From: Companilactobacillus allii
GTDB lineage: Bacteria > Bacillota > Bacilli > Lactobacillales > Lactobacillaceae
Direction: 5' to 3'
NCBI RefSeq assembly: GCF_001971585.1
Contig: NZ_CP019323.1
Coordinates: 1,292,053 to 1,356,052 of the forward strand
DNA length: 64,000 bases
Below the pieces are notes generated by a model. The model did not search any database and had not been told where the DNA came from. It saw only the letters and a list, made by a program, of their open reading frames with translations. Both the position numbers and the translations under genes were made by a program. This document shows, piece by piece, positions 1-64,000 of this stretch (the stretch's first letter is position 1; every line of letters starts with the position of its first letter).

Positions 1-87
1 TCCTTCTTCCCTCAAAGAATATGTAAGCCCTTACACGTAATTATTATAAACTTCTTAACTTTATCTTTAAAGATGATTTGGGATGCA

Positions 88-134
88 ACTAAAAAAAGTT
101 AGACAAAATGATTTTGTCTAACTTTTTTTTAGTG
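88..134. terminator. Bidirectional intrinsic terminator downstream of proS
   Basis: A near-perfect palindrome with arms of about 21 bp around a 3-nt loop (TGA at 109-111). It has A-rich and T-rich outer ends, so it can terminate from either side. It lies 20 bp after the proS stop. Bases 1-87 hold no gene that I can support. Confidence 0.85.
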
Positions 135-153
135 TACTTAATATTAAATCAGA

Positions 154-1593
154 TTAATATGCCCGAGCAATCCAAACTGTATATTTAGCAGGTTTACCAC
201 TGACAATATCAATCTTTTTTTCTATTGGTGGATTGAAGGGGATGTTTCTAGTCGTGAATCCAGTTTCTTCTTTTATTTTAGCCTCTGTCTCAGCTGTACC
301 ATCCCATCCGATTAAAATAAATCCAGGTGTATTATTTTCTTCTTTCTTTTTTTCAATATGTTTTTTAAGATCTTCTAGCGTATCGATATTATAATATTCG
401 TTTTCTTTATTGCGTTTGCGAGCTGATTCTAATAAACGTTTTTGCATTAATTTTAGTTGATTGGAAATATAATCTTCAATTTCTAGGATAGGTGTAGTTT
501 CTTTATCATTCAAATCACGCAATTTAATAGTTACTTGATTATTTTCAAGGTCTCTTGGTCCGAATTCAATACGAATAGGTACTCCTTTTGATTCCCAATC
601 ATTGAACTTGAAACCAGGTGAAGAATCAGAGTCGTCTAATTGTACCCTAATATTCTTATCCTTGAGTTTTTGCTCAATATTGTTCAATTGTTCTATAATT
701 TTAGGATTCTTTTGCCATGGGCCTACGGGAACTAATATAACTTGTGTTGGTGCAATTGCAGGGGGTAATACAAGTCCTTTTTCATCACCATGTTCCATTA
801 TCATTGCACCTATTAATCTGGTTGAACTTCCCCATGATGTTGTGAATACATATTTATGTTTGTTATCTTTATCAAGAAACTTAATATTAAATGATTTCGC
901 AAAATTATTACCTAAGTAATGTGAGGTACCGGCTTGAACTGCTTTACCATCTCTCATCATTGATTCAATAGAGTAAGTATCAACAGCTCCAGCAAAACGT
1001 TCTGAAGGAGTCTTTTGACCTTTATAAGCAGGTATGGCCAAAAAATTTTCGATTAAATCTGCATAGGCATCTAGAACATTCATAGTTCTATTACGAGCAT
1101 CCTCTTCACTTGCATGTGCAGTATGTCCTTCTTGCCATAAAAATTCAGATGTTCTTAGAAATGGGATAGTTTTTTTCTCCCAACGAAAGACGTTAGCCCA
1201 TTGATTAACCTCATATGGTAGATCACGATATGATTGGATCCAATCGCTGAAGGAAGAACCGATTATTGTTTCAGATGTTGGACGTAGTGCAAGTGGTTCC
1301 TCAAGCTTTTCATCACCGACTTGAGTTACCCAAGGTAATTCCGGAGCAAAGCCCTTAATATGGTCTGCTTCTTTTTCAAAGAAATGTTTAGGGATAAGTA
1401 GTGGGAAATAGGAGTTTCTAATTTTCTGTGTTTCTAGATACTTATTGAACTGCTTTTGAATTCTTTCCCATAGTTCATAACCATCTGGTTTAAAGATAAT
1501 ACATCCGCGAACTGGAGAGTATGACATAAGATCAGCATTTTGAATAGTTCTCAAATACCATTTTGAAAAATCTTCTTTTTGTAAGTTTGACAT
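154..1593 (-). CDS. proS: Prolyl-tRNA synthetase, short archaeal/eukaryotic-like type (ProS type 3)
   Basis: Predicted class II aminoacyl-tRNA synthetase that charges tRNA-Pro with proline in the cytoplasm. The 479-residue length and architecture match the archaeal/eukaryotic-like ProRS group. The usual bacterial ProRS is longer, about 570 residues with an inserted editing domain. Visible marks are the class II motif 2 region with RWEKKTIPFLRTSEFLWQEG (about residues 137-156), the RPTSET segment (about 103-108), a C-terminal anticodon-binding region, and a terminal aromatic residue (RAY end), as in this group. The ATG has an AGGAGG-type SD 8 nt upstream. A T-box leader precedes it, so expression should rise when uncharged tRNA-Pro accumulates. 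It lies divergent to the proline reductase operon, which would drain proline. Whether the genome also has a standard ProRS cannot be seen here. Confidence 0.93.
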   Translation of the reverse strand: MSNLQKEDFSKWYLRTIQNADLMSYSPVRGCIIFKPDGYELWERIQKQFNKYLETQKIRNSYFPLLIPKHFFEKEADHIKGFAPELPWVTQVGDEKLEEPLALRPTSETIIGSSFSDWIQSYRDLPYEVNQWANVFRWEKKTIPFLRTSEFLWQEGHTAHASEEDARNRTMNVLDAYADLIENFLAIPAYKGQKTPSERFAGAVDTYSIESMMRDGKAVQAGTSHYLGNNFAKSFNIKFLDKDNKHKYVFTTSWGSSTRLIGAMIMEHGDEKGLVLPPAIAPTQVILVPVGPWQKNPKIIEQLNNIEQKLKDKNIRVQLDDSDSSPGFKFNDWESKGVPIRIEFGPRDLENNQVTIKLRDLNDKETTPILEIEDYISNQLKLMQKRLLESARKRNKENEYYNIDTLEDLKKHIEKKKEENNTPGFILIGWDGTAETEAKIKEETGFTTRNIPFNPPIEKKIDIVSGKPAKYTVWIARAY

Positions 1594-1620
1594 TGTGCAA
1601 CCTCCTAATTTTTTGAAAAT

Positions 1621-1850
1621 AAAAAAACTGCCTCATCCATAAAAGGACGAAACAGTTTTCCGTGGTACCACCTTAATTAATCTTAATATAAAGATTCACT
1701 CAAATCGATAACGCTGAAACGCGTACCATCATTGCAATGGTAAAAATCATCTAGTAGGTTCGTAATTGATGTCAATACTTGTATTTCAGCTAACAACAAG
1801 TTCTCTGCAATTGATCAGATTACTATTAATCCAGATGTATATTCTCAAGG
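1621..1850 (-). promoter_or_regulatory. T-box leader of proS, proline specifier
   Basis: Read on the minus strand, the leader contains the T-box/antiterminator core AAGGTGGTACCACGG (about 1660-1674). This is followed by a competing terminator hairpin (AAACTG...CAGTTTTTTT, about 1621-1657) and preceded by a long stem I region. A CCU proline codon lies in a GAACCUACU context at 1756-1758 and is the likely specifier. The leader ends about 30 nt before the proS ATG. The specifier choice is inferred from context, not from folding. Confidence 0.9.
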
Positions 1851-1852
1851 GT

Positions 1853-1881
1853 ATAATATAAAGAATTTAATATTTTGTCAA
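1853..1881 (-). promoter_or_regulatory. Sigma-70 type promoter of the proS T-box transcript
   Basis: On the minus strand, TTGACA (1881-1876) and TATTAT (1858-1853) are separated by 17 bp, just upstream of the T-box leader. Confidence 0.75.
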
Positions 1882-1930
1882 GGTATTAATTATGGAAAAT
1901 TTTGTTATTTAGTTTAACAATTTCATTCAC

Positions 1931-1968
1931 AAAAAGAGACTATATCAAGTACTTCTGACATAGTCCCT
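1931..1968 (-). terminator. Terminator downstream of tRNA-Sec
   Basis: An 11-bp imperfect stem (GGACTATGTCA/TGATATAGTCT on the minus strand) is followed by a U-rich run. It lies about 50 nt after the 3' end of the selenocysteine tRNA. Confidence 0.75.
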
Positions 1969-2018
1969 TCTTTAATTTTTAGTTTTGAATTGTTTTTAAC
2001 AATTCAAATTTATATACT

Positions 2019-2115
2019 TGGCGGGAATGTGTGGGAATCGAACCCACCTAAGAAGCTATTAACCCCTCATGCTAGTTTTGAAGACTAGAAGGAACACCAG
2101 AACCTATCCACTCCC
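2019..2115 (-). tRNA. selC: Selenocysteine tRNA, anticodon UCA
   Basis: On the minus strand the sequence begins GGGAGUG and ends CAUUCCCGCCA, with CCA encoded. The anticodon arm CUAGU-CUUCAAA-ACUAG exposes UCA, which reads UGA. A T arm GUGGG-UUCGAUU-CCCAC and a long variable region are present, and the 97-nt length is typical of tRNA-Sec and too long for most other tRNAs. It supplies Sec for the UGA codons in prdC and prdB, with SelA and SelB encoded in the facing operon. A plausible promoter (TTGACT, 16 bp, TAACAT) lies just upstream at 2124-2151 and places transcription start within a few bases of the tRNA 5' end. Confidence 0.95.
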
Positions 2116-2123
2116 AATAAATA

Positions 2124-2151
2124 ATGTTATCACAAAGATGGAGTAAGTCAA
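2124..2151 (-). promoter_or_regulatory. Probable promoter of tRNA-Sec
   Basis: On the minus strand TTGACT (2151-2146) and TAACAT (2129-2124) are separated by 16 bp. The predicted start falls about 2 nt before the tRNA 5' end. The remaining AT-rich stretch to 2366 must hold the prd promoter, but I could not pick a convincing sigma-70 or sigma-54 site there. Confidence 0.45.
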
Positions 2152-2366
2152 TGATATATTGTGACCATTATAAGACATTTTTATTTGTATATAGTGAATC
2201 ACTTTAAAAAAGATTCCTGGTATGAAAGCAATAAAAACGATTGCAAAAAAAAAATGATATTTTTTTGTGAAATCTTAAAAATTAGTAAAAAAAGCTTTGC
2301 AATTGTGATACCATGAACTTGCGAGTAGAAAAATGATTCGCTATTTCATTGAAAGGGGGTGAAATG

Positions 2367-3668
2367 ATGGAAAAAGTCACATATTTACTAAAACAGCATG
2401 TTGGTAAACCAGACTTACCTATTGTCGAGGTTGGTCAGCATGTTCTTAGAGGAGAGCTCATTGCAGAGCCAAATGGTTTGGGAGCAAATATTCACAGTAG
2501 TCTAACAGGTATCATTACTGATATTGAAGACGATCGAATTATTATGGATCCTGATGAAGAACAAGACATGGAAGACTTTGTAAAGATACCTGATTCAGAT
2601 GATTATTTAACAGATATCGCTAACGCAGGAGTTGTCGGTGCCGGTGGTGCTGGATTTCCTACAGCTGTAAAACTCTCGAGCAAAATTTCTGGAGGATACT
2701 TTATAGTTAATGCTGCTGAATGTGAACCTTTGCTTGCTCACAATACATTGCAAGAAGAGAAGTATGCAGGTCAAGTAGTTAGAGGCATGAAGTATCTAAT
2801 GGAAATTACAGATGCCAAAGAGGGATATATTGCAGTTAAGAAAATTCATCACGCTGCTGTTCTTGCACTTGGTAAGGCATGTAAAAACGAACCTAATATT
2901 AACGTAAAATTTCTTACAAATATGTATCCAGCTGGAGATGAACGTGTTGTTGTTCGTCAATTACTAGATGTTATTTTGAAACCTGGTGAATTGCCAAGTA
3001 AAGCTAATGCGGTTGTGCAAAACGTTGAAACAGTTAAACGTGTTGCTGAAGCAATCGAATTAAGAAAGCCATTTATCGATAAGGATATTACCCTTGATGG
3101 TCGTATTAAAGAAATATCGACTGTTTTTGAAAATATTCCTATTGGTTTATCTGCAAAACACTTTATTGATGCATCTGGTGGATACGTTAATCCACATGGT
3201 GACATTACAGTTGGTGGTCCATTTACTGGTCATACTGGTGATGAATCAACACCAGTTACTAAAACAACTGGTGGATTTATTGTAGCAATGCCATATCCAG
3301 TGGTACATAAAAAATTCGGAATTTTAGAGTGTGAGTGTGGTGGTCAAGAACCACGTCTTCGAGAAATAGTTGATAAGATGGGTGGAGAAGTAGTTTCTTT
3401 CCGCCGTTGCAAACGTATGGTTTTAGTAAATGGAAGATATCGGTGTAATCTACCCGGGATTTGTCCTGGGCAAGCTGATGCAGTTCTTGGAATGAAAAAA
3501 GAAGGCGCTGAAACAATATTGACTGGAACATGTCAAGATTGAACAAATACCGTTACAGGTATAGCTCCTCGTGTAGGAGTTTCAGTTTATCATTCAACAG
3601 ATCACGTTTTAAGAGCAGCAGGCCATAGACTATACCGAAAACTTCCAGATAGTTTTCAATCTAGATAA
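2367..3668 (+). CDS. prdC: Selenoprotein PrdC, RnfC-like electron carrier for proline reductase (UGA = Sec392)
   Basis: PrdC is the RnfC-like protein thought to pass electrons from NADH to D-proline reductase. The N-terminal part resembles the RnfC barrel-sandwich hybrid region. The nucleotide-binding-like glycine motif GAGGAGFPTAVKL follows at about residues 90-102. Near the C-terminus the frame reads TGTCQD, then UGA at 3540-3542, then 41 further sense codons to TAA at 3666-3668. The UGA is almost certainly Sec: prd context, tRNA-Sec and selAB are nearby, and the extension carries on as ordinary protein. A hairpin lies 4 nt after the UGA. The start is ATG 2367 (or 2364), served by the very strong SD AAAGGGGGTGA. 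A conventional annotation would stop at 3542 and lose the C-terminus. First gene of the operon. Confidence 0.92.
3547..3562 (+). promoter_or_regulatory. Candidate bacterial SECIS hairpin of prdC
   Basis: Stem ATACC/GGTAT around loop GTTACA begins 4 nt after the UGA. A second stem CTCCT/AGGAG follows at 3565-3579. Position and small apical loop fit a bacterial SECIS element read by SelB. Its activity is inferred. Confidence 0.55.
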
Positions 3669-3690
3669 CTTTCAAGGGAGGTAAGATGGT

Positions 3691-5631
3691 ATGTCTATAA
3701 CTAAAGAAACAGCAATGGATCATGCAAAGGATCCAGCAGTCTTATGTTGCAGAGCAGAAGGCGGAATTACAATTGAAGCACCAAATTTGGAGGATCCTTC
3801 ACTATTTGATGATTATGTGGATTCTGGTCTTTTGGAACTACCTGATGATGTTTTAAGAATTGAACAGGTTCTTGGAGCAACATTGAAGGTAACAACAGAT
3901 GCGTTAATTCCTTTGACACCAGCTAATGTTGATAACATTCAAGGTACAAATGATGATGCAGAGGATGATACATCTAATGAAACAGAGGAAGTATCATCTG
4001 AAGAACCTGCAGCTTCAAGCGTTGATCAAACAGCAACTGCAACACCGGTTGCGTCAGCAGTACAAACAGTAAGTGGTTCAAATGGTTCTATTAAAATTGA
4101 TATTGCGGAAGGTAAAGGTATTCACCTTGAAGTCCCTATATCAGGAATTGCAACCAGTCAAGTAAATCCAATAGCACCTACAGTTGATAAAACTCAAGAT
4201 GTCTCAGTGGATAATACAACATCAAATAATGACGTTTCATCAGATGATGAAACAGTTGAAACAAAAGTGGTTCGTGAATTAAAACGTGACCATTTTAAAA
4301 TTGAAACAGTTAAGTTTGGTGATAAGACAGAAATTGACGGTACAACTCTTACAATTAGAACACCAGAAGAACTTTGTAAAGATGCTGTCGCAACAGAAGA
4401 TCTTGTAAAAGATATGACTTTAGAAATCATTACACCTGACAAGTATGATGAATATAGTGAAACAGTCATGGATGTTCAACCAATAGCATGTAAGTCTGAC
4501 GGAGAAATTGGTTCAGGCGTAACGCGTGTGTTGGATGGAGTAGTGTTCATGCTAACCGGTACTGATGAAAATGGAGTTCAGATTGGTGAATTCGGATCAT
4601 CAGAAGGTGAATTAGATAAGAATATTCTTTGGGGTCGTCCAGGTTCTCCAGATAAAGGAGATATCTTGATTAAGGCTCAGGTAACAATTGAAGCTGGTCG
4701 TAACATGGAACGTGTTGGACCATTGAGCTCTCACAAAGCAGCTGACGTTATTACAGAAGAAATTAGAAAAGCACTAAAAAAGGTTGATAGTGGTTTAATT
4801 GACCATTCAGAAACACTTCAACAAAAACGTCATCCAAATCAAAAACGTGTCGTTATTGTTAAAGAAATCATGGGACAAGGTGCCATGCATGATAATTTAA
4901 TTATGCCTATTGAACCAGTGGGTACACTTGGTGCAAAGCCTAATGTAGATCTTGGTAATCTTCCCGTTGTTTTATCTCCACTAGAAGTTCTTGATGGTGG
5001 TATTCATGCCCTAACATGTATTGGACCAGCATCAAAAGAAACTTCTCGTCATTATTGGCGTGAACCAATGGTTACAGAAGCCATGAATGATGAAGACATT
5101 GATTTAGTTGGTGTTGTATTCGTCGGATCACCACAAGCAAATACTGAAAAATTCTATGTTTCTAAGAGACTTGGAATGTTAGTAGAAACTATGGGTATCG
5201 ATGGAGCAATCGTAACAACTGAAGGATTCGGTAATAACCATATTGATTTTGCATCGCACATTGAAGAAATTGGTAAACGTGGTGTCCCAGTTGTTGGTAT
5301 GTCATATTGTGCTGTTCAAGGTGCCTTAGTTGTTGGTAACAAATATATGGATGCAATGGTTGATAATAACAAATCTGCTCAAGGTATTGAAAATGAAATT
5401 TTGGAAAATAATACTTTATGTCCAGAGGATGCTACTAGAGCACTTGCAATGTTGGAAACTAAGATGGCCGGTGGAAAAATTGAAAAGGCTGAACGTAAAT
5501 GGAATCCAAATGTTAAAGAATCCAATATTAGTGTTATAGAAAAACATGATAATCGTAAAATTGAAATGGCTGAGAATGAACAATCAATGCCTAAGAGTAA
5601 AAAGAGAATAGAAATTTACGAAAAGGAATAA
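3691..5631 (+). CDS. prdA: D-proline reductase proprotein PrdA (pyruvoyl precursor)
   Basis: Precursor of the two non-seleno subunits of D-proline reductase, which cleaves D-proline to 5-aminovalerate. In characterised enzymes the proprotein self-cleaves at a cysteine that becomes the pyruvoyl cofactor, giving roughly 45 and 23 kDa chains. Here the sequence HALT|CIGPASKETS puts the likely site at Thr442/Cys443. That gives a 204-residue C-terminal chain, the expected size. Residues 1-75 are a conserved N-terminal part. Residues about 85-190 form an acidic Ser/Thr/Val-rich linker surrounding a short ordered stretch. Residues about 200-442 match PrdD and 443 onward match PrdE. Length 646. The start ATG has GGGAGG 9 nt upstream. 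It lies 22 bp after prdC. Confidence 0.93.
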   Translation: MSITKETAMDHAKDPAVLCCRAEGGITIEAPNLEDPSLFDDYVDSGLLELPDDVLRIEQVLGATLKVTTDALIPLTPANVDNIQGTNDDAEDDTSNETEEVSSEEPAASSVDQTATATPVASAVQTVSGSNGSIKIDIAEGKGIHLEVPISGIATSQVNPIAPTVDKTQDVSVDNTTSNNDVSSDDETVETKVVRELKRDHFKIETVKFGDKTEIDGTTLTIRTPEELCKDAVATEDLVKDMTLEIITPDKYDEYSETVMDVQPIACKSDGEIGSGVTRVLDGVVFMLTGTDENGVQIGEFGSSEGELDKNILWGRPGSPDKGDILIKAQVTIEAGRNMERVGPLSSHKAADVITEEIRKALKKVDSGLIDHSETLQQKRHPNQKRVVIVKEIMGQGAMHDNLIMPIEPVGTLGAKPNVDLGNLPVVLSPLEVLDGGIHALTCIGPASKETSRHYWREPMVTEAMNDEDIDLVGVVFVGSPQANTEKFYVSKRLGMLVETMGIDGAIVTTEGFGNNHIDFASHIEEIGKRGVPVVGMSYCAVQGALVVGNKYMDAMVDNNKSAQGIENEILENNTLCPEDATRALAMLETKMAGGKIEKAERKWNPNVKESNISVIEKHDNRKIEMAENEQSMPKSKKRIEIYEKE

Positions 5632-5658
5632 TTATCAAGAAAGTAAGGTTTAGTAGAT

Positions 5659-5961
5659 ATGGACAATTTTGACAAGCTAAATTATGCATCAACTGAAACT
5701 CTCTACGAAGGCATTATTACTGAAGTCACAGATGCTGGAGTATCTATTGATTTGAAAGGTAGATTAGGTGAACTTAAAATACCTAAGAGAATGTTAATTT
5801 GTGAACATGAACCACAGGTTGGTCATGAGGTTGGTTTTCTAATGTCTTATCCAGAAGTCCTATCTGAAGAGCCTAATGAAAAATACGTTAAGGCTATTGC
5901 CGACTATAAGAAGCATCAAGCCGAAATTAAAAAGCGTACCAAAGAAAGGCAGGAAGAATAA
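5659..5961 (+). CDS. Small S1-like protein of the proline reductase operon (CBO2463/CBO2479-like)
   Basis: A 100-residue protein. Residues about 13-65 (ending near MSYPEVL) look like a small beta-barrel of the S1/OB kind (YEGIITEVTDAGVSIDLKGR), followed by a charged Lys/Glu-rich helix at the C-terminus. A small gene at this position between prdA and prdB is a known feature of clostridial prd operons. I place it in that family from position and appearance, not from a search. Its stop overlaps the prdB start (TAATG), so the two are translationally coupled. Its role is unknown; assisting expression or assembly of the selenoprotein next door is only a guess. Confidence 0.75.
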   Translation: MDNFDKLNYASTETLYEGIITEVTDAGVSIDLKGRLGELKIPKRMLICEHEPQVGHEVGFLMSYPEVLSEEPNEKYVKAIADYKKHQAEIKKRTKERQEE

Positions 5962-6686
5962 TGGTATTAAAAAAATATGATGGCCTACAGTCCGAAATAT
6001 TTGTTCCAATTACTCCTAAACCTGTTTGGGCACCTGTAACTAAAGATTTAAAAGATATGAATATTGCAATTGCCACTGCAGCAGGTGTTCATTTAAAAAC
6101 AGATAAGAGATTTAATTTAGCAGGAGATACAACATTCCGTGAAATTCCTTGGGATGCCAAAGATGATGAATTAATGGTATCTCATGGTGGATATGATAAT
6201 AGTGATGTTAATAAAGATATTAACTGTATGTTTCCTTTATCAAGACTACGTGAAATAGCTGATACAGGTTACATCAAAGGTGTTGCCCCCGTTGAATATG
6301 GATTCATGGGTGGAGGTGGAGATCAAGAGGTCTTCACTAATGAAACTGGTCCAATTATTGCTCAAAAACTAAAGGATGAACATGTTGACGGCGTCATCAT
6401 GACAGCTGGTTGAGGAACTTGTCATAGAACTGCCGTGATCGTGCAGAGAGCAATCGAATCCATTGGGATTCCAACAATTTTAATAGCAGCTTTACCTCCC
6501 GTAGTTCGTCAAAGTGGTTCACCTAGAGCCGTTGCCCCTCGTGTACCAATGGGAGCAAATGCTGGAGAACCGCATAATATCGAAATGCAGACTGGAATAG
6601 TTAGAGATACATTGAAGCAACTGGTTGAAATACCATCAGCTGGTAAGATTGTACCTTTACCATATGAATATATAGCTAAGGTTTAA
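5961..6686 (+). CDS. prdB: D-proline reductase selenoprotein subunit PrdB (UGA = Sec151)
   Basis: Catalytic selenoprotein subunit of D-proline reductase; its selenol attacks the alpha carbon of D-proline held by the PrdA pyruvoyl group. The frame runs from ATG 5961 through UGA at 6411-6413 to TAA at 6684-6686, giving 241 residues with Sec at 151. Around the UGA the protein reads VIMTAG-U-GTCHRTAVIV, a Sec-x-x-Cys arrangement typical of the family. The glycine-rich YGFMGGGGDQE lies about 40 residues before it. Without recoding, the gene would be called as two fragments, 5961-6413 and a GTG-start piece at 6435-6686. It is coupled to the upstream small gene by a 1-nt overlap. Confidence 0.94.
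6430..6446 (+). promoter_or_regulatory. Weak candidate SECIS hairpin of prdB
   Basis: Stem CTGC/GCAG with a 9-nt loop lies 16 nt after the Sec UGA. The spacing fits a bacterial SECIS, but only 4 bp are clear, so this needs folding to support it. Confidence 0.35.
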
Positions 6687-6748
6687 TTTAGCTACACAAA
6701 AGGAGGGTTTAACAACTCTTCTTTTGTTGTTTATAAGGAGCTATTAAT

Positions 6749-7489
6749 ATGAAAAAAAACGTATTAAATATAAAAGCGTTTTCCATTCAATCAGTAAGAA
6801 TTGGTTCCGATTATCATTTGACTAGTAATAGTTTGGAGATTCCTGACCATCCGTTGGATAAAATTGATGATCGATTAAAATTATTCGATGTTAGATTGGT
6901 AGATCCTAATGATTGTCATTTTAGGATTAATACAATTATGGACGTTATTCCAATCTCTACGAAAGTATTGGGAGAAATTGGAAGTGGATTATCACATACG
7001 CTGACCGGTGTAAGTGTAATTCTAACAGGTGCAGATGAGACTGGAATTCAACTTCATGAATTTGGATCATCCGAAGGATATCTGGATGAAAAAATAAAAT
7101 TTGATCAAGATGGAACACCAAGTTCTGATGATGTGGTTATTTTATTAAATGTTGTATTAAAGAAAGATTTTGAATTCAATCGTGAAACTAGCGAAATGGT
7201 GTTTAAAGTAGCAGATAACTTTATTCAGCCAATCAGAGATCAATTAAAAATGATCAGTGGTAGAGAGGCTAGCGAAGATTTTGAATATGTCGATAATTCA
7301 AATCCCAATAAGCCTAAAGTGGCAATTGTAAAAGAGGTTGCTGGACAGGGCGCAATGTATGACAATATTTTGTTTGCTAAGGAACCGAGTGGTATGGAGA
7401 AAGGAATTTCTATTATTGATATGGACAATATGCCTGTTTTACTTACAGCTAATGAATATCGAGATGGGGCTATAAGGGCATTAGTTTGA
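6749..7489 (+). CDS. prdD: PrdD, homologue of the PrdA central region
   Basis: A 246-residue paralogue of PrdA residues about 200-442. Shared blocks include MDV.PI..K..GEIGSG, LTG.DE.G.Q..EFGSSEG, VKE..GQGAM.DN and the ending DG.I.AL. It stops with UGA exactly where PrdA carries the pyruvoyl cysteine, so it has no cleavage site of its own. In clostridial prd operons PrdD is an accessory protein related to the PrdA proprotein. Its function is not settled; a role in forming the PrdA pyruvoyl group is possible. The start ATG has SD AAGGAG 8 nt upstream. The 62-bp gap before it holds a CAAAAG/CTTTTG hairpin (about 6697-6726) that could modulate readthrough. Confidence 0.85.
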   Translation: MKKNVLNIKAFSIQSVRIGSDYHLTSNSLEIPDHPLDKIDDRLKLFDVRLVDPNDCHFRINTIMDVIPISTKVLGEIGSGLSHTLTGVSVILTGADETGIQLHEFGSSEGYLDEKIKFDQDGTPSSDDVVILLNVVLKKDFEFNRETSEMVFKVADNFIQPIRDQLKMISGREASEDFEYVDNSNPNKPKVAIVKEVAGQGAMYDNILFAKEPSGMEKGISIIDMDNMPVLLTANEYRDGAIRALV

Positions 7490-7543
7490 AAATCAATTAA
7501 GAATCTTTTCCTATATTGCAAAAATGTTAGGAGGTAATTAGTA

Positions 7544-8023
7544 ATGGGAATTGGACCATCTACTAAAGAAACCACACTACACCATTTTCAGGATCCACTA
7601 GTAAGAACTGTTGCCAATGATCCTGATATAGATTTTCAAGGAGTACTAGTAGTAGGAACTCCACAAGATAATTATTTAAAAAATTTGGTTGGTAAAAGAT
7701 GTGCAATTTGGTTAGAGGCCATGAGAACCAACGGAGTAATACTTTCAGCCGATGGTTGGGGTAACTCTGACGTGGATTTCATGAATACCATGACTGAGAT
7801 TGGTGATAGAGGCATAAGTGTTGTAGGTCTTAAATTTATTGGTAAACAGGCTGGTTTTGTTGTTGAAAATGAATATACAAAATTTGTTTTAGATATTAAT
7901 AAATCTAGTGAAGGAATAGAAACAGAAGTGGTTGGTGAGAATAATTTGAATGAAAAGGATTCTCACAAGGCGCTAGGTTTGTTAAAGCTCAAAATGAGGC
8001 ATGATAATCAACAAGTACATTAA
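7544..8023 (+). CDS. prdE: PrdE, homologue of the PrdA C-terminal (pyruvoyl) chain
   Basis: A 159-residue paralogue of the PrdA C-terminal chain. Its start MGIGPSTKETT lines up with CIGPASKETS just after the PrdA cleavage site. Further matches are the VVGTPQ, GDRGISVVG and IETEV...N regions. It therefore begins right where PrdD ends, so prdD and prdE together recreate a PrdA split at the autoproteolysis point. It lacks the residue that would become pyruvoyl, so it is unlikely to be catalytic. SD AGGAGG lies 9 nt before the ATG. Function unproven. Confidence 0.85.
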   Translation: MGIGPSTKETTLHHFQDPLVRTVANDPDIDFQGVLVVGTPQDNYLKNLVGKRCAIWLEAMRTNGVILSADGWGNSDVDFMNTMTEIGDRGISVVGLKFIGKQAGFVVENEYTKFVLDINKSSEGIETEVVGENNLNEKDSHKALGLLKLKMRHDNQQVH

Positions 8024-8041
8024 ATCTAAGGGGAAAATATT

Positions 8042-9058
8042 ATGCAATTTAATAGATCAATTACAGTAATCGACTCACATACAGCAGGTGAAGCCGCAAG
8101 AATTGTTACTGGTGGAATGCCAAAATTAATTGGTAATACCATTGCCGAAAAAAAGCAATATTTGATTGACCATTATGACAAAATCAGGACGTCCATTATG
8201 TTGGAACCAAGAGGACATAGCGAAATGTTTGGAGCATTTCTAATGGAACCGATTAATCCTGAAGCTGATTTTGGAATTGTTTTTATGGATACTGGTGGTT
8301 ATTTAAACATGTGTGGTCATAATACAATAGCTGCTGTTACGGCAATTGTTGAAACAGGCATGGTTGATGTTGAACCTGGTGCAAAGGATAAAAATGTCAA
8401 CCTAGATACTCCAGCTGGGCTAGTACGTGCTGTGGCTCATTTGCGAGGTGATCACGAAGTTGAAAGTGTGTCATTTAGAAATGTTCCATCATTCTTATAC
8501 AAGAAAGATGTAGAAGTAGATGTTCCTGATATAGGTAAAATAAAACTTGATATTTCGTTTGGTGGGAGTTTCTTTGCAATTTTACCTGTATCAGAGGTAA
8601 ATGAAAAAATAGATACACATAATGAACAAAAATTGGCTGAAGTTGGTATGAAAGTTCTTCATGCGGTTAATGAGCAAGTAAAGGTACAGCATCCAGAACT
8701 AAGTCATATCAAGACTGTTGATTTAGTTGAAATGTATGGTGAACCAAAGGATGATGAATCAACACTTCAAAATGTAGTTGTTTTTGGAGATGGACAAGTT
8801 GACAGATCTCCTTGTGGTACTGGTACAAGTGCAAAATTAGCGACATTGTACAGTAAAGATAAGTTGAAAATGAACGAAAAATTTGTTTATGAGAGTATTT
8901 TAGAGACCAAATTTTATGGACGTGTGGTAGAAGAGACAAAGGCAGGAAATATCCCAGCCATAATTCCTGAAATTACTGGTTCAGCCTGGATTACAGGATT
9001 TAATAACTTGGTATTTGATCCAACAGATCCATTAACAAATGGTTTTGAACTTAAATAG
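8042..9058 (+). CDS. prdF: Proline racemase PrdF
   Basis: Cofactor-independent racemase interconverting L- and D-proline, which feeds D-proline to PrdA/PrdB. It shows the proline racemase signature DTGGYLNMCGHN with the first catalytic Cys91. The second Cys258 lies in DRSPCGTGTSAK; this pair of cysteines acts as the two-base system. The N-terminus RSITVIDSHTAGE and length (338) are typical. The related 4-hydroxyproline epimerases share the fold, but the operon context favours proline as substrate. It lies 18 bp after prdE with SD AAGGGG. Confidence 0.93.
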   Translation: MQFNRSITVIDSHTAGEAARIVTGGMPKLIGNTIAEKKQYLIDHYDKIRTSIMLEPRGHSEMFGAFLMEPINPEADFGIVFMDTGGYLNMCGHNTIAAVTAIVETGMVDVEPGAKDKNVNLDTPAGLVRAVAHLRGDHEVESVSFRNVPSFLYKKDVEVDVPDIGKIKLDISFGGSFFAILPVSEVNEKIDTHNEQKLAEVGMKVLHAVNEQVKVQHPELSHIKTVDLVEMYGEPKDDESTLQNVVVFGDGQVDRSPCGTGTSAKLATLYSKDKLKMNEKFVYESILETKFYGRVVEETKAGNIPAIIPEITGSAWITGFNNLVFDPTDPLTNGFELK

Positions 9059-9070
9059 GGAGTGATTGTA

Positions 9071-9973
9071 ATGGTCTTAAGAATAGTTCAGATTACGTTG
9101 GCCGTCTTATTCTTATATGTTGCCATAATGTTTGGTAGAGATTATATAAAGCATAAGGATGTAAAGGATGGTAGTATTCCCGTTGCAGCGGGAATTGGAT
9201 TTATAGCCAATTTCTTTGATGCATTAGGAATTGGTAGTTATGCGCCAACTACATTAATGTTCAAAATCACTAAATACTTGAAATCTGACAAATTGATTCC
9301 AGGAACATTAACCGTAGCTTGTTCGATTCCGGTAATTGTTGAAGCAGTTATGTTTACTAGAACAATTAAAGTAGAAGGAACAACATTAATTTCTATGGTT
9401 ATTGCAGCTGGCTTGGGATCATTGATTGGTTCCAAAATAATGAATAAATTTGATGAAAAAATTATTAGAATTATTATGGGAATTGCACTAGTAGTTACAG
9501 CAGTATTAATGCTTTTATCACAGCTAGGAGTTCTTAGTGCTTTGGGTTCAGGAAATAAATCTATTGGACTTCATGGTATTGCTTTAGTTATTGCAATTGT
9601 TGGTAACTTTTTCCTCGGGGCATTGATGACAGCTGGTGTTGGTTTATACGCACCTTGCATGGCACTAGTTTATATGTTAGGAATGAGTCCAGCAGTGGCT
9701 TTTCCTATTATGATGACGTCATGTGCAGTATTAATGCCGATAGCTAGTAGAGAATTCATTAAATCTGGTAATTACAGTCGTAAAGGTAGTCTTGGTATTA
9801 CCATTGGTGGAATTATTGGTGTTGCAATTGCGGTTTACTTTGTTAAGAGCCTTGATTTATACATATTGACATGGTTAATTATCGTTGTTGTTACATACAC
9901 AGGTGCATCAATGTTATATCAAGGATTAAAGCAAAAAAATAAAGCTGTTACTGCCGAAAGTGAAGAAGCCTAA
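9071..9973 (+). CDS. TSUP (TauE/SafE) family membrane permease
   Basis: A hydrophobic protein of 300 residues with about eight membrane segments arranged as two repeats. Each repeat has the glycine-rich G.GIGFIANFFDALGIGSYAP / MTAGVGLYAPCMAL style motif of the TauE/SafE sulfite-exporter family. Family members move small anions such as sulfite, sulfonates or organic acids. Here it sits between prdF and selD in the same operon, so a role in moving a selenium oxyanion, proline or the 5-aminovalerate product is possible but unproven. I start it at ATG 9071, with GGGAG 7-11 nt upstream, rather than the upstream GTG at 9062. Confidence 0.75.
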   Translation: MVLRIVQITLAVLFLYVAIMFGRDYIKHKDVKDGSIPVAAGIGFIANFFDALGIGSYAPTTLMFKITKYLKSDKLIPGTLTVACSIPVIVEAVMFTRTIKVEGTTLISMVIAAGLGSLIGSKIMNKFDEKIIRIIMGIALVVTAVLMLLSQLGVLSALGSGNKSIGLHGIALVIAIVGNFFLGALMTAGVGLYAPCMALVYMLGMSPAVAFPIMMTSCAVLMPIASREFIKSGNYSRKGSLGITIGGIIGVAIAVYFVKSLDLYILTWLIIVVVTYTGASMLYQGLKQKNKAVTAESEEA

Positions 9974-10005
9974 AAAATTGTTTATGTACAGAAAGGAAAA
10001 TTATT

Positions 10006-11028
10006 ATGGATTCAGCTGATAAATTAATTGTTTGTGGTGGTTGTAATGCAAAGTTAGGTCCAGGAAAATTAGAGAATATTTTGAAAGATCTACATCAAGA
10101 TAAACAGAATAATATCATGGTGGATTTTGAAACAACTGATGATGCAGCCATTATAAAAGTTAATGATGAGACAGCAATTATTCAAACCTTAGATTTCTTT
10201 CCATCAATGGTAAATGATCCATATTTATTCGGACAAATTGCTGCAACCAATGCCTTGAGTGATGTTTGGGCAATGGGTGGCACAGTTGTTTCAGCATTAA
10301 ATATTGTTTGTTTTCCTCAGGAAATGAATCAATCTATTTTGAAGAAAATTCTTCAGGGTGGATTAGACAAAGTTGTTGAATCTGGTGGTTTTTTAGCTGG
10401 TGGACATTCGATTCAAGATCAACGTCCTAAATACGGACTATCGGTTAATGGAATTATTTCACCTAAAAAAATCATGAGAAATGATACCTGTAAAGCAGGG
10501 GATGATTTGATTCTAACTAAACCGTTAGGTGTGGGAATTATTACTGGTGCATACGCTGTAGGTGAGACTAGTGAGAAAGCCTTTCAATCAGCTACTGAAT
10601 CTATGACGACTTTAAACAAATATGCATCTGAAATAATTCGTAAATATCCTGTTAGTGCCTGTACGGATGTAACAGGATTTGGATTATTAGGACATCTTAA
10701 TGAATTTCTGCATAATGAATTTTCCGCTGAATTAAATTCAGCTGATATTCCGATTTTACCTTCTGCATACGAATGCGCTGAGGAATTATTAGTTACTGGT
10801 GGAGGACAACGAAATCGTAACTTCCTAAATGGTAAGATTAATTTCACTTTTGAAGATAATGCTTTAGAAGAAGTGCTTTATGATCCACAAACTTCAGGTG
10901 GTTTATTATTCAGTATTGATCCTGAATACACCGATGAAGTTTTGGAAAAGTTAAATAAATTAACGCTTAAGAGTTCTTGTATTGGAAAAGTTGTTGATAA
11001 AGGTAATTATGAGATTACTGTAAATTAA
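10006..11028 (+). CDS. selD: Selenophosphate synthetase
   Basis: Makes selenophosphate from selenide and ATP, the selenium donor for SelA. The N-terminus CGGCNAKLGPGKLE carries the expected catalytic pair Cys13 and Lys16, matching Cys17/Lys20 of E. coli SelD. Cys is used where some homologues have Sec. Metal/ATP residues appear in DDAAI and in the GHSI and DVTGFGLLGH segments. Length 340 is normal. SD AGGAAA precedes the ATG. It begins the selenium half of the operon, immediately after the transporter gene. Confidence 0.96.
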   Translation: MDSADKLIVCGGCNAKLGPGKLENILKDLHQDKQNNIMVDFETTDDAAIIKVNDETAIIQTLDFFPSMVNDPYLFGQIAATNALSDVWAMGGTVVSALNIVCFPQEMNQSILKKILQGGLDKVVESGGFLAGGHSIQDQRPKYGLSVNGIISPKKIMRNDTCKAGDDLILTKPLGVGIITGAYAVGETSEKAFQSATESMTTLNKYASEIIRKYPVSACTDVTGFGLLGHLNEFLHNEFSAELNSADIPILPSAYECAEELLVTGGGQRNRNFLNGKINFTFEDNALEEVLYDPQTSGGLLFSIDPEYTDEVLEKLNKLTLKSSCIGKVVDKGNYEITVN

Positions 11029-11040
11029 TTAACGTATAAG

Positions 11041-11107
11041 TCATTGGATTAAAATTCCAATGATTTATTACGACAGATAATAACCGATAATAGTTTTTGT
11101 CTGTCGT
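11041..11107 (+). promoter_or_regulatory. Two intergenic hairpins between selD and yedF
   Basis: Stem TCATTGGA/TCCAATGA (11041-11063) is followed by stem ACGACAGA/TCTGTCGT (11070-11107) with a 22-nt loop. Neither has a terminal U run, so they are more likely mRNA processing or stability elements than terminators. Confidence 0.4.
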
Positions 11108-11151
11108 AGTAAATCAGAGGGTATCTATATAAAAAACGAGGAGAATTGATT

Positions 11152-11745
11152 ATGGAAAAAATAAATGCATTGGGAAAAGTTTGTCCAACACCAATTATTA
11201 TGTCAAGAAAGGCCTTAAAATCTACAGATGAAATTGTGATTACTGTTGATGATGATATGGCACCACAAAACTTAAAAAAGTTGGCTGATCAAAAAGGTTA
11301 TGACTATAAAGTAGATAAGAAAGATGATGGAACATTTGACGTTTATCTAAAAAATGATCCTGACAAAGTCAATGAAGAAGCAAAATCAAAGCTTAATGAT
11401 CAAGGTGAGTCATATGTTGTAGTTATCAATACTGACGTTATGGGACATGGTGATGATACTTTAGGGAAAAACTTATTACATATGTTTGTTTATTCTCTTA
11501 CAGAGCAAGATGTTCTGCCAGATAAGATTCTTTGCTATAACGGTGGAGTTAAGTTATTAGTTGAAGGCTCAGATTATTTGGATGATTTAAAAGCTCTAGA
11601 AGAAGCGGGAGTTGAAATTTCTGGATGTGGTGCCTGTCTTGATTATTATGGACTCAAAGATAAACTTGCAGTTGGTTCGATTAGCAATATGTTTGAAATT
11701 GTGCAAGTAATGACGAAAACAAACCGTGTTGTAAGACCAGACTAG
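11152..11745 (+). CDS. yedF: YedF-type selenium metabolism protein (TusA domain plus DsrE-like domain)
   Basis: The N-terminal 70 residues are a TusA/SirA sulfur-carrier domain with the invariant GKVCPTPI motif (Cys about residue 10). The C-terminal part (about 80-197) is DsrE/F-like and ends with a GCGACLDYYGL cysteine pair. This fusion occurs in bacteria that have selD and is annotated as a selenium metabolism YedF protein. It probably carries or relays selenide or persulfide to SelD. The start is ATG 11152 with SD CGAGGAGA 7 nt upstream. It lies 10 bp before the DUF3343 gene. Confidence 0.88.
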   Translation: MEKINALGKVCPTPIIMSRKALKSTDEIVITVDDDMAPQNLKKLADQKGYDYKVDKKDDGTFDVYLKNDPDKVNEEAKSKLNDQGESYVVVINTDVMGHGDDTLGKNLLHMFVYSLTEQDVLPDKILCYNGGVKLLVEGSDYLDDLKALEEAGVEISGCGACLDYYGLKDKLAVGSISNMFEIVQVMTKTNRVVRPD

Positions 11746-11755
11746 AGGAACAAGA

Positions 11756-12025
11756 ATGAAAAATGAATTTGGATTAGTGACATTTAAATCGACCCATCAA
11801 GCAATAAAGGTTAAAGAATTACTTGATGGAAATGAAGAATATAAGGCAAATATTATTTCTACACCTGGACAAATTTCTGCTGGTTGTGGAATGAGTTTAA
11901 GATTCAACTATGATAAAAAAGAATCTTTAAAAGAAATGCTAAATGATAAAAGTCTAGGGTATCAAAATATCTATAAAGGAACTCGTTCTATAGGTGTTAG
12001 AAGTACATATACGCTGGATAATTAG
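11756..12025 (+). CDS. DUF3343 small protein, putative Se/S carrier
   Basis: An 89-residue protein with the DUF3343 look: N-terminal FGLVTFKSTHQAIKVKELL, then a conserved central ISAGCGMSLRF containing the single cysteine at about residue 43. Members of this family recur next to selD, yedF and the EF2568-type aminotransferase, and are proposed to handle selenium or sulfur. It lies between yedF (10 bp) and selB (8 bp). No experimental role is known to me. Confidence 0.8.
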   Translation: MKNEFGLVTFKSTHQAIKVKELLDGNEEYKANIISTPGQISAGCGMSLRFNYDKKESLKEMLNDKSLGYQNIYKGTRSIGVRSTYTLDN

Positions 12026-12033
12026 GTGATACT

Positions 12034-13938
12034 ATGGAAAAGATTGGTCAAGATCAAATAATTATTGCTACTGCTGGTCACGTTGACCACGGGAAAACAA
12101 CTTTAATTAAAGCGTTAACAGGTATCGACACAGATACAACAGCTGCTGAAAAAAAGCGTGGTTTAACAATCAACTTGGGATTCGCATTTTTTGATTTGCC
12201 ACATCATCAACAAGTTGGAATAGTTGATGTTCCAGGACATGAAAAATTTTTAAAAAATATGATTGCCGGATTAAGCGGTATTGATCTGGTTTTATTAGTT
12301 ATTGATGTTAACGAAAGTATAATGCCACAAACTCGTGAGCATGTTGATATTATGTCGCTATTGGGAATTGAAAACTACATTGTAGTCTTAAGTAAGATTG
12401 ATACTGTTGATGATGTGTTTAAAGAACTAGTTGTTGATGATGTACAAAATTTTCTAGATGAACATAATATTAAAGCTCCAATTATAGGAGTAGATGCAAT
12501 TAGTGGTACTGGGATGAAGGAACTTATTTCAGTAATGGATGAAAAGGTTGATACCATTACACATACAAATAATAATGGTATACCAAGAATTAATGTCGAT
12601 AGATCCTTCTCTATCAAAGGATTTGGGACAATTGTTACTGGGACTTTACTCGAAGGTGAAGTTCATAATGGTATGACTTTAGAGGTATTTCCTAGTGGTA
12701 AGGAAACTAAAATTAGAAATATTCAAGTTCATGATAAAAATGTAACTGAGGCACTTCCTGGGACTAGAACGGCAATTAATTTAACAAATTTAAAACCCGA
12801 TGAAATAAAAAGAGGAAGTGTTCTAACAACATCGAAAAATATTAAACCTACATGGATGCTAGATGTAGATTTTAAAATGTTACCAGATAAAGATGCTGAC
12901 TATATTAGACTTTGGAGCAGAGTTAGGGTTTATCTTGGTGCTAGAGAGATTATAGCAAGGGTTGTTCCTTTAGGAGAGGATGAAATTGATCCTAGTAAGA
13001 ATAATTATTTACAATTAAGACTGGAAGAACCAGTTGCTGTTAAAAAGGGAGATCGCTACATATTACGCACATATTCTCCAATGAATTTAATTGGTGGCGG
13101 TACAGTCCTTGAACCAAATCCCACTAAGCATCGTCGCTTTAATGACCAAATTTTGAAGAATCTTTCAGTTCAGGCTTCAGGTAATCAAGAAGATATGCTA
13201 TTAGATTTCTTGAATAATCAAAGTGAACTGGGCTGCACTAAAGAAGGCATTGCAGATTATTTAAATATCTCGATTCAAAGTGTCAATGAAGTGGTTGATT
13301 CATTGTTGTCTGAAAATAAGGTTGTAAATGTTCTAGACGTAGTGGTATCTAAATCTAGATTGGATGAGTTCAAAAATAATATTTTAGATACAGTATGGAA
13401 TTATCATAAAAAACATCGTTTACAAAAAGGCATGCCTAAAGAGGAATTACTTGTTAATTTTAAAAACATTATATCTGGAAAGATAATTGAAAACGTGTTA
13501 AATCAAATGATTGGCGATAATCAAATAAAAATTTTGGGATCCATTGTTTCAGCAAGTGATTTTGAAGTTAAATACAATGATTATCAGAGAAAAGCTTATA
13601 ACCAAATCATTGATTCATTGAAAGCAAATCCCTTAATGCCACCCAATGATGATGATATTTTACAATCGGATAAGACAAAAATTGAAGTTTTTAAATCATT
13701 AGAGGGTAATGAAATAATCAGACTAAGTGAACAAAATGTAATGTTAAAATCGGCCTTTGAATCGGCTGTTGTTAAAGTTGTGGATTATTTGAAAGAAAAT
13801 CAAACTATGACTTTGGCAGAATTTAGGGACTTAACAGGTGCTAGTCGTAAGTATGGAATGTTGATATTAGAAAGTATGGACAAACAAGGAATTACTAGAC
13901 GTAAGGAAAATATGAGAGTTTTAGTAAAGAAGGAATAG
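12034..13938 (+). CDS. selB: Selenocysteine-specific elongation factor SelB
   Basis: GTPase that brings Sec-tRNA(Sec) to UGA codons next to SECIS hairpins. G motifs seen: GHVDHGKTT (about residues 15-23), DVPGHE (about 65-70) and LSKID (about 118-122). The switch/GI region GLTINLGFAF is the SelB form rather than EF-Tu. Domains II/III follow to about 360. The C-terminal winged-helix repeats (about 380-634) bind the SECIS RNA. Length 634 is normal. The final stop overlaps an alternative GTG of the next gene. Confidence 0.97.
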   Translation: MEKIGQDQIIIATAGHVDHGKTTLIKALTGIDTDTTAAEKKRGLTINLGFAFFDLPHHQQVGIVDVPGHEKFLKNMIAGLSGIDLVLLVIDVNESIMPQTREHVDIMSLLGIENYIVVLSKIDTVDDVFKELVVDDVQNFLDEHNIKAPIIGVDAISGTGMKELISVMDEKVDTITHTNNNGIPRINVDRSFSIKGFGTIVTGTLLEGEVHNGMTLEVFPSGKETKIRNIQVHDKNVTEALPGTRTAINLTNLKPDEIKRGSVLTTSKNIKPTWMLDVDFKMLPDKDADYIRLWSRVRVYLGAREIIARVVPLGEDEIDPSKNNYLQLRLEEPVAVKKGDRYILRTYSPMNLIGGGTVLEPNPTKHRRFNDQILKNLSVQASGNQEDMLLDFLNNQSELGCTKEGIADYLNISIQSVNEVVDSLLSENKVVNVLDVVVSKSRLDEFKNNILDTVWNYHKKHRLQKGMPKEELLVNFKNIISGKIIENVLNQMIGDNQIKILGSIVSASDFEVKYNDYQRKAYNQIIDSLKANPLMPPNDDDILQSDKTKIEVFKSLEGNEIIRLSEQNVMLKSAFESAVVKVVDYLKENQTMTLAEFRDLTGASRKYGMLILESMDKQGITRRKENMRVLVKKE

Positions 13939-13940
13939 TG

Positions 13941-15098
13941 ATGATTTATTTTGATAATGCTGCAACCACTGCTATAAAGCCTGAAAGCGTTGGTAAAACA
14001 ATGTCAGACGTTTTAACTAGTGGTCATTTTGGTAACCCAGGACGTGATTCTTCAAACTATAGTGTTAATAGCAGCTTATTAGTAGAACAAACAAGAGAAA
14101 AAATAGCGCAACTATTCAATGTCCCTTCGAGCGATTTTGTCATGTTTACTAGCAATGCAACTGATAGCTTAAATACTACTTTGAAAGGATTACTAAAACC
14201 TGGAGATCATGTTATTTCTACAAATTACGAACATAATTCCGTTATAAGGCCTTTAGAGCAATTAAGAAGAAATAATGTAGATATTGATTATGTTCCATTT
14301 GATACTGAAACTGGAGTTATAAATATCGAAGATTTTGAGACGAGAATTAAAAGTAATACTAAAGCTATTGTTTGTACATATGCTTCAAATGTAACTGGTT
14401 ATGTTTTACCTATTGATAATATTGGTAAACTTTGTAAGAAATATAACTTATTATTTATTGTTGATGCCGCACAGAGTGCGGGTTTTATTGATATTGATAT
14501 TCAAAAGCAAGGTATTGATGTACTTTGCTTTACAGGTCACAAATCGCTTTATGGACCACAAGGTACAGGTGGAATTTGCTTGAAAGAGAGTCTACCAATT
14601 GAACCCTTAAAAAGTGGTGGAACGGGCATTGATTCATTTAATAGTAATATGCCAGATGAATTTCCGACTAGATTGGAAGCGGGGACTATGAATGTTCCCG
14701 GTATTGCAGGATTATATGAAGGAATTGATTATATACTTAAATACGGATTAAATAATATTCGTCAATATGTCATTGGCTTAACTGATGAAGCAATAGATGG
14801 GTTGGATAAATATCCTGAAGTAAAGATTTATACTCCCAGAACAGGCTTAAGAACTGGTGTTATTGCTTTTAATGTCGGTGATTTAAATTCTGCTGAAGTT
14901 GGTCAGTGGCTATGGGATGAATATCAAATTGCAAATAGAACAGGTGCACATTGTGCACCAAAAGTCTTGGAGAGCTTTAATCTGGTAGAACAAGGTATTG
15001 TCAGATTATCTTTTTCAAGTTTTAATACCTCTGAAGAAATAAAGGTATTTCTAGGAGCAATGGAAGAACTTATTATTGAATACAGAAAGGAAATCTAA
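13941..15098 (+). CDS. Cysteine desulfurase-like class V aminotransferase (EF2568 type)
   Basis: PLP-dependent class V aminotransferase of 385 residues. PLP lysine 201 lies in FTGHKSLYGPQG, and a catalytic-type Cys338 in RTGAHCAPK matches the desulfurase active-site cysteine. N-terminal IYFDNAATT is standard. The subgroup found with selD/yedF/DUF3343 is related to Enterococcus EF2568 and is thought to release selenium or sulfur from (seleno)cysteine for SelD. ATG 13941 has SD AAGGA 6 nt upstream. Its TAA overlaps the selA ATG by 1 nt. Confidence 0.87.
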   Translation: MIYFDNAATTAIKPESVGKTMSDVLTSGHFGNPGRDSSNYSVNSSLLVEQTREKIAQLFNVPSSDFVMFTSNATDSLNTTLKGLLKPGDHVISTNYEHNSVIRPLEQLRRNNVDIDYVPFDTETGVINIEDFETRIKSNTKAIVCTYASNVTGYVLPIDNIGKLCKKYNLLFIVDAAQSAGFIDIDIQKQGIDVLCFTGHKSLYGPQGTGGICLKESLPIEPLKSGGTGIDSFNSNMPDEFPTRLEAGTMNVPGIAGLYEGIDYILKYGLNNIRQYVIGLTDEAIDGLDKYPEVKIYTPRTGLRTGVIAFNVGDLNSAEVGQWLWDEYQIANRTGAHCAPKVLESFNLVEQGIVRLSFSSFNTSEEIKVFLGAMEELIIEYRKEI

Positions 15099-16477
15099 TG
15101 GATTCTAAAATATTACTTAGAAAATTACCTTCTGTAAATGATTTATTAAATTTGGATAAAATTGAATTTTGGAACCAAAATCATGATTTAGTAGAAATTA
15201 AATCAGCAATAACTCAGGTCTTGAATGAAACACGTCGAAGTATTCTAACTAATGAATTTCAAAATGATATTGATATTCCTTATTTTGAGAATGCAATAGA
15301 AAAAATTTTAAGAGATAATAGAGTAAGTGAGTTACAACCTGTAGTTAATGCAACTGGTGTTATTTTACATACGAATTTAGGACGTGCAAAATTAGCTATT
15401 GAGGCACAAGAGAGCCTTGCTTTAATGTCAGGGCATTCTACTAACCTAGAATATGATATTACTCAAGGAAAACGTGGTGACCGCTATAAGGTAATTGGTA
15501 AGTTGATTCATGAATTAACAGGCGCAGAGGATGCCATTGTTGTTAATAATAATGCTGCGGCTGTAATGCTTGTTTTAAGTACCTTATTTAACGGAAAAGA
15601 AGTTATTATTTCACGTGGCCAATTAGTTGAAATAGGTGGATCCTTTAGAGTCCCAGATATTATCACTTCTACTGGTGGTGTTTTAAAAGAAATTGGCACG
15701 ACTAATAAAACTCATATAAAAGATTATGAGGAAGCAATTAATGAAGATACTGGTGGAATACTATTGGTTCACACTAGCAATTATAAGTTGATTGGATTTA
15801 CTGAGACACCTAATTCTAATGAGCTAGCAAAAATTGCTCATAAAAATGATTTACCCTTGGTTAATGATCTTGGAAGTGGTTTGATGATTGATTTAAATAG
15901 CTACGGTTTATCTGAACCGACTATTAAACAAGAAGTTGAAAACTGTGACCTTGTTATGTTTTCTGGAGATAAATTATTGGGAGGCCCACAAGCTGGTATT
16001 ATAGCTGGCAAGAAAAAGTATATTGATAAATTGAAGCATAATCAGCTATTGAGGGCCCTACGTGTAGATAAAGCTACTTTGGCAGCTTTAGTTGCAACAT
16101 TAAAATTGTATAGAGATCCTAAAAAGGCTATTAAAAAAATTCCCGTATTACGAGATTTAACCATAAGTAAAGCTGAATTACAGTATAAGGCAGATACTTT
16201 AAAAGATAGAATTGACAGTGATACTAATTTTTCCGCTGAAGTTATAAATGGGACAACAGTCGTTGGGGGAGGAGCTTTTCCTGATGTAAAACTTCCAACA
16301 TTGTTAATAGATTTAAAATCCAATATTTCAGCAACAAAATTAAATGAATTATTAGCGTATGCTAAGTATCCAATAATTGCTCGTATTAGTCATGAAAATG
16401 TTTTGCTGGATATTAGAACAATTGATGAATCGGAGTTTGAAAAGGTCATTTCTGCATTGAATGAAATTAAAAACTAA
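15098..16477 (+). CDS. selA: L-seryl-tRNA(Sec) selenium transferase
   Basis: PLP enzyme converting Ser-tRNA(Sec) to Sec-tRNA(Sec) using selenophosphate. It shows the SelA N-terminal helical domain (LRKLPSVNDLL). The core signatures are VVNATGVILHTNLGRA (about 84-99) and NLEYD...RG. The PLP lysine is K292 in MFSGDKLLGGPQAG. Length 459 is typical. It is translationally coupled to the preceding desulfurase-like gene. Together with SelB, SelD and tRNA-Sec this completes the bacterial Sec pathway. Confidence 0.97.
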   Translation: MDSKILLRKLPSVNDLLNLDKIEFWNQNHDLVEIKSAITQVLNETRRSILTNEFQNDIDIPYFENAIEKILRDNRVSELQPVVNATGVILHTNLGRAKLAIEAQESLALMSGHSTNLEYDITQGKRGDRYKVIGKLIHELTGAEDAIVVNNNAAAVMLVLSTLFNGKEVIISRGQLVEIGGSFRVPDIITSTGGVLKEIGTTNKTHIKDYEEAINEDTGGILLVHTSNYKLIGFTETPNSNELAKIAHKNDLPLVNDLGSGLMIDLNSYGLSEPTIKQEVENCDLVMFSGDKLLGGPQAGIIAGKKKYIDKLKHNQLLRALRVDKATLAALVATLKLYRDPKKAIKKIPVLRDLTISKAELQYKADTLKDRIDSDTNFSAEVINGTTVVGGGAFPDVKLPTLLIDLKSNISATKLNELLAYAKYPIIARISHENVLLDIRTIDESEFEKVISALNEIKN

Positions 16478-16531
16478 GTAAGACATATTAATAAGAATCT
16501 TGAAATGATTTTTAGAAGGGAGGAAAGCAAA

Positions 16532-18235
16532 ATGAGCAAAAAAGTAATAGTAGTAGGTGGAGTAGCAGGCGGTGCATCAGTTGCTGCTAGGGTTAGAAGA
16601 CTAGATGAAGATGCTGAAATCACCATGTTTGAAAAGGGTCCTAATGTTTCTTTTTCTAATTGTTCATTACCATATCATTTGAGTGGAACCATTAAAAATG
16701 CCGATGATATTGTGTTGATGCATCCTGAACAATTCAAACGTCAATACAATATCGATGCTGTGGTTAATACTGAAGTGATCGACGTTGATCATGCTGAAAA
16801 AAATGTAACAATCAAGAATGTTTCAACTTCACAGACTAGCAAAGTAGACTATGACGAATTAGTCTTATCTCCCGGGGCAGTTCCAATTGTGCCCAATTCA
16901 ATCAAGGGTGTTCATGGCAACAATGTGTTTACAGTTCGAAATGTTGAAGACATTAAAGCTTTGCAAGGATATATTGAGGAAACAAATGCCAAGAATATCA
17001 CTGTTGTTGGTGGTGGATTTGTTGGACTTGAAGTTATGGAGAATCTTGTTGAAGCAGGTAAAAATGTGTCATTAGTTGAAGCGGCTCATCATATCATGGC
17101 TACTATTGATGATGACATGGCACAAATTGCCCATAAAGAATTACTTGATAATGGTGTCAATTTGATTGTGGATGACGCTGTATCAGCTATTTCTAGTACT
17201 AATGTGACTTTATCATCGAACAAAGTTATTCCCACTGACGTTGTTGTGATGGCAATAGGCGTTAAGCCAGATGTTTCTTTAGCCGAGAAGATTGGTATAA
17301 AGCTTGGTAGTACAGGAGCAATCGCTGTAAATCAAAATTATCAAACTAATCTACCTAACATATATGCGGTTGGTGATGCAATCGAAGTTACTAATATGAT
17401 CACAAGAAAGAAACAGCGACTTAACTTAGCTTTTCCAGCTCAAATGGAAGCACGCAATGCCGCAGATCACATGTATGGGAGAACAGTTACTCAGCGTGGT
17501 GTTATTGGTTCGCAAGTAATCAAGCTCTTCAAGATGAATGTGGCATCAACTGGATTAACTGAGAAACAATGTCTAGATAATGGGATTAGCTATGACATAG
17601 CAATGGTTATTCCGAAAGATAAAGTTGCTTTGATGCCGAATGCCAAGCCTCTCTATTTCAAGTTGATTTTTGGAACACCATCAGGTGAAATCCTTGGTGC
17701 ACAAGCAGTTGGTGAAAGTGGAGTTGATAAACAAGTTGATATTATTGCTACAATGATATCAATGCACGGACATGTCGAGGACTTACAAAATCTAGAATTA
17801 TGTTATCAACCAATGTTCAGTACAGCTAAGAATGCCGTGAACATGGCCGGGTTAGTCGCTACAAATATTCTTAATGGTGAATTCAAACAAGTCCGTATGT
17901 CAAAAGTCCGAGGTTTAGTTGAGAGTGGAGCCATGATAGTAGATGCTCGTGAACCTAATGAATATAAAGAAGGACACATTAAGGGAGCTATAAATATTCC
18001 ACTAAGTGAATTCAGAGATAGATTGGATGAGATTCCACATAATATTCCAGTTTATGTTCATTGTTTATCAAGTCAGCGTAGCTATAATATGGTACGTGCA
18101 CTTGGTAATTTAGGGTATACCAATATATATAATATCGTGGGTTCGTTTTTAGGATTGTCTGAATATGAATATTACCATGATACTGTTGATGATAGAGATC
18201 CAATTATTGATGGATATAGATTTGATTTAATGTAA
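16532..18235 (+). CDS. CoA-disulfide reductase-like flavoprotein with C-terminal rhodanese domain
   Basis: A 567-residue FAD/NAD(P)H oxidoreductase. The FAD motif VIVVGGVAGGASVAAR is at about 5-20 and a redox-active Cys44 lies in SFSNCSLPY, as in CoA-disulfide and persulfide reductases. A second nucleotide motif TVVGGGFVGLE lies near 155-165. The rhodanese domain spans about 465-555, with active-site Cys511 in VHCLSSQRS. Such fusions reduce persulfides or polysulfides. As last gene of the selenium operon it may supply selenide or handle selenosulfides (inference). The start is ATG 16532 with SD GGGAGGAAA, not the ORF extension at 16505. Confidence 0.87.
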   Translation: MSKKVIVVGGVAGGASVAARVRRLDEDAEITMFEKGPNVSFSNCSLPYHLSGTIKNADDIVLMHPEQFKRQYNIDAVVNTEVIDVDHAEKNVTIKNVSTSQTSKVDYDELVLSPGAVPIVPNSIKGVHGNNVFTVRNVEDIKALQGYIEETNAKNITVVGGGFVGLEVMENLVEAGKNVSLVEAAHHIMATIDDDMAQIAHKELLDNGVNLIVDDAVSAISSTNVTLSSNKVIPTDVVVMAIGVKPDVSLAEKIGIKLGSTGAIAVNQNYQTNLPNIYAVGDAIEVTNMITRKKQRLNLAFPAQMEARNAADHMYGRTVTQRGVIGSQVIKLFKMNVASTGLTEKQCLDNGISYDIAMVIPKDKVALMPNAKPLYFKLIFGTPSGEILGAQAVGESGVDKQVDIIATMISMHGHVEDLQNLELCYQPMFSTAKNAVNMAGLVATNILNGEFKQVRMSKVRGLVESGAMIVDAREPNEYKEGHIKGAINIPLSEFRDRLDEIPHNIPVYVHCLSSQRSYNMVRALGNLGYTNIYNIVGSFLGLSEYEYYHDTVDDRDPIIDGYRFDLM

Positions 18236-18250
18236 TTTTAATTTTGCGAG

Positions 18251-18285
18251 AGGATGTGACAGTTACGTCACATCCTCGTTTTTTT
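18251..18285 (+). terminator. Strong terminator closing the prd-sel operon
   Basis: A perfect 10-bp stem AGGATGTGAC/GTCACATCCT with a 6-nt loop is followed by CGTTTTTTT. It lies 15 bp after the flavoprotein stop and separates the island from the tau genes. Confidence 0.92.
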
Positions 18286-18297
18286 CGGAGGGGAATA

Positions 18298-19074
18298 ATG
18301 AAAGCAAAGAATCGAAAATATCTTGGGATAACCGTTATAACGTGGCTAGTATTGCTGATTGTCTGGCAGTTAGTCACAGCTTTGAAGATTACTCCAGAAA
18401 TACTTCTACCAAGTCCTGAGAAGGTGATAACTACATTTATTAATCTGAGCAAATACGGTTATAATGGGATTCCGTTATGGTATCACTTTATGATTACAAT
18501 GCTTCGACTTCTCAGTGCTGTGGGACTTGCGATAATTACAGCTATACCATTGGGATTATTAAGTGGTCGGATCAAGATTGTCTATGCGATATTTGATTCT
18601 ATAATTCAATTTATCAGACCCATTCCACCTTTGGCATATTATACTTTGCTAATTCTTTGGGTTGGTATAGGTGAGACTTCTAAGGTAGTACTGCTGTATT
18701 TAGCAGCATTTGCGCCTATTTATTTGGCCTGTATTTCTGGTGTTAGAAAGGTCAATGTTGACTATATTAAAAGTGCAAGGTCACTTGGAGCCAGCTCTAC
18801 CCAAGTGTTTTTTCACATTATCTTTCCTTCAGCTTTACCGGATATTTTTACTGGTATCAGGACCTCTGTTGGTATGGCATATACAACTGTTGTTGCTGCA
18901 GAAATGGTTGCTGCAACGTATGGTATTGGCTGGATGATCGTCAATGCTTCTAAGTATTTGAAGAGTGATGTTATGTTTGTAGGTATTTTCATTCTTGGGA
19001 TTACTGGTGTGATATTGGATCAATTATTAAAATTAATTGAAAGAAAGATCGTCTTTTGGAGTGGTAAATCATGA
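18298..19074 (+). CDS. tauC: Taurine/sulfonate-type ABC permease
   Basis: A membrane permease of 258 residues, with about six hydrophobic segments and the ABC permease EAA-type loop (KSARSLGASSTQVFFHIIFP, about 160-180). It resembles SsuC/TauC/NitT permeases. It overlaps tauA by 4 nt (ATGA), and substrate assignment follows from that binding protein. The start is ATG 18298 with SD GGAGGGG, directly after the upstream terminator. The short gap implies that its promoter lies in or before the terminator region, or that it lives on readthrough. Confidence 0.85.
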   Translation: MKAKNRKYLGITVITWLVLLIVWQLVTALKITPEILLPSPEKVITTFINLSKYGYNGIPLWYHFMITMLRLLSAVGLAIITAIPLGLLSGRIKIVYAIFDSIIQFIRPIPPLAYYTLLILWVGIGETSKVVLLYLAAFAPIYLACISGVRKVNVDYIKSARSLGASSTQVFFHIIFPSALPDIFTGIRTSVGMAYTTVVAAEMVAATYGIGWMIVNASKYLKSDVMFVGIFILGITGVILDQLLKLIERKIVFWSGKS

Positions 19075-20081
19075 GGAAGACAGTTAAGTTATTAATCCTT
19101 TTAGGTAGTTTTCTTTTGATTCTAGTGGGATGCTCTAAAAAGGATGACGGTCAAAAAAACCTCAGTGAAATTCGTATTGGTATACTACAGACCCCAAATG
19201 ATGTGGCAGCAGCACGTCAATTAGGTTATTTGGATAATTATTTCAAAAAAAAGAATATTAAAATAAAATATATAATTTTTGATTCTGGAGTTGATGCTAA
19301 TAAGGCGTTGATTTCAGGGGATGTTGACTTCGCCACTATGGGTGACACGAACGGTGTTGTAGCAATGTCTTCCAAGATTGATGCAAAGTTGATCTGGGTA
19401 AATGACGTTATAGGAAATAATGAGGGACTAGTGGTTAAAAATGGTTCCAATATCAAAAGTATTCAAGATCTTGCTGGTAAGAAAATTGCCACTCCATTTG
19501 CATCGACGTCGCATTATAGTTTGATGATGACATTGAAAAAATATAATTTACTGAATAGAGTTTCGTTGTTAGATATGGACACACAAGACATTGTTGCAGC
19601 ATGGAATCGTGGAGATATAACAGCCGCATATACTTGGCAGCCGACATTAACTCCAATGTTAAAAAATGGACACTTTCTAATTAATAGTGAAGATTTAAGG
19701 AACCAAAAGGTAATTACGGCCAATATCACATTGGTTCGGGGTGGATTTGAACGAAATCATCCGAAATTAGTTGCGGATTTGGTGAAACAATTGAACAAGG
19801 CGCATGAACAGATACAAAAGAATCCAAAAGTAATTATTACAGCGGCCTCGAAACAAAATGACTTGAGTTATGGAGAAGCAAAATCACAAATTGGTACATC
19901 TGAGTGGTTGACTGCCAAACAAATGACGGAACAAAAGTTTTTGACAGAAGAATTCCAAAATCAGTTATATAAGACTGGTAATTTTATGGCCAAACAACAG
20001 ACGATTGATCACGCACCAACAAAAGCGGAAATAAACAAATTTGTTGTAACTAAATATGTTGATGAATTGGGGGAGAAATAA
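19071..20081 (+). CDS. tauA: Taurine-type ABC substrate-binding lipoprotein
   Basis: A 336-residue secreted lipoprotein. The signal peptide LLILLGSFLLILVGC has a lipobox cysteine at about residue 21. The mature part follows the TauA pattern closely: IRIG...Q..ND...A, FDSGVDANKALISGDVDFA, EGLVVK, GKKIATPFASTSHYSLM and IVAAWNRGDITAAYTWQP. Taurine is therefore the best guess, although related aliphatic sulfonates cannot be excluded. It lies between the permease and ATPase genes with no gaps. Confidence 0.82.
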   Translation: MRKTVKLLILLGSFLLILVGCSKKDDGQKNLSEIRIGILQTPNDVAAARQLGYLDNYFKKKNIKIKYIIFDSGVDANKALISGDVDFATMGDTNGVVAMSSKIDAKLIWVNDVIGNNEGLVVKNGSNIKSIQDLAGKKIATPFASTSHYSLMMTLKKYNLLNRVSLLDMDTQDIVAAWNRGDITAAYTWQPTLTPMLKNGHFLINSEDLRNQKVITANITLVRGGFERNHPKLVADLVKQLNKAHEQIQKNPKVIITAASKQNDLSYGEAKSQIGTSEWLTAKQMTEQKFLTEEFQNQLYKTGNFMAKQQTIDHAPTKAEINKFVVTKYVDELGEK

Positions 20082-20822
20082 GTGGAGAAGATAATAGAGG
20101 TAAAGGATTTGACGCTTACTTATCCGGGAGGCACCAAACCAACTTTGGATACATTGAACTTTGATATTAATCGTGGCGAGATATTAACCGTCATCGGCAA
20201 GTCAGGTTGTGGGAAAAGTACGCTGTTAAATACGATTGCAGGTTATTTGCACCCAAGTTCTGGAGAAGTATTGTTAAATGGTGAGACGATTGTTGAACCA
20301 AGTTGGAAAATCGGTGTTGTATTTCAAAATAATGCCTTATATCCGTGGTTGAATGTGGCTGAAAATATTGGTTTTGGATTGAACATGAGACATTTTAATA
20401 AAGCTGAGATAAATGTTCGCGTTGATAAATTATTGGAGCAGATTCAACTGGCTGATAAAAAAGATGATTATATTTTTTCGTTGTCAGGTGGGATGAAGCA
20501 ACGAGTCGCCATTGCGCGTGCTCTAGCTAATCAACCGCAACTGGTGATGTTTGATGAATCCTTTGGTGCCTTAGATGAGTTCACTCGTAATGATATTCAT
20601 AAAGTAGTCCTAGACTTGTGGAAATCACTACATCTAACCTTTTTAGTTGTTACGCATGACATCGACGAAGCTATAAAACTGGGCAATAGGATAGCAATTA
20701 TGACACCAGACAAGTCATCACCAATGAAAATCATTGATAATCCGTATTTTAATATCGATCTAGAAGATATTGATTCAGAGTATATAAAATATAAAAATCG
20801 AATTTTAAAGCAAATAGTATGA
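20082..20822 (+). CDS. tauB: Taurine-type ABC transporter ATPase
   Basis: A cytoplasmic ATPase of 246 residues, with Walker A GKSGCGKST (about 39-47), signature LSGGMKQRVAIARAL (about 132-146), Walker B LVMFDESFGALD and the H-loop THDIDEA. It is of the nitrate/sulfonate/taurine branch. GTG start directly after the tauA stop. Confidence 0.86.
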   Translation: MEKIIEVKDLTLTYPGGTKPTLDTLNFDINRGEILTVIGKSGCGKSTLLNTIAGYLHPSSGEVLLNGETIVEPSWKIGVVFQNNALYPWLNVAENIGFGLNMRHFNKAEINVRVDKLLEQIQLADKKDDYIFSLSGGMKQRVAIARALANQPQLVMFDESFGALDEFTRNDIHKVVLDLWKSLHLTFLVVTHDIDEAIKLGNRIAIMTPDKSSPMKIIDNPYFNIDLEDIDSEYIKYKNRILKQIV

Positions 20823-20823
20823 C

Positions 20824-20869
20824 AAAAAAATTAGCCATATCCCTAATAGGATATAGTTAATTTTTTTTG
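20824..20869 (+). terminator. Terminator after tauB
   Basis: A 12-bp imperfect stem (TTAGCCATATCC/GGATATAGTTAA) is flanked by an A run and followed by TTTTTTTT, 2 bp after the tauB stop. Confidence 0.85.
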
Positions 20870-20883
20870 TAGAATATTCTTGT

Positions 20884-20934
20884 TGACAAATGTAAACGTT
20901 GAGGATAATATGTAGTTATTGATTACAATTGTAA
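20884..20934 (+). promoter_or_regulatory. Copper operon promoter with two CopY-type cop boxes
   Basis: TTGACA (20884-20889) and TAATAT (20907-20912) are spaced by 17 bp. The perfect cop box TACAATTGTA lies at 20925-20934. A one-mismatch box GACAAATGTA at 20886-20895 overlaps the -35. Both are followed by AACG. This is the classic arrangement repressed by CopY and released by copper. No copY gene is in the window. Confidence 0.85.
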
Positions 20935-20956
20935 ACGGAAAAGTGAGGAAAATATT

Positions 20957-21328
20957 TTGGCAAAGATAATAGTGTTAATAGTAGGTTTAGCAATTATAGG
21001 ATTCATTGTATGGTGGTTCTTTGGCAAACACGAAGTCGCCGAAGTATCAGCCAGTGTTAATAACGATTCACAGAGTATAGACGTAGAAGTAAACGGTGGA
21101 TATTCACCGGAAACAGTAGTCCTAAAAAAAGGCGTACCAGCAATTCTCAATTTCACAAGAAAAGACAAGTCCAGTTGTTTAGATAGAGTAGTTTTTTCTG
21201 ATTTTGGTATTAACCAAGCCTTACCAATTAATGAAGAACAACAAATTGAAATAGACACAACAAATGCCGGAGAGTATCAGTGGGCTTGTGGCATGGATAT
21301 GTTCCATGGAAAAGTGATTATAAAATAA
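20957..21328 (+). CDS. Membrane-anchored cupredoxin-like protein
   Basis: A 123-residue protein with one N-terminal membrane segment (about residues 4-23), a short linker and a cupredoxin-like domain (about 40-123). Candidate copper ligands are the Cys in SSCLDRV and the CGMDMFHGKV motif at the C-terminus. It likely binds copper outside the membrane and hands it to, or receives it from, the CopA encoded downstream. It starts at TTG 20957 with SD GAGG 9 nt upstream, because no suitable ATG exists. First gene after the cop boxes. Confidence 0.82.
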   Translation: MAKIIVLIVGLAIIGFIVWWFFGKHEVAEVSASVNNDSQSIDVEVNGGYSPETVVLKKGVPAILNFTRKDKSSCLDRVVFSDFGINQALPINEEQQIEIDTTNAGEYQWACGMDMFHGKVIIK

Positions 21329-21329
21329 G

Positions 21330-21446
21330 AGAGCGGAACAAAGCGGTTAACTTTTGAGCATTACCTAGAATAATAAAGGTGCCAACGAAGTTGGTGCATT
21401 TGTTATTCGTAGTAAGCGCAGAAAGTTGCTTTGTGCAGCTCGTTTT
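21330..21446 (+). repeat. Structured hairpin repeat, subfamily 2, copy A
   Basis: It starts AGAGCGG 2 nt after a stop codon. Partly paired outer arms (ACAAAGC/GCTTTGT) surround the conserved loop halves GGTTAACTTTTGAGCATTAC and GTAAGCGCAGAAAGTT. The inner hairpin is GTGCCAAC-GAA-GTTGGTGC. It is nearly identical to copy C2 at 25237-25353 on the other strand. Confidence 0.85.
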
Positions 21447-21454
21447 CAACCAGA

Positions 21455-21566
21455 GAGCGGAAAAGGCCGGGAGATTTTGAGCACTGCCTAAGATAGCGAA
21501 GGTATCACGAAGTGATGCATTTGATATCTGTAGCAGGCGCAGGAATCTGGCCTTTGTAGCTCGTTT
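21455..21566 (+). repeat. Structured hairpin repeat, subfamily 2, copy B
   Basis: Second tandem unit. It has arms AAAAGGCC/GGCCTTT, loop halves with TTTTGAGCACTGCC and GTAGCAGGCGCAGGAAT, and the inner hairpin GTATCAC-GAA-GTGATGC. It differs from copy C1 at 25363-25475 at about three positions. Confidence 0.85.
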
Positions 21567-21603
21567 CAACCCAAGCAAATCAAAAAATAGGAGAATAAAA
21601 ACC

Positions 21604-21876
21604 ATGAATGAAAATACACAAGAAGTAAAAGTAGAAGTAGCCGGTGGATATAACCCAGAAGTTGTTAATTTGAAAAAAGGAGTTCCAGCAAAGATCTCAT
21701 TTACTAGAACAAATGAACAGGGATGTCTAGATGTAGTTCATTCAAAGAAACTCGGATTTGAAGAAGAATTACCAATCAACGTTACTAAGACAGTAGACGT
21801 ACCAACAGATAAAGCTGGAGAATTTGACTTCAGTTGTGGTATGGACATGTTCTTTGGCAAGGTGGTAATCAAATAA
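21604..21876 (+). CDS. Soluble cupredoxin-like copper protein
   Basis: A 90-residue cupredoxin-like domain without signal or anchor. It is closely similar to the domain of the upstream anchored protein (VEVAGGYNPEVVNLKKGVPA, then CGMDMFFGKVVIK). A Cys near residue 41 and the C-terminal Cys-Gly-Met-Asp-Met supply likely ligands. Its stop overlaps the CopA start (TAATG). It may replace the metal-binding domain missing from this CopA (inference). Confidence 0.82.
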   Translation: MNENTQEVKVEVAGGYNPEVVNLKKGVPAKISFTRTNEQGCLDVVHSKKLGFEEELPINVTKTVDVPTDKAGEFDFSCGMDMFFGKVVIK

Positions 21877-23816
21877 TGACAATAACAAGGCGATTTTGGA
21901 TTTCATTGATTTTTTCACTACCAATGTTAGCCAACATGATTCTAATGCCATTTGGCTGGATGTTGCCAGGTGGTAATTGGACACAATTAGTTTTAACCAC
22001 AGTTATTATGTTAGTGTCAGCACGTCCGTTTTGGCAAAGTGCGTGGGCATCGTTTACTAAGCATCATTCCAACATGGATACATTAGTGGCAATCGGTACT
22101 GTAACAGCTTACGTGTACAGTATTTACGCTATGGCGACTAATCAGGCTGTGTTCTTCGAAAGTGCAGCATTTGTTACAACCTTTGTTCTTCTTGGACAAG
22201 TATTTGAAGAGAGAATGAGAAATAACGCTTCAAATGCAGTTGAAAAACTAGCTGACTTGCAAGCTAAGGATGCCGAAGTTATGCGTGATGGTAAGTTGGT
22301 GAACATTCCTTTATCTGAAGTAGTTGTTGGTGATATCGTTCGAGTAAAACCCGGCCAAAAGATTGCTGTTGACGGAACTATCACTGAAGGTAGTTCAACT
22401 ATTGATGAATCTATGGTCACAGGTGAAAGCATGCCAGTTGAAAAAAAGATTGGCGACAAAGTTATTGGTTCAACAATTAATAGTAATGGTACATTCATGT
22501 TCAAAGCCGAAAAAGTAGGCGATGACACGATGCTTTCTCAAATTGTTGAATTAGTTAAAAAAGCTCAAAATAGTCATGCTCCAATTCAAAACTTAACTGA
22601 TAAAGTTTCAGATGTTTTCGTTCCAACAGTATTAATTCTAGCAATTGTTACATTTATGGTTTGGTATGTATTCTTAGGAGCATCTGTTGCAAGTTCTTTG
22701 ATCTTTGCAGTATCAGTTGTTGTTATCGCTTGCCCTTGTGCCTTGGGACTAGCCACACCAACAGCTTTGATGGTTGGAACAGGTCGTTCTGCTAAAATGG
22801 GTATTTTAATCAAAAATGGTGAAGTTTTAGAGGCCGTTAATGATGTTAAAACAGTTGTTTTTGACAAGACTGGTACTATCACAGTTGGTAAACCAGAAGT
22901 TACTGATATTATTGGTGATGAGAAGTCCGTTTTAACACTTGCCACAGGATTGGAACAATCTTCAGAACATCCACTAGCTTCAGCAATAGTTAAAAAAGCT
23001 GAAAAGGACAATATATCTATTCCAAAAGTCAGTCAATTTAAGGCTATTGAGGGTAAAGGTGTTGAGGCCCTAGTTGATGGTCAAGAAGCATTTGTTGGTA
23101 ACGATAAGTTGTTATCAAATGTCTCGATAGATGAATCAATGAAGCAACAAGTTATCAAGCTTCAAGAAGAGGCTAAGACAGTTGTCTTTGTTGGAGTCAA
23201 AGAAAAGATTATTGGTTTGATTGCTATTCAAGACGCCCCAAAGGATACTTCAAAGGAAGCCATCGCAGATTTGAAGGCACGTGGTTTGAACACAGTTATG
23301 CTTACTGGTGATAATGAACGTGTCGCCAAAGCAATTGCATCCCAAGTAGGTATTGATTCAGTTATCGCCGACGTTTTGCCTGGTGATAAGGCTGATCATG
23401 TTAAGTCATTACAAGAAAATGGAAAAGTAGCATTTGTTGGTGATGGTATTAACGATGCACCTGCATTAACCGTTGCCGATGTTGGTATTGCCATGGGTTC
23501 TGGTACTGATATTGCCATTGAATCTGGTGGTATCGTATTGGTCAAAAATGATTTGAGAGATGTTGATCGTGCTTTAGCATTAAGTAAGAAGACATTCAAT
23601 AGAATCAAGTTGAATCTATTCTGGGCCTTTATTTATAACGTCTTAGGAATTCCAGTTGCTGCTGGATTATTCTTCGGAATTGGATTGAGCTTAAGTCCAG
23701 AATTAGCCGGTTTAGCAATGGCGTTCAGTTCATTGTCAGTTGTAACTAGTTCTATGTTGTTAAATAAAGCTAAAATCAAACCAGAGCGATCCAAAACGCG
23801 GTTAATTTCCGAGTAA
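21876..23816 (+). CDS. copA: Copper-exporting P1B-type ATPase without N-terminal metal-binding domain
   Basis: A 646-residue P1B-1 ATPase. Visible are the TGES actuator loop, the CPCALGLATPTAL membrane motif (Cys-Pro-Cys about residue 287), phosphorylation DKTGT (about 330), the HP motif (SSEHPLA) and GDGINDAPAL (about 521). Eight membrane segments are expected. The CPC motif and the Asn/Met/Ser motifs of the last helices mark Cu(I) export. Usual CopA proteins carry one or two CxxC domains at the N-terminus, and this one starts directly with a membrane helix. The final residues ERSKTRLISE are encoded by an invading hairpin repeat that also supplies the stop. Start ATG 21876, coupled to the cupredoxin gene. 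Confidence 0.93.
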   Translation: MTITRRFWISLIFSLPMLANMILMPFGWMLPGGNWTQLVLTTVIMLVSARPFWQSAWASFTKHHSNMDTLVAIGTVTAYVYSIYAMATNQAVFFESAAFVTTFVLLGQVFEERMRNNASNAVEKLADLQAKDAEVMRDGKLVNIPLSEVVVGDIVRVKPGQKIAVDGTITEGSSTIDESMVTGESMPVEKKIGDKVIGSTINSNGTFMFKAEKVGDDTMLSQIVELVKKAQNSHAPIQNLTDKVSDVFVPTVLILAIVTFMVWYVFLGASVASSLIFAVSVVVIACPCALGLATPTALMVGTGRSAKMGILIKNGEVLEAVNDVKTVVFDKTGTITVGKPEVTDIIGDEKSVLTLATGLEQSSEHPLASAIVKKAEKDNISIPKVSQFKAIEGKGVEALVDGQEAFVGNDKLLSNVSIDESMKQQVIKLQEEAKTVVFVGVKEKIIGLIAIQDAPKDTSKEAIADLKARGLNTVMLTGDNERVAKAIASQVGIDSVIADVLPGDKADHVKSLQENGKVAFVGDGINDAPALTVADVGIAMGSGTDIAIESGGIVLVKNDLRDVDRALALSKKTFNRIKLNLFWAFIYNVLGIPVAAGLFFGIGLSLSPELAGLAMAFSSLSVVTSSMLLNKAKIKPERSKTRLISE

Positions 23817-23908
23817 TAACACTAAAAATAGCCTTCACAAAGTGAAGACTATTTTTTGCGTTATACGGAAGAAATTGCGTTTTGGATCGCGTTTGCGAAG
23901 CAAACAAG
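23783..23908 (+). repeat. Structured hairpin repeat, subfamily 1, copy R1
   Basis: Perfect 14-bp outer arms (GCGATCCAAAACGC/GCGTTTTGGATCGC) enclose loop halves GGTTAATTTCCGAG and GAAGAAATT. The inner hairpin is AATAGCCTTCAC-AAA-GTGAAGACTATT. A small GTTTGC-GAA-GCAAAC hairpin follows. Its 5' arm lies inside the copA coding sequence. Confidence 0.88.
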
Positions 23909-24113
23909 TAGAGTACAAGATATTGAACTTTATATAGATAGAAGAAATTGCGTTTTGGATCGCGTTTGCGAAGCAAACAAGTAGAAGTACAAGATCTTGA
24001 ACTTTAATAGATAAAAGAAATTGCGTTTTGGATCGCGTTTGCGAAGCAAACAAGTAGAAGTACAAGATCTTGAACTTTAATAGATAAAAGAAATTGCGTT
24101 TTGGATCGCGTTT
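23871..24113 (+). repeat. Tandem iteration of the R1 3' arm, 73-bp period, four copies
   Basis: The segment GAAATTGCGTTTTGGATCGC recurs starting at 23871, 23944, 24017 and 24090, an exact 73-bp period. The first three copies are followed by GTTTGCGAAGCAAACAAGTAG. The last copy ends at the 3' end of the converging hicD gene. The 23817-24118 gap contains only this. Confidence 0.92.
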
Positions 24114-24118
24114 CACTA

Positions 24119-25036
24119 CTACATTGTGGCAAATTTTTCTTTGATAGTTTCAGCAGAATTTTTAAAACTAGCTTTTTCATCATCTGTTAATGGAATAGTG
24201 TTCACAAATTCCACACCGTTTTTGCCAATTACGGCCGATTGTCCGATATAGGTATCGAATTCTTCATTGTAACAAGATACGGGACATTCTAGCTTGGCAT
24301 CTGACAAGACGGCTTCAGCTAGTTTGACGGCACATGTAGCAATACCGAAGCTGGTATAACCTTTTCCCTGATAGACTGACCAACCGCCAAGTCTAATCTC
24401 TTTTTCGAGTGCTGTGTAATCGAGAACTTGTCCTTGTTGTTTAGCGAATTCTTCTAGTGGGTGACTGTTAACTTGAACACTGGACCAAGCAACAAATTGG
24501 GAATCACCGTGTTCGCCGAGCGTATATCCAGCAACATTCTTGGAATTGGTATCAAATTGTTCAGAAACAACTCTTTGCATTCTGGCAGTATCTAAAAAGG
24601 TACCAGTACCGAATACTTGAGAGGTTGATAAACCTGTGGATTGTTGTAAATACTGGGTGATTGCGTCACAAGGATTAGTAGTATCAATAACTATTCCATT
24701 GAATCCTGATGCCTTTAATTGAGGAGCAATATTCTTCACGCTAGCACTAGTATATTCAAACTCTGCCCAACGATTACCACTTTCTTTAGCAGCATCAATT
24801 TTACCGGCTGTCATAAAGACAATATCAGCATCTGAAAGGTCGGCATAGTTTTGGATTTTAATCTGTGTAGTTGTGTCGAGTCTTGCTTGAGCATCTTCTA
24901 GATCCAATTGCTCTGCGACAGCTTTACCTTCATTGGTATCAATAAGAACTAATTCGTCAGCAATTCCTTTTGTTACCAGTGTATAGGCGATAGTCACGCC
25001 AACGTGACCTATACCGATGATTCCAAATTTTCTCAT
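24119..25036 (-). CDS. L-2-hydroxyisocaproate dehydrogenase-like (LDH/MDH family)
   Basis: NAD-dependent 2-hydroxyacid dehydrogenase of 305 residues. The NAD motif GIIGIGHVG spans residues 5-13. Asp150 and Arg152 lie in GTFLDTARMQR, and the catalytic His176 in LGEHGDSQF. The substrate loop region and segments such as FVAWSSVQV and GKGYTSFGIATCAVKLAEAVL resemble Weissella L-HicDH more than true L-LDH. It would reduce 2-ketoisocaproate and similar keto acids. The upstream neighbour on the same strand is the branched-chain aminotransferase that makes those keto acids. Lactate as substrate cannot be excluded. Confidence 0.85.
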   Translation of the reverse strand: MRKFGIIGIGHVGVTIAYTLVTKGIADELVLIDTNEGKAVAEQLDLEDAQARLDTTTQIKIQNYADLSDADIVFMTAGKIDAAKESGNRWAEFEYTSASVKNIAPQLKASGFNGIVIDTTNPCDAITQYLQQSTGLSTSQVFGTGTFLDTARMQRVVSEQFDTNSKNVAGYTLGEHGDSQFVAWSSVQVNSHPLEEFAKQQGQVLDYTALEKEIRLGGWSVYQGKGYTSFGIATCAVKLAEAVLSDAKLECPVSCYNEEFDTYIGQSAVIGKNGVEFVNTIPLTDDEKASFKNSAETIKEKFATM

Positions 25037-25112
25037 TTTGTTTTTTTTCCTTAGTTTTTTGGTTGAATGAACTTCAAAGATGATTATGCGTTACTTTTCT
25101 GCTTTCTGGTTG

Positions 25113-25229
25113 AAACGAGCTACAAAGAGACAAACCTCTGCGCTTACTACGATTAATAACTGCACTAACTTCGTTAGCACAATTATTAACCTAGGTAATG
25201 CTCAAGGTTTAACCGTCACTTTTCCGCTC
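25113..25229 (-). repeat. Structured hairpin repeat, subfamily 2, copy C3
   Basis: Minus-strand unit with inner hairpin GTGCTAAC-GAA-GTTAGTGC. Compared with copy A, both sides of the stem changed together (C to T and G to A). A truncated start of a further unit is visible at about 25088-25108. Confidence 0.82.
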
Positions 25230-25236
25230 TCTGGTC

Positions 25237-25353
25237 GAAAACGAGCTACACAAAGCAACTTTCTGCGCTTACTACGAATAACAAATGCACCAACTTCGTT
25301 GGCACCTTCGTTATCCTAGGTAATGCTCAAAAGTTAACCGCTTTGTTCCGCTC
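25237..25353 (-). repeat. Structured hairpin repeat, subfamily 2, copy C2
   Basis: Minus-strand unit, about four differences from copy A at 21330-21446. Inner hairpin GTGCCAAC-GAA-GTTGGTGC. Confidence 0.85.
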
Positions 25354-25362
25354 TCTTATTCG

Positions 25363-25475
25363 AAAACGAGCTACAAAGGCCAGATTCCTGCGCCTGCTAC
25401 AGATATCAAATGCATCACTACGTGATACCTTCGCTATCTTAGGCAGTGCTCAGAATCTCCCGGCCTTTTTCGCTC
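25363..25475 (-). repeat. Structured hairpin repeat, subfamily 2, copy C1
   Basis: Minus-strand unit starting within 2-3 nt of the aminotransferase stop codon. It is nearly identical to copy B at 21455-21566. The gap 25037-25477 is filled by units C1-C3 plus the hicD SD and presumably its promoter. Confidence 0.85.
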
Positions 25476-25477
25476 TC

Positions 25478-26509
25478 TTATTCGACGACTTGTACCCATC
25501 CTTCAGGGGCCTCAACTGTACCAAATTGAATTCCTGTTAATTCGTCGTATAGTTTCTTTGTTACTGGTCCTACTTCTGTTTCACTGTAGAATACGTGTAG
25601 GTTGCCGTTGTGTTCCAATCCTCCGATAGGGGAGATAACTGCTGCTGTTCCGCAGGCTCCGGCTTCTTTGAATCTGTCTAGTTGGTCAATAAATACGTCT
25701 CCTTCTTCAACTCCTAGGCCTAGTCTGTGTTCAGCAAGCCATAGTAGTGAGTATTTTGTGATTGAAGGTAGGATTGATGGTGATTTTGGTGTGACGAATA
25801 CGTTGTCTTTTGTGATACCAAAGAAGTTGGCTGATCCGACTTCTTCGATCTTTTTGTGTTCTACTGGATCAAGATAGACACAGTCGGCAAATCCATCTTT
25901 GTGTGCTTTTTCTCCGGGTAGTAGTGAGGCGGCGTAATTACCACCGACTTTGGATTGGCCGGTACCTTTATGTGCAGCACGGTCATATTGTGATGTGGTG
26001 AAGTTAACGGGTGTCATTCCACCTTTGAAGTAAGAACCTACTGGCATAGCAAAAATGGTGAATGTGTATTCTGGAGCTGCATGAACACCAATTGTTGAAC
26101 CTGAACCGATTAGAAGGGGACGAAGATAAAGTGTTGCTCCTGTACCATATGGGGGTACAAAGTCAGCGTTTGCCTTAACGACTTGTTTGACAGCTTCAAC
26201 GAACTTGTCTTCTGGGAACACTGGCATAAGTAGTCTTTCGGCCGAATTTCTTAAACGGGCTGCATTACGATCTGGTCTGAACAATTGAATCTTGTTGTCT
26301 GGTGTACGGTATGCTTTCATTCCTTCAAAAGCACCTTGACCATAATGTAGTACAACGGCAGCTTCATTCAATGGAAGTGTACTGTTGTCAGTAAGGCCAC
26401 CATCTTGCCAGTCGCCGTCTTTCCAATGGGCTGTATATCGATAAGGTAAGTCCATATATTCGAATCCTAAGTTATTCCAATCTAGTTTAGATGCATCTGC
26501 TTTTGCCAT
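25478..26509 (-). CDS. ilvE: Branched-chain amino acid aminotransferase
   Basis: PLP fold-type IV aminotransferase of 343 residues, class II BCAT type. It shows QGAFEGMKAYR (about 77-87), an Arg-rich LFRPDRNAARLRNSAERLLMP segment, the PLP lysine in GQSKVGGNYAASL (about 190-202) and EEVGSANFFG (about 223-232). It interconverts Leu/Ile/Val and their 2-keto acids. It is followed on the same strand by the hydroxyisocaproate dehydrogenase-like gene, a pairing that makes sense for amino acid catabolism. The ATG has SD AGGAGAAA. Confidence 0.94.
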   Translation of the reverse strand: MAKADASKLDWNNLGFEYMDLPYRYTAHWKDGDWQDGGLTDNSTLPLNEAAVVLHYGQGAFEGMKAYRTPDNKIQLFRPDRNAARLRNSAERLLMPVFPEDKFVEAVKQVVKANADFVPPYGTGATLYLRPLLIGSGSTIGVHAAPEYTFTIFAMPVGSYFKGGMTPVNFTTSQYDRAAHKGTGQSKVGGNYAASLLPGEKAHKDGFADCVYLDPVEHKKIEEVGSANFFGITKDNVFVTPKSPSILPSITKYSLLWLAEHRLGLGVEEGDVFIDQLDRFKEAGACGTAAVISPIGGLEHNGNLHVFYSETEVGPVTKKLYDELTGIQFGTVEAPEGWVQVVE

Positions 26510-26664
26510 AAATATTTCTCCTTTATTATTAAAAATTATTAGAAAATAATTAATAACTATAATAGTTCTAGTACTGGTAATAAGTCAATGGTGAAATGGT
26601 AAATCAAATAAATGTCTTTAAAAATTAGAATTAATTTAATGTACAATGATTCCTTATGTATAAA

Positions 26665-26700
26665 GCAAAAAAATTGGCGTTCACTTATGTGAATACCAAT
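26665..26700 (-). terminator. Terminator after galR
   Basis: On the minus strand the stem ATTGGTATTCAC/GTGAACGCCAAT with a 4-nt loop is followed by TTTTTTT. It ends the gal operon. Confidence 0.88.
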
Positions 26701-26714
26701 CTTTATCTTCGTTC

Positions 26715-29175
<2,461 letters not shown>

Positions 29176-29176
<1 letters not shown>

Positions 29177-30354
29177 TATTCACCCACCTCGGATAATTCT
29201 TTTGGTCCATCAGAAATCTCAGCAATATAAAAGTCAGCGTCATATCCAATCTCATCTTTATATGTTTTACCAACATTTGACTTGAAGTTTTCTACTTCGT
29301 CTTTAGCGACAATGGCGATAGCACATCCACCAAATCCTGCACCTGTCATACGGGCACCGAGGACACCTGGCTGTTTCCAAGCTGTTTCCACTAGAGTGTC
29401 TAGTTCTTTACCAGTTACTTCATAGTCGTAATGTAGTGAGATGTGTGAGGCATTGACCAAGCGTCCGAAGCCTTCGATATCGTTGTCATTTAATCTCTTG
29501 ATGGCCTTTAAAGTACGTTGATTTTCGAACACTGCATGTCTGGCACGACGAATCAAGGCATCGTCATTTATCAAATAGTCATATTCGTTGAATTCATCGA
29601 TCGAAAGATCTCCAAGAGAATTGATGTCCAATTTGGTTTGTAATTTCTTTAGAGCTAGTTCACATTCACTACGACGTTCGTTGTATTTGGAATCAGCCAA
29701 TTCACGACGCTTATTTGTGTTCATGATCACGATAACGTTATCTCCAAGTTTAACTGGAGCATATTGGTATTTCATAGTATTGGTATCAAGTAAAATTGCT
29801 TGATCCTTTTTACCCATACCGACAGCAAATTGGTCCATGATACCTGAGTTAACACCAATATAATTATTTTCGTCTTCTTGACCGATTTTTACTAAGTCTA
29901 ATTGGTCTACTTTTAGATCAAAGACTGTATTCAAAATAGTTCCCATCAATAGTTCGATTGATGCAGAAGATGAAAGACCAGCACCATCAGGCAGATTACC
30001 GTGAATGAATAAATTGAAGCCATGATCGAACTTATAGCCACGTTTTGCTAAGAAGTACATGATACCACGGGGATAGTTCACCCAATCGTCTTCTTTTTTG
30101 TAGTCTAAGTCATCGATATTGAAACTAATGATTCCTTTATCAGGAATATTTGCTGAATACATTTGAATTTTTCCGTCATCACGTGCACCATAGGCAGCGT
30201 ATGTACCAATACTAATGGCACAAGGGAACACATTACCACCATTGTAGTCAGTGTGTTCACCGATTAGATTGATTCTTCCGGGGGAAAAGAAAAGTCTCTC
30301 GGCTGAGGATTTAAATATGTTTTGATAGTCTGAAAGAAGGTCGTTGTTATTCAT
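29176..30354 (-). CDS. galK: Galactokinase
   Basis: GHMP kinase of 392 residues phosphorylating galactose. It shows the galactokinase signature GRINLIGEHTDYNGG (about 26-40), the ATP loop PDGAGLSSSASIE (about 122-134) and the C-terminal GARMTGAGFGGC. First gene of the galK-galT-galR operon. SD TGGAGAAA. It is controlled by the operators and cre-like site upstream. Confidence 0.96.
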
Positions 30355-30374
30355 AAGTTTTTCTCCATATTTAT

Positions 30375-30451
30375 TTAGTAAATGTTTACTAACTTATGAT
30401 AACGCTTTCTTTTGACTGGTGCAATAACTTGTGTTAGTAAACGTTTGGTAA
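30375..30451 (-). promoter_or_regulatory. galK promoter with two GalR operators and a cre-like site
   Basis: Minus-strand promoter TTGCAC (30424-30419), 17 bp, TATCAT (30401-30396). Operator-like palindromes TTAGTAAATGTTTACTAA (30375-30392) and TTAGTAAACGTTTGGTAA (30434-30451) flank it. ATGATAACGCTTTCT (30396-30410, plus strand) matches the CcpA cre consensus except at the last A and covers the -10. Confidence 0.8.
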
Positions 30452-30564
30452 ACAAAAATAATTGTTAGCTTGCAACGTAATATATAATAGTAATATTAAT
30501 CAAATATGTTATGATTTAAGCAATACTTTCATATTATATATTGAAGGAAAAAGAGGACGAATTT

Positions 30565-31431
30565 ATGCCAACGGCAATTGTGACGGATACGGCTTCATAT
30601 TTAACGTCGGAACAAATAAAAGAATTTAACATCACTGTTCTGCCAATTACAGTTATTTTGGGAAATAAACAATATAAAGAAACCGAAGAATTAGGATTAG
30701 ACAAATTTTACGATTATTTAAAAACTGAAGATGAATTACCAACAACAGCTCAAGTTTCAATGGGACAAATCGAAGAGGCCTATGACAGGTTAGTATCAGA
30801 GGGATACGATAAGATTATTTCTATTCATTTATCAAGTGGAATTACTAGTTTCATGGATAATTTGAGAATGTTCTGTAAGGAATATGACAAAGCAGAAGTA
30901 TTTCCGTTTGATTCATTAGTTGCCAGTGCTGGGGAAGCAAACTTGGTATTACTAGCCGGTAAATTGGTACAAGAAGGACAGAGTCCTGAAGATATCGTAC
31001 CTAAGTTAAAGATGCTTCGTGACACTATGGAAGTCAGATTTGCAGTTGATAATTTGAATCACCTAATGCGTACAGGACGTTTGAGTAATAGATCAGCCAT
31101 TATTGGTAATTTATTAAATATCAAACCAATGTTAACTTTTGATGATGAAGGTAAGATTATCGCCATAGGTAAAGAACGCACAATGAAACGAGTCTTCAGA
31201 CTTATGTGTGACAAAATTCAAGAAACACTAGATAATGTTGATTATAAAGTCCATGCAACCATCATTGATGCTAATAATCAAGAGTTGTCAGATTCTTGGG
31301 CACAAGATTTGCAAGAGAAGTTTCCAAATGTTCGAGTAACACAAAGTTCACTGGGACCAGCTATTAGTGTCCATACAGGTGAAAAGACAATGGGAATTAT
31401 TTGGGAGATGGATTGGCAGACAGTTAAGTAA
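30565..31431 (+). CDS. DegV family fatty acid-binding protein
   Basis: A 288-residue DegV/FakB-type protein: TAIVTDTASYLTSEQ start, then TAQVS (about 75), the SSGITSF ligand loop (about 92-98) and a RTGRLSNRSAIIG segment. In Firmicutes such proteins bind fatty acids and present them to the FakA kinase. Which fatty acid is used cannot be told. The start is ATG 30565 with SD GAGG rather than the upstream TTG 30541. A hairpin repeat begins directly after the stop. Confidence 0.88.
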   Translation: MPTAIVTDTASYLTSEQIKEFNITVLPITVILGNKQYKETEELGLDKFYDYLKTEDELPTTAQVSMGQIEEAYDRLVSEGYDKIISIHLSSGITSFMDNLRMFCKEYDKAEVFPFDSLVASAGEANLVLLAGKLVQEGQSPEDIVPKLKMLRDTMEVRFAVDNLNHLMRTGRLSNRSAIIGNLLNIKPMLTFDDEGKIIAIGKERTMKRVFRLMCDKIQETLDNVDYKVHATIIDANNQELSDSWAQDLQEKFPNVRVTQSSLGPAISVHTGEKTMGIIWEMDWQTVK

Positions 31432-31550
31432 AGAGCGCCACAACACGCGGTTAATTTCCGAGCATTAACGCAAATAATCCTGGTATTCACGAAAGTGAAT
31501 ATCAGGATTATTTTTGTTAAGCAGAAGAAATAGCGTGTTGTGGCGCATTT
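31432..31550 (+). repeat. Structured hairpin repeat, subfamily 1, copy R2
   Basis: It begins at the base after the degV stop. Outer arms GCGCCACAACACGC/GCGTGTTGTGGCGC pair perfectly over 14 bp. Loop halves are GGTTAATTTCCGAGCATTAAC (as two adjoining blocks) and GTTAAGCAGAAGAAAT. The inner hairpin CCTGGTATTCAC-GAAA-GTGAATATCAGG has a following T run, so it may also terminate transcription. Confidence 0.9.
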
Positions 31551-31584
31551 TTCATTACAAATTAATTTTTTTGAAACTTTGCCC

Positions 31585-31615
31585 TTGCCTTGAAGTGACT
31601 TCAAGGTTGTATACT
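31585..31615 (+). promoter_or_regulatory. MerR-type promoter for the 31647-33647 operon
   Basis: TTGCCT (31585-31590) and TATACT (31610-31615) are 19 bp apart. The dyad CCTTGAAG-TGA-CTTCAAGG (31588-31606) fills the spacer. The over-long spacer with a central dyad is the hallmark of MerR-activated promoters. Confidence 0.85.
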
Positions 31616-31646
31616 TCAAAAAGTAAAGTTAATTAGTAAAGGAGTG

Positions 31647-32276
31647 ATGAACATTCAAATTACAATTTTTGGAGCTACAGGAAGCATTGGTCCATTTTTG
31701 ATAGATAAAGCACTAGATCTTGGACATACGATAATAAGTGCAAGCCGAAAACCACAAAATGATACTACTGATGGTGTTAAAAGTATAGTAGTTGACTATG
31801 GAGACACTGAAAGTATTAAAAAGGCTTTAGTAGGTAGTGATGCAGTCATCATTGCACTCGGTGGTAGTAATATTTTAGAGCCAACCAAGAATATTTTACA
31901 TACGTTAGAAACTTATGGTCCTAAGAAAGTAGAAATGATAACTGGATTTGGTTCAGATAAAAAATTACGAAAAGAATTACCATTAAGCCAACAAGTTATG
32001 TTTAATGCAATGAAAGTAACTTTTTCAGCAGTTTTAAAAGTAATGTCACAACAAGTAGAAATAATAAGAAATACAAATGGATTAGATTGGTTAAATGTTC
32101 AACCACCATGGCTAACTTATGATGAGAAGACTGACTATCGTTATGGAGTTGATATAAAAAGTACTGTTAATTCAAAGTTAAGCCGATTGGATTTGGCTGA
32201 TTTTATGATTACACAATTATCACAAAATGAATTAGGTAAAAAATCGGTTAATATAGTTGGTTCTACTAAAAAATAA
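31647..32276 (+). CDS. NAD(P)-binding Rossmann protein, NmrA/atypical SDR type
   Basis: A 209-residue protein with the NAD(P) motif ITIFGATGSIGPF at the N-terminus and an NmrA-like pattern (ALGGSN, then EMITGFGS, then WLNVQPPWL). It probably acts as a reductase or a redox sensor. The substrate is unknown. ATG 31647 is only 2-3 nt from the SD AAGGAG, an unusually tight spacing; GTG at 31644 is the other option. First gene after a MerR-type promoter, 22 bp before the hydrolase. A related protein lies at 37978-38619 under a similar promoter. Confidence 0.8.
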   Translation: MNIQITIFGATGSIGPFLIDKALDLGHTIISASRKPQNDTTDGVKSIVVDYGDTESIKKALVGSDAVIIALGGSNILEPTKNILHTLETYGPKKVEMITGFGSDKKLRKELPLSQQVMFNAMKVTFSAVLKVMSQQVEIIRNTNGLDWLNVQPPWLTYDEKTDYRYGVDIKSTVNSKLSRLDLADFMITQLSQNELGKKSVNIVGSTKK

Positions 32277-32298
32277 AATATTTAAGGAGTATTTATAA

Positions 32299-33231
32299 AT
32301 GAGAAATTTCACTTTTGATTTAGATGAGAATGTAGAAAGAAGAGAGGTTAGATTTAATAACCGATTTGGTATTGAAATTGCTGCAGATTTCTACCTACCA
32401 AAAAATATTGGTGATAAAAAGCTTAGTGGTCTAGTTATTGGTGGTCCTTTTGGAGCTGTTAAAGAGCAAGCTTCAGGACGTTATGCAAATGAAATGGCAA
32501 AAAATGGCTTTGCGGCATTAGCCTTTGACGGTTCATATACTGGTGAAAGTGGTGGTACTCCAAGAAATGTTGCTGCTCCAGATATTAATACTGAAGATTT
32601 CATGGCAGCTGTAGATGGAATCGGTATGCAAAAGAATGTTGATCGTGATAGCATCGGGGTTATTGGTATATGTGGATGGGGTTCACTAGCTTTGAATGCA
32701 GTAGCCATTGACAAACGTGTTAAAGCAGTTGCAACCGTTTCGATGTATGATGCTTCAGCCGGATTTGCAGCTCAACCACTAGAGCAACGTACAGAAATGT
32801 TGAATAATATTGGTAAACAACGCTGGGTGGATGTTGATAATGGAAGTCCTGCAGCAATGTTTGATCAATTACCAAGTAAATTACCAGAAAATGCAGATAT
32901 GGATACAAAGGAAACATTCGAATTTTATCGTACAAAACGTGGTTTCCATGAAAATTCTATCCTTTCAAATGGTCGTTGGAATGCAACAATGCCATTATCA
33001 TTTATGAGCACACCAATTATGAACTATATGGATGAAATATCTCCACGTCCACTATTGTTGATAGCAGGTGAAAATGCATTCTCTAGACCAGCTAGCGAAG
33101 TTGCATACAAAAAAGCTAAAGAGCCAAAGGAATTGATGCTTATTCCTGATGCATGGCATTCAACACTTTATGATAATATGGAAAAAATTCCATTTGTTAA
33201 AATTGTTGATTTCTTCAATGATAGTTTATAA
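32299..33231 (+). CDS. Alpha/beta hydrolase, dienelactone hydrolase-like with Cys nucleophile
   Basis: A 310-residue alpha/beta hydrolase. The nucleophile elbow reads GICGWGS (about residue 117), so Cys takes the usual Ser place, as in dienelactone hydrolases. Acid and base lie towards the C-terminus, with the likely His in PDAWHSTLYD. Related proteins are often annotated as uncharacterised YcjY-like hydrolases. It sits in a MerR-controlled operon between an NmrA-like gene and the merR gene. Confidence 0.82.
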   Translation: MRNFTFDLDENVERREVRFNNRFGIEIAADFYLPKNIGDKKLSGLVIGGPFGAVKEQASGRYANEMAKNGFAALAFDGSYTGESGGTPRNVAAPDINTEDFMAAVDGIGMQKNVDRDSIGVIGICGWGSLALNAVAIDKRVKAVATVSMYDASAGFAAQPLEQRTEMLNNIGKQRWVDVDNGSPAAMFDQLPSKLPENADMDTKETFEFYRTKRGFHENSILSNGRWNATMPLSFMSTPIMNYMDEISPRPLLLIAGENAFSRPASEVAYKKAKEPKELMLIPDAWHSTLYDNMEKIPFVKIVDFFNDSL

Positions 33232-33254
33232 TTAAGCTAACTTGAGGTGATAAG

Positions 33255-33647
33255 ATGCAGATTAAAGAAATTTCAGATAGATTAGATATTCGACCAGAAA
33301 CGATTCGTTATTGGGAAAAAGTTGGACTAGTCAGTCCAAGCAGTAGGACAAAGTCTGGATATCGTGATTATGATGAGACGAATGTTGAATGGATACAATA
33401 TGTTAAGTGTCTGAGAGTGATTGGAGTTCCAATTGAGAATATCAAGAAATATAATGAATTATTCTTAATAGGTGATAGTACCATTAACGAACGTAAGAAT
33501 ATTATAATTGATCAACGTCAGCATTTGATTGATCAAATCAAAGAGTTTGAATCTGCACTTGAATTGGCTGATAATAAAATTAAAAATTATGAAAAAATGA
33601 TATTACCCGTTGAACGTGAACTTAAGAATAAAAGTAATATAAAATAA
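33255..33647 (+). CDS. MerR family regulator
   Basis: A 130-residue regulator with the N-terminal MerR winged helix QIKEISDRLDIRPETIRYWE, the following VGLVSPSSRTKSGYRDYDE wing, and a C-terminal coiled-coil dimer helix (about 85-120). It has no obvious metal-binding cysteines, so it belongs to the organic or redox-signal group. It probably controls its own operon and the operon at 38619 through the CCTTGAAG dyads (inference). Confidence 0.9.
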   Translation: MQIKEISDRLDIRPETIRYWEKVGLVSPSSRTKSGYRDYDETNVEWIQYVKCLRVIGVPIENIKKYNELFLIGDSTINERKNIIIDQRQHLIDQIKEFESALELADNKIKNYEKMILPVERELKNKSNIK

Positions 33648-33690
33648 AGGACTTTAACATTCACTTTGTGAATATTAGAGCCCTTTATTT
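33641..33690. terminator. Bidirectional terminator between merR and the MFS gene
   Basis: Stem AATAAAGG..CTTTAACATTCAC/GTGAATATTAGAG..CCTTTATT with a 3-nt loop. A- and T-rich flanks serve both converging genes. Confidence 0.85.
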
Positions 33691-35067
33691 TTATTCAACA
33701 GCATTTCTAGAAACTAACCAATGAGTCATTACTAGACAGACTACAATCATCAAAAGAGACACGACAAAACCAATTTTGATACCAGCTAATTCACTAGCTA
33801 AGTAATTACCTGGATTTGCACGAGTGGACATACTGATTATCCCGACTAGTAAGGCAGTACCAAAAGAAGCTGCCACTTGTCTCAAAGTATTATATGTCGC
33901 AACGCCATCTGGTAGGATTTTGTTAGGAATAGATGCAAGTGCTTGAGTTTGGATCGGAATCAAAACTTGGCACAAGCCCATTTGTCGGATAGTTTGACCT
34001 AATGTCACTATCAGGATAGGCGTGGATAAGGTTGTGAATGATTGTAATCCTGTACCGATGCAATCGATGATGAGTCCTGAGATAACTAAGCGTTTGACGC
34101 CGAATCTGTCATATAATCGTCCACTTATCGGGGACATTATTGCTGTGAAAGTGGCTCCGGGCAATACAACCAGACCAGATTGTAGGGCACTGTAGTGCAT
34201 GACATTTTGGACCAAGATAGGGATGATGATCGAGTTACTATACATCGTCACCATTAGAATCATATTTATTATCACTGCAATATTGTATTGCTTGTAGTTA
34301 AAAATCTTAAAATTAATGAATGGGGATTCATCGTGTCGCTGAGTAAGCACGAACAATACTAAGATTACAATCCCAATCAATGTGGCACCACCAATATTAA
34401 AGGTAAGAAAGTCAGTTGTTCCAATATTTGAGAGTCCATATAATAGGAACAATAATCCCAAACTTGAGAGAATTAAGCCCTTAGTATTGAATTTCAATTT
34501 GGTTTCTTGATGATCGTTTGTAAGGAAAATAATTGATAAGATAATATTTATTGCTGTAAAAGGTATTACTAAAATGAACAAATAACGCCAAGATAGGACT
34601 GACAATACAAAACCTGACATAGTTGGGCCGATTACCGGAGCAAAGTTGAACGCTAATCCAATTATCCCCATAATCTTACCTTGATTATGCCGAGTGGCTG
34701 AATTCATCGCTGAAACATTGACCAACGGCATCATGACACCAGCGCCAATGGCTTGAATCATTCTTCCGGTAATTAAGAAGACATATTGTTGTGATAATGC
34801 ACCGAAGATTGTTCCTAGTAAGAATATAGTTGAGAAGAATAGATAAAGTTTTTTGAATGAGAATTTCTTCAATAAATAGGCACTGGTAGGAATCATCAGT
34901 GCATTGACCAAGATATAACCATTAGTCAGCCATTGACCCATCGATGTGGTGATGGAGAATGTCTTCATAATTGATGGTAAAGCAGTACTCATCAAAGTTG
35001 AACTCAATACTCCGAAAAAGCTTCCGATGGTAATAATAGCAAGGGATAATTTGGTTCTTTTGTTCAT
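33691..35067 (-). CDS. MFS drug:H+ antiporter, DHA2 (EmrB/QacA) type
   Basis: A 458-residue membrane transporter with 12-14 predicted helices. It shows the DHA2-type opening STLMSTALPSI, the motif A region ISGRLYDRFGVKRLVI (about 305-320) and the antiporter motif C region GLAFNFAPVIGPTMSGF (about 140-156). The substrate is unknown. It converges on the merR gene. Being next to a MerR operon could mean shared stress response, but it has its own promoter region. Confidence 0.88.
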   Translation of the reverse strand: MNKRTKLSLAIITIGSFFGVLSSTLMSTALPSIMKTFSITTSMGQWLTNGYILVNALMIPTSAYLLKKFSFKKLYLFFSTIFLLGTIFGALSQQYVFLITGRMIQAIGAGVMMPLVNVSAMNSATRHNQGKIMGIIGLAFNFAPVIGPTMSGFVLSVLSWRYLFILVIPFTAINIILSIIFLTNDHQETKLKFNTKGLILSSLGLLFLLYGLSNIGTTDFLTFNIGGATLIGIVILVLFVLTQRHDESPFINFKIFNYKQYNIAVIINMILMVTMYSNSIIIPILVQNVMHYSALQSGLVVLPGATFTAIMSPISGRLYDRFGVKRLVISGLIIDCIGTGLQSFTTLSTPILIVTLGQTIRQMGLCQVLIPIQTQALASIPNKILPDGVATYNTLRQVAASFGTALLVGIISMSTRANPGNYLASELAGIKIGFVVSLLMIVVCLVMTHWLVSRNAVE

Positions 35068-35154
35068 AAAAACTTACACTTCCTTAAAATAAGTTAAAAA
35101 CACGACTTTTCTTATCATCAGGTTAATGAAGTGGTTTGTCAAATTAATCTAGAA

Positions 35155-35182
35155 TTGACATTGTTAAAAGTTAGATTATTAT
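35155..35182 (+). promoter_or_regulatory. Promoter of the GNAT gene
   Basis: TTGACA (35155-35160), 16 bp, TATTAT (35177-35182), about 38 bp before the ATG. Confidence 0.6.
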
Positions 35183-35219
35183 TAGAAATATTGAATCATA
35201 TCTATAGGGAGTGAAGCGC

Positions 35220-35741
35220 ATGTTTAATGTTTTTGTAAGAAAAGCACAAAATGATGATTTAGAACAAATTATCAAAGTTATTAATGATGCTAAGAACCTC
35301 ATCAAGAAATCAGGAAGTCCACAATGGCAAGATGGTGAACCCAGCCGATCAGTTCTTGAAGAAGATCTGCAACTAGGACGTGGATACGTCTTGATAGTTA
35401 ACGGTGATTTGGTCGGTTACACATGTTTAATGCAAACAAACGACCCACACTACGAAGTTATCCAAGATGGTAGCTGGAATAATACCACAGATAAATACGC
35501 CACATTGCATCGAGTTGCTATAGGGGATGGATATCGAGGTAAGCATCTAAGTGACTTTTTGATTTCAAACATGTTTACGATTGCGTACGGATTAGGATTT
35601 AGAAACTTCCGTATAGATACACATGCAATGAATAAAGGAATGCAACACGTATCAGAGAAGTTTGGATTTAAGTATCGGGGCATTATTTATGTCGGTGAAA
35701 AAGAAGATGATAGACGACTGGCTTATGAACTCAATATTTAG
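35220..35741 (+). CDS. GNAT family N-acetyltransferase
   Basis: A 173-residue acetyltransferase with the acetyl-CoA signature region VAIGDGYRGKHLSDFLIS (about 100-117) and the C-terminal GFRNFRIDTHAMNKGMQHVSEKFGF (two blocks). The acceptor substrate is unknown. The start is ATG 35220, 8 nt after SD AGGGAG; the longer ORF from GTG 35211 would lose that spacing. Its TAG stop overlaps the first bases of repeat R3. Confidence 0.87.
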   Translation: MFNVFVRKAQNDDLEQIIKVINDAKNLIKKSGSPQWQDGEPSRSVLEEDLQLGRGYVLIVNGDLVGYTCLMQTNDPHYEVIQDGSWNNTTDKYATLHRVAIGDGYRGKHLSDFLISNMFTIAYGLGFRNFRIDTHAMNKGMQHVSEKFGFKYRGIIYVGEKEDDRRLAYELNI

Positions 35742-35871
35742 AGCGTCACAACACACGGGAATTTCCGAGCATTAACCTAAAAGAAGCTGATATTTGCGAA
35801 TGCAAATACCAGCTTCTTTTAAGTTAAGCGGAAGAAATTGTGTGTTGTGGCGCGTTTGCGAAGCAAACAAG
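35741..35871 (+). repeat. Structured hairpin repeat, subfamily 1, copy R3
   Basis: 5' arm GCGTCACAACACAC pairs with GTGTGTTGTGGCGC (one G-U). Loop halves GGAATTTCCGAGCATTAAC and GTTAAGCGGAAGAAATT. Inner hairpin AAGAAGCTGATATTTGC/GCAAATACCAGCTTCTT. A small GTTTGC-GAA-GCAAAC hairpin ends the unit. Confidence 0.9.
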
Positions 35872-35902
35872 AAACAATCAAGCAGGTTATGCAATCATAC
35901 AA

Positions 35903-35982
35903 ATTTGCGAATGCAAATACCAGCTTCTTTTAAGTTAAGCGGAAGAAATTGTGTGTTGTGACGCGTTTGCGAAGCAAACAAG
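35903..35982 (+). repeat. Duplicated 3' half of repeat R3
   Basis: An 80-bp copy of 35792-35871, offset by 111 bp. It carries GTGTGTTGTGACGC, a perfect complement of the single 5' arm, where the first copy has a G-U pair. No 5' half accompanies it. Confidence 0.9.
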
Positions 35983-35993
35983 TAATTTAAACT

Positions 35994-37004
35994 CTAACGA
36001 CTATAATCATTGGCATCAGCCTTGGTAAATGCACCAACCAACTTATGTGGCAAATAAGGTTCTTCAAGGAAATCAACATCGTCCTTGCTCAAAGTTATAT
36101 CCAAAGCATCAACAGCGTCAATAAGATGAGACTTTTTAGTAGCTCCAACGATTGGGGCAGCGACTTGAGGCTTTTGCAATAACCATGCCAAAGCAACTTG
36201 AGCACGTTTTACACCATATTTATCAGCAATCTCACCAACTCTTTGAACGATTGGTTCATCCTGTTCTTCAGTAGAATCATATTTAGAACGTGCAACTTTG
36301 TCTGTTTCATATCTCTTAGTAGTTGATGACCAATCTCTTGCCAATCTACCAGAAGCTAGTGGACTATAAGGTGTCACAGCTATATTCTTCTCTTCGCAAA
36401 GTGGCATCATTTCACGTTCTTCTTCTCTATACAACAAATTGAGATGATTTTGCATAGAGACAAATTCAGTCCAATTATGTTCTTTGGCTACTGCTTGTGC
36501 CTCAGCAAATTGCCAAGCAAACATAGCAGAGGCACCGATATATCTAGCTTTACCAGACTTAACAACATCATGCAAAGCCTCCATAGTTTCTTCAATAGGA
36601 GTATTGTAGTCAAAGCGATGGATGATGTATAAATCAACGTAATCAGTTTGAAGACGTTTCAAACTTTGGTCAATTTGAGACATGATTGCCTTACGTGATA
36701 GTCCAGCGTAGTTAGGCTTTTGTTCAGGCGTGAAGAATACTTTAGTGGCGAGAACTATTTGATCTCTGTCAGCGTACTTTTTCAAAGCATCCCCAACAAA
36801 CTTCTCACTGTCACCATGCGAATAGATATTGGCAGTATCAAAGAAGTTAATACCCAAATCAAGGGCAGTCTTTATTACATCGGTACTCTTTTCTTCGTCT
36901 ATAGCCCAAGGGAACATGCCAGTTGAGGCATTACCAAATCCCATAGTTCCTAAGGCAATTCTTGAAACATCTAATCCTGTGTTACCAAACTTTGTATATT
37001 TCAT
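35994..37004 (-). CDS. Aldo/keto reductase
   Basis: A 336-residue NADPH-type AKR. N-terminal YTKFGNTGLDVSRIALGTMGFG, then FFDTANIYSHGDSE with the catalytic Asp and Tyr, and LQTDYVDLYIIHR with the active-site His. It is close to the YajO/YccK group of monomeric AKRs. Physiological substrate unknown. It follows the terminator of the upstream amidohydrolase operon, so it may have its own promoter. Confidence 0.9.
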   Translation of the reverse strand: MKYTKFGNTGLDVSRIALGTMGFGNASTGMFPWAIDEEKSTDVIKTALDLGINFFDTANIYSHGDSEKFVGDALKKYADRDQIVLATKVFFTPEQKPNYAGLSRKAIMSQIDQSLKRLQTDYVDLYIIHRFDYNTPIEETMEALHDVVKSGKARYIGASAMFAWQFAEAQAVAKEHNWTEFVSMQNHLNLLYREEEREMMPLCEEKNIAVTPYSPLASGRLARDWSSTTKRYETDKVARSKYDSTEEQDEPIVQRVGEIADKYGVKRAQVALAWLLQKPQVAAPIVGATKKSHLIDAVDALDITLSKDDVDFLEEPYLPHKLVGAFTKADANDYSR

Positions 37005-37023
37005 AAAGTGTATCCTTCCTTAT

Positions 37024-37072
37024 AAAAAGTCTCAACAAACCTGAGGTAATCAAGCGTATTGAGACTTTTTAA
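37024..37072 (-). terminator. Terminator after the amidohydrolase gene
   Basis: On the minus strand the stem AAAAAGTCTCAA/TTGAGACTTTTT encloses a 23-nt loop, starting inside the stop codon of the amidohydrolase gene. The long loop makes it of medium strength. Confidence 0.7.
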
Positions 37073-37974
37073 TTTAGCATATTTTTAAGATTCTCTGAAT
37101 AAATCAAGTTCTTTTGATCTACAGAAAGATCTAAATCATCTATTGCAGAGACAATTTGATTGGTTGCTCCAAAAGGTGGAATACCAAATGGGGCATCTGT
37201 CCCAAACAATACGTGGCTAGCTTTGAAAAAGTCTACAGTTAACTCGAGTGCCTTAGGGTTTCCCAAAAGTGCAGTATCAACGTAGAATTTCTTGAAGTCA
37301 TTATATTCAGTATCGGACATTGTATATTTGATACGTTGTGAGAAGAAGGGGATCATGGCACCAGCGTGGTGTACTAAAATTTTCAGATTGGGATACTTTT
37401 GGAAGTATCCTTTTTTGACCAAGTTATACATTGCTTGCGTCAATTCATATTCCCAGCTGAACGTAATATTGTTGTCACTACGAGATTCATCAAAGACTGG
37501 ATGTAACCAGATAGGAATATTCAGTTCATTTAATTTAGCAAAAATTGGTTCGTATTCATCAGAAGTAATCGGCTTATTTAGAGCTCTAGTAAATAATTGA
37601 ACTCCAATTAACTCGTCATTTTTTGTGATTTGTTCATCAATGATCTTTATAGCACCAGATACTGAGTTCATGGGCAACATCGCTACCGCAGACACGAAAA
37701 TATCATTATCTTTTACCATGTTTATCAGTTCTTCATTTGCAAGATTGCATAGTTTCACTGAAGTCTTAATATCAACATAGTCTTCAGGGTTCAAATTAAC
37801 ATTGGAAATAACTTGCACGACATCAGATGCCAAACCAGTTTTTCTCTTTTCAATATCAGTTAATACATCATTTTGCAAATAAGGATTCTTGGCTAATAAA
37901 TTATTATCGATTTGTTTCATTTGAGTGTAAAAATTACTAGGTAATACATGAGCGAATACATCAATTTTTGTCAT
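37069..37974 (-). CDS. Amidohydrolase family protein (ACMSD-like TIM barrel)
   Basis: A 301-residue metal-dependent hydrolase or decarboxylase. The N-terminus KIDVFAHVLP has only one His (F-A-H), where the usual metal motif is H-x-H. Further ligands are likely in IWLHPVFDES (His about 157) and LVHHAGAMIPFFSQRI (His about 201-202). FGTDAPFG near residue 255 supplies the conserved Asp. It resembles 2-amino-3-carboxymuconate semialdehyde decarboxylase-like proteins, but the substrate is unknown. It follows the NmrA-like gene by 3 bp in a MerR-type operon. Confidence 0.82.
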   Translation of the reverse strand: MTKIDVFAHVLPSNFYTQMKQIDNNLLAKNPYLQNDVLTDIEKRKTGLASDVVQVISNVNLNPEDYVDIKTSVKLCNLANEELINMVKDNDIFVSAVAMLPMNSVSGAIKIIDEQITKNDELIGVQLFTRALNKPITSDEYEPIFAKLNELNIPIWLHPVFDESRSDNNITFSWEYELTQAMYNLVKKGYFQKYPNLKILVHHAGAMIPFFSQRIKYTMSDTEYNDFKKFYVDTALLGNPKALELTVDFFKASHVLFGTDAPFGIPPFGATNQIVSAIDDLDLSVDQKNLIYSENLKNMLN

Positions 37975-37977
37975 AAG

Positions 37978-38619
37978 TTAAATCCATTCTGGTTTGTCAC
38001 CGTCAGTATTTGGTTTGTTTAATCCTACACTTTCACCAATGTGTTTAGTAGGATCGTTCAATAATTTGATCACAAAATCTGCGATACTTTTTCGTGAGAC
38101 CTCAGTACCCTTGAATGGTTCAGTTTTTTGTGTTGTTTCATAGTTGATTTCATCTTTGTTACTCATCCAAGCAGGACGAATCATTGTGTAATCTGTGTTT
38201 GAGGCTTCGATCAATTGTGCTGATTTTCTAAATCCGGGCAAATAATCGGCAATGGCTTGTTCGTTCCATTCTCCAAATTTACCGGGGACTTCATGATAGG
38301 CACCAAGTGAACTGATAAAAATCAAACGCTTTTTACCAGCTTGTTTCATAGCGTTGAGAAGGCTAGTTGCTTGGTCTGCTAAGTTAGGTCCACCGACGTT
38401 TGAATAAACTATATCGACACCATCCATTGTTTTAGCCAAAGAATCTGTATCAAGAATATCACCATCAACCAATTCTACACGGTCATTTGTTTCATATTGA
38501 TTCAAGCGACTACTGTTTCGCAAGAACAAAACTAGTTGATCGTCAGTTTCGTTGAGCAATCTGTCAGTAACAATCCTTGCTGTCTGACCATGTGCGCCAA
38601 CGATTAGAACTTTTGTCAT
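37978..38619 (-). CDS. NAD(P)H-binding NmrA-like/SDR protein
   Basis: A 213-residue Rossmann protein. The motif KVLIVGAHGQTARIV lies at the N-terminus, then DIVYSNVGGPNL, FISSLGAYHEVPG and YTMIRPAWM. It is the NAD(P)-binding YwnB/NmrA style and is related to the 31647-32276 gene. Function unknown; possibly a quinone- or redox-stress protein. First gene of a two-gene operon preceded by a MerR-type promoter. Confidence 0.82.
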   Translation of the reverse strand: MTKVLIVGAHGQTARIVTDRLLNETDDQLVLFLRNSSRLNQYETNDRVELVDGDILDTDSLAKTMDGVDIVYSNVGGPNLADQATSLLNAMKQAGKKRLIFISSLGAYHEVPGKFGEWNEQAIADYLPGFRKSAQLIEASNTDYTMIRPAWMSNKDEINYETTQKTEPFKGTEVSRKSIADFVIKLLNDPTKHIGESVGLNKPNTDGDKPEWI

Positions 38620-38644
38620 ATATATTCCTCCTTTCGATGATTAA

Positions 38645-38675
38645 ATCATATACCTTGAAGTTTACTTTAAGGCAA
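38645..38675 (-). promoter_or_regulatory. Second MerR-type promoter
   Basis: On the minus strand TTGCCT (38675-38670) and TATGAT (38650-38645) are 19 bp apart. The dyad CCTTAAAG-TAAA-CTTCAAGG fills the spacer. It shares -35, spacer length and arms with the promoter at 31585-31615. Confidence 0.82.
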
Positions 38676-38688
38676 CTATTAAATGTGA

Positions 38689-39624
38689 TTAATTCATAGG
38701 TTTTTCCCAAGAACCTTTAGTTTCAACGTTTGCTTGATCTGCAAGTGTCTCTAATTTTTCAATTTCTGCTGATGTTAACTTGATAGTTATAGCTTGTTTA
38801 GTTTCACCAATATATTTTTCTTTAGTTACACCGATGATTGGTAGGGTATTTTTGTTGATGGCCCAACTTTGTGCTATTTGTGCGGCGGATGCATCATATT
38901 TCTTACCGATTTCACTCAATTCATTTGTCAGAGCTTCTAGTTCTGGTAACATCTTGTTATATTTGGATGCTCTAGAGCTACCTGCTGGTAGGGGATTGTT
39001 AGTATTGTATTTACCACTCAAGGCACCTTGTTCCAATACCATGTATGAGAAGAAATCGATATTATTTTCATTACAGTAATCGATAATTCCGGCCTTTTCA
39101 GATGAACGATATAGTAAACTGTAGTGATTTTGGATAGCTGAAATACTGATTCCTTCTTTTTGAAGAATACTATTTGCTAGCTTTATTTCGTCCAAATTAT
39201 GGTTTGAAACACCAACGCGTTTGATCTTGCCACTTTTAACTAAGGGAATTAGTTGAGGAGTCCATTTTTCTACGTCAGCAGGATTATGAATCCAATAAAT
39301 GTCAACATAGTCTGTATGTAATCTCTTGAGACTTCCTTCGAGCATATTTGCCATGGCGTTTTCACTGTCATCAGCAATTTGTGGTGTGAATTTAGTTGAT
39401 AGTAGGTAATCTTCTCGTTTATAGTACTTTAACAAATCACCAACGAATGTTTCAGAGGCACCCATTCCATAGACTGCAGCAGTATCCCATAGGTTAAGTC
39501 CAGCACTCATAGCCGAATCAACAACTGGTTTTAGGTCTTTAGTAGTAAGTGGATCACCAAAGACTTCCTCAGAGCCCCAAGCCCAAGTTCCAAGTGCTAC
39601 TGATGGTAAATTTTGTTCAGTCAT
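38689..39624 (-). CDS. Aldo/keto reductase
   Basis: A 311-residue AKR: NLWDTAAVYGMGASE with the active Asp/Tyr, then LHTDYVDIYWIHNPADVEKW with the catalytic His, and C-terminal cofactor region PIIGVTKEKYIGE. Substrate unknown. It is divergent from a LysR regulator across 133 bp, the usual arrangement for a LysR-controlled gene. Confidence 0.9.
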   Translation of the reverse strand: MTEQNLPSVALGTWAWGSEEVFGDPLTTKDLKPVVDSAMSAGLNLWDTAAVYGMGASETFVGDLLKYYKREDYLLSTKFTPQIADDSENAMANMLEGSLKRLHTDYVDIYWIHNPADVEKWTPQLIPLVKSGKIKRVGVSNHNLDEIKLANSILQKEGISISAIQNHYSLLYRSSEKAGIIDYCNENNIDFFSYMVLEQGALSGKYNTNNPLPAGSSRASKYNKMLPELEALTNELSEIGKKYDASAAQIAQSWAINKNTLPIIGVTKEKYIGETKQAITIKLTSAEIEKLETLADQANVETKGSWEKPMN

Positions 39625-39757
39625 ATTAAAAGTTCCTTCTTTCAGTTTAAATGTTCAGTAAGTCCATATTAGATCAATGGATTTATGATGTACAATACTT
39701 ATAATAAATAGTTTGAAATGCCTAAAAGTAATAATTAGATCAATAAAGGAGATATTT

Positions 39758-40627
39758 ATGGAGATTAGAGTATTGAATTATTTCTTGGCCATTGCTAGAG
39801 AAGAGAATATTACTAAAGCTGCGATATCTTTGAATGTAACTCAACCAACCTTGTCCAGACAATTACAACAATTGGAAGAAGAACTGGGTGTGAAACTTTT
39901 TGAAAAAGAAAAGCGTAAGATGGTTTTGACAAATGAAGGGATGCTGTTGAAAAGACGTGCCCAAGAAATAGTTTCATTGACGGACAAGACTGTTAATGAG
40001 GTTTCACATAAAGATCTGGATCTTAGTGGAGAGATTACTATTGGATCTGGAGAATTGAAGAGTGTTGATACATTATCCAAGATCATTGTTGGATTTGAGA
40101 ATAAATACCCAGAGGTAACATTTAATGTGTTCAGTGGTAATAGTGAAGACATCAAGAATCGAATGGACCAAGGAATGATTGATATCGCGTTATTTTTAGA
40201 ACCGATAAATATAGAAAAATACGATTTCTTGAGAATGAATGTGAATGAGACTTTCGGATTACTGGTAAGAAATGATTCAAAATTGGCCCAAAAATCATTT
40301 ATTGAACCAAAGGACCTACAAGATGTTTCTCTTATCATGTCAACTAGGGCAGCCGTTAATCATGAATTAATGAATTGGTTTGGAAACTATCAAAAGAAAT
40401 TGAAGATAATCTCAAATTACAACTTGATTTATAACAGTGTTAAATTAGTTCAAAATGGCTTGGGAGCAATGGTGTGTCTTAAACTAGATGTTAATTATCA
40501 GAATCTAGTATTTGTTCCTTTGAGGGATGCACCTATTTTGAATTCTGTTGTTGCATGGCATTCAGGACAGGTTTTCTCTAGAACTACTACAGCCTTTGTG
40601 GAATATCTAAAAAATTGTTTACAGTAA
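39758..40627 (+). CDS. LysR family transcriptional regulator
   Basis: A 289-residue LTTR with the N-terminal helix-turn-helix VLNYFLAIAREENITKAAI and SLNVTQPTLSRQLQQLEEEL. The effector-binding part follows from about 90. The start is ATG 39758 with SD AAAGGAG; the ORF extension from 39713 is unsupported. Likely regulator of the divergent aldo/keto reductase and itself. Confidence 0.92.
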   Translation: MEIRVLNYFLAIAREENITKAAISLNVTQPTLSRQLQQLEEELGVKLFEKEKRKMVLTNEGMLLKRRAQEIVSLTDKTVNEVSHKDLDLSGEITIGSGELKSVDTLSKIIVGFENKYPEVTFNVFSGNSEDIKNRMDQGMIDIALFLEPINIEKYDFLRMNVNETFGLLVRNDSKLAQKSFIEPKDLQDVSLIMSTRAAVNHELMNWFGNYQKKLKIISNYNLIYNSVKLVQNGLGAMVCLKLDVNYQNLVFVPLRDAPILNSVVAWHSGQVFSRTTTAFVEYLKNCLQ

Positions 40628-40714
40628 AGAACTGGTTATGCTTTCTTTTTAGATTTCATTTTGTATAATTAATAAGTTAATTAAGGTCAAAATTATTGGG
40701 GAGCTGGTTTAAAT

Positions 40715-41863
40715 TTGAATGAGAAGAAGTCTTGGTGGGGGAGCCCACGAACTATTACCAATACGATCCAAAATCGTAAAATTTCTTGGCTAGAATTATT
40801 TTCAGACTTAATCTATGTTGTCATTATTCATAGCTTTGTAGAGAACTTAACCGAGCATTTTGATTTTGTAGGTTTTGTGACATTTTGGGTTTTATTTTTA
40901 TTTTTTTTCAACACTTGGACAAATATGGTGTTGTACTTTGATCTTCATGGTGAGAATAATCTACGTAATGTTTTTTTTGCATTATTACAAGTAGTCTCCA
41001 TTGCAATAACCGCCACATTTGCGGGGGACTTTTTTGAAGGTAATTATACGGGATTCATTTTAGCGTATTCTTTCAATCAATTGATTTACATGTACTTGTA
41101 TTTGAAGACAATGATTGCTGATCCGTTACATGCAATCACTACACGGCCTTTTCTGATTAATTATGTCGTTGGTGAAATAATATTTATCGGCAGTATTTTT
41201 GTAGGAAACATTAATTTACAACGTTTAATGATTTTTATAAGTTTATTGATATTTGTTAGTACGGTAATGATAGAGAATAGGAACTTTGATAAGGAATTCA
41301 AGATGAGGAAGATACCTTTTGAATTGAATTCGGCTATTTTGGAACGATATGGTTTGTTTACGATGATAGTACTAGGAGAATCATTAGCTGGAATTATCGA
41401 ACACATGACTGAGGAACATACTCATTTGGTTGATTATAGTCACTTTGTGCTAGCCATTATTTGTATTATCGGTACCTGGATGATTTACTATACTATGATG
41501 GATGAAAGACAAGTTTTAGCTAAAAGATATGCTCCAATCTCTTTGTTTAGAGGAATACATAGATTCTTAATAGCATGTCTAATCTTACAATCATTCTTTA
41601 TATCAAGAATCGTTGATGAATTTTCACCAATATATTTCCAAGGATTATCTGTGGTGACAATAGCTTCATTATTGGCGTTGTTGGCACTAACTAGAGGCAA
41701 ATTATTCAATCCCAATCCTTTGTCGAATAAAGAAACTACAGCTATAGTGATTTTGATCTTAGTCATTTTAGTAATGTCATTTGTACCAATATTCACTGGG
41801 TTGTTAGTCGACGATTTAGTAATGTTAACAGTAGGTGTTTGGCTTTGGACTTTGAAATCATAA
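40715..41863 (+). CDS. ltrA: Low temperature requirement protein A (LtrA) family membrane protein
   Basis: A 382-residue protein with about ten to twelve membrane segments. The LtrA hallmark is the N-terminal ISWLELFSDLIYVVIIH, followed later by RYGLFTMIVLGESLAGII. First described in Listeria cold growth; molecular function unknown. The start is TTG 40715 with GGGGAG 11 nt upstream, as no in-frame ATG exists nearby. Confidence 0.88.
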   Translation: MNEKKSWWGSPRTITNTIQNRKISWLELFSDLIYVVIIHSFVENLTEHFDFVGFVTFWVLFLFFFNTWTNMVLYFDLHGENNLRNVFFALLQVVSIAITATFAGDFFEGNYTGFILAYSFNQLIYMYLYLKTMIADPLHAITTRPFLINYVVGEIIFIGSIFVGNINLQRLMIFISLLIFVSTVMIENRNFDKEFKMRKIPFELNSAILERYGLFTMIVLGESLAGIIEHMTEEHTHLVDYSHFVLAIICIIGTWMIYYTMMDERQVLAKRYAPISLFRGIHRFLIACLILQSFFISRIVDEFSPIYFQGLSVVTIASLLALLALTRGKLFNPNPLSNKETTAIVILILVILVMSFVPIFTGLLVDDLVMLTVGVWLWTLKS

Positions 41864-41873
41864 AAGAGTAAGC

Positions 41874-41909
41874 AAAAAGGAACCGGAAATTTTAATCCGA
41901 TTCCTTTTT
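41874..41909. terminator. Bidirectional terminator between ltrA and the rRNA methyltransferase gene
   Basis: Stem AAAAAGGAACCGGA/TCCGATTCCTTTTT with one mismatch and an 8-nt loop lies between the converging stops. Confidence 0.85.
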
Positions 41910-41916
41910 ATTTGCA

Positions 41917-43296
41917 CTATCTACGGCTTAACTTCACAACTGTTTCAACGTGTGGAGTTTGTGGGAACATATCAACTGGTTGTAGGTAATCAACACGATA
42001 TTTATTAGTTAAACGTGTTAAGTCCTTTGCCAAAGTTGAAGGGTTACATGAGATATAGACAAGTTTCTCTGGTCTATGACGCAATAATGTATCGATCAAT
42101 TTACCATCTAATCCTGTACGTGGAGGATCAACGATGATGGCATTTGGCTTGATGTGGTCAGTTAATAATTCTGGATATACTTCATCAACTGAACCTACAT
42201 AATAGTCAGCGTTGTCGATCTTGTTCAATTCAGCATTCTTCTTAGCATCAGCTATTGCTTCTGGAATTATTTCGATTCCGTAAACATGGTCGACTTTTTT
42301 GGCAAGTGTGATACCGATAGTACCAACACCACAGTAGGCATCCAGCAAGACATCTTGTTCTTGAGGGTTCAATGCGGTCGTGGCAATATCGTATAACTTG
42401 TCAGTTTGAATTGAGTTGAGTTGCAAGAATGCACGTGGTGAAAGGTTGAAGACATAGCCATTGATATCTTCTTGTAAATATTCATCACCCCAAACAAGTC
42501 TTGTCTCATCTCCCCAAACACTACCTTTGTCATCAGTGTTGATGTTTTGAGAAATAGAGCTAACTTCTGGGATTAATTCATTGATTTTTTCGATGATTTT
42601 ACGTTCTTTTAAGAACTTCTTTGAACGAGTGATGAAGGTAACTTGAAGTTTGTTAAACTCTACTGATTGACGTATTACGATCATGCGTAGAATTCCTGAT
42701 TTTGCCTCAGGATTATATACTGGAATACCAAGTTCCTTAATGATATCAACAATTTTGCGCATTGCAGTCATTGTTAGATCCATCTGGGTAGGCATTTCTT
42801 TTAGATCAACCAATTGTTGTGTGCCATCTTTGTATAATCCACAAAGTATTTCACCGTCAATTTCTTGAATAGGGAATTGCGCCTTGTTACGGTATTTTTC
42901 CTGTTGTGGTGAGGGAATAGTTGGTTTGATATTGTAGTGTTCATATGCATAAGGTTTGTATTTCTCAATTGATTCACGCAAAATATCTGCTTTGAATCTT
43001 AGTTGGTCATCATATTTAATATGAGCAAATTCCAAGCCTCCAACCTCACTAGCAAGTTCTGGAGTTTCTGGATTACGAAAAGGACTAGCTTCTCTTATTT
43101 TATGAATTTTACCATTTAAGAATTTAGGGTGAACTTCGGTGATCTCACAAACGATGACATCTTCAGGTACAGCTCTTGGTACGAAGACGATAACGTGTTT
43201 GAAGAAACCAATTCCTTCACCGTTAATTCCGATTCTTTTGATTGTAAGTGGGAAACGGTCGCCCACTTCGAGTTCTTCTGTTATATTAGTATCCAT
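41917..43296 (-). CDS. rlmD: 23S rRNA (uracil-5-)-methyltransferase, RlmD/RlmCD family
   Basis: SAM-dependent methyltransferase of 459 residues that makes m5U in 23S rRNA. An N-terminal TRAM domain (about 10-70) precedes the SAM region LLDAYCGVGTIGITLA (about 310-325). The active cysteine motif is VYISCNPSTLAKD (about 410-422). The Fe-S cysteine cluster of E. coli RlmD is not apparent, closer to the Bacillus RlmCD type. The true start is ATG 43296 with SD AAAGGA; the ORF upstream of it adds 47 unsupported residues. Confidence 0.9.
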   Translation of the reverse strand: MDTNITEELEVGDRFPLTIKRIGINGEGIGFFKHVIVFVPRAVPEDVIVCEITEVHPKFLNGKIHKIREASPFRNPETPELASEVGGLEFAHIKYDDQLRFKADILRESIEKYKPYAYEHYNIKPTIPSPQQEKYRNKAQFPIQEIDGEILCGLYKDGTQQLVDLKEMPTQMDLTMTAMRKIVDIIKELGIPVYNPEAKSGILRMIVIRQSVEFNKLQVTFITRSKKFLKERKIIEKINELIPEVSSISQNINTDDKGSVWGDETRLVWGDEYLQEDINGYVFNLSPRAFLQLNSIQTDKLYDIATTALNPQEQDVLLDAYCGVGTIGITLAKKVDHVYGIEIIPEAIADAKKNAELNKIDNADYYVGSVDEVYPELLTDHIKPNAIIVDPPRTGLDGKLIDTLLRHRPEKLVYISCNPSTLAKDLTRLTNKYRVDYLQPVDMFPQTPHVETVVKLSRR

Positions 43297-43361
43297 TAGA
43301 TTTTTCCTTTTTTTAAAAATGCGGTAAGCTACACTAGAGTATAACATGTGAGGTGAGGATA

Positions 43362-44129
43362 TTGGCAAAAGTAACAAAAATACAGGCTCAAAAACGAAAA
43401 GGAAGATACAATGTTTACCTCGATGGTGAATATTCATTCCCAGTTAGTGAGACGACATTAGTTGATTATCGATTGATGAATGGTCTTGAATTAGATGATG
43501 CACAAATAAAAGAAATAAAATCACGTGAGAACATAAATAAAGCTTACGGTGATGCAGTGAATTATTTGAGTTATGAACTACGAACTGAAAAGGAAATGCG
43601 TGATTACTTATATAAGAAAGAATATAGTTCACCAGTTGTTTTTTCAGTTATGGAACGTCTCCAGAAACTAAATTATATGGACGATAATGCTTATGCAGTA
43701 AGTTTCATTAATACACAGTTGAATACGACTGCGAATGGTCCTAAAGTGATTAGACAAAAAATGATTCAAAAAGGTGTCCCAGCGACGATCATTGAAGATA
43801 AGTTATCTGAGATCGATCAGGACAAATTGTTGGAGAATGCTACTGTATTTGCTGGTAAGCAAGTTAGAAAACAACGCCATAAGTCCTTCCAACAGATGAT
43901 GACTAAGCTTAAACAAGGACTATATCAAAAAGGATATAGTGGAGAAATCATTAGCCAAGCAATTGATGACTTAGAACTAGAACGTGACGATGAGTCTGAA
44001 ACTGAGAATTTACAGTTATTGGTGGAAAAAGTAAAGCATAGGTATAATAATCCTGCCAAATTAATAAATTATCTGATGACTAAAGGATATAGATACGATG
44101 CTATCAAAAAAGTTCTGAAAGGTGAGTAG
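43362..44129 (+). CDS. recX: Recombination regulator RecX
   Basis: A 255-residue RecX, the modulator of RecA filaments. It has repeated three-helix units: LSYELRTEKEMRDYL, YMDDNAYAVSFI and GPKVIRQKMIQKGVP. The start is TTG 43362, with SD GGTGAGG 4-10 nt upstream. The longer Gram-positive form is expected. It faces away from the methyltransferase gene across 65 bp. Confidence 0.9.
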   Translation: MAKVTKIQAQKRKGRYNVYLDGEYSFPVSETTLVDYRLMNGLELDDAQIKEIKSRENINKAYGDAVNYLSYELRTEKEMRDYLYKKEYSSPVVFSVMERLQKLNYMDDNAYAVSFINTQLNTTANGPKVIRQKMIQKGVPATIIEDKLSEIDQDKLLENATVFAGKQVRKQRHKSFQQMMTKLKQGLYQKGYSGEIISQAIDDLELERDDESETENLQLLVEKVKHRYNNPAKLINYLMTKGYRYDAIKKVLKGE

Positions 44130-44213
44130 GTTTTTCGATACATAATATCTTTCAATTGTTTCACAGCTCTGTTATAATTTTTCGTGAACAAGAAGCGGAA
44201 AGCCGGGTAATTT

Positions 44214-44747
44214 ATGCAGATTCCTAAAGAAGGAGATTACGTGGCAATCCAAAGTTATAAGCATGATGGTCATTTACATCGTACTTGGCGTGAAACAATG
44301 GTGTTAAAGACAAGTGAGAATGAGATAATCGGCTGTAATGAGAATACTCTTGTTACTGAATCAGATGGTCGTCGATGGGTAACACGAGAACCGGCTTTGG
44401 TTTATTTTCATAAACATTACTGGTTCAATATTATTACCATGATACGAGAAAGCGGAGTATCCTACTACTGCAATTTAGCGACACCGTTTGCCTTAGATAA
44501 AGAAGCTATCAAATATATTGATTACGATTTGGATGTAAAGGTCTTTCCAGATGGAGAGAAGCGTCTACTTGATGTTGATGAATATGCAGCACATAGTAAG
44601 ATGTGGAATTATCCACCAGAGATAGATGCAATTTTACATCGGAATGTCGACATTTTAATTGATTGGATAGATAAGGGAAAGGGTCCTTTCTCTCAATCTT
44701 ACGTAGATTTATGGATGCAAAGATATGAAGAATTGTCACACCATTAA
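44214..44747 (+). CDS. DUF402 protein, YgaC/nucleoside di- and triphosphatase-like
   Basis: A 177-residue DUF402 protein. Residues [20 protein letters not shown] start the fold. The conserved [14 protein letters not shown] (about 81-94) and [12 protein letters not shown] (about 104-115) supply acidic metal ligands. Relatives in Staphylococcus hydrolyse nucleoside tri- and diphosphates. SD AAGCGG/CGGG is weak. It commonly follows recX in lactic acid bacteria (from memory). Confidence 0.87.
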
Positions 44748-44767
44748 TTCGGATTGCCCATACACAT

Positions 44768-44812
44768 TAAAAAAACAAGCTGAGACTATTGAAGTCTCAG
44801 CTTGTTTTTTTC
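44768..44812. terminator. Bidirectional terminator after the DUF402 gene
   Basis: Perfect 14-bp stem AACAAGCTGAGACT/AGTCTCAGCTTGTT with A and T runs, between converging genes. Confidence 0.92.
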
Positions 44813-44837
44813 GAGTTTTTCGTATGTGGCAGTTAAA

Positions 44838-45599
44838 TTATTGATTTATTTTATCATTTTCTTCATCTAGTGAGATACCAGATAAGAATTCTTTGGTACG
44901 TGGAGTTGGATTACCGAAGAATTCCTTTGTGGAACCATCGTAGATCTTGTTTCCATCCTCGATAAAGACGATCTTATCAGATACCAATCTAGCAAATTCC
45001 ATATTATGTGTAACGATGACCATTGATTGTCCTTGTTGGCATAACTTCTCTAGGATACGAAGAACTTGAGTTTCAAGTTCCGGATCAAGAGCACTAGTTG
45101 GTTCGTCCAAAAGGATATATTCAGGGTTCATAGCAAGTGCACGACAGATGGAGATACGTTGTTGTTGACCACCTGAAAGTTGACTCGGATAACGATCCTC
45201 TAACCCGGCTAGTCCAACTTCTTTGATGAGACTCTTGGCAAGTGTCTGTGCATCTTCTTTTGAACGTTTTAAAACAGTGATAGGTGCAGTTGTAATGTTG
45301 TCAATTACAGTTAGGTTAGGGAACAAGTTCCAGTTTTGGAACACCATACTTGTTTTACGTCGTAAGTCAAAACTATCCTTTTTGGAAATCGGCCTGGAGT
45401 AGTCGATTGATAGGTCAGGAAAACTAACGGTGCCACTTTCTGGTCTAACCAACATATCAAGAGATCTCAACAATGTCGATTTACCTGAACCAGAAGGTCC
45501 TAAGATAACTGTTGTTTTACCATCAGGGAAGTCAACCGAGATATCATTCAAGACGGTCTTGCCTTCGTATTGTTTATTGATGTGTTTTGCTGAAAGCAT
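44838..45599 (-). CDS. Polar amino acid ABC transporter ATPase
   Basis: A 253-residue ATPase with Walker A GPSGSGKST (about 34-42), signature LSGGQQQRISICRAL and Walker B YILLDEPTSALDPE, followed by THNMEFA. It is of the GlnQ/polar amino acid branch. Its start overlaps the permease stop. As last gene of the metA-cysK operon it probably imports cystine, cysteine or methionine-related solutes. Confidence 0.9.
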   Translation of the reverse strand: MLSAKHINKQYEGKTVLNDISVDFPDGKTTVILGPSGSGKSTLLRSLDMLVRPESGTVSFPDLSIDYSRPISKKDSFDLRRKTSMVFQNWNLFPNLTVIDNITTAPITVLKRSKEDAQTLAKSLIKEVGLAGLEDRYPSQLSGGQQQRISICRALAMNPEYILLDEPTSALDPELETQVLRILEKLCQQGQSMVIVTHNMEFARLVSDKIVFIEDGNKIYDGSTKEFFGNPTPRTKEFLSGISLDEENDKINQ

Positions 45600-46294
45600 T
45601 AGTTTTGACCTCCCTTAACATATTTTGATGTACGACGTTCTAAGTAGTGTTGTAACCAACTTAGAAGTGAGCAGACGATAGCGTATAGTGCTGCTGCTAG
45701 TGTGTACATCAATAATGGTTGGTAGTTTTTGGCGGTTATTTGTTGGCTGACTTGGAACATTTCTAGGATAGTGATCGAACTGGCCAATGATGTATCTTTT
45801 ACTAAACCAATAAATGAATTGGATAGTGGTGGTAGAGCAATTCGAACTGCTTGTGGAAGAACAATCTTCATCAAAGTTTGACGAGTAGTAAAGTTCAACG
45901 TATATGCCGCATCCCATTGATCTTGTGGTACAGATAACAAGGCAGAACGGATAGTCTCTGATGCATAGGCACCTGTGTTCAGTGAGAATCCAATAACAGC
46001 AGCGATAAAGGCTGGAAGTTGAATCCCCACACTAGGAAGTCCAAAGAAGATAATGAATAATTGGACTAGTAAAGGCGTAGAACGGAATAGCCAGACATAG
46101 AAGTTAGCTATTGCACGCAAGACTAGCCATGGGTATTTCAATGCCTTGTTTTCACTAGGTTGAATGAATTTGATCAGTGCTGTTAAAACGGCTAAGATCA
46201 ATCCAAATATGAATGATATTATGGCTAATGGAATGGTGAATTGAAGCATAGCTCCAATCATTTCCGGCAGTGATGAAATAATTATGTGCCACAT
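45599..46294 (-). CDS. Amino acid ABC transporter permease
   Basis: A 231-residue HisM/GlnP-type permease with about five membrane segments. The EAA loop QWDAAYTLNFTTRQTLMKIVLPQ has Gln where Glu is usual in EAA. It sits between the binding protein and ATPase genes of the same operon. Confidence 0.9.
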   Translation of the reverse strand: MWHIIISSLPEMIGAMLQFTIPLAIISFIFGLILAVLTALIKFIQPSENKALKYPWLVLRAIANFYVWLFRSTPLLVQLFIIFFGLPSVGIQLPAFIAAVIGFSLNTGAYASETIRSALLSVPQDQWDAAYTLNFTTRQTLMKIVLPQAVRIALPPLSNSFIGLVKDTSLASSITILEMFQVSQQITAKNYQPLLMYTLAAALYAIVCSLLSWLQHYLERRTSKYVKGGQN

Positions 46295-46322
46295 GAAACG
46301 AAACCCCCTCGAAAGTTAAATA

Positions 46323-47108
46323 TTATTTTTTGGTGATATCTTCACCGAAGTACTTGATAGAAAGCTTCTTCATAGTTCCGTCTTTGTAAAGCTTCTTGAT
46401 AGCTTTGTTGACGTCATTACGTAGACCAGTTGATTTCTTGTTGTAAATTGGAGCAATCTTGGATGCAGCGATGTACTTAGATGAGATAACTTGGTACTTA
46501 AGATCAGTATTCTTGTGATCTTTCTTCCATGTTAAGAAAGCCTCTTTAGAGTTAACAGCAGCAACAACACGTCCTTGATCGATCATAGACATAGATGTTT
46601 GGAAGTCAGATGATGGAACGATGTCTGCACCGTACTTTTCAGCCTTATTGTAGTTATCAGTACCAGTACCTGCGGCAACTTTCTTGCCCTTAATATCGGT
46701 TATATTCTTGATATCAGTGTTATCTTTTTTCAAGATCAAAGCTGATCTTGAATAGATGTAAGGCGTTGAGAAAATATATTGTTTCTCACGTGACTTGTTC
46801 ATAGCAACATTATTGATGACAACATCAAATGTGTTTGAATTCAAACCAGCAATAAGTGAATCCCACTTAGTAGGAACAAACTTAACCTTTAATCCCATTT
46901 CTTTAGCAATATCTCTGGCAAAATCAACTTCAAACCCCTTAAGCTTACCATCTTCACGATATGAATATGGTGCATAAGTACCCTCAAGTCCGACAGTTAA
47001 TGTACCTTTTGTCTTGGTATTTGTTGCATCTTTGTTACTTGAGCATCCTGTAAGGATAAGTACCAATGCAGCAATAGTTGTTAAAAGTAAAACTAGACGT
47101 TTCTTCAT
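46323..47108 (-). CDS. Amino acid ABC substrate-binding lipoprotein, probably cystine-type
   Basis: A 261-residue family 3 binding protein. Signal peptide with lipobox LILTGC (Cys about residue 22). The mature start TLTVGLEGTYAPYSYREDGK and GFEVDFARDIAKEMG follow the family pattern. Context behind metA and cysK under a Cys-codon leader peptide points to cystine or a sulfur amino acid. The start is ATG 47108 with SD GGGGAG, not the upstream ATG 47126. Confidence 0.88.
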   Translation of the reverse strand: MKKRLVLLLTTIAALVLILTGCSSNKDATNTKTKGTLTVGLEGTYAPYSYREDGKLKGFEVDFARDIAKEMGLKVKFVPTKWDSLIAGLNSNTFDVVINNVAMNKSREKQYIFSTPYIYSRSALILKKDNTDIKNITDIKGKKVAAGTGTDNYNKAEKYGADIVPSSDFQTSMSMIDQGRVVAAVNSKEAFLTWKKDHKNTDLKYQVISSKYIAASKIAPIYNKKSTGLRNDVNKAIKKLYKDGTMKKLSIKYFGEDITKK

Positions 47109-47185
47109 ATTTAAAACTCTCCCCATAAAAAATTTACATTTCTTATTCTCTCATAACTTTACGTTTTATAAAAAAAATATAACTT

Positions 47186-48109
47186 TTAAAACTTAAATAA
47201 ATCTGTAGATAGATATCTTTCGCCGTTGTCTGGTGCGACTGTAACCACTTTCTTACCTTTACCAAGTTTTTTGGCGATTTGGATGGCTCCGTATATATTG
47301 GCTCCAGATGAAATACCAGGTAGGAATCCTTCTTTCTTGCTTACTTCTTGTGCTGTTTGAATAGCTTGATCACTAGTTACTTCGACAATATCTGAATATG
47401 AATCTTGGTCAAGAGTATCAGGAATCATACCAGCACTAATACCTTGAATCTTGTGTGGGCCAGTTTTACCTTCCTTTAATAGAGGGGATTCAGCGGCTTC
47501 TAGAGCGTAGATTGTTATATCTGGGTATTTCTTAGTTAATGCATGACTAACACCAGATAAGGTACCACCAGTACCGACACCGGCAACAAAGGCATCTATT
47601 GAGTCATCACCAAAAGCGTCAATGATCTCCTTACCAGTTGTTTTTTCATGAATAGCTGGATTAGCAGGGTTAGTAAATTGCATAGGTAGGAAGTATCCCT
47701 TTTCTTCTGCTAGATCTTTGGCACGTTTAATGGCACCACCCATTCCTTCACTTCCAGGTGTTAATACAAGTTTTGTACCGTAACCTTGCATAAGCTTACG
47801 ACGTTCAACACTCATTGTGTCTGGCATCATGATGATCAAGTGGTAACCCTTAGCAGCAGAAACTAATGAAAGACCGATCCCAGTATTTCCAGAAGTTGGT
47901 TCAACGATTGTATCTCCTGGTTTGATTTTGCCGGACTTTTCAGCGTCTTCGATCATTGCTAGTGCAATTCTATCTTTGATAGAGCTTCCAGGATTGAAGA
48001 ATTCCAACTTTACATATACGTCAGCGGCGTCATCTGGAACGACCTTGTTTAATTTAACGATTGGAGTATCTCCAATTAATTCAGTAATGTTATCGGCAAT
48101 TTTTGTCAT
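47186..48109 (-). CDS. cysK: Cysteine synthase / O-acetylserine sulfhydrylase family
   Basis: PLP fold-type II enzyme of 307 residues with PLP lysine in [14 protein letters not shown] (about residue 42), the substrate loop [10 protein letters not shown] and the glycine loop VGTGGTLSG. It makes cysteine from O-acetylserine and sulfide, or acts as a cystathionine beta-synthase-like enzyme; the two are hard to separate by eye. It lies 12 bp after metA. Confidence 0.93.
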
Positions 48110-48121
48110 AATTTTTTTCTC

Positions 48122-48919
48122 CTAAGATTTAATTAATTTGGTATCTTTTATACAATTCAACCAATTACTGAAGAATTGTATCTGTGTTTCTTTCCATGTG
48201 AACATGGGGTGTTTATCTATTGGTGAATAGTAATTCCTAGCCGGGAATGCATTGGGTACTTTTCCACTGGCTAATTCTCTTTTATATTCATCATCTAATC
48301 CGTTTTGTGGATATTCAAGATGTGAGAAGATGAATACTTGCGGTCGTATTTTGGATGTTACCAAAGTTAAGAGACCATTCTCACTTACTGCATTTATTTC
48401 TAGCGATGAATTATCTGCAATATCTTGATGATTCATCTCAGCATATCTTGCATGTGGGGCAGGGAACTCATTAGAAACATTGTGTAATAAATAAGTATCA
48501 TTGGTAATGTTGTTTTGATAAATACCAAAAGTCTTATGAGGCAAGATACTTTTTTTGATTTGATAAAAGTGATCCATTGCAGCCATAGCGCCCCAACAAA
48601 TATATAATTGTGGGATATTCAATTGATTTAGTTTGTCTAGTAATTCGTTGATCTCTTGAATATAGGTCACTTGTTCAAAATTCAATTTTTCAACGGGGCT
48701 ACCCGTTATGATGAATCCATCAAATTGACTGATTTCACTTAGATCCAGTGGTTTCATCGTTTCAGTGATTCGTGTATCTAAAACGCGGTCTACATAGCGA
48801 GTAGCTGAATAATAAAAAGTTAAGTCAACTGATTCATCTTTTAGAATGTGTTCGAAATTTTGATTGGTCGGGATCTTTTCTTGCATTAGATTCAAAATCC
48901 CAATTTTAACGTGTTCCAC
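48122..48919 (-). CDS. metA: Homoserine O-acyltransferase, MetA family
   Basis: A 265-residue MetA/HTS-family class I glutamine amidotransferase-like enzyme that acylates homoserine (or, in some LAB relatives, serine). It shows KIGILNLMQEKIPT at the N-terminus, the nucleophile Cys in LYICWGAMAA (about residue 130) and His-x-Glu in FSHLEYPQNGLDDEYKRE. It starts at GTG 48919 with SD AAAGGAG. First structural gene behind the Cys leader peptide and terminator. If it acylates serine, the pair with cysK forms a complete cysteine pathway. Confidence 0.88.
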   Translation of the reverse strand: MEHVKIGILNLMQEKIPTNQNFEHILKDESVDLTFYYSATRYVDRVLDTRITETMKPLDLSEISQFDGFIITGSPVEKLNFEQVTYIQEINELLDKLNQLNIPQLYICWGAMAAMDHFYQIKKSILPHKTFGIYQNNITNDTYLLHNVSNEFPAPHARYAEMNHQDIADNSSLEINAVSENGLLTLVTSKIRPQVFIFSHLEYPQNGLDDEYKRELASGKVPNAFPARNYYSPIDKHPMFTWKETQIQFFSNWLNCIKDTKLIKS

Positions 48920-48944
48920 AACAAACTCCTTTCTGGTAGTGGAT

Positions 48945-48979
48945 ATAAAAAAAGAGGGCTGACAATGTCAGCCCTCTTT
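48945..48979 (-). terminator. Attenuator terminator upstream of metA
   Basis: Perfect 13-bp stem AAAGAGGGCTGAC/GTCAGCCCTCTTT with a 3-nt loop and a following T run on the minus strand. It lies between the leader peptide stop (49006) and the metA GTG (48919). Confidence 0.92.
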
Positions 48980-49005
48980 GAAATTATAGTTTTCACTACG
49001 TGTTA

Positions 49006-49104
49006 TCAATTGAGTGGTATTAGACATGTCGAAAAAGTATAGTAATTTTGCATTACTACACAACAACATGCTTGCATTTGTTTTACATTGTTAAGATTCA
49101 TCAT
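49006..49104 (-). CDS. Cysteine leader peptide of the metA-cysK-ABC operon
   Basis: A 32-residue ORF on the minus strand, too short for normal gene calls. It reads MMNLNNVKQMQACCCVVMQN, then YYTFSTCLIPLN. Three consecutive UGU codons encode Cys13-15, with a fourth Cys at 27. It has an ideal SD GGAGGT 7 nt before the ATG. A hairpin GTAGTAAT/ATTACTAT begins right after the Cys run, and a strong terminator follows before metA. This is the layout of ribosome-mediated transcription attenuation: stalling when Cys-tRNA is scarce would favour readthrough. Regulation is inferred from layout; no antiterminator fold was computed. Confidence 0.82.
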   Translation of the reverse strand: MMNLNNVKQMQACCCVVMQNYYTFSTCLIPLN

Positions 49105-49167
49105 GTCAACTACCTCCATCAATTAAGTTGTCTCAAGCCTATTATTAATTTTTAAATAAGTCAAGAA

Positions 49168-49632
49168 TTATTTATTCTTTTTCTCAGTGTAGATCGACAA
49201 AGTCTCAAATTCTAAGTAAGAGGCTAATGTCAACGAAACCATCAATACCAATACTAACCAGCCTAGAGTTGTGCCCATTATTTGTTGAAGCGTGAGGACT
49301 TTTGCTACTATGTAAATACTTGCTAGTGACAAGAAGAAATCAAAGACAAGATTTAGTCCGATGACGACTTTACTTCGCTCTAGAATAAAAAAGTTTATTA
49401 AGCTTTTTAGAGATTTGCGGTTGGCGCTACGATACATTATCAGTACTGGACGTTGTGCAATTACTTTTACAGCAAACATCCCAAGTGACCCAACAATTCC
49501 ACCGACCAAAACACGCCAAGTCAACGCGTGTAAGACTAAGGCGTTATATGAGACACCAACTACTAGTAGACAAATAATGTATGGAATGATAAAAAACAGG
49601 ATATAAATAATGGTGATTTTTTTATTCGACAT
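49168..49632 (-). CDS. Small integral membrane protein of unknown function
   Basis: A 154-residue protein with four hydrophobic segments (about 5-25, 35-57, 90-110 and 120-142) separated by a basic loop (MYRSANRKSLKSL). I do not recognise a family. The start is ATG 49632 with SD AGGGAG. It lies upstream of the Cys leader on the same strand and divergent from the CorC-like gene. Whether it joins the metA transcript is unclear. Confidence 0.65.
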   Translation of the reverse strand: MSNKKITIIYILFFIIPYIICLLVVGVSYNALVLHALTWRVLVGGIVGSLGMFAVKVIAQRPVLIMYRSANRKSLKSLINFFILERSKVVIGLNLVFDFFLSLASIYIVAKVLTLQQIMGTTLGWLVLVLMVSLTLASYLEFETLSIYTEKKNK

Positions 49633-49769
49633 TTTAAAAAACTCCCTAATGTGCAATTAATACTATTCTATCATGAAAAACCTTTATTGTTGAAAGCAAT
49701 AACACCTGCTATAATGTTTTTGTCTATTTAATTTTACAATTTTACATATGAAAGAGAGTGAAAGATTCG

Positions 49770-51122
49770 ATGAGTGATGACCCGACCGGAGCGACGCTGA
49801 CTGGACAGCTGATTTTGATAGTAGTGCTTACGTTCCTTAATGCTTTTTTTGCCGCAGGTGAAATGGCAATTGTTTCTGTTAATAAAACTTCCGTTGAGGA
49901 AAAGGCAAAGGATGGTAATCGCAAAGCTATTAAGATATTGCAAGCGATTAATCATCCCAATAATTTCCTATCAACGATACAAGTAGCAATTACTTTGGCT
50001 GGATTCCTATCATCAGCTAGTGCGGCTACAAGTTTGACTGGTGTTATGGAAGGATTAATTGGTAAATTTCCTGGTAGTAGAGAATTATCTATCGTTATAA
50101 TAACGATTATTCTATCATACTTCACATTGGTATTAGGAGAGCTTTACCCCAAGCGTATAGCGTTACATAGCCCATATAAAGTGGCTAGTGCAACTGAACC
50201 GGTAGTTTCCATTTTTGGGAAGATTTTAAAACCATTTGTTTGGTTATTGACTAAGTCAATTGATCTACTTATGAAAATCACACCGATTGATTTTAGTAAA
50301 AAAGACGATAAGGTCACTCGTAATGAAATGATGGCGACGATTCAAAAGTCTCGCCAGAGTGGAACAATTAATTCGGACGAGTATCAAATGCTTCAAGGAA
50401 TCATTCGATTTGGTGATACAACCATTCGTGAGATCATGGTCCCAAGAATCGATACTTTTATGATTGATATCAATGATCCTATAGATAAGAATATTGATGC
50501 CATTTTGAGTCAACCATTTTCAAGGATCCCCGTTTATGGTGGTGACAAGGATACTATTATAGGTATCGTTCATATCAAGAACTTGCTCAAAAAAGCTCGT
50601 GAATCTGGTTTTGAAAATATTACTTTGAAAGAAATTATGACAGAACCGCTCTTTGTTCAAGAATCAACTAATATTGATTCAGTTCTAATTAAAATGCGTT
50701 CTACACAAACACAAATCGCCATGGTAGTTGATGAATATGGTGGTATTGTTGGTCTTGCAACAATTGAAGACTTGATCGAGGAAATTGTCGGTGAAATCGA
50801 TGATGAGTATGATGAAGTTACGACTAATTATCGTCGTCTTAGTTCTAATAAGTACTCAGTTATTGGTCGTTTTTCACTGGAAGACTTCAATGATCTGTTT
50901 AATGAAGACCTTGAAGCAGAAGATGTCGATACCATTGCCGGATATTTGATCGCCAATATCGGTGAGATTCCAGATGAGAATCATCCTAAGTCTTTCACAC
51001 TAGAAGATGGATTGATCCTTACTTCGGATGAAATGAATGGATCTCGTATTGAGAAGGTATTAGTAACACTTCCTGATTCAAAAACGAAATCTGTAATGGC
51101 TAATACATTTAGAAATAAATAA
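49770..51122 (+). CDS. HlyC/CorC family transporter (DUF21-CBS-CorC_HlyC)
   Basis: A 450-residue membrane protein. The N-terminal DUF21/CNNM region has three to four helices (about 10-185). A CBS pair at about 210-330 includes MVPRIDTFMID and MVVDEYGGIVGLATIEDLIEEIVGEI (two blocks). A CorC_HlyC domain lies at the C-terminus. Relatives are implicated in Mg2+ or Co2+ efflux, despite the hemolysin name. I start it at ATG 49770. Confidence 0.9.
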   Translation: MSDDPTGATLTGQLILIVVLTFLNAFFAAGEMAIVSVNKTSVEEKAKDGNRKAIKILQAINHPNNFLSTIQVAITLAGFLSSASAATSLTGVMEGLIGKFPGSRELSIVIITIILSYFTLVLGELYPKRIALHSPYKVASATEPVVSIFGKILKPFVWLLTKSIDLLMKITPIDFSKKDDKVTRNEMMATIQKSRQSGTINSDEYQMLQGIIRFGDTTIREIMVPRIDTFMIDINDPIDKNIDAILSQPFSRIPVYGGDKDTIIGIVHIKNLLKKARESGFENITLKEIMTEPLFVQESTNIDSVLIKMRSTQTQIAMVVDEYGGIVGLATIEDLIEEIVGEIDDEYDEVTTNYRRLSSNKYSVIGRFSLEDFNDLFNEDLEAEDVDTIAGYLIANIGEIPDENHPKSFTLEDGLILTSDEMNGSRIEKVLVTLPDSKTKSVMANTFRNK

Positions 51123-51124
51123 TG

Positions 51125-51151
51125 AGAAGGCGAAAGTTATCGCCTTCTTTT
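51125..51151 (+). terminator. Terminator between the CorC-like gene and prfC
   Basis: Stem AGAAGGCGA/TCGCCTTCT with a 6-nt loop, followed by TTTTA. Confidence 0.85.
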
Positions 51152-51181
51152 ACTGTGATAATACAAAAATAGGAGTTAAAT

Positions 51182-52759
51182 ATGGATCAAAAACAATTAA
51201 ATAATGAAGTAAAAAAGCGTCGAACCTTTGCAATTATTTCTCACCCGGATGCTGGTAAAACAACCATCACTGAACAAATGTTGTATTTTGGTGGAGTTAT
51301 TCGTTCAGCTGGTACAGTTAAAGCTAAGAAGTCTGGTCAGTTTGCCACAAGTGATTGGATGGAAATTGAAAAGAAGCGTGGGATCTCAGTAACTAGTTCA
51401 GTTATGCAATTCCATTACCGTGACAAGGATGTCAATATCCTTGATACTCCAGGACATGAGGATTTCTCAGAAGATACTTATCGTACCTTGATGGCTGTTG
51501 ATGCTGCCGTCATGGTTATTGATTCCGCAAAGGGTATTGAACCACAAACTAAGAAGTTATTTAAAGTTGTTAAAAAACGTGGTATTCCTATCTTCACATT
51601 CATGAATAAGTTGGATCGTGATGGTCGTGACCCACTTGACTTAATTGCTGAATTGGAAGATTTACTTAACATTGAAGGCTGTGCTATGAATTGGCCTATC
51701 GGTATGGGTAAGGAATTAAAGGGACTTTATGATATTACAAATAATCGTGTTGAATTGTATCGTAAAGAAGGCGATGACAGATACTTGCCATTGGATGAAA
51801 ACAACAAATTACCTGCTGGTAATGATCTTGAAGGTGAAGGTGTCTACGACCAAGCTGTTGGGGAAGTAGATTTGATAAAAGAAGCAGGTAATACTTTTGA
51901 CATCAAAAAGATTCAAGCTGGTAACCAAACACCTGTGTTCTTTGGTTCAGCTTTAACTAACTTTGGAGTACAAACATTCTTGGATTCATTCCTTGATATG
52001 GCACCAGCTCCTGGCGAACATAAAATGCAAAATAGTGACGATATCGTAAAACCTGATGATACAGAATTCTCAGCTTTTGTATTCAAGATTCAAGCTAATA
52101 TGAATCCAAATCATCGTGATAGAATTGCTTTTGTTAGAATTTGTTCCGGCGAATTTGAAAAGGGGATAGACGTCACCCTTCAAAGAACTGGGAAAGTCAT
52201 GCGTTTGAATAATGCGACTGAATTCATGTCCGACCAAAGAGAACAAGTTAAATCAGCCGTTGCCGGTGATATTGTTGGTTTGTATGATACCGGTAATTTC
52301 CAAATTGGCGATACTATATATACAGGTAAGAAGGAAGTACAGTTTGAAGACTTACCACAATTTACACCTGAAATGTTCATGCAAGTTCAAGCTAAAAATG
52401 TCATGAAACAAAAGTCATTCCACAAAGGAATGCAACAACTAGTCCAAGAAGGAGCCGTTCAATTGTATAGAACATATACAACAAATGACTACATATTAGG
52501 TGCAGTTGGTCAACTTCAATTTGAAGTTTTCCAATTCCGTATGAAGAACGAATATAACTGTGACGTAGTAATGAATCCAATCGGATCAAGAACAGCAAGA
52601 TGGATCGACCCAGAACAATTAGATCCAGCAATGTCCTCAACAAGAAATATGTTAGTTAAGGATATGGAAGACCAACCATTGTTCTTGTTTGAGAATAGAT
52701 TCGCCGAAAATTGGTTTGTTAATAAGTATCCAGATGTTAAATTGAGCTCTAAGCTATAG
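51182..52759 (+). CDS. prfC: Peptide chain release factor 3
   Basis: A 525-residue GTPase that recycles RF1/RF2. G motifs: [13 protein letters not shown] (about 20-32), [11 protein letters not shown] (about 83-93) and [11 protein letters not shown] (about 140-150). Domain order and length are those of RF3. It is followed within 5 nt by repeat R4. Confidence 0.95.
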
Positions 52760-52763
52760 AGCC

Positions 52764-52880
52764 AGAGCGATACAAAACACGGGAATTTCCGAGCATTAAC
52801 GTAAATTATCCTGACATTCACAAAGTGAATATCAGGATAATTTTTGTTAAGCGGAAGAAATTGTGTTTTGTATCGCGTTT
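52764..52880 (+). repeat. Structured hairpin repeat, subfamily 1, copy R4
   Basis: Outer arms GCGATACAAAACAC/GTGTTTTGTATCGC pair perfectly over 14 bp. Loop halves GGAATTTCCGAGCATTAAC and GTTAAGCGGAAGAAATT. Inner hairpin ATTATCCTGACATTCAC/GTGAATATCAGGATAAT, followed by TTTTTG. Confidence 0.9.
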
Positions 52881-52942
52881 CAGCAAGTTTGAGGATAAAA
52901 AAGAAAAGCACAAATCCTTTTAACTAGAAAAAAGTAAGAAGA

Positions 52943-53015
52943 GAAGAAATTGTGTTTTGAATCGCGTTTGGAGTAAGTTTGAGGACAGAAGATAAGAAAT
53001 TGTGTTTTGTATCGC
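52943..53015 (+). repeat. Two extra 3' arms of repeat R4
   Basis: GAAATTGTGTTTTGAATCGC (52946) and GAAATTGTGTTTTGTATCGC (52996) repeat the R4 3' arm. They come 89 and then 50 bp after the previous copy, and have no 5' half. The rest of the gap to 53126 is AT-rich with the acylase promoter presumably inside. Confidence 0.85.
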
Positions 53016-53126
53016 AAACAACAATCTAGTCATAATTTACATTATGTAAATTAAATTAAACAATAAATAGTGATATTCTTTACTGTAATTGACCAAGTAC
53101 CTTGATGGTCTAACTGGAGGCTCACT

Positions 53127-54128
53127 ATGTGTACAGGAATTAGTTATGAATCAACCGATAATCAGGAATTCTTCGGAAGAACTCAAGAATACAATTTGGA
53201 GTATGACTATGTGCTTGCACAATTTCCACGTGATTACGTTGTCGATATAAGTGCAAGTAAGTGGAAAACGAAGTATTCCGTGATCGGAGTATCAGCTAGA
53301 ATCGATCATCAGCTTATGCCGACTGTTTTGGATGGATTAAACGAGTTTGGGTTGGCATGTTCAACACAGTATTTTGCCGAAGATAACATCTACAACACAA
53401 TGGATGAGATAATTGAGGAAGGTAAGAGTCCGGTATATGCCGAACAATTCATTTTTTATATTCTATCTATGTGTAAAGATATTGACGATGTTAAACAAAT
53501 ATTGAAGAGCGTTGCCATACCAAATAGTTCCATTGTTCAAAAGACTGGCTTACCTCAGCACTTTTTCATCAAAGATGGTAGTGGTAGAAGTATTGTTGTC
53601 GAACCATCAATTGCTGCTGAATTTGGCTTTAACGTTTACGAGAACAAAATAGGAGTTATGACTAATAGCCCATCATTTGACTGGCAAGTAACGAATTTGA
53701 AGAATTATACTGGTTTAACAACAAAATTTCAAAATGATCTACAATTGAATAACACCACGATCAAATCCCTAGGTAAAAGTTCAGGATTGATTGGATTACC
53801 GGGTGATTACACAGCTCCATCTAGATTTGTTAAGGCCACAACTTTGTTGAATTTTTCTGAAAAAACAGATAGTAATAATTCTATTAATCTAGGATTTCAT
53901 ATTCTTTCAATGTCTGATATCCCAAAGGGTGTTGTGATATGTGCAGATGGAACTTCTGAATATACGCAATACACATCTTTGTACAATCAGACCAAAAGAG
54001 AATTATATATCAAACTTTATGATAACTTGGACGTCCAAAAAATTACTTTTAGTGATGAGTATGCTAATAATAGTGAACCTAAGATATATGAACTTGTTAA
54101 AGAATCACACTATAAAGAATTGAAATAA
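53127..54128 (+). CDS. Choloylglycine hydrolase family (bile salt hydrolase / penicillin V acylase)
   Basis: A 333-residue Ntn hydrolase. After Met removal, Cys2 is the nucleophile (MCTGISYES). Arg18 lies in FFGRT, and Asn lies in MTNSPSFDWQ (about residue 175). Arg lies in GLPGDYTAPSRFVK (about 228). Position 21 is Glu where most BSHs have Asp. Bile salts or penicillin V/acyl-homoserine lactones are possible substrates and cannot be separated by eye. No signal peptide, as for intracellular BSH of lactobacilli. SD TGGAGG. Confidence 0.87.
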   Translation: MCTGISYESTDNQEFFGRTQEYNLEYDYVLAQFPRDYVVDISASKWKTKYSVIGVSARIDHQLMPTVLDGLNEFGLACSTQYFAEDNIYNTMDEIIEEGKSPVYAEQFIFYILSMCKDIDDVKQILKSVAIPNSSIVQKTGLPQHFFIKDGSGRSIVVEPSIAAEFGFNVYENKIGVMTNSPSFDWQVTNLKNYTGLTTKFQNDLQLNNTTIKSLGKSSGLIGLPGDYTAPSRFVKATTLLNFSEKTDSNNSINLGFHILSMSDIPKGVVICADGTSEYTQYTSLYNQTKRELYIKLYDNLDVQKITFSDEYANNSEPKIYELVKESHYKELK

Positions 54129-54131
54129 GAA

Positions 54132-54172
54132 AATGGCTCGATATTCAGATTTTTGAATATCGGGTCATTTTT
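54132..54172 (+). terminator. Terminator after the acylase gene
   Basis: Imperfect stem AATGGCTCGATATTCA/TGAATATCGGGTCATT with a T run, 3 bp after the stop. Confidence 0.85.
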
Positions 54173-54212
54173 GGTATTATATTAAGGTTGTTAATTACGA
54201 GGTGGTAGTTTT

Positions 54213-55535
54213 ATGGATAAGAAATTATCGTGGAGAAATTCACTATTTATTGGTTCAATGCTGTTTGGACTATTTTTTGGAGCTGGAAATTTAATATTTC
54301 CAGTATTCTTGGGTCAACAAGCAGGTAGTCATGTAGGACTAGCTATATCGGGATTCCTAATAACTGGAATTGGCTTGCCACTACTTGGAGTTGCTGGTAT
54401 GGGGATGACTAGATCAAGCAGTGTCTTTGAACTAGCTGAACATGTCAATAAACCCTTTGCATATGTGTTTACAATATTACTGTATCTAACCATCGGTCCG
54501 TTATTTGCGACTCCTAGGTTAGCTACAACGTCATTTCAAATGGGAATATCGCCATTTGTGTCATCAGATAATCGCAGAGGATTCTTAATAATTTTCTCAA
54601 TTGTGTTTTTTATAGTCGCTTGGCTCTTTGCTCGTAAACCGAGTAACATAATGACTTATGTTGGAAAGTGGTTAACACCAACCTTCTTGATTCTTTTGGG
54701 GATTTTGATCGTTGTGGCGTTGGTCAAGCCAATGGGTAACTTCTCAGCGACTCCACAAGGAATGTACAAAAAAAGCCCTGTTCTCACAGGGTTTACTGAA
54801 GGATATAATACTATGGATGCCTTGGCATCATTGGTGTTTGGGGTAGTAGTCATTGATGCGATCAAGGAACTAGGAATAACCAAGCCGGTTCAGATTGCCA
54901 AGGAGACCATTAAGTCTGGAGCAATAAGTATTATTTTGATGGGGATTTTGTATTCTTTATTAGCCATTATAGGAACGATGAGCCTTGGTAAATTAAGTTT
55001 GGCAACTAACGGCGGAGTTACACTGGCTCAGATATTCAAGTATTACTTTGGATCCGTTGGTAGCATATTATTGGCATTAATAGTTATTATCGCCTGTCTA
55101 AAAACGGCCATTGGATTGATATCTTCATTTGGGGATTCTATGACTGAGATTTTCCCCAAGACAAATTATCAAGCAATGATTGCTCTAGCAAGTGTAGTGT
55201 CATGTGTGATTGCTAATTTGGGCTTGACCAAGCTCATTAAGTATTCCACGCCAGTGTTGATGTTCATTTACCCTTTGGCAATCGTCATGATTTTATTGGC
55301 GGTTTTTTCACCAATCATAGGAACATCTTCGAAGGTATATAAAACGACCTTAGTATTTACTATAATCCCAGCAGTCTTTTCAGGAATGGAGAATTTACCT
55401 AAAGGACTACAAGTACGTTCTATTCTAAGTATCAATCAAGTTTTGCCATTTTCAAGCATGGGATTAGGCTGGATAATTCCAGCATTTTTAGGATTGATCA
55501 TTGGCTACATATTGAGTAAATTAGATCACGTCTAG
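54213..55535 (+). CDS. brnQ: Branched-chain amino acid transporter BrnQ (LIVCS family)
   Basis: A 440-residue permease with about twelve membrane segments. The LIVCS hallmark is the N-terminal GSMLFGLFFGAGNLIFPVFL (about 13-32), with GPLFATPRLATTSF near 95-108. It imports Leu, Ile or Val with Na+ or H+. Its last 15 bp overlap the converging aldo/keto reductase gene. SD GAGGTGG. Confidence 0.93.
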   Translation: MDKKLSWRNSLFIGSMLFGLFFGAGNLIFPVFLGQQAGSHVGLAISGFLITGIGLPLLGVAGMGMTRSSSVFELAEHVNKPFAYVFTILLYLTIGPLFATPRLATTSFQMGISPFVSSDNRRGFLIIFSIVFFIVAWLFARKPSNIMTYVGKWLTPTFLILLGILIVVALVKPMGNFSATPQGMYKKSPVLTGFTEGYNTMDALASLVFGVVVIDAIKELGITKPVQIAKETIKSGAISIILMGILYSLLAIIGTMSLGKLSLATNGGVTLAQIFKYYFGSVGSILLALIVIIACLKTAIGLISSFGDSMTEIFPKTNYQAMIALASVVSCVIANLGLTKLIKYSTPVLMFIYPLAIVMILLAVFSPIIGTSSKVYKTTLVFTIIPAVFSGMENLPKGLQVRSILSINQVLPFSSMGLGWIIPAFLGLIIGYILSKLDHV

Positions 55536-56363
55536 TGGAGTTTCTTTTGTTGGAGCAGGATAATACTTGTCCAATAGTTCTAACTCGTCATCAGTGAATC
55601 TGACATCGATTGAACCTAAGTTATCTTTGAGATGTTCAAGGGAGCTAGTCTTGGCGATACTTAACAAGTCATTATTTCTAATCACCCAAGCTAGTAATAG
55701 TTGGAAAATAGTGATGTGTTTTTGATTTGCCATATCGGTAATGATTTCTTGGGGATGCAAATAAGCATTTTTATCAGAGCCAAATGGTGAATAACCCATA
55801 AATGAAATATCATGTTCCTTTTGCCAAGGTAGTATCGAATATTCAATACCACGGCTTCCAATGTTGTAGAGGTTTTGGTTAACTTTACATTGATCACCAT
55901 TAGGAACTGAATACAATTCTTTTAAGTCGTTTATATCAAAGTTTGAGACACCAAAATCTTTGATATAGCCGGCTTTTTTCATATCAACAAGTCCACTAAT
56001 AGTCTCAGCAAGTGGAGTCTCACCACGCCAATGTAGTAAATATAGGTCCAAATAATCAGTCTGAAGTCGTTTGAGGGAGTGCTCTAAGCTATTCTTGATT
56101 AGTTTGGGAGTAGCGTGATAAGGGTAAAACTTAGATACTAGTTGGAATTTTTGCCTATCAAAATCTTTTATTGCTTCACCAACTAAAGTTTCTGCGGCAC
56201 CTTCACCGTACATTTCAGCAGTATCGATCAAAGTTATTCCATGGTTTAAGCCATATTGAATAGTTTGGATCTCGGCAGATCCTTTAGATGGATCTTCACC
56301 GATTCGCCAAGTTCCCATACCAATGATAGAGGTAGGTTGATCATTAAATTGTATTTGTCGCAT
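55521..56363 (-). CDS. Aldo/keto reductase
   Basis: A 280-residue AKR. LIDTAEMYGEGAAE carries the catalytic Asp and Tyr, and LQTDYLDLYLLHWRGETPL the active His. The C-terminal cofactor segment is shortened (SIAKTSSLEHLKDNLGSID). Substrate unknown. It ends inside the brnQ 3' end and lies next to, but separate from, the glycerate genes. Confidence 0.9.
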   Translation of the reverse strand: MRQIQFNDQPTSIIGMGTWRIGEDPSKGSAEIQTIQYGLNHGITLIDTAEMYGEGAAETLVGEAIKDFDRQKFQLVSKFYPYHATPKLIKNSLEHSLKRLQTDYLDLYLLHWRGETPLAETISGLVDMKKAGYIKDFGVSNFDINDLKELYSVPNGDQCKVNQNLYNIGSRGIEYSILPWQKEHDISFMGYSPFGSDKNAYLHPQEIITDMANQKHITIFQLLLAWVIRNNDLLSIAKTSSLEHLKDNLGSIDVRFTDDELELLDKYYPAPTKETPLDVI

Positions 56364-56388
56364 AATGTTTCCTCCTATGTGATAGATA

Positions 56389-57444
56389 TCAATGCGTTCT
56401 TTTGTAGACTGATTCTTGGAAAAACAGATAGTTCAGATATAGTTTAAATGTTTCATCTAGGATGTGTAAATCTAAACCGAAGTATTCTGAGATCTTATTC
56501 AGTCGATAATTGGTCGTATTGCGATGAATATGCAGTTGTTTAGAGGTTTCAGTGACACTTTCATTGTTTATAAAGTAACAAGACAATGTGTCTATTAACT
56601 CACGACCGCCGTCAGTTTGATGCAGAGTATTGAATTGTTCGATTATTTCATGTGTGGATAAGTCTGTTGAGAGAATTTTATCAATGAGGCTGATTTGATT
56701 ATAAAAATTGGTATTATCAAAATCAAAAATCTGAGCAACACGGATCGTACTTTGAGCTTGTTTGACGGATTTACCCAACAAAGTTGTTTTGTTGCCAACG
56801 CCAACTTTGATATGTTTGGATATGGCTCTTTTTAAATAAAGATTCATGGCAGTATCTGATGCCGTGATGATGACTGTACTGTGTGGTGAAAGAGCTAGTG
56901 TGTAGTCATTCTTCTTGATAAGTAAAGGTGTTGTATCTGCGGTCTCAACGACAATTGCGAACCGTTGTATAAATAGATCTACTTGTAATAACTTGGCCTC
57001 AATATTGAGTTCGGTCTGAGCTTTAATATCGTCAGTTACTTCAGTCCATTGGTATAAGAAACGATTCAATCTATTCTTGTGTTGTGCTTCAACTTGATTG
57101 TTATAACTTTGAGTTATCAATAATTCTGTCGAGATTTTTAGTAGAGATGCTAAAGGAGTGACTTTTTTTGGGTCACCGGTAATACCTATCACACCAATAG
57201 TTTTACTTTGAAATTGAACGGGAATATTGACTCCGGGTTGTCCATGAGTTCCAAAGGATTGAATCATTGGTAAGGTTTCACTTTTCTCTATAGCGTCAAC
57301 GGCACCAACGTGTAGAGTGTTGAGTCTATTTTTGTCACCACTAGCGATAATGTATCCATGTTCGTTCATCATATTGATATTGTAAGGGATACTTTCCATC
57401 ATCCGATCAACAATGGACTGTGCGAGTATGGGATCAAGTTTCAT
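56389..57444 (-). CDS. cdaR: CdaR-type sugar diacid/glycerate utilisation regulator
   Basis: A 351-residue regulator. The N-terminal sugar-diacid recognition domain (about 1-135) has ILAQSIVDRMMESIPYNINM, GQPGVNIPVQ and IGVIGITGDP. The C-terminal PucR-type helix-turn-helix (about 290-345) has ETSKQLHIHRNTTNYRLNKI. It is divergent to gntP and glxK, which it probably activates when glycerate or a diacid is present. The start is ATG 57444 with SD AAGGA, not the upstream codons. The 281-bp divergent region 57445-57725 holds a TAAGAGAATACG-TTTTCTTA imperfect palindrome near 57581-57600. Confidence 0.87.
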   Translation of the reverse strand: MKLDPILAQSIVDRMMESIPYNINMMNEHGYIIASGDKNRLNTLHVGAVDAIEKSETLPMIQSFGTHGQPGVNIPVQFQSKTIGVIGITGDPKKVTPLASLLKISTELLITQSYNNQVEAQHKNRLNRFLYQWTEVTDDIKAQTELNIEAKLLQVDLFIQRFAIVVETADTTPLLIKKNDYTLALSPHSTVIITASDTAMNLYLKRAISKHIKVGVGNKTTLLGKSVKQAQSTIRVAQIFDFDNTNFYNQISLIDKILSTDLSTHEIIEQFNTLHQTDGGRELIDTLSCYFINNESVTETSKQLHIHRNTTNYRLNKISEYFGLDLHILDETFKLYLNYLFFQESVYKRTH

Positions 57445-57725
57445 AATGGCCATCCTTTTGTACAAAATAGCACAATCGATTTCTAATAGTCCTTTTAGAA
57501 TAGGAATTTGATTAGTTGATTATTTTGTGCGTTTATTTATTTTTCATTATTAACGTAAATGATAATACTATAATACCAATAAGAGAATACGTTTTCTTAT
57601 TTAAACGACAAATAATTATTGTGCAAATGAACATTGAATGAAAATAATAATCAGGCTATTATATTACTCGTAAATCAATTGTTCAATTTTTAACAAGAAA
57701 GCATTAAAAGCGAGGAGGAATTGCA

Positions 57726-59006
57726 GTGATAGCATGGTGGGCCGCATTAATAGGTTTGGCTTTAGCAATTATTTTAATTTTATTCAAAGTAAATCCTGTC
57801 TATTCATTGATGATGGGAAGCATTATAGGTTGTTTGTTAGGAGGAATGAGTCTAGCACAAACAACTAATACAATAGTAACTGGTAGTTCAGGTGTCATGG
57901 GGACGATCATCAGAGTTATTGCGGCAGGTGTCTTAGCCGGGGTCATGATGGAGTCTGGCGCTGCCAATGTGATTGCGACTAATATAGTCAGTCACTTCAG
58001 TGATAGATTGACGATTCTTGCACTAGCATTATCCACAATGGTTCTGACTGGAGTAGGAATATTTATTCCAGTTGCTGTTCTTATCGTTGCTCCGATAGCA
58101 TTAGAGGTCGGTCAAAAGATGCATTACAGCAAGTTATCATTGTTGGTTGCATTATCAGGTGGAGGTAAGGCAGGTAATATTATTTCGCCTAACCCTAATA
58201 CTATAGCTGCTGCTAAGGGATTCAATGTTGAATTATCACAAGTCATGATAGCTGACTTTGTACCAGCAGTAGTTGGTTTGATCGTTGCTGTTTTACTAGC
58301 AATGTTAGTAAAGAATAGAGGAACTTTCATACCAGCAGACCAAAAATTCGCCAAAAAAGAAGTCGAAGATCTACCAAGTTTGGGTTCAGCAATCACAACT
58401 CCATTAGTTGCCGTTGTCTTGTTGTTGATAACACCCATTGGGGATGTTTTAGGTATCAAGGCTTTATCAAGCTTGAATATTGATGCAATGTATATCTTAC
58501 CAATTGCTGGATTGATCGGAACTCTAGCAATGAAGCAACAACGTAAGTTCTTAACTTATATGAAAAATGGACTAGCTAGAATGACTGATGTTGTAATGAT
58601 CCTTATCGGTGCTGGTGCGATTGCTGGATTGATATCAGCTTCTAACTTGCCACAAGAAATCGTTATGTTGGTTAAATCATCAGGTATATCAGGAACATTC
58701 CTGGCACCAATCGCCGGTATTTTGATGGCAGGTGCCACGGGTTCAACATCAACTGGTGTTATTCTTGCTTCTAATTCTTTCAGCAAGTCGATTATGTCAC
58801 TGGGAATCTCAGGAACAGGTGCTGCCGCAATGGTTCATACCGGAGCCACTGTTATTGACCAATTACCACATGGTAATTACTTCCACGTCACAGCCCAATC
58901 AGTCAATATGCAATTCAAGGAAAGAATGAGTGTTGTAGTTTGGGAAATGTTAGTGGGATTGTCTATGACGATTGTCGCTACACTTATGTACGGTGGTTTA
59001 TTCTAA
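57726..59006 (+). CDS. GntP family permease (gluconate/glycerate symporter)
   Basis: A 426-residue transporter with about twelve membrane segments in the GntP pattern. It includes GKAGNIISPNPNTIAAAKGF (about 142-161) and a C-terminal TGATVIDQLPHGNYFH. Next to glycerate kinase it most likely brings in D-glycerate rather than gluconate. GTG start with SD GAGGAGG. 18 bp before the glxK ATG. Confidence 0.88.
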   Translation: MIAWWAALIGLALAIILILFKVNPVYSLMMGSIIGCLLGGMSLAQTTNTIVTGSSGVMGTIIRVIAAGVLAGVMMESGAANVIATNIVSHFSDRLTILALALSTMVLTGVGIFIPVAVLIVAPIALEVGQKMHYSKLSLLVALSGGGKAGNIISPNPNTIAAAKGFNVELSQVMIADFVPAVVGLIVAVLLAMLVKNRGTFIPADQKFAKKEVEDLPSLGSAITTPLVAVVLLLITPIGDVLGIKALSSLNIDAMYILPIAGLIGTLAMKQQRKFLTYMKNGLARMTDVVMILIGAGAIAGLISASNLPQEIVMLVKSSGISGTFLAPIAGILMAGATGSTSTGVILASNSFSKSIMSLGISGTGAAAMVHTGATVIDQLPHGNYFHVTAQSVNMQFKERMSVVVWEMLVGLSMTIVATLMYGGLF

Positions 59007-59024
59007 TTATTGAAGGTGGATAAA

Positions 59025-60173
59025 ATGAAAATTGTACTCGCTCCAGATTCATTCAAAAATTCTTTAACTGCTAAGCAAGTCGCTTCAGCAATGCAAACAG
59101 GATTACAACGAGTTTATCCTGACGCAACTTTTGTTAAAGTACCAATGGCTGATGGTGGTGAAGGTACTGTTCAATCACTGGTCGATGCTAAAAATGGTCA
59201 AATTTTGACGGAAAAAGTTATCAATCCTTTGGGTGTTGAAACACAAGCACATTACGGATTGATAGATGATGGAAGTGTTGCTGTCATTGAAATGGCAGAG
59301 GCCAGTGGAATTCAATTCATTAATGAATATACTAGAAACCCATACGTGACGACTACTTATGGAACTGGCCAATTAATGAAAGCTGCTATTAAACATGGGG
59401 CCAAGACTATTATTATTGGTATCGGTGGATCAGCGACCAACGATGGTGGGGCCGGTATGGCTCAAGCACTTGGCGCCCATTTATTAGATGCAGATAATAA
59501 TGAATTGAAATATGGAGGAGCAGTGTTGAAGAAGTTAAGCAAAATCGACATCAGTGAAATGCTTCCAGAATTAAATGATATCAAGATCATTGTCGCATCA
59601 GATGTTACCAATCCATTGACTGGCAAAAATGGTGCCTCACACGTCTTTGGACCACAAAAAGGTGCTAATGAAGAAATGGTAGAGTTCTTAGACGATGCCT
59701 TGTCACATTATGCAAAAGTAATCAAAAAAGACCTCGGTAAAGACTTAGAACAAACACCAGGAGCTGGTGCTGCAGGCGGTTTAGGAGCCGGGTTATTGGC
59801 ATTTACCAACGCAAAGTTACAGTCAGGTGTTGATATAGTTGTTAATTACACAGGCTTAAAAGATCAAGTTAAAGACGCCGATTTAGTATTTACAGGCGAA
59901 GGCCAAATTGACTTTCAAACTAAATTCGGCAAGACACCAATTGGCGTTAGCCAAGCTACCAAAGAAGTTAATAAAAATGCAACAGTAGTAGCGATTGCCG
60001 GTAGTGTAGGAGACAGGATCTCTGAACTTTACCCATTAGGAATAGATGCAATATTCACCTGTGTACCAGGTGTTCAAAGTTTAGATAAAGCAATTTCAGA
60101 TTCAGGTAAGAATATAGAACAAGTTTGTGAGAACGTCGGCCGCCTATTTAAGAGCGTAACAACACGCGGTTAA
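59025..60173 (+). CDS. glxK: Glycerate kinase
   Basis: A 382-residue GlxK/GarK-type kinase: KIVLAPDSFKNSLTAKQVA at the N-terminus, PMADGGEGTVQSL (about 44-56), IGGSATNDGGAGMAQALG (about 130-147) and PGAGAAGGLGAGLLAF (about 245-260). It phosphorylates D-glycerate to 2- or 3-phosphoglycerate. The start is ATG 59025 with SD AAGGTGG. The last residues KSVTTRG and the stop are encoded by the 5' arm of repeat R5. Confidence 0.93.
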   Translation: MKIVLAPDSFKNSLTAKQVASAMQTGLQRVYPDATFVKVPMADGGEGTVQSLVDAKNGQILTEKVINPLGVETQAHYGLIDDGSVAVIEMAEASGIQFINEYTRNPYVTTTYGTGQLMKAAIKHGAKTIIIGIGGSATNDGGAGMAQALGAHLLDADNNELKYGGAVLKKLSKIDISEMLPELNDIKIIVASDVTNPLTGKNGASHVFGPQKGANEEMVEFLDDALSHYAKVIKKDLGKDLEQTPGAGAAGGLGAGLLAFTNAKLQSGVDIVVNYTGLKDQVKDADLVFTGEGQIDFQTKFGKTPIGVSQATKEVNKNATVVAIAGSVGDRISELYPLGIDAIFTCVPGVQSLDKAISDSGKNIEQVCENVGRLFKSVTTRG

Positions 60174-60280
60174 TTTTTGAGCATTAACACTAAAATGAGG
60201 TGCCATTCACATCGTGAATGACACCTCATTTTAATGTTAAGCGGAAGAAATTGCGTGTTGTTACGCGTTTGCGAAGCAAA
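60151..60280 (+). repeat. Structured hairpin repeat, subfamily 1, copy R5
   Basis: Outer arms GCGTAACAACACGC/GCGTGTTGTTACGC pair perfectly over 14 bp. Loop halves GGTTAATTTTTGAGCATTAAC and GTTAAGCGGAAGAAATT. Inner hairpin AAAATGAGGTGCCATTCAC/GTGAATGACACCTCATTTT. It ends with the GTTTGC-GAA-GCAAAC hairpin. It starts inside glxK. Confidence 0.9.
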
Positions 60281-60377
60281 CCAGGACGTATGAAAAGTAG
60301 CGTATAACGTGTGCTAAAATCAGGTAGAAGTGAGTGCTAAATAATACGAGACGGTACTAAGTTCATTAAATTAAGTA

Positions 60378-60416
60378 AAGAAAATTGCGTGTTGTTACGC
60401 GTTTGCGAAGCAAACC
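60378..60416 (+). repeat. Extra 3' arm of repeat R5
   Basis: AAATTGCGTGTTGTTACGC followed by GTTTGCGAAGCAAAC repeats the R5 3' end with no 5' half. The remaining gap between glxK and rpoN (60174-60731) holds repeats R5 and R6 and the rpoN promoter region. Confidence 0.85.
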
Positions 60417-60500
60417 AGGAACGTATAAGAAAGTAGCGAGGAAGTATCTATAAAAAATTAATTACTCAAAAAGAATTGAGTACTATTACAAACTTGCAGT

Positions 60501-60619
60501 GAAAACGCGTGACAAAACACAATTTTCTCAATATAAGCCTAAAAGACCGATATTTACTTGCGTAAATACCGGCATTTTAGGCTTATAAACGAAAACTGAA
60601 CGTGTTTTGTCACGCTCTT
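60501..60619 (-). repeat. Structured hairpin repeat, subfamily 3, copy R6
   Basis: Read on the minus strand, arms GCGTGACAAAACAC/GTGTTTTGTCACGC pair perfectly. Loop halves TTCAGTTTTCGTTTATAAG and CTTATATTGAGAAAATT differ from subfamily 1. The inner hairpin GCCGGTATTTAC-GCAA-GTAAATATCGGT is topped by a GCAA tetraloop. Confidence 0.87.
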
Positions 60620-60731
60620 AAATAAATAATACTTTGTGAAATTTATAAATTGCAATCACAAATTACTAAAAAAGGGCTATCATTAATTTTATAAGGCAAC
60701 GCTTACATATTTGAAGGGAGGGCATAATATT

Positions 60732-62015
60732 ATGCAACTGAAACAAAGCCACCAACTTAAACAAAAACAAATGCAAAAATTATCTTTGACTCAGGGGATG
60801 CGTCAATCAATTGTCATGTTACAGTCTGATGCAATTGATCTTAGTGAGTATTTAAAAGATGTCAGTTTAGAAAATCCATTATTTGATGTCCATACAAGTC
60901 TCGATGTTCCATTCATGCAAGGAACACGTGATAATCAATCATATCAATTAAGAGATAATAGCCAATCACTATTTGAATATTTATTAGATCAAGTTCAACT
61001 AACTATGAGGGATACACCATTAAGAGATTTGGTGATTTATTTGGTTGAACAATTAGATCCAAACGGCTACTTGCCAATTACCGATAAAGAAATCATGGAC
61101 GAATTAAATATTGATAAGGTGAGTTTGTTGGATGCATTAACATTGCTTCAACAACTAGATCCGCCGGGTGTTGGAGCACATGATCTACGCGAATGTCTAC
61201 TTCTACAGGCACAAGCAGATCGTGAATCTCCAGAATATGCTGTCGATATTTTGAAGTATTACTTTGACACAATGGTCGATCATGATTGGCAGACGATTCA
61301 AAATAACCTGCAGATCGACAAGACCACATTAGATGAGAATATTGATTACATCAAAGAATTATCAGCTACACCTGGTGAACGCTATAACGGTAGTGACTTA
61401 CAATACGTTGTTCCTGAACTTCAAGTTAAGAATAATGACGGCAAGTTGAGTCTAGCAATCACTAGATATGGTCAGCCACAATTGATCTTTGCACAAGAAA
61501 CATATGACTTATTATCAAAGACAGTTGATAATGATGTGAAGAATTATATCAAAGAGAAATATGACCAGTACCAAACGCTAGAATATAATTTGGAACGCAG
61601 AATCAAGACAGTGTCGATGATTGGAAAGGTTATTGTCCAGACTCAATACAAGTTCTTCACCCAAGAGACTACGACACTTGAGCCATTGTTGTTGAGAGAT
61701 GTTGCACAAAGGTTGCAATTGAGTGAATCGACAGTTAGTCGTGCTATTAATGGCAAGTACATTCAGACTGATTTTGGTATGATCGAATTGAAGAACTTAT
61801 TCTCAAGACGTAGCAAGGTTTCTGATGGTGTCAAAAGTAGGTCAGTTGACCAAGTTAAAGATACTATTAAAAAGTTGATCGACGAAGAAGATAAACCGTT
61901 GAGTGACCAGAAGATATCTGATTTATTAAAGGAATCAGGATTAGAAGTTGCAAGAAGAACAGTTGCTAAGTATCGCGAACAGTTGCATATACTTACGGCA
62001 AATAAACGAAAATAG
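60732..62015 (+). CDS. rpoN: RNA polymerase sigma-54 factor
   Basis: A 427-residue sigma-54. The Gln/Leu-rich region I lies at the N-terminus (KQSHQLKQKQMQKLSLTQGM). A core-binding region follows, then helix-turn-helix RDVAQRLQLSESTVSRAING. The RpoN box ARRTVAKYRE lies near residue 410. No sigma-54 activator gene is in the window; in lactobacilli it usually serves PTS operons with LevR-type activators. Start ATG 60732 with SD GGGAGGG. Confidence 0.94.
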   Translation: MQLKQSHQLKQKQMQKLSLTQGMRQSIVMLQSDAIDLSEYLKDVSLENPLFDVHTSLDVPFMQGTRDNQSYQLRDNSQSLFEYLLDQVQLTMRDTPLRDLVIYLVEQLDPNGYLPITDKEIMDELNIDKVSLLDALTLLQQLDPPGVGAHDLRECLLLQAQADRESPEYAVDILKYYFDTMVDHDWQTIQNNLQIDKTTLDENIDYIKELSATPGERYNGSDLQYVVPELQVKNNDGKLSLAITRYGQPQLIFAQETYDLLSKTVDNDVKNYIKEKYDQYQTLEYNLERRIKTVSMIGKVIVQTQYKFFTQETTTLEPLLLRDVAQRLQLSESTVSRAINGKYIQTDFGMIELKNLFSRRSKVSDGVKSRSVDQVKDTIKKLIDEEDKPLSDQKISDLLKESGLEVARRTVAKYREQLHILTANKRK

Positions 62016-62052
62016 TATAATATGTTTCAAAATAAAGGGAGATAATGTGTAA

Positions 62053-62637
62053 ATGATGACAGAACATGAGAAATTATTGGCAGGACTAGATTACGATTAT
62101 CGTGATCCTGAGTTACAAGGTATGATCGCTCACTGTAAGGAATTGGTCGGTATCATAAATACAACAACTGATTTTAAAAAGAGACAAGAAAGCGTCGATA
62201 ACTTATTTGGAGTTTCCGGCAAGGGTCTAACCATCAACGGTCAAATCAGTGCACTGTATGGAGAGCATATTCACGTTGGTGATGATGTGTTCATCAATGG
62301 GAATTGTACTTTTCAAGATTCAAATATCATTACATTAGGCAGTCGTGTAGTGATTGCTCCAGATACCAAGTTGTATTGTGGTGAACATGCGATCGATGCA
62401 AGTAAGCGCTTTGGAGTACGTGAGGATGGTAGTAAATATCTGATTACTTATACAAAGCCCATAAGTATTGGTGATGATGTATGGATCGGTGGAAACGTCA
62501 CGATTATTGGTGGAGTAACCATTGGTAATAACGTTATAGTTGGTGCAGGAGCTGTCGTTACTAAAGATGTTCCTGATAATACTATCGTTGCTGGCGTTCC
62601 AGCTAAGGTCATTAGAAGTCTAGAGCCATTGAAATAA
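62053..62637 (+). CDS. Maltose/galactoside O-acetyltransferase family
   Basis: A 194-residue left-handed beta-helix acetyltransferase of the LacA/Maa/NodL group. It starts EHEKLLAGLDYDYRDPEL, with hexapeptide repeats from about residue 60 and the typical end PISIGDDVWIGGNVTIIGGV and VPAKVIRSL. It acetylates a sugar; which one is unknown. It lies 37 bp after rpoN with SD AAAGGGAG. Confidence 0.9.
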   Translation: MMTEHEKLLAGLDYDYRDPELQGMIAHCKELVGIINTTTDFKKRQESVDNLFGVSGKGLTINGQISALYGEHIHVGDDVFINGNCTFQDSNIITLGSRVVIAPDTKLYCGEHAIDASKRFGVREDGSKYLITYTKPISIGDDVWIGGNVTIIGGVTIGNNVIVGAGAVVTKDVPDNTIVAGVPAKVIRSLEPLK

Positions 62638-62654
62638 TAAGTAGGGAGTAGTTT

Positions 62655-63323
62655 ATGGAAAAGTTAACACAGGCACCATTATTTCGATTGTTTAATCTAA
62701 AAATTGATCCAATCAATCGAACATCTTTTTTAGATGTTGGACAAAATAACTTGATGACATCGATCAAAAATGAAGTCGGTACTTTGGCAATGTACACCGG
62801 ACACCTTGATTCTAGTGGTGCAGATAATATTGTTATCGAACTTTATAAAGATCAGCCAAGTTATGAGATTCATGCAAATTCACCACAATTTGCTGCCTTT
62901 AAAAAAGTCGCAGGTAAAATTGTCGTTGACCAAAGTGTCACCTCTTTAAATCCACAATTATTACTTGAGAGTACTGAACCCGTTCAAGGTATAAAACAAG
63001 CGGAGTTTGTTCAATTAACTGAATTGACAATAGATGATTCAAGCATAGATAAGTTCAGGATTCTTGTTTCTGAGAAGATGAAGCAAGATAAGTCTAAGTC
63101 TGAAGTTTTAGTTGCCTATGCAGGTAATGATTCGGCGGATTCCACAAAGTGGTATTTATTTGAGATTTATCAAAACAAGTCAGTTTATGATGATTGTCAA
63201 AAAGAAGAATATGTTAAGAAATATAAAGAAGAAACTAAGCAAATGATCAAGCAAACTAAGAATTATACTTTGAATCCAGATACTGTGGTTAATCATGGTG
63301 GATTGGATTTTGAGAATAAGTAA
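62655..63323 (+). CDS. Putative tandem antibiotic biosynthesis monooxygenase (ABM) domain protein
   Basis: A 222-residue protein that looks like two ABM (dimeric ferredoxin-like) units: about 8-105 with YEIHANSPQFAAFKKVAGKI, and 115-205 with WYLFEIYQNKSVYDDCQKEE. Such domains occur in quinol monooxygenases and heme-degrading proteins. Function unknown. It is 17 bp after the acetyltransferase gene and possibly co-transcribed. SD GGGAG. Confidence 0.7.
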   Translation: MEKLTQAPLFRLFNLKIDPINRTSFLDVGQNNLMTSIKNEVGTLAMYTGHLDSSGADNIVIELYKDQPSYEIHANSPQFAAFKKVAGKIVVDQSVTSLNPQLLLESTEPVQGIKQAEFVQLTELTIDDSSIDKFRILVSEKMKQDKSKSEVLVAYAGNDSADSTKWYLFEIYQNKSVYDDCQKEEYVKKYKEETKQMIKQTKNYTLNPDTVVNHGGLDFENK

Positions 63324-63398
63324 TAGAAGTGTAAAGGTACACGCTTAACTTAAATGGCGGGGTTGTGACATAACTATTTTTCTACTCAAACTTGCAGT

Positions 63399-63516
63399 GA
63401 AAACGCGTGCCAAAACACAATTTTCTCCTTATAAGTCCAAAAAGCCGATATTTACTTACGTAAATGCCGGCTTTTTGAACTTATAAACGAAAACTGAACG
63501 TGTTTTGTCACGCTCT
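63399..63516 (-). repeat. Structured hairpin repeat, subfamily 3, copy R7
   Basis: Minus-strand arms GCGTGACAAAACAC/GTGTTTTGGCACGC (one G-U). Loop halves match R6. Inner hairpin AAAAAGCCGGCATTTAC-GTAA-GTAAATATCGGCTTTTT. It lies 15 bp downstream of the HAD gene stop, in its sense direction. Confidence 0.87.
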
Positions 63517-63531
63517 GGCCATTTTTGTGTT

Positions 63532-64000
63532 CTATTTAATAAAATTCATAATTCCAAAACTAACACCATCTTGTTGATTGGTCTTGGTAATATGAGTAGC
63601 GTATTTTTTAACCTCTTTTGTGGCATTTTCCATGATGATAGATGTTCCAGTCATTTTTAGCATGGGAATATCGTTATGGCCATCGCCAAAGGCTGCCATT
63701 TCTGATTTTTCTAAGTGGTTAAGTTTTTGAATATATGCAATACCAGCTGATTTCTTAGCTTTGTCACTGGTTATTTCTAAGTAATTATTACCGGACTGTT
63801 GAATACTGACCCCGGTTAAGTGCAAGTCGTCTAATGCCTTTATTATAGTAGTCATTTCACTTATTGAATTGGCTATAAACATTATCTTATAGATGTCTTC
63901 ATCGACATTTTTGAAGAATTCGGGGTATTTGACTACCTCTGGTTCATGGAAGGTTAGACTTGTCTCTAGCTTGATTCCAGAATCTATTTTGTCGGTATAC
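63532..64000 (-). CDS. HAD superfamily hydrolase, Cof-type (N-terminus beyond window edge)
   Basis: The reading frame stays open to the right edge, so the 5' end is missing. The frame contains VYTDKIDSG near the edge and the HAD motif III/IV block (KSEMAAFGDGHNDIPML) followed by ATKEVKKYATHIT and GVSFGI at the C-terminus. This is the Cof/YidA subgroup of sugar-phosphate or flavin-precursor phosphatases. The apparent Met start at 63882 is internal. A repeat follows the stop. Confidence 0.88.
   Translation of the reverse strand, partial: YTDKIDSGIKLETSLTFHEPEVVKYPEFFKNVDEDIYKIMFIANSISEMTTIIKALDDLHLTGVSIQQSGNNYLEITSDKAKKSAGIAYIQKLNHLEKSEMAAFGDGHNDIPMLKMTGTSIIMENATKEVKKYATHITKTNQQDGVSFGIMNFIK

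Follow-up and report, generated by a model that had tools for sequence, protein, structure and literature searches.

A D-proline reductase gene set with its own selenocysteine machinery

The left part of the window (the whole 64,000-nucleotide stretch of Companilactobacillus DNA that we analysed) carries genes in the order prdC-A-(CBO domain)-B-D-E-F, then a gene for a TauE-like permease, and behind these the genes for selenocysteine (Sec) supply. PrdC, PrdA, PrdB, PrdD, SelD, YedF, SelB and SelA all passed curated NCBIfam cut-offs (model scores below are in bits, versus the cut-off).

2349..3668, plus strand: prdC, selenoprotein (TIGR04481, 558.6 vs 490; UGA at 3540 in CQDU)
3691..5631, plus strand: prdA proprotein (TIGR04480, 958 vs 700)
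5659..5961, plus strand: CBO2463/CBO2479-domain protein (NF041553, 92.3 vs 50)
5961..6686, plus strand: prdB, selenoprotein (TIGR04483, 399 vs 300; UGA at 6411 in AGUGTCHR)
6749..7489, plus strand: prdD (TIGR04482, 352 vs 320)
7544..8023, plus strand: prdE (resembles the C-terminal part of PrdA)
8042..9058, plus strand: prdF, proline racemase family (best model NF010576, 508 vs 556)
9062..9973, plus strand: TauE/SafE-like permease (PF01925)

Three parts expected of a D-proline reductase system were present: PrdA, a PrdB with Sec in a UxxC motif (UGTC at codon 151), and a PrdC with a CxxU end (Sec398). PrdA has the form of a proprotein, with a Cys whose predicted cleavage would give the pyruvoyl group; the presumed site is Cys443 in TCIGPA, and this Cys was invariant in nine aligned PrdA sequences. 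No PrdE-specific model was matched, and the protein aligned instead to TIGR04480 positions 415-565. Among the prd loci surveyed, prdF occurred in most but not all, and the permease gene lay downstream of the prd genes in most. No PDB relative of PrdA or PrdB was found by sequence at E 0.001. The CBO-domain protein was modelled by AlphaFold (pLDDT 87) as a small OB-like barrel plus a helix; it had no Foldseek match at E 0.001, and its weak fold matches to OB-like barrels (IF5A, S1, cold shock and HypC; Z 5 to 7) may reflect just a common arrangement. It may or may not correspond to PrdH, the name given to the maturation enzyme in the accessible text of PMC13410763.

The bacterial Sec insertion set of SelA, SelB, SelD and tRNA-Sec is complete:

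2019..2115, minus strand: tRNA-Sec (selC), divergent from prdC (ARAGORN; RF01852, 67.1 bits)
10006..11028, plus strand: selD, Cys form (TIGR00476, 375 vs 125)
11146..11745, plus strand: yedF (TIGR03527, 214 vs 110)
11756..12025, plus strand: Se/S carrier-like protein (DUF3343; PF11823)
12034..13938, plus strand: selB (TIGR00475, 349 vs 242)
13938..15098, plus strand: cysteine desulfurase / selenocysteine lyase-like protein (TIGR01977, 417 vs 377)
15098..16477, plus strand: selA (TIGR00474, 558 vs 268)

The gene at 13938..15098 was also considered as the selenocysteine lyase SclA, but it reached 302 of the 525 bits set for NF040779 and is assigned to the desulfurase family only. Every part that the first-pass annotation had named for this block, from tRNA-Sec, selA, selB and selD to the prd genes and accessory selenium genes, was recovered.

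Both internal UGA codons lie at known Sec positions

The two UGA-containing selenoproteins proposed earlier held up, as both UGAs (3540 in prdC, 6411 in prdB) fall at known Sec positions. Of the 86 loci searched, 85 had the PrdB UGA within one and the same motif; the remaining locus, L075, stops short of prdB. By pattern, 72 of the 86 had a UGA at the PrdC site; in L088, L091, L092, L102 (first hit), L103, L120, L121 and L123, PrdC has Cys instead. CQDU was present in all nine Companilactobacillus rows in which the end of PrdC could be read; two of the PrdC rows, L024 and L189, probably represent one species, and the PrdC of G397 (L191) is cut short.

Each UGA is followed by a SECIS-like element:

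3563..3581, plus strand: SECIS-like hairpin of prdC (fold of the surrounding 49-60 nt, z about -2.6)
6432..6449, plus strand: SECIS-like element of prdB, codons +7 to +12 (codon conservation)

Behind the prdC UGA, codons +8, +9, +10 and +12 are unusually fixed at the synonymous level, and in the prdB element the top codon accounted for 72-100% of sequences (39 rows, one per genus label). The prdB stem had no extra stability over shuffled sequences (z 0.04 and 0.73), such that fixed synonymous codons point to an element at both sites and hairpin energy supports that of prdC only. Among 13 family genomes with a hit, the sole Cys-type PrdB was that of G225, a genome with no SelB found, and there the conserved stretch was absent.

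The genes lie in a block inserted at a site that is empty in close relatives

Comparison by blastn with four close Companilactobacillus relatives, all four of which have the empty site, delimited a foreign block of ~34.9 kb that starts ~18.4 kb beyond the left edge of the window and ends at window position 16,513.

1..16513, no strand: inserted block, in-window part (blastn vs four relatives with empty site)
16505..18235, plus strand: FAD disulfide reductase + rhodanese domain, an old neighbour outside the insert

The left 18.4 kb of the block corresponds to bases 1620-20000 of L106. At the right end, selA is the final gene of the block, and the long ORF at 16505-18235 starts just left of the junction; this gene occupies the equivalent position in all four prd-less relatives (87-88% identity in three, 66% in G213). 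The limits first drawn for the island, 1931 and 18285, were therefore wrong at both ends, and the terminator-like site at 18250-18277 belongs to the old neighbourhood. No mobility families were found among the block ORFs scanned, the two ends of the block, compared in either direction, had no 11-mer in common, and a search for phage carriers gave one weak match only.

All of the prd and sel parts sit together at the site that is empty in relatives, as expected of a portable island, and the four empty sites lend good support to the earlier suggestion that it was transferred as a unit. We put the probability at about 0.85 that the block was inserted as one piece into the Companilactobacillus chromosome and encodes a Sec-dependent D-proline reductase together with everything needed to supply it. 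Compared with the first-pass annotation, the island has proved bigger and richer in genes, and its nature as an insertion is clearer.

Origin and distribution

Two other histories of the DNA were weighed. One, in which the contig would be chimaeric or derive from clostridial contamination, is refuted on the present data: the contig is 2.5 Mb long and the genome 99.9% complete with 0.03% contamination, both flanks of the block match four congeners, and the island genes cluster with those of lactobacilli in trees. The host is thus lactobacillar, as first proposed, and the DNA chromosomal in Companilactobacillus. The other is that the genus ancestor already had the genes, which the host retained and gathered at a different location, and which disappeared from its near relatives and from most of the genus. 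We regard this as possible but rather unlikely. Trees of PrdA, SelB, SelD and the ynj module described below place the host beside congeners' copies, a sister relationship that inheritance plus relocation would give just as well, and the 86-89% identity of PrdA to congeners (in its conserved part) is barely above the 82-85% of an ordinary gene (25478-26509) to the nine SelB-positive congeners. However, the RpoB tree rejects a single clade uniting G353 with the SelB-positive genomes (AU p 0.013; the tree had been inspected before G353 was included), the nearest relatives have an empty site, and loci that are separate in congeners would have needed to gather in one place. Moreover, GrdA (glycine reductase) occurs in all nine other SelB-positive congeners and was not found in the host genome. 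Insertion as one piece remains our preferred reading, although the fresh transfer from Clostridia that the first-pass annotation implied is contradicted by the PrdA, SelB and SelD trees (quick searches with SH-aLRT support only), which all group the host with other Companilactobacillus.

The claim that Sec is rare in lactic acid bacteria holds for the family, in which 12 of 397 sampled genomes had SelB, but not within the genus, where 10 of 36 did. All nine of the other SelB-positive congeners carry a prd-sel cassette, in one of them decayed, that is flanked by alr and a CBS-domain gene; the host has these two genes 47 bp apart (L139), and hence that site is empty here. Identical gene order was seen in Enterococcus, Vagococcus and Listeria genomes. 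The island is not unique either, similar ones having been published for Lactobacillus salivarius and for Terrisporobacter plasmids (accessible text of PMC4165912 and PMC10564238, respectively). An open-access literature search found no paper combining Companilactobacillus with proline reductase.

Additional genes of the block

Beyond the prd-sel genes, the block holds a peptide transporter with proline peptidases, a ydjXYZ/ynjBCDE-like module, and a second prolyl-tRNA synthetase, putatively T-box-controlled. Iminopeptidase and peptide-transporter genes also lie upstream of prdC in 13 Enterococcus loci. A close form of the iminopeptidase occurs in 8 of 10 SelB-positive and 0 of 26 SelB-negative congeners, but this association with Sec comprises just two independent contrasts on supported tree branches (four on all branches), so that a phylogenetic test of it has no power.

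A selenium-specific role was considered for the ynj module. The TIGR04283 gene of the module occurs in 7 of 7 SelB-positive and 0 of 19 SelB-negative congeners (in the sample of 397), and also in five SelB-negative genomes of other genera (G050, G081, G108, G170 and, weakly, G381), four of which hold the module. The module therefore needs no Sec, which rules out such a role; literature tying ynjE or ydjX to selenium was absent among the matches listed. An origin of the module in Loigolactobacillus was likewise rejected: raw identity was 53-82% to G068 (Loigolactobacillus) versus 43-81% to six congeners, but a joint tree puts the host with the congeners (100/99).

The synthetase gene and its leader are read leftward:

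154..1593, minus strand: second prolyl-tRNA synthetase, type I, within the block (TIGR00408, 547 vs 437)
1640..1848, minus strand: T-box leader of the second prolyl-tRNA synthetase (RF00230, 107 bits vs gathering 93)

The housekeeping prolyl-tRNA synthetase, of type II, is encoded elsewhere in the genome (G000:C1:1777915-1779597). The specifier position of the T-box, as we read it from the alignment, is CCU (Pro). At Rfam's threshold, no T-box was found in ten other prd loci that have a proS.

A model for proline reduction in the host

Proline as an electron sink is the best reading of these gene assignments. The peptide transporter and proline peptidases would deliver proline, which PrdF would convert to D-proline, although PrdF, the transporter and the peptidases could have other purposes. 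The pyruvoyl group of cleaved PrdA would hold D-proline while the Sec of PrdB opened the ring to yield 5-aminovalerate, and PrdC, through its CxxU motif, would carry electrons from NADH to PrdB (mechanism of PrdA, PrdB and PrdC as given in the accessible text of PMC3091704). SelA, SelB, SelD and tRNA-Sec would read both UGAs, aided by the RNA element behind each. The gain would be recovery of NAD+, allowing pyruvate to be turned into acetate with formation of ATP.

It is very unlikely that the island is instead decayed or silent, with the UGAs acting as stops and proline not reduced. Decay does occur within the genus, as G397 has lost prdA to prdF while selA, selB and selD remain, but in the host the reading frames are intact, the codon-fixed stretches behind the UGAs are retained and all four Sec genes are complete.

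The T-box would sense uncharged tRNA-Pro and turn on the second synthetase whenever the reductase was depleting proline (for proline drain, see the accessible text of PMC13410763). We tentatively suggest that the block might be a complete kit that takes up and cleaves proline peptides, reduces proline and supplies Sec, with the T-box-switched synthetase guarding translation during the drain. If this is true, the second synthetase would serve specifically to counter the 'proline addiction' that has been proposed for C. difficile, and that idea could be tested in a food bacterium that is harmless.

Here one insert in a lactobacillus chromosome combines an extension of the genetic code with a Stickland enzyme, and close relatives that do not have the insert are available for comparison. 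The host offers a safe organism for testing proline as an electron sink, the cost of the proline drain, and the gain and loss of the Sec trait by genomes. Proline-consuming lactic acid bacteria might also compete with C. difficile for its preferred electron acceptor.

Comparison with known systems

The island of Lactobacillus (now Ligilactobacillus) salivarius was compared using strain LPM01 (NZ_LT604075, L103) for region R1 of megaplasmid pMP1046A of JCM1046 (accessible text of PMC4165912). Like the host block, it has tRNA-Sec, prdA-cbo-B-D-E-F, a TauE-like permease, yedF, DUF3343, selB, a desulfurase, selA, prdC and selD, with a rhodanese-like gene and a permease adjoining. Unlike the block, it is megaplasmid-borne, its prdC and selD lie at the far end, its PrdC has Cys, and it carries yedE and an amino acid permease as extra genes; in its 42-kb stretch, neither a prolyl-tRNA synthetase nor a proline-specific peptidase is annotated. 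The 2014 paper gives prdB as a probable pseudogene (accessible text of PMC4165912).

The Terrisporobacter plasmids pTG1, pTP1 and pTM1 (L105) share prdC-A-cbo-B, prdD-E, selA, B, C and D and the desulfurase on one 21-kb replicon, but they are clostridial plasmids with ~58% PrdA identity to the host. The accessible text of PMC10564238 gives their racemase as chromosomal and their PrdC as lacking Sec.

The cassette at the alr/CBS site of the nine congeners has the same order from prdC to selA (G397 without prdA to prdF), with 53-90% identity by gene, and tRNA-Sec is divergent before prdC in the six congeners for which both ends were scanned. It differs from the host block in its site, in the accompanying GrdA and in having no proS seen beside it, and the congeners keep the ynj module (six checked) and the peptidase genes (seven checked) at separate places. 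In the prd locus of the Enterococcus avium group (L104), Xaa-Pro peptidases, a proline iminopeptidase and the peptide transporter directly precede prdC, and the prd order is the same; however, this locus is on a megaplasmid, its selenium genes lie ~12 kb further on, and its 42-kb stretch has no tRNA-Sec.

In Clostridium sticklandii and Clostridioides difficile, the Sec genes presumably lie apart from the prd operon. C. difficile has an Rnf complex (accessible text of PMC6384274), whereas no RnfA was found in the host genome. The prd operon of these clostridia nonetheless resembles the host block in its enzyme parts and proposed chemistry (accessible text of PMC3091704).

Gene content of the prd–sel cassette

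The first-pass annotation had described a complete selenocysteine (Sec) and D-proline reductase (prd) island, and each part that it named was recovered in ORF, tRNA and Rfam scans and in translations with UGA read as Sec. The features were as follows.

2019–2115, minus strand: tRNA-Sec (tRNA and Rfam scans)
Plus strand, in order: prdC, prdA, CBO2463/CBO2479-domain gene, prdB, prdD, prdE, proline racemase gene
Plus strand, after the racemase gene: TauE/SafE-like permease, selD, yedF, Se/S carrier-like gene, selB, cysteine desulfurase, selA
3540: UGA of prdC (codon 398, CQDU)
6411: UGA of prdB (codon 151, AGUGTCHR)

PrdC, PrdA, PrdB, PrdD, SelD, YedF, SelB and SelA all scored above their NCBIfam cut-offs; the racemase scored below its own (508 vs 556 bits), and the desulfurase fell under the selenocysteine lyase SclA cut-off (302 vs 525 bits). 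The small CBO-domain protein between prdA and prdB (5659–5961), found in almost every prd locus, was predicted to form an OB-like barrel plus a long helix and perhaps serves in enzyme maturation or RNA binding. PrdD and PrdE resemble the two portions of PrdA but lack its reactive Cys, and the gap between them (7489 and 7544) falls at the position of the PrdA cleavage Cys; the resemblance was already pointed out in PMC3091704. The prdC leader (2302–2362, aligned with nine congener rows) contained the conserved pattern TGTGATA..ATGAACnTGCGA...TTCGC, in which TTCGC could pair with either an upstream GCGAA or the downstream ribosome-binding stretch; calculated energies favored neither decisively, and the leader may work as an RNA switch or encode a leader peptide.

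Codon conservation behind the in-frame UGAs

Among 86 prd loci, which were fetched via PrdA and are thus not a random sample, UGA occupied the Sec place of PrdB in 85, the remaining locus (L075) ending before prdB. For PrdC, pattern matching found UGA in 72 of the 86; Cys stood at this place in L088, L091, L092, L102 (first hit), L103, L120, L121 and L123, and a few tails were unreadable. At prdB codons +7 to +12 the commonest codon accounted for 87, 86, 72, 90, 100 and 92% of 39 rows (one per genus label), compared with 36–87%, about 55% in the middle, at other residue-conserved prdB codons; the stretch is fixed well beyond what the protein requires. The corresponding values at prdC codons +8, +9, +10 and +12 were 77, 97, 87 and 94% (31 rows). 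The prdC hairpin was more stable than shuffled sequences (z about −2.6), and the prdB hairpin had no extra stability relative to shuffles (z 0.04 and 0.73). A natural control was provided by genome G225, which encodes a Cys-type PrdB (58% identical), has no SelB match and lacks the codon-fixed stretch. We take the stretches behind both UGAs as putative SECIS elements.

A second, Cys-type PrdC-A-B set, 41–58% identical by gene (L123 14093–20000, L070 1285–6000, L091 819–6000), was found in one Lactobacillaceae genome that lacks SelB, and Megasphaera cerevisiae and Asaccharospora carry it as an additional copy. Its product may reduce proline without selenium or have a different substrate.

Limits and cargo of the inserted block

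The window lies within a 2.5-Mb contig of a 99.9% complete genome, and the closest PrdA proteins among named loci were six from Companilactobacillus (86–89% identical in the conserved part); the host is assigned to this genus. DNA similarity to relatives stopped at base 1619 of L106, the own-genome stretch reaching left of the window (18.4 kb left of it, using the furthest-reaching relatives), and resumed at window position 16,514, which therefore delimits a foreign block of about 34.9 kb. GC content was 0.33–0.34 in the inserted part and 0.37 in the rest of the window, and the two ends, compared directly, shared no common 11-mer.

To the right, the disulfide reductase at 16505–18235, which the first-pass annotation had counted as part of the island, proved to be an old neighbor kept in four congeners without SelB (G361, G402, G075 and G213). 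Close to the reductase, each of these genomes had a gene that we read as nucleoside deoxyribosyltransferase-like: it adjoined the reductase directly in G213, and in the other three a single regulator-like gene plus one to three permease-like ones intervened, with no prd or sel gene in any of the four. The same four genomes carried the gene at 25478–26509 at 93–96% identity, and the TauABC-like transporter, cupredoxins, CopA and lactate dehydrogenase-type gene further right, complete in G361 and G402 and partial in G075 and G213. The reductase, TauABC-like transporter, cupredoxins and CopA are old neighbors outside the block.

The cargo left of the window (L106) was as follows.

DsrE-family gene
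Rhodanese-like protein (judged to be secreted), YdjY, two VTT-domain membrane proteins
ABC transporter with a binding protein that matches PRK11622 (YnjB)
TIGR04283 glycosyltransferase (186 bits vs cut-off 182)
Kinase-like protein; TIGR04282-like protein (118 vs 134, under cut-off); nucleoside hydrolase-like protein; small rhodanese
Next: proline iminopeptidase (514 vs 400 bits), POT-family peptide transporter
Next: M24 (prolidase-type) peptidase, C69 peptidase, permease

The ynj module at L106 2225–12902 (rhodanese, YdjY, VTT proteins, YnjB-type ABC transporter and two 'arsenosugar' glycosyltransferase-like genes) was conserved in other loci (L125, L140–L150), and it encloses the prd operon of Loigolactobacillus iwatensis (L035, L125). 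In a sample of 397 family genomes, the TIGR04283 gene was present in 7/7 SelB-positive versus 0/19 SelB-negative congeners and also in five SelB-negative genomes of other genera (two under cut-off); the ynj module tracks Sec inside the genus and not outside it. A close form of the iminopeptidase (77–81%) occurred in seven of nine other SelB-positive congeners versus none of 26 SelB-negative ones, with the same peptide transporter beside it in 6/7 short stretches; eight SelB-negative congeners and G288 had only a 62–65% form, and G397 had none.

At 154–1848 the block also held a proline T-box (specifier place CCU) followed by an additional prolyl-tRNA synthetase of type I, beside the would-be proline consumer; the type-II housekeeping synthetase is encoded elsewhere in the genome. 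Ten other loci, including those of Vagococcus and Listeria, had proS genes near prd (42–48% identity), and a search at Rfam's threshold found no T-box at these ten.

Distribution and origin

SelB was found in 12 of the 397 genomes (4/40 genera), eleven with Sec-PrdB plus G033, which is among the 13 genomes with PrdB-type matches and has only a distant Grd-like one. Within the genus, 10 of 36 genomes had SelB. In all nine other SelB-positive congeners the cassette lay between alr and a CBS-domain gene in the same gene order, with tRNA-Sec divergent wherever scanned; in the window's genome, 47 bp separate alr from the CBS gene (L139). UGA-containing GrdA was present in all nine and in none of the 27 remaining genomes, the window's own included. 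These nine grdA genes, together with UGA-containing grdB where read (L017–L022), constitute a second Stickland system in lactobacilli. In G397 (L191 2828–11429), a shortened prdC was followed by the permease with no prdA, B, D, E or F in between, and the Sec genes and a glycine reductase selenoprotein were kept, so the Sec trait outlived proline reductase.

On an RpoB tree of 35 congeners, the window's genome paired with SelB-negative G213 (98% identity, support 93/89) rather than with any other SelB-positive genome, and at least four changes of the SelB trait were required; a single clade of all SelB-positive genomes with G353, which was added after the tree was seen, was rejected (p 0.013). 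Phylogeny, which had been proposed as a check on the island's transfer, placed congeners nearest: PrdA, SelB, SelD and joint ynj-module trees each joined the window's genome to them with support of 100, branching first in all but the SelD tree, which left its placement open. Either donor and recipient were therefore closely related, or the genus has long possessed the set. Given the single empty site, the joining here of loci that are apart elsewhere (the TIGR04283 gene lies at a third place in six congeners examined) and the missing GrdA, we favor one insertion from an unsampled relative and regard inheritance within the genus followed by relocation as less likely.

In a wider PrdA tree, Bacilli (Lactobacillaceae, Enterococcaceae, Gemella, Listeria, Turicibacter and a Streptococcaceae bin), Megasphaera and relatives, and one Defluviitaleaceae bin formed one part (57 rows, support 97, as SH-aLRT from a quick search only), with other clostridial rows outside it. 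Listeria farberi and Enterococcus termitis (L029, L030) have prd–sel loci that were near-identical in the trees of PrdA, SelB and SelD, an indication of recent exchange between genera.

Proposed function and relation to known systems

In C. sticklandii, according to PMC3091704, the PrdA pyruvoyl group binds D-proline, the PrdB Sec opens the ring to yield 5-aminovalerate, and PrdC supplies electrons from NADH. By analogy, the block's PrdA, PrdB and PrdC would convert D-proline to 5-aminovalerate by the same chemistry. Because RnfA was not found in the window's genome, the gain for the host should be NAD+ recovery. Proline reductase is argued in PMC13410763 to drain the C. difficile proline pool; the T-box would sense uncharged tRNA-Pro and drive the second synthetase, an arrangement that fits what we infer may be a counter-measure to such a drain.

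Enterococcus, Vagococcus, Listeria and other genera have related loci in which selD, yedF and selB come after prd. In Enterococcus raffinosus (L104), a proline iminopeptidase, peptide transporter and Xaa-Pro peptidase 73, 70 and 71% identical to the block's precede prdC, with a second Xaa-Pro peptidase at 33%. Islands of the same kind have been published for region R1 of L. salivarius pMP1046A, whose prdB was reported as a probable pseudogene (PMC4165912), and for 21-kb Terrisporobacter plasmids (PMC10564238). Among the open-access papers searched, none linked Companilactobacillus to proline reductase. The kind is thus already known; the new member described here is larger, lies in the chromosome and has a clean empty site.
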